Virus record (IMG/VR): IMGVR_UViG_3300042691_047306 | Location: 1-26,751 of that record | DNA: 26,751 bases | Source of the DNA: a virus | Reading direction: 5' to 3' (one strand) | Part shown: positions 1-26,751 of the stretch, one piece after another | Layout: each line of letters opens with the position of its first letter | How positions within the stretch are numbered: the first letter of the stretch is position 1 | The notes under the pieces: model-generated | What the model saw: only the letters and a program-made list of their open reading frames with translations | The model's database searches: none | What the model was told of the DNA's origin: nothing | Program-made: the position numbers and the translations under genes

Positions 1-2
1 CA

Positions 3-134
3 AAAAAGGGCGTTGTTGCTGGAGGCACACCACCAGACGAGACTGCAGAAATTGAAAAACAGATAGCTAACCAGCGCTCAATCAGTCTCACAAAAACCGG
101 CTCGAACCAATATGGTTCACTACCAACTGACTAA
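3..134 (+). CDS. C-terminal end of an unknown protein (5' truncated), just upstream of the hub gene
   Basis: An open frame enters from the left edge and stops at TAA (132-134), immediately followed by an in-line TAG. Only 43 residues are visible, beginning KKGVVAGGTPPDETAEIEKQ and ending GSLPTD. They are polar and carry no recognisable domain. The next gene begins nine bases after the stop, so this is probably another tail or baseplate gene of the same transcription unit; in related phages a LysM-type or tape-proximal tail protein often sits here, but nothing in these residues proves it. Confidence 0.55.
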   Translation, partial: KKGVVAGGTPPDETAEIEKQIANQRSISLTKTGSNQYGSLPTD

Positions 135-143
135 TAGGCAAAT

Positions 144-1595
144 ATGAATATCATGCCCGATTATCCGACTGCAGCAGAGGTCGGAATTCCAGATGCAAAT
201 GTGTTTTTCTACGGGAATATTAATCTTCGCAATCGCCCATTATCGTTACTAAAAAATGGCAAAGTCGATGAAAGTTTTTCTTTCATTATAAATACGACGC
301 TGCAGGATGGAACTCTCGCCAAAGCCGTCATTCCTCAAGTTTCAGACGATGGCCGTAAATTGACCGAAAAACAAGCGGTTGACCTATATCTACAAACCAA
401 CCGTCATTTTGGAAAATTTGCTGATTTGGTGACAGCGAGCAAGTATCGTAGAGTTCTTCAAACCCGCGAGGTAGAAATATTAAAAACAGAACGTGCGAAT
501 AGCAAGTCTGCTGGCGAAGAATACTTTCCTGTTGCGGAAAACCCAGATGAAACAAAGCGCAACCTTTCCGGTATTGTCCAACTATCCGACCTTTATGGTC
601 AGGCGGCAACATACTTTGGACAGAACATTTTGGAAGTCAATGTTGATTTTCAAATGGATATTGGTTCAGAAATTGCCATAAAAGTGCTCGACCCAAGTTA
701 TTTGATGTCTGAAAATAATTATTTCGTTATTCGTAGAGATGTAACATATCGTGGTCTAAAGTACGAAATTGCATCTGTCGAAACTGGGCCCGGAGACGGA
801 TATTCTCCTGTTGTAACAATCCGCGCGAGGAATAAGGGCATAATGCAGATGAAAAGGGATAAATTGCCACGGACAATAACCAGTGGTGGTTCTGCTTATG
901 AGTTTGCAGCATCTGCTGCAGCCAAATTCGGAATGAATTTTATTGGTCAAAAAACCAATCCAGTTCCGACCTCCTTCAAGGCTGGAGGCTCAAACTTAAA
1001 TGAGTCGACTTGGGACGTTCTTGACAGGATTGCTCAAGACAATCAATATGTAGTTTTTGAATTCAACAATATTCTTGTCTTCGGTTCTCATCAATGGCTG
1101 ATGTGGAAGTTCGGAGCATGGACAAAAACTGTCCCTGGTGCAAGTGGTAAACCGCCGGTAAAAAAGAATTTTGTGCCATTGCTATTCATCCCTGGTTTGA
1201 CTGGCTCAGAAATCGCTAATTTTTATATCGATACAGATGTCGAGGATGCAGCATTTGAAGTGGAAAAGTGGCATACCTTTAATACAGATGAGGCTGACCC
1301 ACTGGCTGCTACCGGTAGTTGTAACGTGCTCATGCCGAATGGCGCGCTACTTAGACCTGGTATGACGGCGCTGTGTGGTCCATATCCAAATTATTTTAAT
1401 GGTGGGTACATAATTACTTCAGTAAGTTTTTCGGAGGGTTCGCCAAATCCGGCCTCGGTGCAATTCCGAACACCAGAAGAACCCAAAAATCAAAAAGGTT
1501 TGCCATACAAGCCTCGTACAGCAAACAAACCAGCTCTACCACTCGCTCCATTTACAAACCAAAATTTTGTTCCGCAAATCACTGGTAATGTTTAG
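144..1595 (+). CDS. Putative baseplate hub / tail protein (gpD/XkdQ-like)
   Basis: A 483-residue protein at the head of the baseplate block. I read it as the hub that links the tail tube to the spike, of the gpD/XkdQ/gp27 type, mainly from position (directly before an OB-fold spike protein and a gp25-like protein) and from the region around residues 250-330: an ALPHA-rich stretch (YEFAASAAAKFGMNF) followed by a WDVLDRIAQDNQYVVFEF motif, typical of hub proteins with the form W.vL.riA...gy..f. The C-terminal tail is proline-rich and probably flexible. A weak AGG lies about eight bases before the ATG at 144; the second ATG at 153 is an alternative start. No lysozyme domain is visible. The assignment to a hub rests on fold-level resemblance, so it is less certain than for its neighbours. 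Confidence 0.68.
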   Translation: MNIMPDYPTAAEVGIPDANVFFYGNINLRNRPLSLLKNGKVDESFSFIINTTLQDGTLAKAVIPQVSDDGRKLTEKQAVDLYLQTNRHFGKFADLVTASKYRRVLQTREVEILKTERANSKSAGEEYFPVAENPDETKRNLSGIVQLSDLYGQAATYFGQNILEVNVDFQMDIGSEIAIKVLDPSYLMSENNYFVIRRDVTYRGLKYEIASVETGPGDGYSPVVTIRARNKGIMQMKRDKLPRTITSGGSAYEFAASAAAKFGMNFIGQKTNPVPTSFKAGGSNLNESTWDVLDRIAQDNQYVVFEFNNILVFGSHQWLMWKFGAWTKTVPGASGKPPVKKNFVPLLFIPGLTGSEIANFYIDTDVEDAAFEVEKWHTFNTDEADPLAATGSCNVLMPNGALLRPGMTALCGPYPNYFNGGYIITSVSFSEGSPNPASVQFRTPEEPKNQKGLPYKPRTANKPALPLAPFTNQNFVPQITGNV

Positions 1596-1610
1596 GGTCT
1601 AGGAGAAAAA

Positions 1611-2003
1611 ATGACGTTTTACGATTACGCAGATGATTTCAGCAACCCACTCAAGGGCTCCTCGACCAAGGCTGGCGGTCCTGGTTTCTACCTAGGGAAA
1701 GTAGTCCGTGTTACTGGTGGAATATTTGTGACAATCCCAGCCGTCGCTGCTGGAAGCACATTCGGCCCATGCAAAACATTTTGTGCACATCCGATTCTCG
1801 GTCAGACGGTATTGTGTGGATTCCTTGACAACAAATTCAATGAAGTCGTTATTTTGGGAAAAGAATCCACATCCAAAGTTATAAAAGATGTTGATACTCC
1901 AACCGCCAACACTGATGCAAGTAATAAACTGTATGTGGACAATCAAATCAGCACATTGTTGGCCTACGTAAATGCCCAACTTGCTTTAAAGGCGAATTTA
2001 TAG
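1611..2003 (+). CDS. Putative baseplate spike, OB-fold (gp5/gpV-like)
   Basis: A 130-residue protein whose central part (about residues 25-85) reads as an OB-fold of the gp5/VgrG N-terminal kind: GKVVRVTGGIFVTIPA, then PILGQTVLCGFLDN and NEVVILGK, where the last beta strand carries the EVVILG motif typical of phage spike proteins. This is the base of the membrane-piercing spike under the baseplate. The C-terminal 40 residues contain DASNKLYVDNQI, a short segment common in trimeric fibre and spike proteins, so the protein is likely trimeric. A strong Shine-Dalgarno AGGAG lies at 1600-1604, six bases before the ATG. The stop codon abuts the next ATG exactly, implying coupled translation with the gp25-like gene. 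Confidence 0.75.
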   Translation: MTFYDYADDFSNPLKGSSTKAGGPGFYLGKVVRVTGGIFVTIPAVAAGSTFGPCKTFCAHPILGQTVLCGFLDNKFNEVVILGKESTSKVIKDVDTPTANTDASNKLYVDNQISTLLAYVNAQLALKANL

Positions 2004-2306
2004 ATGGACACAATTAAATTACCAATAGTTCTTGACAAGGGCAGAGTTGGCCTACTCGAAGAAAATACTCGTGCTTACTACAACCAGGTACTTGCTCTTG
2101 CGTGCAGGATAGAAAAAACCGAACTGGTACTAGAACCAACGTATGGAGTAAAAGACTCAACATTTTCTACTTTCCGGAATTCTGAGTTAATCTACACAAT
2201 GAACACATTTTGGCCAGAAGTTCGAATCACAAAACTTGAACAAGGTCAACCCAATAGAGACGGTGTCGCACGGCTAATTGTCGATTTCGTATTCGAAGGA
2301 AGCTGA
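2004..2306 (+). CDS. Baseplate wedge protein, gp25-like
   Basis: A 100-residue protein with the size and pattern of the gp25/IraD-like baseplate wedge family: an N-terminal strand-helix segment (GRVGLLEENTRAYYNQVLAL), EPTYGVKDSTFSTF in the middle, and a terminal strand VARLIVDFVFEGS. Gp25 proteins initiate sheath polymerisation at the baseplate in contractile tails, so the presence of this gene argues for a myovirus-type particle. The ATG directly follows the preceding stop; the likely ribosome site is AAGGCG inside the end of the previous gene. It is followed, one base after its own stop, by the baseplate J gene, the usual neighbour. Confidence 0.88.
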   Translation: MDTIKLPIVLDKGRVGLLEENTRAYYNQVLALACRIEKTELVLEPTYGVKDSTFSTFRNSELIYTMNTFWPEVRITKLEQGQPNRDGVARLIVDFVFEGS

Positions 2307-2307
2307 T

Positions 2308-3789
2308 ATGCCATCACCAGATTTTTCTAATTATATTGACCTCACTATCAACGATGAGCAACCGAGCACAATCTACAACGAGGCAGTTGACTATGCCCGT
2401 ATAGCTCTTCCGGAGTTTTCACCTCGTTCCGGAACGGTTGAAGATGCGATTCTTCAGGCCACCGCTTACATGGCTGGAATCACGCTTGGCGCAATAAACA
2501 GACTCCCAGATGGACTCATGGAAGGTGTCATGCGCCTACTCGGAGTCATACGCAAAGAGGCTTCATTCGGCACTATAGATATAGAGTTTTTACTAAGTGG
2601 GACTGGTTTGACAATACCAGAAGAAACAATTGTCTACTTTCAGACAACCGACGGAGATATTACTGTCCAGTATCCATTCATCCTCGAAACTGAAACAACT
2701 GCAGATGTTGGAGAAGATACTGTTACGGCGACGCTTACATCCCAGACAGCAGGTATCCTCCCAGCCATACCGGTAGGGACAGTGCTCAATCTGGCCCAAG
2801 CAAGCACAGTTATTTTAAGTGCAACAACAGCAGCAGACGTAGTCCAAGGAGATAGAGCGGAGACACAGGCGGAATATTTTAATAGAGCCACCACGTCATT
2901 AGAGTCATTATCTGCATGTTTAGCAACTGCCAAACAGGTCGAAAATTATATTCTTGCCAATTATTCAGAAGTGCACAGATGCAAGGTGTATGACCTAACT
3001 AGGGCATTTGCCTATACGGCTGGCTCAACTGAACAAAATGCTACAAAAGTTGGAACTACAACTACAGTTCTAACAACCGACGATTTCGTTACTGGTTTGT
3101 ATTCGCTCGACTCACAGTTGATGCGGGTAATCACTCCATCACTAAGCATTTCAACATATGAGTCAAGCATCCCATCAGGGCACTTCACTGGTGCGTCGGT
3201 TGGTAGCTCTTCGGTTGAGTACACAGATGACGGAGTAACTGGCACCTATGGACCGGTATCAGTTGTCGCAGCGGACTCGCTGCTGTTGGCGAACGTAGGA
3301 GACCATCCAGGATATTTCGTTGTATTCATGTGTGATGCAGACGGAAAACCAGTATTGCAGTCAATCAAAGACACTATTTACGATGATATAGCAGCAAAAA
3401 TAACAGCTGGCCTTTCATTTGAGATTTTAGATGCTTACCCGTTTGACATCAATTTTACTATTACCATATCCGTCGACCCTGAATACGGAGCGTCGAGTGT
3501 CGCCACACAGGTTGCTACCGAGATGGAAAGCTACATGTCACTGGCAAACTGGCCAAGCTGGTCTTCATTTATTAGAATATTTGACATAGTCGCACGGTGT
3601 AGCAAAATAGAGGGCGTTTCTTATGTCTATAGCGTCACTCCAGACGTACCTGCTGGCGTTGCCGAAGGTTCTAGACAAGGCAATAGCGGCCTAGCTAGCG
3701 CGGTAACCGATGGCACGCAGCTAATTGGATACGAAATTGAATATATTGGCGTCATGCCGCATGCCACGGTCCAAGTACTGGTGATTTAA
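2308..3789 (+). CDS. Baseplate J-like protein
   Basis: A 493-residue protein of the baseplate J / gp47 / T4 gp6 family, which forms the wedge ring of the contractile baseplate. The diagnostic N-terminal arrangement is present: residues 1-100 run from DFSNYIDLTI through RSGTVEDAIL and LLGVIRKEASFG, followed by beta-rich repeats (IPEETIVYF, IPAIPVGTVLNL) and a GDRAETQAEYFNRA linker before the larger C-terminal region. The start at ATG 2308 is preferred over an in-frame TTG at 2278 because AAGGA lies at 2296-2300 and the ATG sits one base after the previous stop. The stop TAA abuts the ATG of the next gene. Size and order (gp25, J, I) match P2-like and Mu-like tail modules. Confidence 0.92.
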   Translation: MPSPDFSNYIDLTINDEQPSTIYNEAVDYARIALPEFSPRSGTVEDAILQATAYMAGITLGAINRLPDGLMEGVMRLLGVIRKEASFGTIDIEFLLSGTGLTIPEETIVYFQTTDGDITVQYPFILETETTADVGEDTVTATLTSQTAGILPAIPVGTVLNLAQASTVILSATTAADVVQGDRAETQAEYFNRATTSLESLSACLATAKQVENYILANYSEVHRCKVYDLTRAFAYTAGSTEQNATKVGTTTTVLTTDDFVTGLYSLDSQLMRVITPSLSISTYESSIPSGHFTGASVGSSSVEYTDDGVTGTYGPVSVVAADSLLLANVGDHPGYFVVFMCDADGKPVLQSIKDTIYDDIAAKITAGLSFEILDAYPFDINFTITISVDPEYGASSVATQVATEMESYMSLANWPSWSSFIRIFDIVARCSKIEGVSYVYSVTPDVPAGVAEGSRQGNSGLASAVTDGTQLIGYEIEYIGVMPHATVQVLVI

Positions 3790-5052
3790 ATGAGCGGTAT
3801 TTTTAACCGCTTGGTGGGCACACAAGCCACACTTTCAACATTTAATGTTGCTGGAGCATGGGCTAGCGATGACCTAACCATCGCGATGGATACGACATCA
3901 GAACTATGGCCAGGTTCAGCAAATAAACAGCTTGCCTTAGCGATTCCATCCCCTTCCACGAGCGGAACAATATCTCTTACATCGGCAGAAATCGAGTTGG
4001 AAGACTTGACACATCCAATCATTTTTACTTGTGGCGTCAAGATGCCATCAGGCGGAAGCGTGGAGATTAGTCTTGGCCACTCAAGCCAAGAAGTAGAAAA
4101 CTCAGTTATAACTACCAGAATATTTGCTGGTTCGACGCCCGTAGTAAACGCCGTGGGTGTTGCTAACCCTCAGTGGAATATCGTTCGAGCGAATCCCATA
4201 ACCCCAGTTTCAAACGTTGGAACCGTAGGAATGTCGATACATGTGACATTTTACCCAACGGACCCAACAGAAACAATTTATTTTACGCTTCCAGTCCTCT
4301 GTCAAAATTTTGAATTTGTAACCAGAAATAGAATATTTCTTAGCGTCATGGGTGCGCTACCTGAGGTCTTTAGACTCATTGACCTAGAGCAAACTGGCGA
4401 ACTCGAGATGCCACTAGCTCGCCTTGTGGACGTATTCACAAATGGACTTGATAAAGCTTTTTACCAGCTCGGTCATTATGCGTATTTAGACATTGTCGAT
4501 GGCTTTGATGACGCTGATGACACTACCAAGAGCCATTTGGTCAATCAGGATGTTGCTGATTTTGCGACCCTTCTTTGGCTGTGTAAGTTTAATGGAACCA
4601 GACCTGTTACTCGTTATGAGTCATCGTTGGATGTTGTTACTACACCATTCATACTGGGGGATGAACTTGGTTCAGGTTCAGAGCTTGACTCTGGAGACGG
4701 GCTCCTTCTTACCAGCTACAGCGAACTTAACCCGCCTGCGTTAACTCTAACCGCGCAAGAAGAACTTCTCCGCTGGCAGCTGGATTATGGGTATTACGGA
4801 ATTAATTCTGGAACGCTACCGGCTGTAATAGATGCCGCAAAGCGTCAACTAACTGGCACAAAAACGCTCGCGTATTCTTTTGACTTTGATGTTGAACCAT
4901 GGGTCATAAACCTCGAGAGTGAATGGTATGAAACATATGGAGCTACAGGGGTCGAAGAAGTTGGGGAGTCGTCAAAGCTTGTATTAAATGCTGTTGAATA
5001 TGCGCGCCCACTTGGCGTAAAGGTGAATCACATAATGACTAACAACGTTTAA
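3790..5052 (+). CDS. Tail protein I-like baseplate protein
   Basis: A 420-residue protein directly following baseplate J, the usual place of gpI. The second half resembles tail protein I: LPEVFRLIDLEQTGELEMPL, a DFATLLWLCKFNG segment where family members have an L.wLa...g motif, YYGINSGTLPAVIDAAKRQL, and a C-terminal EYARPLGVKVNHIM resembling the R-P-x-G-V end of gpI. The first 180 residues are a beta-rich extra domain (for example IELEDLTHPIIFTCGVKMP) not found in P2 gpI and possibly carbohydrate-binding-like, so the protein looks like a fusion of an N-terminal jelly-roll-like region with gpI. GpI attaches the fibres to the baseplate, which fits the fibre gene that follows. Confidence 0.72.
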   Translation: MSGIFNRLVGTQATLSTFNVAGAWASDDLTIAMDTTSELWPGSANKQLALAIPSPSTSGTISLTSAEIELEDLTHPIIFTCGVKMPSGGSVEISLGHSSQEVENSVITTRIFAGSTPVVNAVGVANPQWNIVRANPITPVSNVGTVGMSIHVTFYPTDPTETIYFTLPVLCQNFEFVTRNRIFLSVMGALPEVFRLIDLEQTGELEMPLARLVDVFTNGLDKAFYQLGHYAYLDIVDGFDDADDTTKSHLVNQDVADFATLLWLCKFNGTRPVTRYESSLDVVTTPFILGDELGSGSELDSGDGLLLTSYSELNPPALTLTAQEELLRWQLDYGYYGINSGTLPAVIDAAKRQLTGTKTLAYSFDFDVEPWVINLESEWYETYGATGVEEVGESSKLVLNAVEYARPLGVKVNHIMTNNV

Positions 5053-5096
5053 CACAATATCCATTGACGTAAATAAATAATAAAAATTTGATGAGT

Positions 5097-5102
5097 TATA
5101 AT
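5097..5102 (+). promoter_or_regulatory. Putative -10 element of a tail-fibre promoter (TATAAT)
   Basis: The 82-base gap between the gpI-like gene and the fibre gene is very AT-rich and holds a perfect TATAAT. It sits inside the string TTTGAT-GA-GTTATAA (5087-5101), which recurs almost unchanged as TTTGAT-AAA-GTTATAA at 7663-7678 before the next long gap. No good -35 sits 17 bases upstream (TTGACG at 5064-5069 is 27 bases away), so the element may be read by a phage-modified polymerase. Transcript start not determined. Confidence 0.45.
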
Positions 5103-5134
5103 TTAACCACTATCCACTAAAGGCAGAGAAAAAC

Positions 5135-6445
5135 ATGACTATCCAGACATTCACAGCAGGTCAGAAGTTGACGGCGCTGCAAATGAACACTCTGCAGGCG
5201 AGCGATTTCAACTACACCAGGAACGTGCGAACAGAGGCTGCATACACTTTTACACTTTCGGATAAGGGAAAACTCGTCGAAAGCACATTTGCTACTGCTG
5301 CAACTTTTACCATCCCAACCAATGCAAGTGAAGCATTTGCAATTGGTGACAGAATTGATGTTCTGCTTGCTTCGGACGGTTCAGTAACCATAGCTGGAGC
5401 AGTAGGTGTAACTGTTTATGCAGAAAGTGATTTGCTCACAATTTCATCAAAATGGACAAAAGTCACACTCATCAAAAGAGCCACCGATTCATGGGTTGTT
5501 ACTGGTGGTGGAATCTCTGTTCAAACAGTTGAGATAGACAACCTGGCAGTCACAACAGCAAAAATAGACAACCTAGCGGTAACAACGGGGAAAATAGCGG
5601 ATGACGCAGTAAACGGAGACAAAATTGCGGACAGTTCGGTTACATCTGCACACATAGTTGACGGAACAATCGTCAACACCGACATCAATGCATCTGCGGC
5701 CATTTCTCTTTCCAAGCTAGCTACCGGCACGCAGGGAACAGTAGTTATTCATAACTCATCAGGAGTCCCTACAGCGACAGCTTTATCTGGAGATATTACT
5801 GTCACCAACGCTGGCGTGACTGCAATTGGTTCTGGAAAAGTCACATCGGACATGATTGTTGATGGGACAATCGTGAATGCCGATATCAACGCTTCTGCTG
5901 CAATAGTCGATACAAAACTCGCAACTATTTCAACTGCTGGAAAAGTCTCAAATTCCGCCACTACGGCAACATCATCGAATACGGCATCAGCAATTGTTGC
6001 TAGGGATGCATCCGGTAATTTTGTCGCAGGAAAAGCAACACTATCTACTGGCGACATAACAACAGTAATTGAAAATGCATCCATTGTTGCTGCTGCTTCG
6101 ACAGGGACAATTAACATAGATTTTAGTACCAACCCAACAGTGTTTTATACGTCAGATGCAACAAATGACTGGACGATAAATATTCGCGGTACTTCAACCG
6201 TTACGCTGAATAATACAATTTCTACCGGTCAAATTGCAACAGTCACATTTTTGGCGACAATTGGGGCGACACAAAAGCGCCCAACTGTATTCCAGGTTGA
6301 CGGTTCTCCTGTTACGCCAAAATGGATGGGTGGGACAGCCCCAACATCTGGGAATGCAAGCTCAATAGATGCGTATACGTTGGCCGTGCTTAAAACCGGC
6401 AATGCTGCATTCACCGTGTTTGCAAGCCAATCAAGATTTGCATAA
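5135..6445 (+). CDS. Tail fibre protein with internal repeats
   Basis: A 436-residue beta-rich fibre. Residues 1-130 form a head domain (VRTEAAYTFTLSDKGKLVES, AFAIGDRIDVLLASDGSVTI) of a type common in marine and freshwater phage fibres. A central shaft follows with short repeats: VEIDNLAVTTAKIDNLAVTT, then KIADDAVNGDKIADSSV, and an 18-residue block of the form [HM]IVDGTIVN[TA]DINASAAI present twice. The C-terminal region (PTSGNASSIDAYTLAVLKTG, FTVFASQSRFA) matches a widespread phage fibre tip domain. It is expected to be a trimeric fibre attached to the baseplate. AAAGGCAGAG lies upstream of ATG 5135. It is followed eight bases later by the FN3 adhesin, and both may be read from the promoter-like element at 5097. 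Confidence 0.8.
   Translation: MTIQTFTAGQKLTALQMNTLQASDFNYTRNVRTEAAYTFTLSDKGKLVESTFATAATFTIPTNASEAFAIGDRIDVLLASDGSVTIAGAVGVTVYAESDLLTISSKWTKVTLIKRATDSWVVTGGGISVQTVEIDNLAVTTAKIDNLAVTTGKIADDAVNGDKIADSSVTSAHIVDGTIVNTDINASAAISLSKLATGTQGTVVIHNSSGVPTATALSGDITVTNAGVTAIGSGKVTSDMIVDGTIVNADINASAAIVDTKLATISTAGKVSNSATTATSSNTASAIVARDASGNFVAGKATLSTGDITTVIENASIVAAASTGTINIDFSTNPTVFYTSDATNDWTINIRGTSTVTLNNTISTGQIATVTFLATIGATQKRPTVFQVDGSPVTPKWMGGTAPTSGNASSIDAYTLAVLKTGNAAFTVFASQSRFA
5651..5905 (+). repeat. Direct repeat inside the fibre shaft
   Basis: Two 54-base copies (5651-5704 and 5852-5905) encode the same 18-residue shaft block apart from two residues: H against M at the first position and T against A at the tenth. 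The DNA of the copies is more diverged than the protein, with many third-position changes, so the repeat is old and kept for protein reasons. Confidence 0.8.
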
Positions 6446-6453
6446 GGTAGCCA

Positions 6454-7641
6454 ATGCCATTTATCAATCGCATTGGTAGTGGGGCCACCCGCAAATTCGG
6501 TTTTGGCGCGGGCATGAAACCTGGTGCACCAACGGGCGTTGTTGGAACTCCAGGAAACTTGCAGGTCAGCGTTGCGTTCACGCCCTCTGCCACCCCCGGT
6601 ACGGGCATTGCAACATATACGGCAACGTCTAGTCCTGGTGGCTTCACGGCATCGGGTTCTGGGTCGCCATTGGTTGTCACTGGTTTGACCAATGGCACAG
6701 CGTACACGTTCACTGTTACGGCTACAAACTCATTTGGTTCGTCGACATCAGACCCATCTGCACCTGTGACACCGGCTACTGTTCCGTCGACTCCAGGTGC
6801 CCCTACGGCCACAAGGGGGGACACACAAGTCTCCCTATCGTGGACTGCGCCATCAAACGGTGGCAGCGCCATCACCGATTATGTGGTTCAGTATTCAAGC
6901 GATAGTGGCTCAAATTGGACAACATTTGCTGACGGCACCAGCGCTACCACATCGGCAATAGTTACTGGCCTAACAAATGGAACATCACACGTATTTAGAA
7001 TTGCCGCAACAAATGCTGTTGGGACCAGTTCTTACTCAAGCGCATCATCTGCAGTAACCCCAGCCGGTGTTCCGGCCACTCCTGCGGCCCCAACCCCAAC
7101 AGCAGGGAACGGACAGGTTTCACTATCATGGACTGCACCATCAAATAATGGTTCGGCAATTACTGATTATCTGGTTTACTACTCCACGTCCGTCAGTGGA
7201 ACATACACAATATTCAGCGATGGGGTAAGTACTTCGACTTCCGCTACTGTTACTGGTCTCACCAATGGAACGGCATACTATTTCAAGATTAGAGCGGTTA
7301 ACGATGTTGGAAATAGTGATTTTTCAGCGGCGTCTACCAGTGCGACCCCGGCTCCACCGCCACCACCACCTCCGCCACCATGCTTCTGTGCATCGCAGCC
7401 ATGGCCGAATAATTGCAGTTTTGTTGGCTACACATGTGACGGTCAAATGCGTTATGATTATTACGACTGTGGCTGCAGCCAGACCTGCCCAGGAACCGGT
7501 GGCTACAATGGACAATATGTTGACGGGTACTGTGGATATACCGCACCACCGGCAGTTTCTACCTGCGATGCATGCGGTGGTCCGGGAACAGTAGGCGAAT
7601 GTTACGATTTTGGTTTTGGTCTATTCTGCTACACGTCATAG
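6454..7641 (+). CDS. FN3-domain adhesin with poly-proline linker and Cys-rich tip
   Basis: A 395-residue protein, probably a receptor-binding accessory fibre. Three fibronectin type III domains follow a short basic N-terminus: about residues 24-108, 112-203 and 207-299, each with the VTGLTNGT.Y.F motif; the second and third share QVSLSWTAPSN and SAITDY. Then come nine consecutive prolines (301-309; codons 7354-7380) and an 86-residue Cys-rich tip with 12 cysteines, rich in Tyr and Gly (CFCASQPWPNNC, DYYDCGCSQTC, YNGQYVDGYCGY). No homologue of the tip is known to me. The AAGGTAG before ATG 6454 serves as ribosome site. The proline run is the most obvious local substrate for the prolyl-hydroxylase-like enzymes encoded downstream. 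The truncated protein at the right end of the window shares the FN3 signature. Confidence 0.82.
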   Translation: MPFINRIGSGATRKFGFGAGMKPGAPTGVVGTPGNLQVSVAFTPSATPGTGIATYTATSSPGGFTASGSGSPLVVTGLTNGTAYTFTVTATNSFGSSTSDPSAPVTPATVPSTPGAPTATRGDTQVSLSWTAPSNGGSAITDYVVQYSSDSGSNWTTFADGTSATTSAIVTGLTNGTSHVFRIAATNAVGTSSYSSASSAVTPAGVPATPAAPTPTAGNGQVSLSWTAPSNNGSAITDYLVYYSTSVSGTYTIFSDGVSTSTSATVTGLTNGTAYYFKIRAVNDVGNSDFSAASTSATPAPPPPPPPPPCFCASQPWPNNCSFVGYTCDGQMRYDYYDCGCSQTCPGTGGYNGQYVDGYCGYTAPPAVSTCDACGGPGTVGECYDFGFGLFCYTS

Positions 7642-7673
7642 ACTCATGCAGTAGAATAAGCTTTTGATAAAGT

Positions 7674-7679
7674 TATAAC
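7674..7679 (+). promoter_or_regulatory. Putative -10 element before the first accessory gene (TATAAC)
   Basis: In the 58-base gap after the FN3 adhesin, TATAAC sits in TTTGAT-AAA-GTTATAA (7663-7678), the near copy of the element before the fibre gene. A GGAG ribosome site (7691-7694) stands five bases before ATG 7700, so this transcript would have a normal short leader. I see no rho-independent terminator in this gap. Confidence 0.42.
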
Positions 7680-7699
7680 CCGTAATAATTGGAGAACAA

Positions 7700-7954
7700 A
7701 TGACATCATCAGACCGTAAGTTTGCATTCGTAATAGATGGCGAAGTTGCATTTGTACTAACTCCACCAACATCTGCAGCTGATGATAAATACGAACGCAT
7801 GGTTGCTGCATTCTCTAGTGACCCTAAAGTAATAGAAATTCCTCTTGACGAAGAAAATAGAGACGTTATAGGTGCCGACTGGTTTTATACTGATGGCCAA
7901 TTTGTTAGTAAATTTCAATTTAATCCAAACATCGCGCCACCACAAGGTACGTGA
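7700..7954 (+). CDS. Small hypothetical protein
   Basis: An 84-residue protein that starts MTSSDRKFAFVIDGEVAFVL and carries GADWFYTDGQFVSKFQF near its end. The pattern of a short beta strand, a mid-protein IEIP segment and a W.Y..G.F motif is frequent in small phage proteins encoded next to tail fibres, but I do not know a function. It has no signal peptide, membrane segment or cysteines. A GGAG ribosome site is well placed. It opens the accessory gene block and is probably virion- or fibre-associated by position only. Confidence 0.65.
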   Translation: MTSSDRKFAFVIDGEVAFVLTPPTSAADDKYERMVAAFSSDPKVIEIPLDEENRDVIGADWFYTDGQFVSKFQFNPNIAPPQGT

Positions 7955-7964
7955 TTAACTCCAT

Positions 7965-7970
7965 GTTAAT
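7965..7970 (+). promoter_or_regulatory. Putative -10 of a leaderless transcript (GTTAAT, eight bases before ATG)
   Basis: GTTAAT ends eight bases before the ATG at 7979, and no Shine-Dalgarno sequence lies in between (ATGCGGTT). The same spacing occurs at 8988-8993 and, on the other strand, at 26401-26406. This fits transcription starting at or next to the initiation codon. No recognisable -35. Confidence 0.4.
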
Positions 7971-7978
7971 ATGCGGTT

Positions 7979-8209
7979 ATGGGAAACGCCTGGCAAGAAT
8001 ATAAGAAGAAACTTGGTGACACTCGTCCATGGGACGTAGTCAATCCTTCATCACCAAAATCGTCAGATGAAGAAGCTGATAGAAGATACTCGATATGCCA
8101 ATCATGTCCAAGTTTTCTCAAACTAACAAAACAATGTAAAGAATGTGGTTGTTTCATGCACCTAAAAACAAAATTGCAAAACGCTGAGTGCCCACTCGGG
8201 AAGTGGTGA
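7979..8209 (+). CDS. Small zinc-ribbon-like protein with conserved Cys residues
   Basis: A 76-residue protein with six cysteines: Cys40-X2-Cys43, Cys53-X2-Cys56-X-Cys58 and Cys71, within RRYSICQSCPSFLKLTKQC and CKECGCFMHLKTKLQNAECP, followed by the terminal CPLGKW. This is the signature of a small family of putative zinc-binding proteins common in cyanophages and pelagiphages next to tail genes or 2OG oxygenases; the role is unknown. The first 35 residues are polar and probably disordered. It lacks a Shine-Dalgarno sequence. Its stop overlaps the ATG of oxygenase A by one base (TGATG), so the two are probably translationally coupled, which hints at a shared task. Confidence 0.75.
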   Translation: MGNAWQEYKKKLGDTRPWDVVNPSSPKSSDEEADRRYSICQSCPSFLKLTKQCKECGCFMHLKTKLQNAECPLGKW

Positions 8210-8958
8210 TGTTTGACTTTTCCGATACTGAAACGCACGAGCACAAGCAGCATCTACTATTTGTTGATATAGACACAAATTTACCCAAAAATATTGAAGA
8301 TATCGATAAGAGGATGTTCCCGTATCCAGTCTTGGATTGTGCGCCTGAATTTAAAATATTTACACAGGATGATTTATTGAGTGCCGATGAGTGCGAGTAT
8401 TTAATTTGGCTCGCTGAAACATTGCCATCTTGGCCAGTTGGAACGATGAATTTTTGGAGTGAGCGGAATGTTGGACTTCTTACCGACATACCCAAGCACA
8501 AGCATGCAAGTGTTATAACTGCTCAATTGGTTCTTGACATACATGACAGAATTCGAAGGTTTATTTCAGATTCATTTGGTTTTGAGTGTTACGCGGACCA
8601 AATTGGTATCGTTCGTTGGCCTCCCGGCAGCTTCCAAATGCCTCATGTTGATGAGGTTCCAGAATTGGACAGAATTGCCGGTTCGGTTGTTTATCTGAAT
8701 GATTCCTATGCTGGTGGTAGAACCTACTATCCATATTATGGGAAGGAAAATACTCCACGGACTGGAACAATTTTTGCACACGACCCAGGGCAGGCGCATT
8801 TGCACGGTGTTACGCAAATACTAAATACCACAAGGTATACAATTTCATCTACGTGGTCGAAAAATCCAAAGGATTCTCGCTACGAAAGCTATTTAAAGTC
8901 GCTTAAATCATATATAGATGTAGTGCAACATGACGGAAGCCTAGGAGCACACACATAA
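8209..8958 (+). CDS. 2OG-Fe(II) oxygenase A (prolyl-4-hydroxylase-like)
   Basis: A 249-residue Fe(II)/2-oxoglutarate oxygenase. The facial triad is readable: His146-Val-Asp148 (QMPHVDEV) and distal His199 (HLHGV), with Arg209 ten residues further (TTRYTISSTW) to hold 2-oxoglutarate. Between them lies VVYLNDSYAGGRTYYPYYG, the usual YLND..GG core strand of the P4H type. The first 60 residues form an extension before the FTQDDLLSADECEYLI helix. The substrate is unknown; proline or another protein side chain is plausible from the family. ATG 8209 is preferred to an in-frame GTG at 8188 because of the TGATG junction and GGGAAG upstream. A short gap with a promoter-like element follows. Confidence 0.88.
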   Translation: MFDFSDTETHEHKQHLLFVDIDTNLPKNIEDIDKRMFPYPVLDCAPEFKIFTQDDLLSADECEYLIWLAETLPSWPVGTMNFWSERNVGLLTDIPKHKHASVITAQLVLDIHDRIRRFISDSFGFECYADQIGIVRWPPGSFQMPHVDEVPELDRIAGSVVYLNDSYAGGRTYYPYYGKENTPRTGTIFAHDPGQAHLHGVTQILNTTRYTISSTWSKNPKDSRYESYLKSLKSYIDVVQHDGSLGAHT

Positions 8959-8987
8959 ACTTCTTTTAATTCTTTACACATGATTGT

Positions 8988-8993
8988 GATAAT
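8988..8993 (+). promoter_or_regulatory. Putative -10 of a leaderless transcript (GATAAT, eight bases before ATG)
   Basis: In the 43-base gap after oxygenase A, GATAAT stands eight bases before ATG 9002, and the intervening CTTGCGTC holds no ribosome site. The region is otherwise AT-rich; TTTACA at 8973-8978 is too close to act as a standard -35. This would start a unit covering oxygenase B, the GT60-like gene and those downstream. Confidence 0.42.
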
Positions 8994-9001
8994 CTTGCGT
9001 C

Positions 9002-10057
9002 ATGTTTAAAACCACTAGCTCCGTTGACCCAATATTTGATGGCTCTACACCCGCAATTGATGCAGATGCAATCAAGGAAATACTCAATCTTGAGATTGAA
9101 CATCTTGGCAGCCCGACTACCGGAGTAGTTAGATTTCCTAACGCAATCGCTATGGACCAGCAAAAAATGAAAAAGTGGATTGATGCAAATGCCCAGGCAG
9201 CCCACGAACAGCGCTGGGAATATAGGGTTGATGATGCTGGCGTTACATATGCGGTCAATGAGGACGGCAATAAATTTTCGTTAGAGCAAATTGAAGAAGT
9301 ACCAATTCGTGTTCTTGAGCCAGTGAAAATGGAAACAGATGATGAATTTGTTGATATTTTCCGTAGCTGGGAAGACGCAATTTACAAGTGTATAATTCGC
9401 TATGTGGACCTATACCCAATGGTTCTAGGGACACTGTGGTGGAGAAGCAGGGGTCATGTCATCCGTTACGACGAGGGCGACTACCTAGGTATACACAATG
9501 ACAACGACTCAAATTTTAGGTCAACTGGCGGGAAGAGATATATACCAAAAGGTCAAATGCAGATGCGTCAGGTCTTGGCCGTCATGCTTTATGTGAATGA
9601 CTGTGTTGATGACGAGCTATTTAGTGGCGACAATTATAGTGGCGGAGAATTGACATTTCCATATCTCGGAATTGAGCACCAGCCAAAGTCCGGAGATATT
9701 GTCATTTTCCCAACAAACTTCATTGCTACGCATGGTGTCAACACCGTCAAGAGGGGGCAGCGCTACTGCTATCTTGAGTTTTGGTCGCAGGGTAGCAGCC
9801 AAGAAGAAGTGTGCGTAAATGTTGCTGAACCAAATGAGGTTGATGCATGGTGCAGGCCCCATTGGATTGATTCACTTTATGACGACTATTCACGGTATTG
9901 CATGCATTCCGAGTATCTTGAATCGTCCCTTGTTGGTAGGGCTAATCCCGTTTATCAGAATAGAAGCCTTGATAGTGAAGAGGGACACAAACAACCGTAT
10001 TCACATAACAAAGTCGTAGAGGACAATCGGCTTCGTGGCCAGATAGAGCCAGTTTAA
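9002..10057 (+). CDS. 2OG-Fe(II) oxygenase B, HLG-type paralogue
   Basis: A 351-residue oxygenase. The triad is His165-Asn-Asp167 (GIHNDND) and His244 (ATHGV), with Arg254 (GQRYCYLEFW). The N-terminal part holds EHLGSPTTGVV, related to the HLGGG motif of oxygenases F and G, and a conserved YAVNEDG..F...PIRV stretch also seen in G. The core includes LWWRSRGHVIRYDEGDYLGI and YSGGELTFPYLGIEHQPKSG. A C-terminal extension of about 80 residues after the fold (EVDAWCRPHWIDSLYDDY) has no obvious motif. The protein belongs to the closely related group B, E, F, G. It is followed one base later by the GT60-like gene, so oxygenase and glycosyltransferase are probably co-translated; this neighbour pair is the strongest contextual hint that hydroxylated protein is the glycosyl acceptor. 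Confidence 0.88.
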   Translation: MFKTTSSVDPIFDGSTPAIDADAIKEILNLEIEHLGSPTTGVVRFPNAIAMDQQKMKKWIDANAQAAHEQRWEYRVDDAGVTYAVNEDGNKFSLEQIEEVPIRVLEPVKMETDDEFVDIFRSWEDAIYKCIIRYVDLYPMVLGTLWWRSRGHVIRYDEGDYLGIHNDNDSNFRSTGGKRYIPKGQMQMRQVLAVMLYVNDCVDDELFSGDNYSGGELTFPYLGIEHQPKSGDIVIFPTNFIATHGVNTVKRGQRYCYLEFWSQGSSQEEVCVNVAEPNEVDAWCRPHWIDSLYDDYSRYCMHSEYLESSLVGRANPVYQNRSLDSEEGHKQPYSHNKVVEDNRLRGQIEPV

Positions 10058-10058
10058 G

Positions 10059-11057
10059 ATGCGAACGCACTCCAGCAATTGGGAAGCACATCTTGCATCA
10101 AACCAGAATATATTTGTAACAATCCCGTCCCTGAATGAAAATGACTTATTAAATACAATTTCTGATTTGTACAGCAAGGCAGATAATCCACAGTCCGTAT
10201 TTGTCGGTATATGTAATCAAAAAACCGATGGACAGTTTGAAGATTTTTCACAATTTGAAAACGTTCGATTCACGAATATTGATTCAGATAAAATACGCGG
10301 TATCGGGATTGCGCGTATTGAATCTCTGTGGCTGTGGAGTGGACAGAAATACATTTTGCAAATTGATGCTCATAGCAGATTTGTTGAATCTTGGGACTCA
10401 ATCCTAATTGCCTGGTATTTGAAACTGGAGTCTCTAAACCCAAACTGCGTCATATCACAGAGGCCGTGCGCATTTACAAAAACAATTGATGGGAAAATTA
10501 ATTTTGACGAGAGCATACCAAGTATTCAAAAATTGCGTGAATTTCAAATCCTTGATGCAACTGAAAAATTAACAAAGTCTGAGTTTTCATCTGAGCAAAG
10601 GAATGCAATATCCAACAATATTTCCCATGTTTTTGAATACCCTGAGTTTGTCGAGCACTATTTCGTGGCGGGTGGTTTTATATTTTCTATCTATAAATTT
10701 TTTATGGATGTATTACCAGACCCACGGATTGCATTTTTTGGAGAAGAACACACCTTGCCAATTAGGGCATCAGCAAATGGTTACTCGATTTATGCCATAA
10801 ATGAGAGAGTCGTCTACACCTTAGAAAAAACAGATGAATACTTGAATTCGGCAGATGCTTCCGCAAATTGGCATAATATTTATTCTGTCGATTCAGTCAG
10901 TACAACATATTTACATTTTTTTGATTCGTACACTAAAATATTACTAGGCCAAGAATTTGGGTACTATGGCGCAACGGATATTATTGCATATGAAACGTAT
11001 ATAGACAATATGGGATTTGACTATCGTTCCATTGAGGGGATATACACATATGATTGA
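10059..11057 (+). CDS. GT60-like glycosyltransferase (GlcNAc transferase family, PF11397)
   Basis: A 332-residue glycosyltransferase. Residues 17-55 (NIFVTIPSLNENDLLNTISD, ADNPQSVFVGICNQ) match the opening of the PF11397 / CAZy GT60 family. RGIGIAR (80-86) and the donor/metal motif YILQIDAHSRFVESWD (98-113, with Asp103-Ala-His105 in place of the classical DXD) follow, and FVAGGFIFSIYKFF with FFGEEHTLPIRA (227-237) marks the acceptor side. The characterised member in Dictyostelium adds GlcNAc to hydroxyproline 143 of Skp1, made by the prolyl hydroxylase PhyA; trypanosome members act on Thr or Ser of mucins. Here the gene lies between two 2OG oxygenases, so hydroxyproline on a phage or host protein is the natural acceptor to propose. 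Soluble, no membrane segment. The enzyme's donor sugar and acceptor are inferred, not visible. Confidence 0.85.
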   Translation: MRTHSSNWEAHLASNQNIFVTIPSLNENDLLNTISDLYSKADNPQSVFVGICNQKTDGQFEDFSQFENVRFTNIDSDKIRGIGIARIESLWLWSGQKYILQIDAHSRFVESWDSILIAWYLKLESLNPNCVISQRPCAFTKTIDGKINFDESIPSIQKLREFQILDATEKLTKSEFSSEQRNAISNNISHVFEYPEFVEHYFVAGGFIFSIYKFFMDVLPDPRIAFFGEEHTLPIRASANGYSIYAINERVVYTLEKTDEYLNSADASANWHNIYSVDSVSTTYLHFFDSYTKILLGQEFGYYGATDIIAYETYIDNMGFDYRSIEGIYTYD

Positions 11058-11607
11058 GCCAATTGGATTCCCGGGTTCAGATGTATTTATGGCTAGGAAC
11101 ATTTTCACAAAAAAAGAAATTGATTTGTTTCTTGATGTTTTTCTAACCACACAAAACCCATCATCCAGCGCAGAAGAACTATCAGGTCAATTTAAAAATA
11201 TTCAGATTAATGCCGAGAACATTGATATTGCGCAAAGGATGATTGCATTACTCGAAAACGCGCTCCGCACGGCGTATGGGGATACGTTCAAGCCCATTTT
11301 ATTACCCGACACGCGAACGTCGATTAAAATACAGGAAACTGGTCAAATGCACCCAATACATAGTGATTCGGCAAAAACCACTCACTCTGGGGGTGTGTAC
11401 GGAGAAATGCTCGCATATTCCGGAATACTCTCACTTTCGGATGATTATGATGGCGGTGAAATCAATTTTCCCGGAGATGGGGTATTCACAAAACTCGATG
11501 CCGGTTCAGCATTATTTTTCCCATCACAAAAACATATTCACCAAGTAGAACGCGTGTTATCCGGAACACGCTATACGTTTTTAACTTTTTGGGAACACTG
11601 TGAATAA
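11050..11607 (+). CDS. 2OG-Fe(II) oxygenase C (compact)
   Basis: A compact 185-residue oxygenase. The triad is His104-Ser-Asp106 (HPIHSDS) and His164 (HIHQV), with Arg174 (GTRYTFLTFW). The core strand is SLSDDYDGGEINFPG. It lacks the extensions of its larger relatives and resembles bacterial P4H-fold enzymes of PF13640 type. I chose ATG 11050 over an upstream TTG because GAGGGG lies at 11035-11040 and because it gives an eight-base overlap with the glycosyltransferase stop, a geometry repeated at other junctions in this window. Position right after the GT60-like gene suggests a common pathway. Confidence 0.86.
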   Translation: MIEPIGFPGSDVFMARNIFTKKEIDLFLDVFLTTQNPSSSAEELSGQFKNIQINAENIDIAQRMIALLENALRTAYGDTFKPILLPDTRTSIKIQETGQMHPIHSDSAKTTHSGGVYGEMLAYSGILSLSDDYDGGEINFPGDGVFTKLDAGSALFFPSQKHIHQVERVLSGTRYTFLTFWEHCE

Positions 11608-12640
11608 TGAAAATCTATTTGATATTTTGCAAAAATTTAAGTCTGTAAAAATATCAGACATTCAAATTGACCCATTCGGATACTGTAATGCAAAGTGTTG
11701 GTTCTGTCCAGTTAGCACGCATGGGAACATAACCTCATACTCCAAACATATGGAGCTAGATATGCTAGAAAAAATACTTCAAGATATTTATTCAGAAAAA
11801 CTTTCTCCGACTGGCATTATTTCAAGTCGATTAACCCAAATACATACCGCACATTATAACGAAATACTGTTATACAAGTATTTTGAAGAGTTTTTACAAT
11901 TGTTGTCCAGATTCGATTTCAAAATGGTTATTTTGTCAAACGGCGTTAATTTAACACCACAAAAAATAGATATAATAAATAAATATTCTTCTTCTGTGAG
12001 CGGCATACATCTAAATATTCCTGCATTTGAGCGTGAATTGTGGGCTGAGCGTACAGGAATGCGGCCAAGTGGATTTGATTCATTGATTGATAACATAAAA
12101 TACGCAGAAACTAATTTGCAGTACTTTGTTCATATAAACGCATTTACAATTGGAGTTAACTGTCCAACAGCATACTCGATGGACACTCATGGCGGTGCAA
12201 TGACAAAAATGCAAAATTTTCCGAGTATTGACCTGGACCCAGCATGCGGCGAGCTACAAACCCAGATATCAATTGCGCGTTCAATATTTCCATCAATTCC
12301 AGTCAACTCTGAAGAGCACTTACATGATAGGGCTGGGATGCTCGACGAAGCCGCCGTATTCTCTAATGCAATAAAACTAAATCCGCAAAAGCGTGCAAAA
12401 GCAGTCGGTTGCGAATATGGCTCGAACGGCAGAATCTTTGGGTGGCTAAATATAAACAGTAAAGCTGAAACATTTTTATGTTGCAATGATTTCAAATACG
12501 AGTATGTATTTGGTAATTTGTTGACACATAAACTGAGAGATGTATGGTTAAGTAGGCAGCACGCAGAGGTTGTAGATATGGCGCTGGCAAATATTTGCAC
12601 AAAGTGTATTCATGCGGTATGGGAAAACCACGATGTATGA
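11600..12640 (+). CDS. Radical SAM protein with SPASM-like C-terminus
   Basis: A 346-residue radical S-adenosylmethionine enzyme. The [4Fe-4S] motif is complete: Cys29-X3-Cys33-X2-Cys36 (FGYCNAKCWFCPVS). The body follows the family pattern with MVILSNGVNLTPQKI (strand 4), GIHLNIPAFERELW and a C-terminal region with extra cysteines (AVGCEYGSNG, ETFLCCNDF, FGNLLTHKLRDVW, NICTKCIHAV) that looks like a SPASM or twitch domain binding further clusters. SPASM enzymes often modify peptides or proteins. The start is a GTG at 11600 with GGGAA at 11591-11595, overlapping oxygenase C by eight bases. Whether it acts on the same substrate as the oxygenases is unknown, but it shares their transcription unit. 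Substrate not deducible. Confidence 0.85.
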   Translation: MNNENLFDILQKFKSVKISDIQIDPFGYCNAKCWFCPVSTHGNITSYSKHMELDMLEKILQDIYSEKLSPTGIISSRLTQIHTAHYNEILLYKYFEEFLQLLSRFDFKMVILSNGVNLTPQKIDIINKYSSSVSGIHLNIPAFERELWAERTGMRPSGFDSLIDNIKYAETNLQYFVHINAFTIGVNCPTAYSMDTHGGAMTKMQNFPSIDLDPACGELQTQISIARSIFPSIPVNSEEHLHDRAGMLDEAAVFSNAIKLNPQKRAKAVGCEYGSNGRIFGWLNINSKAETFLCCNDFKYEYVFGNLLTHKLRDVWLSRQHAEVVDMALANICTKCIHAVWENHDV

Positions 12641-13487
12641 AAATTCAATTTTTGACATGCAATATGACGACATATTGCGTAATATCGACCGATTGATTGA
12701 AGTATTCCGTAATAACGGTCTTGTAATATTCAGGCAACTGCATGCATCGGAGGAGCAGCAGTACTCAGTCTTGACATTGTTTGGCGACGCTCTCGGATGG
12801 AATCCAAATTCAATAAACGGTAATCTGATAAAACATTGGGTGAGATACGACGAAAATCATTCCGTATCAATTGACTTGAGGCAAAAATTTGGACCCCATC
12901 CGCTTGATGAAAATATACTTATTCACTGGCACCTAGAACATATAGAAAATGATGTACCGCAAGTTGGGGCGGCATGGAACATGATTAAAAATAACAACCC
13001 GAACCCAGATGCTGGTTCTACCGGTTTTGTTAGTTGCTACGCAGATAGACTGCTCCCCAGTATTGAGCATTTGAATTTCCTACGTAGTACTACAATCATG
13101 TGCACAGAAAACACTGGTTGGGAGATGGGTTGGGACTCGGCTGTCAGGCAATCAGTGATAAGCCATCAAATTACTGGTAAAGAAGTTTTAAGGCTGTGCC
13201 CACTTGGCCACACCCAGACTGTTATTTCTGTCGATGGAAAACCACCAACGCCGGATGACCAAAAACTAATGAATGAAATTACGTGGTGGTTTTTGCGCAC
13301 GGTCTGGGGTAATGCGGATGTTCAGTTTTGGTGGAACTGGTCTGCCGGAGATATGATTATTCCTGATTTAACAGTAATGGCCCATGCTGTAAAAAATGGT
13401 TTTAAGCACAACGAGAGAAGATTTATTGGATACTGGGCTTTTGGTGACGGCTACGAAAAGCGTATGCTTGGTCAATTAAGAACTTGA
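12633..13487 (+). CDS. TauD/TfdA-like 2OG oxygenase D
   Basis: A 284-residue oxygenase of the TauD/TfdA kind rather than the P4H kind. Readable features are RNNGLVIFRQL (strand near the N-terminus), the metal motif His100-Leu-Glu102 (IHWHLEH), distal His251 in WSAGDMIIPDLTVMAHAV, and a basic pair at 262-263 (ERRFIGYWAFGDG) for 2-oxoglutarate. Family members hydroxylate small acids, taurine, amino acids or sugars, so this enzyme may act on a metabolite or a sugar substituent rather than protein. An in-frame ATG at 12612 is an alternative start; 12633 is preferred because of GGGAAAACC ahead of it and an eight-base overlap with the preceding gene. It ends the plus-strand block and overlaps the opposing oxygenase E by 12 bases. 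Confidence 0.82.
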   Translation: MYENSIFDMQYDDILRNIDRLIEVFRNNGLVIFRQLHASEEQQYSVLTLFGDALGWNPNSINGNLIKHWVRYDENHSVSIDLRQKFGPHPLDENILIHWHLEHIENDVPQVGAAWNMIKNNNPNPDAGSTGFVSCYADRLLPSIEHLNFLRSTTIMCTENTGWEMGWDSAVRQSVISHQITGKEVLRLCPLGHTQTVISVDGKPPTPDDQKLMNEITWWFLRTVWGNADVQFWWNWSAGDMIIPDLTVMAHAVKNGFKHNERRFIGYWAFGDGYEKRMLGQLRT

Positions 13488-14258
13488 CAGAACACCGACT
13501 GGAACATATTCGTAATTTAAACCTTCTATCTTGGCTATGTCATTTTTCAGGTTTATCAGCCACTTAAAATTTGCTTTTTCTAGTTCCATCGATTCATAGT
13601 CGCACTCAGGGAGCCCGTGGCAAAACCACGAAAGATATGAATACCTAATACCAGACACAACTGGAAGAATCTCGTGTGCACCCATGTAGCTTGATGGGTA
13701 AACGGTTACTGAACCAACTTTTGCCCTGTGCGTTATGCCCCATGTCCTAAATCTAAGTTCTCCACCTTCGTAATTGTCGTTTATGGCCACCGTGGTGGTG
13801 AGCGTGTTATATAGCGGCGCTATGTGCAATGGGTTATAGGTTTCCCCGTCGTACGGCAATCCACAGTCGGAGTGTACGCCAATGTACTGACCTGGCTCAT
13901 ACATTGCCACGTGACCATCTGTTCTCCATGTCAGCTCTGAAACAGCAACCGGAAATACTTTTCCGTATATTGTTACTGCTTTATATATGCCATCGTCTAT
14001 TGATTTTTTTATTAATGCATCCTCAGCGGTCTCGCCAATATAGCCAAACTTGTCAAAACGTGTTGGTCTCGTGTCTACAGATGTTTTGTCGAATTCGTAT
14101 CCTCCCTCATTTCTTTCAACAAATTCGTCTATTGAGGAGTAGCCCTGTGGAACCGAGTTACTCTGAACCCTTGCCATCCACTCAAGGCTTTGCTGATTGT
14201 TTAAATCAATCAAGCCTTCTATGTTCAGTATTCCATTGCCAAGGTGGGTGATAATCAT
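13476..14258 (-). CDS. 2OG-Fe(II) oxygenase E, HLG-type paralogue
   Basis: A 260-residue oxygenase and last gene of the minus-strand block. It begins MIITHLGNGI, close to the HLGGG motif of F and G. Triad: His129-Ser-Asp131 (GVHSDCG), His195 (GAHEI) and Arg205 (GIRYSYLSWFCHG). The core strand is NDNYEGGELRFRTWG. It starts with a four-base ATGA overlap with oxygenase F. The long N-terminal part (residues 20-110) includes ERNEGGYEFDKTSVDTRP, where B, F and G have a related Val-Asn-x-Gly-Gly element; it is the most diverged member of the group. It converges on the TauD-like gene without a visible terminator between them. Confidence 0.87.
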   Translation of the reverse strand: MIITHLGNGILNIEGLIDLNNQQSLEWMARVQSNSVPQGYSSIDEFVERNEGGYEFDKTSVDTRPTRFDKFGYIGETAEDALIKKSIDDGIYKAVTIYGKVFPVAVSELTWRTDGHVAMYEPGQYIGVHSDCGLPYDGETYNPLHIAPLYNTLTTTVAINDNYEGGELRFRTWGITHRAKVGSVTVYPSSYMGAHEILPVVSGIRYSYLSWFCHGLPECDYESMELEKANFKWLINLKNDIAKIEGLNYEYVPVGVLSSS

Positions 14259-15121
14259 GAGTGCATGCTTTCAACTAGCGACAATGCGTGAGCTGGGGCT
14301 TCTGGACCAAGAGATTCAAGGTGTTTTTTAAAATCGTTCCTAAGGTTCGGTAAATAAATATTTGTTGCTATCGAGGCCATTTCTGGTTTTTCTATAGGGT
14401 CTTCTACGGCTTCGTTGTATGCGGGATTTGGACTGCCGTGCGAATACCAACCTAAATAGGAATACCTATTACCAGATGTAACTGGTTTAACTTCATGGGC
14501 AGCCATAAAGTTTGATGGAAACATCAGAATGTCTCCAGCATTTGGCTGATATTCAATATCCAAATAATTGAAATAATGGCTTCCGCCTTCAAAATTGTCA
14601 TTCAAATACACAATGCACGATACTGTGTTTCGTGTGGCAAGTTGGTCTGGTGGTTCAGGCATTCCGTATAGGTAATCTGCGCTTGTATCTGAGTGTTGAC
14701 CAAGAAAAGTTCCGCCGTGCTCTGTCGAGTAAGAAACAATGTGGCCCTTTACCTTCCACCACACATTTTTATAGGCTAATGGAAATAATACAAAATATTT
14801 AATTAAACATGAATATTTTGACTCTTCAACAAAATCCAAAAATGCTTTAACATCAGTGTCGTCTGTTCTATGTATTGCTGAACCACGTCTTGGCATTTGC
14901 CTAACCCCATCGGCGTCAAAATAGTACCCGCTTTTATTTAGGTAAGCCATTTTGCCTGTCTCTGGGTCGACTGCTTCGGTATACATCTGTTCTCTCTCAA
15001 GAGAAACCTGACGTTCGGCAAATGAGCACGCCCAATTTACATCAAAAGAAATTGCGTTTTCGAACAACACAACACCACCACCAAGGTGTTTTGCAGGTGG
15101 ATTATTGAACTTCCAGCTCAT
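14255..15121 (-). CDS. 2OG-Fe(II) oxygenase F, HLG-type paralogue
   Basis: A 288-residue oxygenase. The N-terminus carries KHLGGGVVLFENAISFD (residues 10-26), nearly the same as oxygenase G, then an ALYNKSGY-type stretch (MAYLNKSGYYFDADGVRQMP). Triad: His143-Ser-Asp145 (GQHSDTS), His209 (AAHEV) and Arg219 (GNRYSYLGWYSHG). Core strand: VYLNDNFEGGSHYFNYLD, where the second Gly is followed by Ser instead of the usual Glu. It overlaps the methyltransferase upstream by four bases (ATGA). With E, G and B it forms a set of duplicated genes that share termini but differ in the loop between the Asp and the core strand. Confidence 0.88.
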   Translation of the reverse strand: MSWKFNNPPAKHLGGGVVLFENAISFDVNWACSFAERQVSLEREQMYTEAVDPETGKMAYLNKSGYYFDADGVRQMPRRGSAIHRTDDTDVKAFLDFVEESKYSCLIKYFVLFPLAYKNVWWKVKGHIVSYSTEHGGTFLGQHSDTSADYLYGMPEPPDQLATRNTVSCIVYLNDNFEGGSHYFNYLDIEYQPNAGDILMFPSNFMAAHEVKPVTSGNRYSYLGWYSHGSPNPAYNEAVEDPIEKPEMASIATNIYLPNLRNDFKKHLESLGPEAPAHALSLVESMHS

Positions 15122-15789
15122 ATTTTTGTGAATACTATGACCTGTGCTGTATCTTCGTATTCATCCGATTCCCACATTTTGACGTTGGTTTGTTTTACGT
15201 TACCTATTGCGCTACCTGCTTCAAGGCGGTTTATTTCCTCTTCATATCCCTCTTCATCGTAGGAGGACTTCTTTACGCTTATTACCGCTTTGCCGCCGCT
15301 TTTAAGCAGCTGCAATAAATGCTCAATATTACTTGGTCCAAGATGTTTTGTTGTGAACAGTCCTGCGCTTACGACCCCGTCATACACACCGTGAAGTGTC
15401 GTATTTGTATTCTTTGCATTATCAACAAAAAGGTCTTTGTATATTTCCGTCCAACTAAAATCAGAGGCAGCTTTTTCTTCCGTTACCTTAAGCATTTCTT
15501 CTGAAATGTCAAGACCATCTAGCTTCAATTTCGGGCTTGTTTTTGAAAGAGCCACACCAACTTCGCCAGTTCCACATCCAACGTCGATGCAGCGAACTCC
15601 TTCGCCATAACCAAATTCTTCAAATGCAATTTTTGCGACATTTTCAGCAAGTACATACTGTTTTGTTTTTAAAAAATTATCGTATGTTCCCGCCTGGCTG
15701 TCGTAGTAACGGGCAATGAAACTATCGCCTTGCTCCTCGTACATCCCAATTGCAATATAAAGGCTTTCGACTTCTGCTGGTATCTTCAT
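15118..15789 (-). CDS. SAM-dependent methyltransferase (class I)
   Basis: A 223-residue class I methyltransferase. Motif I is clear at residues 68-78 (IDVGCGTGEVG), followed by LDGLDISEEMLKV (acidic end of strand 2), KDLF, and GVVSAGLFTTKHL (motif IV-like), GGKAVISVKK (motif VI). About 60 helical residues precede motif I (ARYYDSQAGTYDNFL), an arrangement found in UbiE/COQ5-like and small-molecule methyltransferases. It lies between a diiron enzyme and an oxygenase, five bases after the former's stop. Substrate unknown; a hydroxyl, amine or carboxyl made by one of the neighbours would be consistent. Confidence 0.85.
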   Translation of the reverse strand: MKIPAEVESLYIAIGMYEEQGDSFIARYYDSQAGTYDNFLKTKQYVLAENVAKIAFEEFGYGEGVRCIDVGCGTGEVGVALSKTSPKLKLDGLDISEEMLKVTEEKAASDFSWTEIYKDLFVDNAKNTNTTLHGVYDGVVSAGLFTTKHLGPSNIEHLLQLLKSGGKAVISVKKSSYDEEGYEEEINRLEAGSAIGNVKQTNVKMWESDEYEDTAQVIVFTKI

Positions 15790-15794
15790 GATTT

Positions 15795-16904
15795 TTAGAA
15801 TTTGTGAATAAATTCCACAAACTCATCCTCCGAATCTCCGAGATTTTCAAACTCTATAATTCCCATTTCCTCATACCTTCTCCGGAGCCATTTATCGTTT
15901 CTGTCCAGAAGGCCCAGTTTAGACACATTGGGGACTATTTTGGCTGCAAGCATTCGCCTAATCCATGCCTGCGCTGGGTCATTAAGCAGGTATGGAGCAA
16001 TATCTTTAACGCTTACCCCCATTCGTTCGTAAACTTCCTGCTGGAGCATCCTTTCGCCAAGTTTAAGCGTTGCCTCAAATGCGAATTCCTGCCTCTCCAT
16101 TATTTCGGAGTCAGACATTTCTGCGTATATCTCTTTCAGGGATATAACCCCGAATGAAATATGTCTTGCTTCGTCCGACATTACATTTCTCAAAAGATTT
16201 TTTAGTAGTGGTTCATTTGTTAGCTCTCTCGTATAAGCCATAGAAGCAAGACCAAGACCTTCCACCATAATCTGCATGCCAAGATACGTCATATCCCACC
16301 TCTTGTCCGCGATTGTGTCATCGACCAAGTGCTGTATATGCCAATTAAACGGCAGCAAACCGCCCAACTTTTCTTTCCCATATTTTGCGAACACTTCAAC
16401 GTGTCTAGCCTCATCCACAACCTGGGTTGACGCATAAAGTTTCCCGTCATACCACGGGCATGTTTGTGTTAGCTTTGCGGCGCACATCAACGCAGCTTGT
16501 TCACCATGCACGAATTGCGATATTAGCCAGCGCCTGCTCTGTACGCCAAACTCTAGCCATTCCGTTCTTCCCCAGTGCTCAACAGGGCTCCCGGAATAAA
16601 CCGACATATCCCTACTAGTGCCAAAATTATTGTAATCCTCTGTTACCGACTTTTCTACGTCAACATTTACCGACCAGTCCAAATCAGTTGCACCATTCCA
16701 TTGATGTGTTTTTGCTTTTTCGTAGATTTTTCGCAGCCCATCCCTCTGCCTGGTGTAATCCCACGTGAATATTGCGTCGGCGTTACACTCAATAATGCGG
16801 CTTATTGCGTTTGGGTCCGATGATGGGGCGTTGATAATTGAATCGATATCAAAAATTTTGATATTCCCGTCAAGGTGTTTATATGTTTCTTTAGTTACGG
16901 TCAT
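15795..16904 (-). CDS. Ferritin-like diiron oxygenase-type protein
   Basis: A 369-residue four-helix-bundle diiron protein with a complete ligand set: Glu135 (VHGEQAAL), Glu165-X2-His168 (DEARHVE), Glu215 (MVEGLGL) and Glu245-X2-His248 (DEARHIS). This E, ExxH, E, ExxH layout is that of ferritin-like oxygenases and desaturases such as AurF- or acyl-ACP-desaturase-like proteins. The N-terminal WDYTRQRDGLRKIYEKAK and TDLDWSVNVD resemble uncharacterised ferritin-like proteins of mycobacteria and other actinobacteria. No cofactor beyond the metal is predicted. No Shine-Dalgarno sequence precedes the ATG; an 11-base inverted repeat and a TAGTAT box overlap the start, so this gene may be independently regulated. 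Function probably oxidative modification using O2; substrate unknown. Confidence 0.84.
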   Translation of the reverse strand: MTVTKETYKHLDGNIKIFDIDSIINAPSSDPNAISRIIECNADAIFTWDYTRQRDGLRKIYEKAKTHQWNGATDLDWSVNVDVEKSVTEDYNNFGTSRDMSVYSGSPVEHWGRTEWLEFGVQSRRWLISQFVHGEQAALMCAAKLTQTCPWYDGKLYASTQVVDEARHVEVFAKYGKEKLGGLLPFNWHIQHLVDDTIADKRWDMTYLGMQIMVEGLGLASMAYTRELTNEPLLKNLLRNVMSDEARHISFGVISLKEIYAEMSDSEIMERQEFAFEATLKLGERMLQQEVYERMGVSVKDIAPYLLNDPAQAWIRRMLAAKIVPNVSKLGLLDRNDKWLRRRYEEMGIIEFENLGDSEDEFVEFIHKF

Positions 16905-16932
16905 GGATAAATACTACTATCGACCGTAACTA
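16892..16932. repeat. 11-base inverted repeat spanning the diiron gene start
   Basis: TAGTTACGGTC (16892-16902) and GACCGTAACTA (16922-16932) are perfect inverted copies separated by 19 bases. The left arm overlaps codons 1-4 of the diiron gene; the spacer holds the TAGTAT box. In DNA it could be an operator; in mRNA it would form a hairpin masking the initiation region, but only in transcripts coming through from oxygenase G, since a transcript starting at the ATG would lack one arm. Confidence 0.7.
16911..16916 (-). promoter_or_regulatory. Putative -10 (TAGTAT) six bases before the diiron gene ATG
   Basis: Read on the minus strand, TAGTAT-TTATCC-ATG: a TAnnnT-type hexamer six bases ahead of the start at 16904, with no ribosome site. 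It lies in the loop of the inverted repeat 16892-16932, the arrangement expected if a repressor bound both arms. No -35 recognised. Confidence 0.38.
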
Positions 16933-16933
16933 G

Positions 16934-16945
16934 TCATACGTATGA
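16934..16945. repeat. 12-base perfect palindrome
   Basis: TCATACGTATGA is a perfect palindrome lying directly after the stop codon of oxygenase G and one base away from the inverted repeat arm. Without a loop it is unlikely to be an RNA terminator, so a dimeric DNA-binding protein site is more plausible. Confidence 0.55.
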
Positions 16946-17800
16946 TTAGGTATGGTCGTTTTTTCTGCTCTTAAAATCCAGTAACTTGTCTGGAATTTCG
17001 GCACTATTCTTGTACTTCACCTCTAAATGGGCTGCGTAATCCTCGACTATGGACGTCATCCACCATTGACCATGGTTCTTGTAATACGTATCTGGGACCA
17101 TTGGGCAAATCCCTTTATCCTCGCTTTCAGAACCCTGCGCGAACCAGCTTAAATAGGAGTACCGTGAACCACGCGTTACAGCATGTATCTCATGAGCACC
17201 AAGATAGTTCGCCGGCATTAATAATATGTCGCCGGTGCGTGGCTTGATGTCAATATCAAAATATGGGATAGTCATATTGCCACCCGAAAATGAATTGGGA
17301 ACAGATTCGTCATCCGTGGAATCGTTAAAATAAACCAAAGCAGAAAGAACGTTTCTTGTTGCATGTTCGGTTTTTGGGATTGCACCATACCTGTAATTAA
17401 CATCGTTGTCACAATGAAAACCGAGGCTTGCGCCCTCGTCGTAACACAACACATGGCCGGTAGACCGCCACCATAGACACTGTAGTATCGCTGGGAACAT
17501 TTCTATATATTCGAGCAAACATGAATAAATAGCCGTATCACACTGCTCGAAGAATGGATGTTCAAGTTCCTGAACTCTTACTGGCGCACGCATCACATCT
17601 TCTAGTCCATAGATAAATCCACCTTTGTTCACAGCGTGTGTCGGCTTGCCGTTTTCGTCGTGCACGAGCGTGAAATTCTCTTTACGCCATTTATCTTTTT
17701 GTTCAACAAGATATTCAATAACTTCTGCTTGTGGGACAGTTATCGCGTTACTAAAAAGTACTGTTCCTCCGCCAAGATGCTGCGGTGTGTAGTTCGTCAT
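16946..17800 (-). CDS. 2OG-Fe(II) oxygenase G, HLG-type paralogue
   Basis: A 284-residue oxygenase. The N-terminus QHLGGGTVLFSNAI matches that of oxygenase F, which is why ATG 17800 (MTNYTPQHLGG) is preferred to the upstream in-frame ATG at 17842 that would overlap the preceding gene by 38 bases. Triad: His129-Cys-Asp131 (GFHCDNDVNYR), His203 (GAHEI) and Arg213 (GSRYSYLSWFAQG). Other conserved stretches are AVNKGGFIYGLEDVMRAPV and LWWRSTGHVLCYDEGASLGF, close to oxygenase B (LWWRSRGHVIRYDEGDYLGI), so B and G are probably each other's nearest relatives although they sit on opposite strands. It follows the GPx-like gene with only four bases between. Confidence 0.88.
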   Translation of the reverse strand: MTNYTPQHLGGGTVLFSNAITVPQAEVIEYLVEQKDKWRKENFTLVHDENGKPTHAVNKGGFIYGLEDVMRAPVRVQELEHPFFEQCDTAIYSCLLEYIEMFPAILQCLWWRSTGHVLCYDEGASLGFHCDNDVNYRYGAIPKTEHATRNVLSALVYFNDSTDDESVPNSFSGGNMTIPYFDIDIKPRTGDILLMPANYLGAHEIHAVTRGSRYSYLSWFAQGSESEDKGICPMVPDTYYKNHGQWWMTSIVEDYAAHLEVKYKNSAEIPDKLLDFKSRKNDHT

Positions 17801-17804
17801 ATCT

Positions 17805-18422
17805 TTATACCCGTTTCCTAGTGTGTAGTTCAATCGCTTCAATTATCGTCATTGGAGCCCCACTTGAGCCTGGTTCGGTGGCCAATGGCATATCGCGCCA
17901 ACTAAACCTATTGACGACATTGCCATTTTTATCGACTAAGAATTTTTCATAATTATGTGGTATCCGGTACATCGCCCCTCCAGCCGTGTTATGACCTGCT
18001 GCCGCAGCATCTGAGGTATCTGCTGGATTATCATCCTTTAACCGAACCTCTGGCCCTTTAAGGATTTTAAATATTTCGTGTTCTTCGTTCCCATTGACAA
18101 TTATTTTTTCCGTAACTGGGAATGTGACAAAAGGATAATTATTTTTTATGAATTCACATATTTGCGGATTGTCCAGTGGCTCCATTTTCCCAAACTGGTT
18201 ACACGGAAATGCGACTACGGAGAAGTCATCAAACATGTTATGCAGTTTTTCAAGCTCAAACAATTGCCGCACTGTCCGAACATGCGACCACAACCTACTG
18301 CACGAGGGTTGATAGCCAGCTTTTGATGCTATGTTCACAAACAGACAAACTTTTCCCTTTAGGCTTTTTAGTACATCCTGTGAGCCGTCTACGCCATTTA
18401 TGCGTACATCATAAATAGACAT
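17805..18422 (-). CDS. Glutathione-peroxidase-like protein lacking the catalytic Cys
   Basis: A 205-residue thioredoxin-fold protein of the glutathione peroxidase family: GKVCLFVNIASKAGYQPS (residues 23-40), VVAFPCNQFGKMEP (69-82), FPVTEKIIVNG and YEKFLVDKNGNVVNRF. In active members the first motif reads NVAS-K-[C/U]-G; here residue 35 is Ala (codon GCT), so the peroxidatic Cys or Sec is gone. The Gln of the tetrad (usually GgQEP) is Met, and the usual Trp of WNF is replaced (YRIPHNYEKF). The later Cys74 (FPCNQF) and Cys41 remain. The reading frame is intact, so the protein is probably kept for another function (binding or scaffolding) or uses Cys41 or Cys74. One-base TAATG overlap with the upstream gene, four bases to oxygenase G. 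Confidence 0.83.
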   Translation of the reverse strand: MSIYDVRINGVDGSQDVLKSLKGKVCLFVNIASKAGYQPSCSRLWSHVRTVRQLFELEKLHNMFDDFSVVAFPCNQFGKMEPLDNPQICEFIKNNYPFVTFPVTEKIIVNGNEEHEIFKILKGPEVRLKDDNPADTSDAAAAGHNTAGGAMYRIPHNYEKFLVDKNGNVVNRFSWRDMPLATEPGSSGAPMTIIEAIELHTRKRV

Positions 18423-19345
18423 TATCTGGCCGTTCCAGTAATTTTGTATTCCGGGTAATCATTTATTTGTAAAGTTCCATGCAGCGTATTACTTTTTTTG
18501 TCTATTGAAATCCGAACATAACAATCTGCATCTATTGGCGTATTTGTTGTGAATCTGAAGTTTATGCTCTCATCGCTTACTTCATATTGACTGGTTTCTA
18601 CTATCCCCTTATCGCCAACAACAACAACCCTTTTGGATAGCTCGTCAACGCTTATGGAGTAAGATTCTGGTCCAAATGGTGTAAGAACTTTTGTGTCATA
18701 GATTTTTGTCTTACCAGATGTAATTGTTTCAACTTCCTGATTTTGGTTCCTGGAGTATGCGGACCAGTCCTGTGTTGCCCTGTTGTCCGGGCGCAGTGGT
18801 GCAAAATTGGCGCTAACTACAATCCTGTTTAATTGGTTGTTTCTGTGCCTATTTGTCATATGCATTAGGTATGAATTAAAAACAACCAAATCCCCTGTTT
18901 GCGGGGTGATGCTTATGCTTTTTTCTATCGTATTACATGCATCTATTAAAAAAATTAAATCAGCACTTCCATCTGGGGCGTGCGGATAATATGCGATTGA
19001 AAAATACTCTGAATCGTTCATGTGTTTATTTGATTTGTGTGAATGTGCTGCTACCGATTGCCCGTCCTCGAGCGTTAGTGTCCATATGTCCTCAAGCACC
19101 ATTTCTTTGTCTATCACAGAATTGACTGCATCGGTTATGACACCAATCAATTTCTCTGACTCTGGCATTCCAAATGGGTATCTCTTATCCTCGTAATAGG
19201 TATGGTGCTTGTCCTCCAGGTACATGACGTCTAGCTCTCCATTTTGAGCACAAATTTCCTGAACAAGAATATTATTATTTATTCCTGAAAGTTTCAGTTT
19301 GAATACATCAATCGACAACAAATTAATAATCTGCGGTTCACTCAT
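18422..19345 (-). CDS. Putative 2OG-Fe(II) oxygenase H with extra C-terminal domain
   Basis: A 307-residue protein. Residues 85-180 resemble the 2OG-FeII_Oxy_5 type: EDIWTLTLEDG, AAHSHKSNKH, FSIAYYPHAPDGSADLIFL, ITPQTGDLVVFNSYLMHM and LNRIVVSANF. The presumed metal site is His101-Ser-His103 and His162, with Arg174, so the usual Asp/Glu of HxD/E is not visible; it could be inactive or use a different ligand. Residues about 200-307 form a separate beta-rich domain (ITSGKTKIYDTKVLTPFG, YVRISIDKKSNTLHGTLQIN) that I do not recognise and that is not found in the other oxygenases here; it could bind the substrate or a sugar. Overlaps oxygenase I by eight bases, with GGGAA ahead of the ATG. Confidence 0.68.
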   Translation of the reverse strand: MSEPQIINLLSIDVFKLKLSGINNNILVQEICAQNGELDVMYLEDKHHTYYEDKRYPFGMPESEKLIGVITDAVNSVIDKEMVLEDIWTLTLEDGQSVAAHSHKSNKHMNDSEYFSIAYYPHAPDGSADLIFLIDACNTIEKSISITPQTGDLVVFNSYLMHMTNRHRNNQLNRIVVSANFAPLRPDNRATQDWSAYSRNQNQEVETITSGKTKIYDTKVLTPFGPESYSISVDELSKRVVVVGDKGIVETSQYEVSDESINFRFTTNTPIDADCYVRISIDKKSNTLHGTLQINDYPEYKITGTAR

Positions 19346-20012
19346 AGAAGAATGTTCCCAACTTTAGGGCGCTTGGAGGGTTATCCCTATGCCACACATT
19401 AGTGACCATTACTTGACGTATCCCACTCTTTGCTGGAGTTGTCCCATGCACAACATGCCCAGCATCAAAAATGATTAACCTATTTCCACGATACGCAATT
19501 CTCTCACGTTCCTCAATTGGCACAAGTATTGAATTTATACTATCCGCCTCTATCGCCATAGGCGTCCCATCGACAAGTACGGCCTTGTTGTAAATCTCAA
19601 CAAATCCGCCATCCTGATTATCAACCCCATAATATATAGAGCCAATTAACGGACCACTAAAAACTTTGGACTCTGCGTACAAGAATGTATCTTCGTCAAC
19701 ATGGACATCAAGATACTGTCCTGGAGTATATGTCCTGGTCCAGTATTCGATTCCTAATATCTCATCCGTCTTGCATGGTAGATTTTTTTCCCATATTGAC
19801 TGAACAACCCTCTTGCGGAGGGTATTGGCTGGTGAGTTCCACCAACCATCCCAGAACATATATGGCGCAAAACAACTTGCTTGTTCATAGTGGTACGAAT
19901 TAAGCTCTGTTGCTATTCGTTCACCGCCACCCATTGATTCGGGAAAAAAACTTTTGTCATTGAGCATCTCGTTGTACATTTCAGTGCTCAATAGGTCGTC
20001 ATAAACCAACAT
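19338..20012 (-). CDS. 2OG-Fe(II) oxygenase I
   Basis: A 224-residue oxygenase. Triad: His104-Val-Asp106 (YLDVHVDED), His189 (GHVVHGTTPAKSG) and Arg199 (GIRQVMVTNVW). The core differs from the P4H-like members: SIYYGVDNQDGGFVEIYNK replaces YLND.yeGGEL.FP, and a longer loop (residues 140-170) separates it from the distal strand (NRLIIFDAGHVVHG). The start at ATG 20012 is preferred to an upstream GTG at 20021 because AAGGTGAG is then well placed. It overlaps the preceding gene by 14 bases. Substrate unknown; the NRLIIFDAGHVVHG element is typical of phage and bacterial PF13640-like enzymes. Confidence 0.8.
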   Translation of the reverse strand: MLVYDDLLSTEMYNEMLNDKSFFPESMGGGERIATELNSYHYEQASCFAPYMFWDGWWNSPANTLRKRVVQSIWEKNLPCKTDEILGIEYWTRTYTPGQYLDVHVDEDTFLYAESKVFSGPLIGSIYYGVDNQDGGFVEIYNKAVLVDGTPMAIEADSINSILVPIEERERIAYRGNRLIIFDAGHVVHGTTPAKSGIRQVMVTNVWHRDNPPSALKLGTFFYE

Positions 20013-20748
20013 TTCTCTCACCTTTAACTACTACGGTTACTCCATAAAACAATGGAATATGGTACGTCCTGCAGTCATCACGAGCCATTAGTTCCTCGTG
20101 ATATGACCATACTGGGGTCGCTATTGTATCGTTTTGATACAAAAATACGCTATCTGAAGAATTTTGAATGACCATAAAACCACCATCATTTAGCCTATCC
20201 ACCCAAAAATCTGTTCCGTTAAAAGCGTCCTCCATGTCTTGAGACCAGCCTATAATCATGTCAAATTTGATATGTTCATTACCTCGTAATTCCTGCACTG
20301 TGACAACTTCGTAGTCGAGTGGGGTGTTGGCTGACTGGAACATTTCATATAATGACAACTTTTTGTTGTTTAAAAACGTTATTTTTGAACCATATATATT
20401 TTGGAATGGTTCCAGTCTGAATCTATCGAGCCCGCCAGAAAGAGCTAAAACATTTTTCTTGGGGCTAATGTCCATGAGCATTTGAATCATTAATATTGGC
20501 ATCCACTGCGACTGACCATACGAATCTGCCAAATTTGGCCGTGGATAATGAATTACAAATTCGTAGTCGGACGCCCCACCAGTCGCGATATTCCTTCTAT
20601 CAATACCAATTTCCTCAAAAAGATATTTGGAAATATTTACAGACTCTTCCCCATCTACTGATGTCGATTGTTTTGCAAAATTGCGCCAATTTCGGTGCCA
20701 CTTTGTAAAATCAAACGCCCTAAAAGGCGCAAACCTATTTTCAGACAT
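19999..20748 (-). CDS. Possible Rossmann-fold / methyltransferase-like protein
   Basis: A 249-residue protein I cannot assign firmly. The middle reads like a class I methyltransferase fold without a standard glycine-rich motif: KKNVLALSGGLDRF (about 110-123, strand 1), KITFLNNKKLSL (strand 2), IKFDMIIGWSQDMEDAF (strand 4) and LNDGGFMVIQNSSD (strand 5), ending in GVTVVVKGERN. The first 60 residues are basic and aromatic (FRAFDFTKWHRNWRNFAKQ). Start choice: ATG 20748 gives an eight-base overlap with the upstream gene; ATG 20781 and TTG 20784 are longer alternatives. It sits between oxygenase I and a small unknown gene. Confidence 0.5.
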   Translation of the reverse strand: MSENRFAPFRAFDFTKWHRNWRNFAKQSTSVDGEESVNISKYLFEEIGIDRRNIATGGASDYEFVIHYPRPNLADSYGQSQWMPILMIQMLMDISPKKNVLALSGGLDRFRLEPFQNIYGSKITFLNNKKLSLYEMFQSANTPLDYEVVTVQELRGNEHIKFDMIIGWSQDMEDAFNGTDFWVDRLNDGGFMVIQNSSDSVFLYQNDTIATPVWSYHEELMARDDCRTYHIPLFYGVTVVVKGERNVGL

Positions 20749-21034
20749 TTTCTGTACCGCCGTGGGTAGCAAATTGAACATCAAACCATGTCCGTCTAAT
20801 ATTTCTTGTTAATAAAATGTTTTGTTTCTTTATATATGTTTGTGCCGCTGAGTTTTCATGACTACTGTGCTTGTATATGTATGTATCACGAATTTTATTT
20901 ACGACATCATCTATCGATGATGCCTGGAACTCATCAAATGAATACCCGAGCACCAATAACAATGAGGCTAAACGTTCGCAGCAGTACTGCGAATCTGCGT
21001 GTTTATCGTATTTGTAGCTCATATCTCTATCCAT
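20741..21034 (-). CDS. Small hypothetical protein (97 aa)
   Basis: A 97-residue soluble protein with a predicted helical N-terminal part (CERLASLLLVLGYSFDEFQA, DDVVNKIRDTYIYK) and a basic C-terminal part (LLTRNIRRTWFDVQF). No known domain is recognised. It starts either at ATG 21034, overlapping oxygenase J by eight bases, or at ATG 21022 with GGATAG ahead. It is flanked by and co-directional with oxygenase J and the methyltransferase-like gene, which is the only context for function. Confidence 0.6.
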   Translation of the reverse strand: MDRDMSYKYDKHADSQYCCERLASLLLVLGYSFDEFQASSIDDVVNKIRDTYIYKHSSHENSAAQTYIKKQNILLTRNIRRTWFDVQFATHGGTENV

Positions 21035-21713
21035 TATCTACTGTGAAAAATCCAGAACACGTGTATCTCTTTCCCGCTGTGACCGGTGCTACTCCGTGGG
21101 CCATGTCTTCATGGCTTGAATTTGAAATCATCAATAGCGAATTCGCAACTGGTCTATAGGTGAGTCCAAGTGCAGGAAGTATATATTCCCCTCCCTCATA
21201 GTCGTCATTAATGTAGTAAACAGTCGAGTAATCGGTTTGCGGATATCCCGGCAGTCCATACTGGTACCCATCACAATGAACCCTAAGTGATTTGCCCTCG
21301 CCGTACATTGTTATAAACGGTCCAAATTCCCATACTGTACGATGTCCGAAGATGTTGGATATTATAGATTGTGACTTATGAATCGTCTTGAGTAGCAGCT
21401 CTGAGATTGCCGTAGTACTCGGAGAGTGAGTTAGCGCTTTCCAGTCAGTTTCATTACCCATACTTTCCGGATACGGCTCATCACGTTCCTTTCTCAGAAT
21501 TGATTCGTATTCATCCTGGCTCAGCATGAAACAACGCTCATACTCAATATGTGGCAACCTGGAGTGCTTTACCTTCTTAAACCTAACAGGGCTGTCGCCT
21601 GAACCAAGATAGCCAAACTGCTCGCTCATTTCTTCTGTATAATTTTTTATTTTCTTCCATTCTTCATTTTCAAGATAATTGGAGAAAATTAAAACCTGTG
21701 GAGTGTCATTCAT
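21027..21713 (-). CDS. 2OG-Fe(II) oxygenase J
   Basis: A 228-residue oxygenase. Triad: His146-Cys-Asp148 (LRVHCDGYQYG), His206 (DMAHGVAPV) and Arg216 (GKRYTCSGFF). Core strand: VYYINDDYEGGEYILPALG. The N-terminal half (NYTEEMSEQFGYLGSGD, PHIEYERCFMLSQDEYE) is longer and Glu-rich compared with its relatives. I chose ATG 21713 because an AAGGA lies about eleven bases upstream and the resulting eight-base overlap with the previous small gene repeats the junction geometry seen elsewhere; ATG 21725 and an upstream in-frame start near 21743 are alternatives. Highly similar in type to PF13640 enzymes; substrate unknown. Confidence 0.85.
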   Translation of the reverse strand: MNDTPQVLIFSNYLENEEWKKIKNYTEEMSEQFGYLGSGDSPVRFKKVKHSRLPHIEYERCFMLSQDEYESILRKERDEPYPESMGNETDWKALTHSPSTTAISELLLKTIHKSQSIISNIFGHRTVWEFGPFITMYGEGKSLRVHCDGYQYGLPGYPQTDYSTVYYINDDYEGGEYILPALGLTYRPVANSLLMISNSSHEDMAHGVAPVTAGKRYTCSGFFTVDNG

Positions 21714-21897
21714 CGTCTTTTTCATCCTTGAACATTGCCACACCCTGACAAATAGTTACCGGCTTGCCAGCGACGTAATAAATCCCCGTTGATGAATCCC
21801 ATTCAATTACCTCATTGTCCCAGTCTGTCAAATCTGTAACCGACTCTCCCCTATGGGCAGCCATATCTGGTTTTTGTATTTGTTCGTTATCTGGCAT
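21706..21897 (-). CDS. Small acidic hypothetical protein (63 aa)
   Basis: A 63-residue acidic protein starting MPDNEQIQKPDMAAHRGESV, with DWDNEVIEWDSSTGIYYVAG and the tail VAMFKDEKDDE. I see no known domain. The ATG at 21897 has GGTGAG six bases ahead and overlaps the upstream small gene by 11 bases; a longer reading from 22026 covers that other gene out of frame and is unlikely. The single W-rich acidic segment and acidic tail suggest an adaptor or binding protein; the function is unknown. Confidence 0.6.
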   Translation of the reverse strand: MPDNEQIQKPDMAAHRGESVTDLTDWDNEVIEWDSSTGIYYVAGKPVTICQGVAMFKDEKDDE

Positions 21898-22114
21898 TTT
21901 GCTCACCAATGACCTTATTGAGGGCAATACATTCCTTTTGCAACACTTCATACGGGTTAAAAAATACGTGGTCGCTGCCATATGGGTTCGGGTCATTGGG
22001 GTTAAATAGCTCATGGTCAACCCCAAGTATTGACGACAGTGTTAAGATAGATTTTCTTAAGAATCTTTCTGCTTCATCAAGTGCTTTCTTTTTGTCGAAT
22101 TCTTGCAATTCCAT
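21887..22114 (-). CDS. Small hypothetical helical protein (75 aa)
   Basis: A 75-residue protein, MELQEFDKKKALDEAERFLR onward, with the features of one long amphipathic helix followed by a FNPNDPNPYGSDHVFFNPYE loop and a second helix (VLQKECIALNKVIGEQ). I recognise no family. GGAG stands upstream of ATG 22114, overlapping the stop of the DUF6065-like gene's tail region by position (five-base gap from 22119). It is followed by the 63-residue gene with an 11-base overlap. Confidence 0.62.
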   Translation of the reverse strand: MELQEFDKKKALDEAERFLRKSILTLSSILGVDHELFNPNDPNPYGSDHVFFNPYEVLQKECIALNKVIGEQNAR

Positions 22115-22118
22115 TTTG

Positions 22119-22823
22119 TCACTCCAACGGTTCTTTTAGTTTTGGCAATCCAGTGAATGCGGGTCCAATTTTGTTCCCATCGGCATCCAATCCGGTTCTA
22201 ATTCCCTTTGTCCACGTCCACGGGTTTTCTTGGTTATTTCTCATTTTTGCGTCTCCGTACTTTTGCCGACTTGCCATAAGTTCTTGATTGTCCCACAAGT
22301 TCAATAGTTCAAACTCCACATTCTCCAAAATCGAACTATCAAACATTGTGAAAAACATAAACGGCATGCCTGCCTCAAATTTGACAGGTTCGTTTATCTT
22401 GTCAATAACCCAATTCATTTGAAATTCATCTGGCCACCAGCTGCTGGGAATTATTGCGGAAAGCGGCTTTGCTCCGTCCATGATATAATTCGGCGAGCCG
22501 CCTATCCATGTTTCATACCCCGGCTCCGTGCCAAAAGCTAATCCGGTAGAAAATGAAACCATGCCGATTATTCCACCATAGGCGATTTGACGGCCCTCAA
22601 ATTCAGCTCCTTCAAGTATTTTGGGTACAGTATTGCCACCCTCCCAGATAGCCACAACGTCCTGCTGTAATACGAGTTCCCATCCGTAAACATTTGCGAC
22701 AGTCATGGGCAGGCATTGGTATGCATGTTTATTGTACGTATTGTCCATCCAATCCCGCTTTATACGAGATTGTTTGATTGCTGGCGGGTTTTGTGTCGTT
22801 CTCGTCAATGTGAACTTCGGCAT
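22119..22823 (-). CDS. DUF6065-like protein
   Basis: A 234-residue protein that resembles the DUF6065 family known from phages and bacteria: AYQCLPMTVANVYGWELVLQ near residue 40, FSTGLAFGTEPGYETWIGGS, and IPSSWWPDEFQMNWVIDK. The family has no known role. It is rich in Trp and Gly and has no membrane segment or signal peptide. The ATG at 22823 lacks a ribosome site; TATGCT stands six bases ahead, suggesting a leaderless transcript. It is divergent from the FkbM-type gene at 22903, and the two share a 79-base intergenic region. The similarity is recalled from sequence patterns only, so family membership is moderately certain. Confidence 0.62.
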   Translation of the reverse strand: MPKFTLTRTTQNPPAIKQSRIKRDWMDNTYNKHAYQCLPMTVANVYGWELVLQQDVVAIWEGGNTVPKILEGAEFEGRQIAYGGIIGMVSFSTGLAFGTEPGYETWIGGSPNYIMDGAKPLSAIIPSSWWPDEFQMNWVIDKINEPVKFEAGMPFMFFTMFDSSILENVEFELLNLWDNQELMASRQKYGDAKMRNNQENPWTWTKGIRTGLDADGNKIGPAFTGLPKLKEPLE

Positions 22824-22829
22824 GCACAA

Positions 22830-22835
22830 AGCATA
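22830..22835 (-). promoter_or_regulatory. Putative -10 (TATGCT) six bases before the DUF6065-like ATG
   Basis: On the minus strand the order is TATGCT-TTGTGC-ATG, with no Shine-Dalgarno sequence. Same six-base spacing as at the diiron gene (TAGTAT) and oxygenase K (TATACT). Confidence 0.36.
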
Positions 22836-22857
22836 GTCGAATCAGCCGTTTTGGTCG

Positions 22858-22866
22858 TGCTAGGAT
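22858..22866 (+). promoter_or_regulatory. Putative extended -10 (TGCTAGGAT) for the FkbM-type gene
   Basis: TGCTAGGAT fits the extended -10 pattern TGnTAnnAT/T and lies 36 bases ahead of ATG 22903. A strong GGGGG ribosome site (22893-22897) follows at five bases spacing. This is the only + strand transcript in the right half of the window, so it needs its own promoter. Confidence 0.4.
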
Positions 22867-22902
22867 TCCAATCCACCACTACGACAACACACGGGGGCTA
22901 AA

Positions 22903-23505
22903 ATGTACTGGAATGGTCCTGGGGTAGAAATACCAAACTTGCCAAGCTGGGACTCATTGAATTCCATGGAAGGTCAAGATAAGTGGGTGCTAACAGTACT
23001 TGGTGGAAAACAGCACGGCACATATGTTGAAATTGGTAGTGGGCATCCAGTCATGGGTAATAATACGTTCGTACTAGAGAACCACTTTGGATGGACTGGA
23101 GTTGGAGTTGAACACGACCACGAAATGGTCAAGGAATACAATTCAACAAGAGTCAATCCATGCATGCACTTTGATGCCATGGCGTTTGACTATGCCAGTT
23201 ATTTTCGAAACAATCATTTCCCGTCTCAGATTGACTACCTACAAATTGATATAGATGACAAACCGTTCGCTGCGAACTTGTTGGCGCTTATCGCCTTACC
23301 GCTTACCGAATACCGGTTTTCAACGATTACCATCGAGCATGGGTTAGTCACGAATTATAAAATGGGCCCACTTCGAGATGCGCAGCGTTTAATTTTAAGT
23401 TCTATTGGGTACAGACTTATTGTTCAAGGCGTAAATGAAGACTGGTGGATTGACGAAACTGCAGTACCGTACGAGAAGTACGGTTATATGTTTCAAATTG
23501 GCTGA
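22903..23505 (+). CDS. FkbM-type methyltransferase
   Basis: A 200-residue methyltransferase of the FkbM / Methyltransf_21 type: GTYVEIGSGHPVMGNNTFVL (residues 39-58, motif I), FGWTGVGVEHDHEMVKEYN (motif II), HFPSQIDYLQIDIDDKP (the IDYLKIDIDG-like motif), and YRFSTITIEHGLVTNY. FkbM family members methylate sugar hydroxyls in macrolide and glycan pathways, so a role on a glycan made by the GT60-like enzyme is an appealing but unproven link. It is read against its neighbours from its own promoter, converging with the NAD-binding protein gene by a 13-base overlap. Confidence 0.8.
   Translation: MYWNGPGVEIPNLPSWDSLNSMEGQDKWVLTVLGGKQHGTYVEIGSGHPVMGNNTFVLENHFGWTGVGVEHDHEMVKEYNSTRVNPCMHFDAMAFDYASYFRNNHFPSQIDYLQIDIDDKPFAANLLALIALPLTEYRFSTITIEHGLVTNYKMGPLRDAQRLILSSIGYRLIVQGVNEDWWIDETAVPYEKYGYMFQIG
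23466..23484. repeat. Inverted repeat near the end of the FkbM-type gene
   Basis: ACCGTAC and GTACGGT (7 bases each, loop GAGAA) lie about 20 bases before the FkbM stop. It could form a hairpin in either strand's RNA; coincidence within coding sequence cannot be excluded. Confidence 0.3.
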
Positions 23506-24065
23506 TTTCGGGTTTTGCGGATTTCCGCAATATCCATTACAACATATTTTGCTGGCGGCTGACATTCGTTGATAATCCAAAAATCGTCAAATAATCTACC
23601 CACCATTGCGGCACTCCTACCTGTTAGGTACATGGTTCTAGGTTCAAACTCATCGAATTCAGGCGTTCCAAATTCAGGAACTTCCTTATGTTCTGAAATC
23701 GGCCATGCCCTAACCGCCCCATCAACATAATCAACGCTTGATGCCTTAAACATCATATTTATTTTGTCTATATCTGGTTCATGCAAACCGTTTAAATCAA
23801 TGTATGTTCCTTTGTATTTGCTTGCTATTGCTTGTTCTGCCAACCCCATCCATGAGCCGCCAGCGACAATACAAAATATGAATTCACACTTTTCAAATAA
23901 TGACTCAAGGCAAACAAGGTCTATTGCATTTAGATTTTGGGCATTGTCGATTGTTTTCTGTGAACGATATTCAGAGGCATAAAATACTTCATGCCCGTTT
24001 TTTATTAGAGAATGCGCAATTGTCGAACCCATTGACCCCATTGAGGCGATGCCGATTTTGGCCAT
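23493..24065 (-). CDS. Short NAD(P)-binding protein, 6PGDH/imine-reductase-like
   Basis: A 190-residue protein with the Rossmann N-terminus of the 6-phosphogluconate / 3-hydroxyisobutyrate dehydrogenase superfamily: MAKIGIASMGSMGSTIAHSL, LVCLESLFEKCEFIFCIVAG and KGTYIDLNGLHEPD. Full-length members have about 290 residues with an all-alpha C-terminal domain that completes the active site; only the N-terminal part is present here, with a replaced tail (FDDFWIINECQPPAKYVVMD). It could be a domain-only reductase or an inactive NAD(P)-binding protein. It starts with a one-base TGATG overlap on oxygenase K. Confidence 0.7.
   Translation of the reverse strand: MAKIGIASMGSMGSTIAHSLIKNGHEVFYASEYRSQKTIDNAQNLNAIDLVCLESLFEKCEFIFCIVAGGSWMGLAEQAIASKYKGTYIDLNGLHEPDIDKINMMFKASSVDYVDGAVRAWPISEHKEVPEFGTPEFDEFEPRTMYLTGRSAAMVGRLFDDFWIINECQPPAKYVVMDIAEIRKTRNQPI
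23515..23530. terminator. Possible bidirectional terminator hairpin at a convergent junction
   Basis: TTGCGGA-TT-TCCGCAA is a perfect 7-base inverted repeat ten bases after the FkbM stop, inside the coding end of the opposing gene. A run of T follows only weakly (TATCC then TTAC), so the terminator reading is tentative; its location between two convergent genes is the main support. Confidence 0.3.
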
Positions 24066-24718
24066 CAGTAACCCTGGGACTGACCGTACATATAATGTTC
24101 TGGTTTGTGTGTTCTATCGTTGTAGTCAAACATCGTTACCGCTGCATACTTGATTCCGCTAGTTACCGGTTTTGATGCATGAGCGTAAATGAATGTTGAA
24201 GGAAAGAGAATGATGTCCCCATACTCTGGTTTTATGGTCAAATCAAAATATGGGAACCACAATTCTCCGCCCTCGTAGTCATCATTTAGGTACATCACCG
24301 AAGAAACGGTGCAGTTATAGGAAAAACCGTGGTCGGTATGTACGGCAAAGTGTTGACCTTGTCCATATCGCACATAGTTAATGGCTTCCATAAATTCCAT
24401 ATTTATGTTGTATCTGCTCTGGTAGTCAACTAGGCATTTACGGAGACCATCATTTGTGTCATTGTATATATTTTTTATCTCGCTAAACTGCGGTGGGCAG
24501 TGCTTTAGATGGTCGACGCCTATCTTGCAGTCAACACAATCCCTGTAGTCAGGCATCTTTATCGAGTCACCGACAAGTGCATCCATCCACATGTACGGAG
24601 CCGTTGAGCTGTCGCCTATCGTTGACTCCAAGCGCTCTACCAAATTTAGTTCTTTAGGAAGGGCGTTCTTGTACAGGATTATTGCTAGTTGTGGGTTCCC
24701 GATGTAAATTGACTGCAT
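24065..24718 (-). CDS. 2OG-Fe(II) oxygenase K (Lys in place of the 2OG-binding Arg)
   Basis: A 217-residue oxygenase. Triad: His127-Thr-Asp129 (FAVHTDHG), His180 (FIYAHASKPV), and ten residues on a Lys190 (SGIKYAAVTMFDY) in the place where the other members have Arg. Core: VMYLNDDYEGGELWFPYFDL, the P4H-type signature; IKPEYGDIILFPSTF follows. In collagen prolyl 4-hydroxylase this position is also Lys, so activity is expected. The N-terminal 110 residues contain a Cys pair (CVDCKIGVD) of unknown role. The start lacks a ribosome site but has TATACT six bases ahead. Overlaps the NAD-binding gene by one base; gap of 33 bases to the small gene upstream. Confidence 0.87.
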   Translation of the reverse strand: MQSIYIGNPQLAIILYKNALPKELNLVERLESTIGDSSTAPYMWMDALVGDSIKMPDYRDCVDCKIGVDHLKHCPPQFSEIKNIYNDTNDGLRKCLVDYQSRYNINMEFMEAINYVRYGQGQHFAVHTDHGFSYNCTVSSVMYLNDDYEGGELWFPYFDLTIKPEYGDIILFPSTFIYAHASKPVTSGIKYAAVTMFDYNDRTHKPEHYMYGQSQGY

Positions 24719-24724
24719 GGGCTC

Positions 24725-24730
24725 AGTATA
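24725..24730 (-). promoter_or_regulatory. Putative -10 (TATACT) six bases before oxygenase K ATG
   Basis: On the minus strand the order is TATACT-GAGCCC-ATG in the 33-base gap after the small 89-residue gene. No Shine-Dalgarno sequence. A TAAACA 18 bases further upstream could serve as a weak -35. Confidence 0.42.
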
Positions 24731-24751
24731 GTCCTGGTTGGGTCGGGCTGT

Positions 24752-25021
24752 TTACTCGAGTATAAAATCTGCCGTTTTGGGGGTATGAATCATTCCCGCT
24801 ATAGCCAACTCTTTTGACAGGGTGTTAATTGCATGTATTACACCTAGTTCTTCCGGTATGCCGAGTTCTTTTGTCAGTTCTGGCAGTTTGCCATTTGCTA
24901 TATCTGACCATACAGCGACAATTGCCTGAGCCCCAGTCATTCCAATATGATGATATTTAGATGCAACCGCATTGAGCATTGTTTTATCTAGCCATTCTCG
25001 ATGATTCTGGTCATGTTCCAT
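24752..25021 (-). CDS. Small hypothetical protein (89 aa)
   Basis: An 89-residue soluble, largely helical protein: EHDQNHREWLDKTMLNAVAS, GAQAIVAVWSDIANGKLPEL, ELGVIHAINTLSKELAIAGM. No family is recognised. It shares a TAATG junction (one-base overlap) with oxygenase L and is followed by a 33-base gap with a promoter-like box. It might be an accessory subunit of the neighbouring oxygenase, as judged only from coupling. Confidence 0.6.
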   Translation of the reverse strand: MEHDQNHREWLDKTMLNAVASKYHHIGMTGAQAIVAVWSDIANGKLPELTKELGIPEELGVIHAINTLSKELAIAGMIHTPKTADFILE

Positions 25022-25656
25022 TAAATGAATTCCTCCACGCTGTAAAAAGCTGGTGTTGTATATCTTTCTCCAGATGTGACCATCTTGACACCGTGTAGAT
25101 AATTAATATCACCTGGGTGCAACACTGCCAATCCTGGTTCTGGCTTTATCTCTATTTCGTATTGCGGGTAATATAATTCTCCGCCATCAAAATCATCGTT
25201 GTAATAAAATAGTGAATTTATGTCGTAGGTAGGGAATGGGTTTGGTGAACCATCTGGCATCTGCTTATCTGCGTGAGGCCTTTGTTCTATCCCGTCAAAC
25301 CATCGAATTATGCATGGTGGCCTCTTTGAGACGCGACATGAAAATATAGAATTAATTGTGTTGGCCATTTTGTCAATATACGAATCAATCAGAGAGTATA
25401 TTTCTGGACTAATTCTTCTTAAAATAAAATCGGCACATTGTCGGTTATTCCAGTATGCAGCATCATATGTGCAGGTACCATCCTCTGCGTATTCGTTTTC
25501 ATCTTTGGCGTTTGCCCATTCGCTAATTGTTTTTGCAAAATCATGAATTTTTATGACATCTTCTTTGTCAATAAAATTTGGGATTATATGTATGTTCTGT
25601 GGGCCACTGCCGAAGTGTCCGGGCTGCACTTTCCATGGATTCACGTTGTTAATCAT
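25021..25656 (-). CDS. 2OG-Fe(II) oxygenase L
   Basis: A 211-residue oxygenase. Triad: His128-Ala-Asp130 (RPHADKQ), His188 (NYLHGVKMV) and Arg198 (SGERYTTPAFYS). Core: LFYYNDDFDGGELYYPQYEI followed by IKPEPGLAVLHPG. The N-terminus GHFGSGPQNIHIIPNFI resembles the HLGGG motif of oxygenases B, E, F and G, so it probably belongs to the same wider lineage. ATG 25656 gives an eight-base overlap (ATGATTAA) with the PhyH-like gene and has GGGAA ahead; an upstream in-frame TTG at 25668 is less likely. The pair with the PhyH-like gene suggests coupled translation. Confidence 0.86.
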   Translation of the reverse strand: MINNVNPWKVQPGHFGSGPQNIHIIPNFIDKEDVIKIHDFAKTISEWANAKDENEYAEDGTCTYDAAYWNNRQCADFILRRISPEIYSLIDSYIDKMANTINSIFSCRVSKRPPCIIRWFDGIEQRPHADKQMPDGSPNPFPTYDINSLFYYNDDFDGGELYYPQYEIEIKPEPGLAVLHPGDINYLHGVKMVTSGERYTTPAFYSVEEFI

Positions 25657-26392
25657 GGTAGTTCCCAACTACATAGAAAATGCCATTATTGTTTTTAATT
25701 CTCTGGCCCGGAAGTTCATCAATACAGGATTGGGCTTCGTATTGCTCGATTGCGTAATAGTGCCCAAACAACACATCTCTCCCAACTTTCCAGTTTTTTA
25801 TTTCCCCACCCCGGTGGTATAGGTGTCCATGCCAAAATAGTACATCGCCCTTTTTTGCTTCAAACACATACGGTTTAACGCCCATTGAATCAATGAGCTT
25901 TTCGTTGTATTCGTAGCACGAATTATGGTAATTTTTGCAATTTTCGTGGTTTAATATTTCTGCATTTTTTACCCATTTGTGCGAACCTGGTATTAGTTCA
26001 AATGGTCCACACTCAATGTCTACGTCGCTCATTGCGACGTGTACGCCAATGTAGTTATTTGCGGCATCAATAAGTTGGTCTATATAGTCCGTATGCCACT
26101 TTATGCCCGATGTTCCTATCCTGGCTTCCGAAAGATGCAACGCAAACTGCTTATTTAGGGTTTTAAAATAATGCAGTATTTCCGTTCCACATAATATGTC
26201 TCTGATTTCTTGGCTATCTATATATGCATCTCTGCTTATATAGCTTTGATAAAGGGGAAGTTTTTCTTCAAGAATAAGGTTGTTCGGCTTATGCTTCTTG
26301 ATAAAAGCGTTAATTTTTTCATCACTTATTAACCCATTGACAACGACGTAACCATCATTCCAATACGTAGTGCTGAAATCGGTTCCATCCAT
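25649..26392 (-). CDS. PhyH-like (phytanoyl-CoA dioxygenase family) oxygenase M
   Basis: A 247-residue Fe(II)/2OG oxygenase of the PhyH type, distinct from the P4H-like ones: WNDGYVVVNGLIS at the N-terminus, metal motif His100-Thr-Asp102 (IKWHTDYID), IECGPFELIPGSHKWV (the typical P.GSH loop) and distal His193 in FWHGHLYHRGGE, with Arg205 (VGRDVLFGHYY). PhyH members act on acyl-CoA, ectoine, mitomycin-type and sugar-linked substrates. It follows the FN3 protein with 15 bases between, and TAGAAT stands eight bases before its ATG, so it may have its own leaderless transcript. Function within the island is unknown. Confidence 0.87.
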   Translation of the reverse strand: MDGTDFSTTYWNDGYVVVNGLISDEKINAFIKKHKPNNLILEEKLPLYQSYISRDAYIDSQEIRDILCGTEILHYFKTLNKQFALHLSEARIGTSGIKWHTDYIDQLIDAANNYIGVHVAMSDVDIECGPFELIPGSHKWVKNAEILNHENCKNYHNSCYEYNEKLIDSMGVKPYVFEAKKGDVLFWHGHLYHRGGEIKNWKVGRDVLFGHYYAIEQYEAQSCIDELPGQRIKNNNGIFYVVGNYHD

Positions 26393-26400
26393 AGGGATGA

Positions 26401-26406
26401 ATTCTA
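26401..26406 (-). promoter_or_regulatory. Putative -10 (TAGAAT) eight bases before the PhyH-like ATG
   Basis: On the minus strand the order is TAGAAT-TCATCCCT-ATG, in the 15-base gap after the FN3 gene stop, with no good Shine-Dalgarno. The spacing of eight bases is the same as at 7965 and 8988 on the other strand. Confidence 0.4.
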
Positions 26407-26407
26407 C

Positions 26408-26751
26408 TTATTTAAAGCGTGGTGGGAAGTACGGCGGAAAGTATGGTGGGAAAAACGGCGGGAAGAAGGGCGGGAAATATGGTGGGAAGAAGGGCGGGAA
26501 AAATGGTGGGAAGTACGGCGGGAAGAAAGGTGGGAAAAATGGCGGGAAATATGGTGGGAAATATGGTGGGAAATAAGGAGGGAAAAACGGGGGAAAGAAT
26601 GGCGGGAAATAAGGAGGAGCAACTGGAGTCACAGAGTTTGATGCAGCAGAGGTCTGAGAGCCATAGGAGTTGGATGCAGTAACGGTAAAAGTATAAGCAG
26701 TGCCATTAGTTAGCCCTGTAACGGTGATAGGAGACGCTCCTGTGGCCGTAA
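26408..26751 (-). CDS. FN3-domain adhesin with [F/Y]FPP repeat tail (5' truncated)
   Basis: The C-terminal 113 residues of a protein running off the right edge. First comes the end of an FN3 domain: SPITVTGLTNGTAYTFTVTA then SNSYGSQTSAASNSVTP, closely similar to the FN3 domains of the adhesin at 6454. After VAPP follow 16 four-residue units of F or Y, then F-P-P, and the basic end RFK with the stop at 26408. The tail is 50% proline and nearly all the rest is Phe or Tyr; it should form an extended polyproline-II-like rod. Such a tail is an obvious candidate substrate for prolyl hydroxylation and hydroxyproline glycosylation. It is immediately followed by the PhyH-like gene, as the plus-strand adhesin is followed by accessory genes. 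Confidence 0.8.
   Translation of the reverse strand, partial: TATGASPITVTGLTNGTAYTFTVTASNSYGSQTSAASNSVTPVAPPYFPPFFPPFFPPYFPPYFPPYFPPFFPPFFPPYFPPFFPPFFPPYFPPFFPPFFPPYFPPYFPPRFK
26420..26611 (-). repeat. Tandem 12-base repeat, 16 copies
   Basis: Sixteen consecutive 12-base units of the plus-strand form GG[ct]GGGAA[ag]NNN, with few interruptions, encode the [F/Y]FPP tail on the minus strand. The G-rich plus strand contains many GGG and GG runs (possible G-quadruplex). Copy number is expected to vary by slippage and would change tail length in multiples of four residues without a frameshift. Confidence 0.85.

Follow-up and report, generated by a model that had tools for sequence, protein, structure and literature searches.

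The window, that is, the whole stretch of 26,751 nucleotides of viral DNA that we analysed, carries thirteen genes assigned to Fe(II)/2-oxoglutarate (2OG) oxygenases (A to M), ten of them resembling prolyl 4-hydroxylases (P4H). Genes for a glycosyltransferase, a radical-SAM protein, methyltransferases, an AurF-like protein, a glutathione-peroxidase-like protein, DUF6065 and a reductase are interspersed among them. The features are as follows, with the matches that define them.

6454..7641, plus strand: FN3 tail protein of the left flank, ending in a polyproline run and then a Cys-rich tail (PF00041 111 bits; phrog tail families)
7979..8209, plus strand: DUF6171, small and Cys-rich, a recurrent neighbour of repeat genes (PF19668 27.5 bits)
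8188..8958, plus strand: A, P4H-like 2OG oxygenase, with two possible starts, GTG 8188 or ATG 8209 (phrog_2297 76.5 bits; PF13640 24.7 bits)
9002..10057, plus strand: B, P4H-like, core clade (PF13640 41 bits)
10059..11057, plus strand: PF11397 "GlcNAc" glycosyltransferase (110.6 bits)
11017..11607, plus strand: C, P4H-like 2OG oxygenase (PF13640 27.1 bits)
11600..12640, plus strand: radical SAM/SPASM protein (PF04055 43.9 bits, PF13186 27.4 bits)
12612..13487, plus strand: D, TauD-type 2OG oxygenase (PF02668 38 bits)
13476..14258, minus strand: E, P4H-like, core clade (PF13640 31.7 bits)
14255..15121, minus strand: F, P4H-like, core clade, structure modelled (PF13640 52 bits; pLDDT 90.3)
15118..15789, minus strand: SAM methyltransferase (PF13649 38.6 bits)
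15795..16904, minus strand: AurF-like di-iron oxygenase (PF11583 27.9 bits, slightly below cut-off)
16946..17842, minus strand: G, P4H-like, core B/E/F/G clade (PF13640 39.7 bits; tree)
17805..18422, minus strand: glutathione-peroxidase-like protein, a common array member (PF00255 82 bits; synteny)
18422..19345, minus strand: H, 2OG-FeII_Oxy_5 type with H-x-H (PF13759 29.1 bits; phrog_81 65 bits)
19338..20021, minus strand: I, divergent P4H-like 2OG oxygenase (PF13640 24.3 bits; phrog_274 31.6 bits)
19999..20784, minus strand: X1, conserved and adjoining I in many arrays (synteny), with no match in Pfam or PHROG
21027..21743, minus strand: J, P4H-like 2OG oxygenase (PF13640 43.2 bits)
22119..22829, minus strand: DUF6065, a regular companion of the repeat and K/L (PF19541 150 bits)
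22903..23505, plus strand: FkbM-like methyltransferase, a weak match (PF05050 E 0.03, below cut-off)
23493..24065, minus strand: NADP-dependent reductase-like protein (PF03807 25.6 bits)
24065..24718, minus strand: K, P4H-like, one of the two types commonest beside the repeat (PF13640 49.3 bits)
25021..25668, minus strand: L, P4H-like, the other type commonest beside the repeat (PF13640 27.1 bits)
25649..26392, minus strand: M, PhyH-type, the first gene following the repeat protein (PF05721 65.6 bits)
26408..26751, minus strand: FN3 tail protein cut by the contig end, the candidate substrate (FN3; 16 [FY]-F-P-P units at the C-terminus)

The HMM search places all thirteen proteins in 2OG oxygenase families, from which we predict their activity. 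PF13640 is above the Pfam cut-off in B, C, E, F, G, J, K and L and slightly below it in A and I, which match phage 2OG families (A also phrog_61, at 55 bits). The metal triad and the distal basic residue are kept in all thirteen, as read from alignments and, for D and M, by eye; the basic residue of K is Lys, and in H an H-x-H replaces H-x-D, which we take to be normal for the PF13759 family. A sequence-only reading of this DNA had proposed the same thirteen genes, with the triad in twelve of them and a mixture of duplicated and unrelated types, and each of these claims is borne out, with the triad now extended to the full set. A tree of 104 sequences sorts the ten P4H-like genes into separate clades that they share with counterparts on other contigs; a single clade (SH-aLRT 99) holds B, E, F and G as tandem-type paralogues, and A, C, I, J and L form separate deep branches.

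The AlphaFold2 model of F has the double-stranded beta-helix of the prolyl-hydroxylase type, its best matches being PHD2 (Z 15.5) and the algal P4H 3gze (Z 15.2); this fold was modelled for F, the other twelve being assigned by HMM. Among solved sequences, those nearest to K, L and F belong to peptidyl-prolyl or lysyl hydroxylases (Bacillus anthracis P4H, P3H1, PBCV-1 P4H and LH3), with B. anthracis P4H nearest to K (A4 profile against the PDB, E 1e-7) and human prolyl 3-hydroxylase 1 nearest to L (A5 profile against the PDB, E 4.8e-8). The closest relatives of K, F and L are peptidyl-prolyl hydroxylases by sequence, and in the case of F also by fold, as expected of members of the prolyl 4-hydroxylase family. 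The model of DUF6065 suggests a dUTPase-like beta fold (Z about 10, pLDDT 79) and lends no support to this protein as a hidden fourteenth oxygenase.

The high density seen in the letters is real: this 26.7 kb record holds eight PF13640 matches, compared with one above cut-off across roughly 1.8 Mb of records from FN3-tail phages without the repeat, and the density is therefore not due to chance. Nor is it an assembly chimera, since the array is found again in dozens of independent viral contigs and nearly the same gene order occurs in L012 (a 69 kb contig) and L011 (160 kb), both from other metagenomes. Twenty-six related records have 3-14 PF13640 copies apiece, with a gene content that differs between contigs. 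Arrays of up to about 12 oxygenases, mostly collagen-hydroxylase-like, typify a lineage of mostly aquatic phages. Among isolate phages, a DNA search found no near relatives, and the matches to protein F were confined to cyanophages and a handful of marine viruses, every one having less than 60% identity and covering less than 80% of the query.

At the right end of the window, 16 tandem [FY]-F-P-P units (26420-26611), followed by a terminal RFK, end the minus-strand FN3 protein, whose gene leads the genes running in its own operon direction. Its intact counterparts in L011 and L012 stand directly upstream of M/L/K. The FN3 domains and tail neighbours point to a tail protein. The repeat is conserved at the protein level, with free synonymous variation among the 16 units of the window. 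We rejected an antisense Gly-Lys reading frame, since the FFPP frame is joined to FN3 and runs to FK-stop, and since stops interrupt one antisense frame in 30 of 72 repeat tracts. The window's repeat contains no Gly and is thus not a Gly-X-Y substrate of the collagen type; the FN3 tail protein of the left flank likewise gave no collagen match in the HMM search.

The repeat and the hydroxylases are linked in other viruses, whichever of the two is used to find them. PF13640 is present, mostly in several copies, in 34 of 40 IMG/VR records found solely by the repeat DNA pattern, and the repeat is present in 41 of 50 records found solely via protein F; the other 9 are array records that have no repeat on the contig piece examined, and some repeat phages carry just one P4H or none. 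Among 50 control records with FN3 tails, all six with the repeat have 6-8 PF13640 copies, compared with a single copy in one of the 44 records without it (Fisher P = 6e-8, or 5e-6 once near-duplicates are merged). The seeming exceptions to this control (L218, L228, L238 and L268) have six PF13640 copies and, although they lack the exact strict pattern, contain looser F-P repeats.

Gene order is conserved as well. A P4H gene is found in 34 of the 39 repeat loci with more than 3 kb downstream, in 30 of the 39 that gene shares the strand of the repeat and is downstream of it, frequently 6-90 nt away, and the repeat gene is usually followed immediately by a hydroxylase of type K or L, although the median best identity of K and L between loci is only about 42-45%. 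In an unbiased census of what lies within 6 kb of the repeat in 69 loci, K/L hydroxylases are the commonest genes after tail genes (147 genes in 47 of the 69), followed by DUF6065 (29), with other cargo far rarer. Cellular genome contigs totalling 257 Gb contained just 13 repeats, and K/L genes adjoin the repeat in three of the phage-like loci there (L325, L329 and L335). The linkage could partly stem from shared ancestry. Both supported pairs in a tree-based test of independent pairs were concordant, the test comprising only these two, and the baseplate J protein, chosen for a lineage contrast, had no relatives among the viral contigs searched.

The glycosyltransferase gene is also associated with the arrays, with PF11397 in 9 of 35 array phages and 0 of 20 controls (P = 0.02). 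The family includes the hydroxyproline GlcNAc-transferase Gnt1, and the strong domain match makes the protein of the window a candidate Gnt1/GT60-type enzyme with hydroxyproline as its putative acceptor. We found no relative of solved structure by sequence. PF11397 and PF13640 sit on separate genes, not in one bifunctional protein as in mimivirus. Glycosylation as an obligate step was rejected, since the domain occurs in only 9 of the 35 array records.

Because the array almost always adjoins the [FY]FPP tail-fibre gene, its enzymes probably modify that repeat, and we favour, with moderate confidence, the interpretation of the array as a phage-encoded system for post-translational modification of a low-complexity repeat in the phage's own tail protein. 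The substrate would be a tail protein ending in tens of Phe/Tyr-Phe-Pro-Pro units; the genes that come after it with the same orientation would supply the 4-hydroxylase-like K, the 3-hydroxylase-like L and DUF6065, and the bigger arrays up to ten further 2OG oxygenases. These enzymes would hydroxylate prolines of the repeat, and possibly aromatic residues too, during virion production, and the PF11397 glycosyltransferase, where present, would then add GlcNAc to hydroxyproline. A very hydrophobic tract may in this way become a spacer or receptor-binding tip that is hydrated, stiff or adhesive. The idea that one polymer is modified, raised by the sequence-only reading, thereby gains a concrete candidate, overlooked by that reading, which is tied to the array statistically and by position and has a probable substrate role. 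As that reading also suggested, the enzymes may act in sequence, each at its own step or site. Counting against our interpretation, 10-13 enzymes are not obviously needed for one repeat, and small molecules are frequent substrates in the families of D, H, M and the AurF-like protein.

A chance association within a variable tail-fibre island, a hot spot that gathers any cargo and so brings repeat and oxygenases together with no functional tie, seems to us fairly unlikely. Both do lie in the tail region and the arrays vary in content, but repeat-less FN3-tail phages also have tail regions and yet almost no PF13640, the order and strand from repeat to hydroxylase persist in proteins that have diverged to the identities given above, and other cargo is far scarcer near the repeat. 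We regard as quite unlikely a different phage or host target, such as cell-surface glycans, DNA or, among translation factors, EF-Tu, with the repeat merely marking the clade. EF-Tu is bound and modified by related bacterial P4Hs (structures 4iw3 and 5v7y), and small molecules or nucleic acid are common substrates of the TauD, PhyH and PF13759 types; however, the presence of the repeat and that of the array track each other in both directions, and K/L usually come right after the repeat.

An improbable explanation is auxiliary metabolism, in which the oxygenases drain host 2-oxoglutarate or yield succinate and so tune nitrogen signalling or energy. It has been put forward for cyanophages (PMC3037559) and taken up again for cyanophage S-SCSM1 with its 24 oxygenases (PMC9602691), but it predicts neither the linkage to a tail repeat nor ten conserved clades of orthologous paralogues, bulk turnover needing just one copy.

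Phages rich in 2OG oxygenases are already known, and the new part is the linkage to the repeat, of which we found no earlier report in the literature. S-SCSM1, like the phage studied here, has many PF13640, PF13759 and PF05721 genes; its 24 2OG oxygenases are spread over the genome, with no substrate proposed (PMC9602691), whereas here a single tight array goes with a defined [FY]FPP repeat. Seven of the S-SCSM1 oxygenases lie beside tail-fibre genes, and one of these tail-fibre genes contains a low-complexity insert of Arg, Pro and aromatic residues. We rejected a general cyanophage rule of a repeat next to a P4H, for which there are two anecdotes only, the S-CAM7 collagen and this insert.

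Viral hydroxylases of the same fold act on a repeat protein in PBCV-1 (vCPH, 5c5t) and in mimivirus (lysyl hydroxylase-glycosyltransferase), with glycosylation in the latter; unlike the phages studied here, these are eukaryotic viruses with a Gly-X-Y collagen substrate and few enzymes, and in mimivirus the hydroxylase and transferase are fused. B. anthracis P4H (3itq, 5iax), nearest to K and F, and human P3H1 (8k0e), nearest to L, act on peptides containing Pro-Pro, the former hydroxylating Pro-Pro-Gly peptides (PMC8968730); they differ in being cellular, in having collagen-like or EF-Tu substrates rather than Phe-Phe-Pro-Pro, and in their low sequence identity to the phage proteins. In the protist Skp1 pathway, a P4H is followed by the hydroxyproline-specific GlcNAc-transferase Gnt1 (GT60) (PMC6939170), and the window likewise has a PF11397 transferase amid P4H genes, although the Skp1 pathway modifies a single proline of a ubiquitin-ligase subunit as an oxygen sensor, whereas here the target would be a tandem phage-tail repeat and the transferase is present in about a quarter of the array phages.

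A more far-reaching version of the modification system, which we hold to be doubtful, is an oxidation assembly line in which methyl- and glycosyltransferases would work together with a dozen different oxygenases to yield a densely hydroxylated and glycosylated (Phe/Tyr-Phe-Pro-Pro)n tail polymer, a new class of adhesin or receptor-binding structure whose logic may be likened to that of plant extensins and mussel foot protein.

Aquatic phages commonly carry 2OG oxygenases, whose function in them had not been specifically investigated according to a 2022 paper (PMC9602691), and a defined tail repeat gives these long-unexplained enzymes a candidate target that can be assayed directly. If our interpretation is true, oxygen-dependent protein modification would build the host-binding fibres of these phages, and host recognition would therefore depend on chemistry that is invisible to sequence-based host prediction.

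The left third of the window is made up of baseplate and tail genes, and no end repeats were found in the 26,751-base IMG/VR record, which the window spans in full. The genes in this part include:

Left third of the window: baseplate protein, phrog_5026
Left third of the window: baseplate-J-like protein, best matches in Gordonia and Arthrobacter phages
Left third of the window: tail fibre
Left third of the window: FN3 tail protein with a polyproline end

The matches of the baseplate-J-like protein suggest an actinobacterial host. Rightwards from 8.2 kb the window is occupied by the oxygenase array, and past it, at the extreme right edge on the minus strand, lies a second FN3 tail protein, the window's repeat gene, which is incomplete because it is interrupted by the contig end.

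All 13 of the 2OG oxygenase candidates (genes A-M) proposed in the sequence-only reading are backed by profile HMMs and keep the metal triad and basic residue, with gene H showing an H-x-H motif, the usual form in the PF13759 family. The structure of the P4H-like gene F was predicted together with 29 further sequences (four paralogues from the window and 25 relatives). It is confidently modelled as a double-stranded beta-helix (pLDDT 90), and its closest folds are HIF prolyl hydroxylase 2 (Z 15.5), an algal P4H (15.2) and the PBCV-1 viral P4H (15.0). The density of these genes, earlier called extraordinary, is indeed far above chance, since the window carries 8 copies of the P4H-like family PF13640 versus 1 over the cut-off in ~1.8 Mb of records from FN3-tail phages without the repeat under the identical search. 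PHROG families 2297, 274 and 3531, labelled DNA endonuclease, endonuclease V and ferrochelatase, match window oxygenases (A-L); these families are probably mislabelled, their names seemingly inherited misnomers.

The array forms a conserved system. Scanning with gene F gave 80 loci (the best 80 of 155 relatives), and among the places listed PF13640 copies are clustered, with 3-14 per record (26 records); in one 145-kb record (G016) seven of seven lie inside ~12 kb. Gene order is conserved: K, DUF6065, (X1, I, H), a glutathione-peroxidase-like gene and several genes of the B/G/F/E type make up a recurrent core. The tree places the ten P4H-like window genes in separate clades, together with their counterparts on other contigs. 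A single expanded clade unites B, E, F and G, and A, C, I, J and L each form a deep lineage of their own. X1 (window 19999-20784), a conserved gene that adjoins oxygenase I in many arrays, has no match in Pfam or PHROG and looks methyltransferase-like by eye.

FN3 and other tail proteins adjoining the arrays terminate in a tandem [FY]-F-P-P repeat, represented in the window by 16 units (26420-26611, minus strand) with free synonymous variation. This variation, the 89 codon versions among 600 units across contigs, and the stops in one antisense frame in 30/72 tracts indicate that the Phe-Pro frame is the coding one. Some repeat tail proteins have Hint- or intein-like sequence C-terminal to the repeat (L114:3-785, with PF14890; L168:3100-3900, with PF13403; and, by eye, L095:3762-5014, L113:1-3294 and L143:514-1863), which suggests self-processing of the fibre end.

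Repeat and hydroxylases are linked whichever is used as the query. The repeat DNA pattern alone matched at least 120 viral stretches; PF13640 is present, mostly in several copies, in 34 of the first 40 records among the matches listed, and several of the other six are short fragments. Conversely, 41/50 records found by gene F alone contain the repeat. Among 50 control records of at least 10 kb retrieved by an FN3 motif, the six with the repeat (strict or looser form) each have 6-8 PF13640 copies, versus a single copy over the cut-off in 1/44 without it [Fisher P = 6e-8; 5e-6 once two near-duplicate pairs are merged]. A P4H gene occurs in 34 of 39 repeat loci with >3 kb of downstream sequence (a count that leaves out L090-L099), and in 30 of these 34 the nearest such gene follows the repeat on the same strand, often at a distance of 6-90 nt. 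Unbiased clustering of the genes that lie 6 kb or less from the repeat ranks K/L hydroxylases (47/69 loci) first after tail proteins and then DUF6065 (29/69), whose window member (22119-22829) has a dUTPase-like predicted fold. Two families without a Pfam match also lie near repeat genes: 'WYKDADRFAK' (L165:5115-5882, ~250 residues; 20/69) and the 'HIPRTSGTG'-start family (L112:6805-7593, ~255 residues; 7/69), sulfotransferase-like by eye.

Shared ancestry may account for part of this linkage, and a tree-based pair test gave two supported pairs only, both concordant. The best K or L pair between loci has a median identity of ~42-45%, indicating that the linkage has survived long divergence. 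Cellular genome contigs (257 Gb) hold the repeat pattern at only 13 sites. Three of these are phage-like loci carrying K and L genes, their bins being labelled Verrucomicrobiales, Gammaproteobacteria and Chitinophagaceae; a fourth (L334) is on another contig of that Gammaproteobacteria bin, and the remaining nine show no hydroxylase on the sequence piece examined.

Cyanophages carry 1-5 such oxygenases each, suggested to serve 2OG metabolism or DNA repair (PMC3037559), S-SCSM1 has 24, their functions described as not specifically investigated (PMC9602691), and structural surveys find PHD-like proteins numerous in marine phages (PMC12774648). In the literature searched, chiefly outside subscription journals and preprints, we came across no account of either the [FY]FPP repeat or its tie to these oxygenases. 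Two anecdotes point in the same direction as the linkage. In cyanophage S-CAM7 a collagen-repeat protein of 1545 residues (L340:1074-5711; PF01391, 286 bits) is followed after ~2 kb by an annotated prolyl 4-hydroxylase (L340:7728-8324), and in S-SCSM1 seven 2OG oxygenases, four just ahead of the tail genes and three behind, flank a short tail fibre (L336:4847-6112) with a long Arg/Pro/aromatic low-complexity insert.

From the enzyme families and their linkage to the repeat we infer an activity, its sites and order, a sugar and a benefit. The best profile matches are Bacillus anthracis P4H for K (E 1e-7), human prolyl 3-hydroxylase 1 for L (5e-8) and Bacillus P4H for F (8e-7), and Bacillus P4H hydroxylates both prolines in Pro-Pro-Gly peptides (PMC8968730). 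Because of these matches and this target, we propose that K and L would oxidise both prolines of every repeat unit, probably at C4 and C3; larger arrays would contribute extra oxidations, perhaps at aromatic residues. A sugar may follow: a transferase gene of PF11397, a family that includes the hydroxyproline-specific GlcNAc-transferase Gnt1, lies inside the window array, and the family occurs in 9/35 array records versus 0/20 controls (P = 0.02). The biology of Gnt1 has been described (PMC6939170). As a tract of only Phe and Pro would be very hydrophobic, hydroxylation could render it soluble or adhesive.
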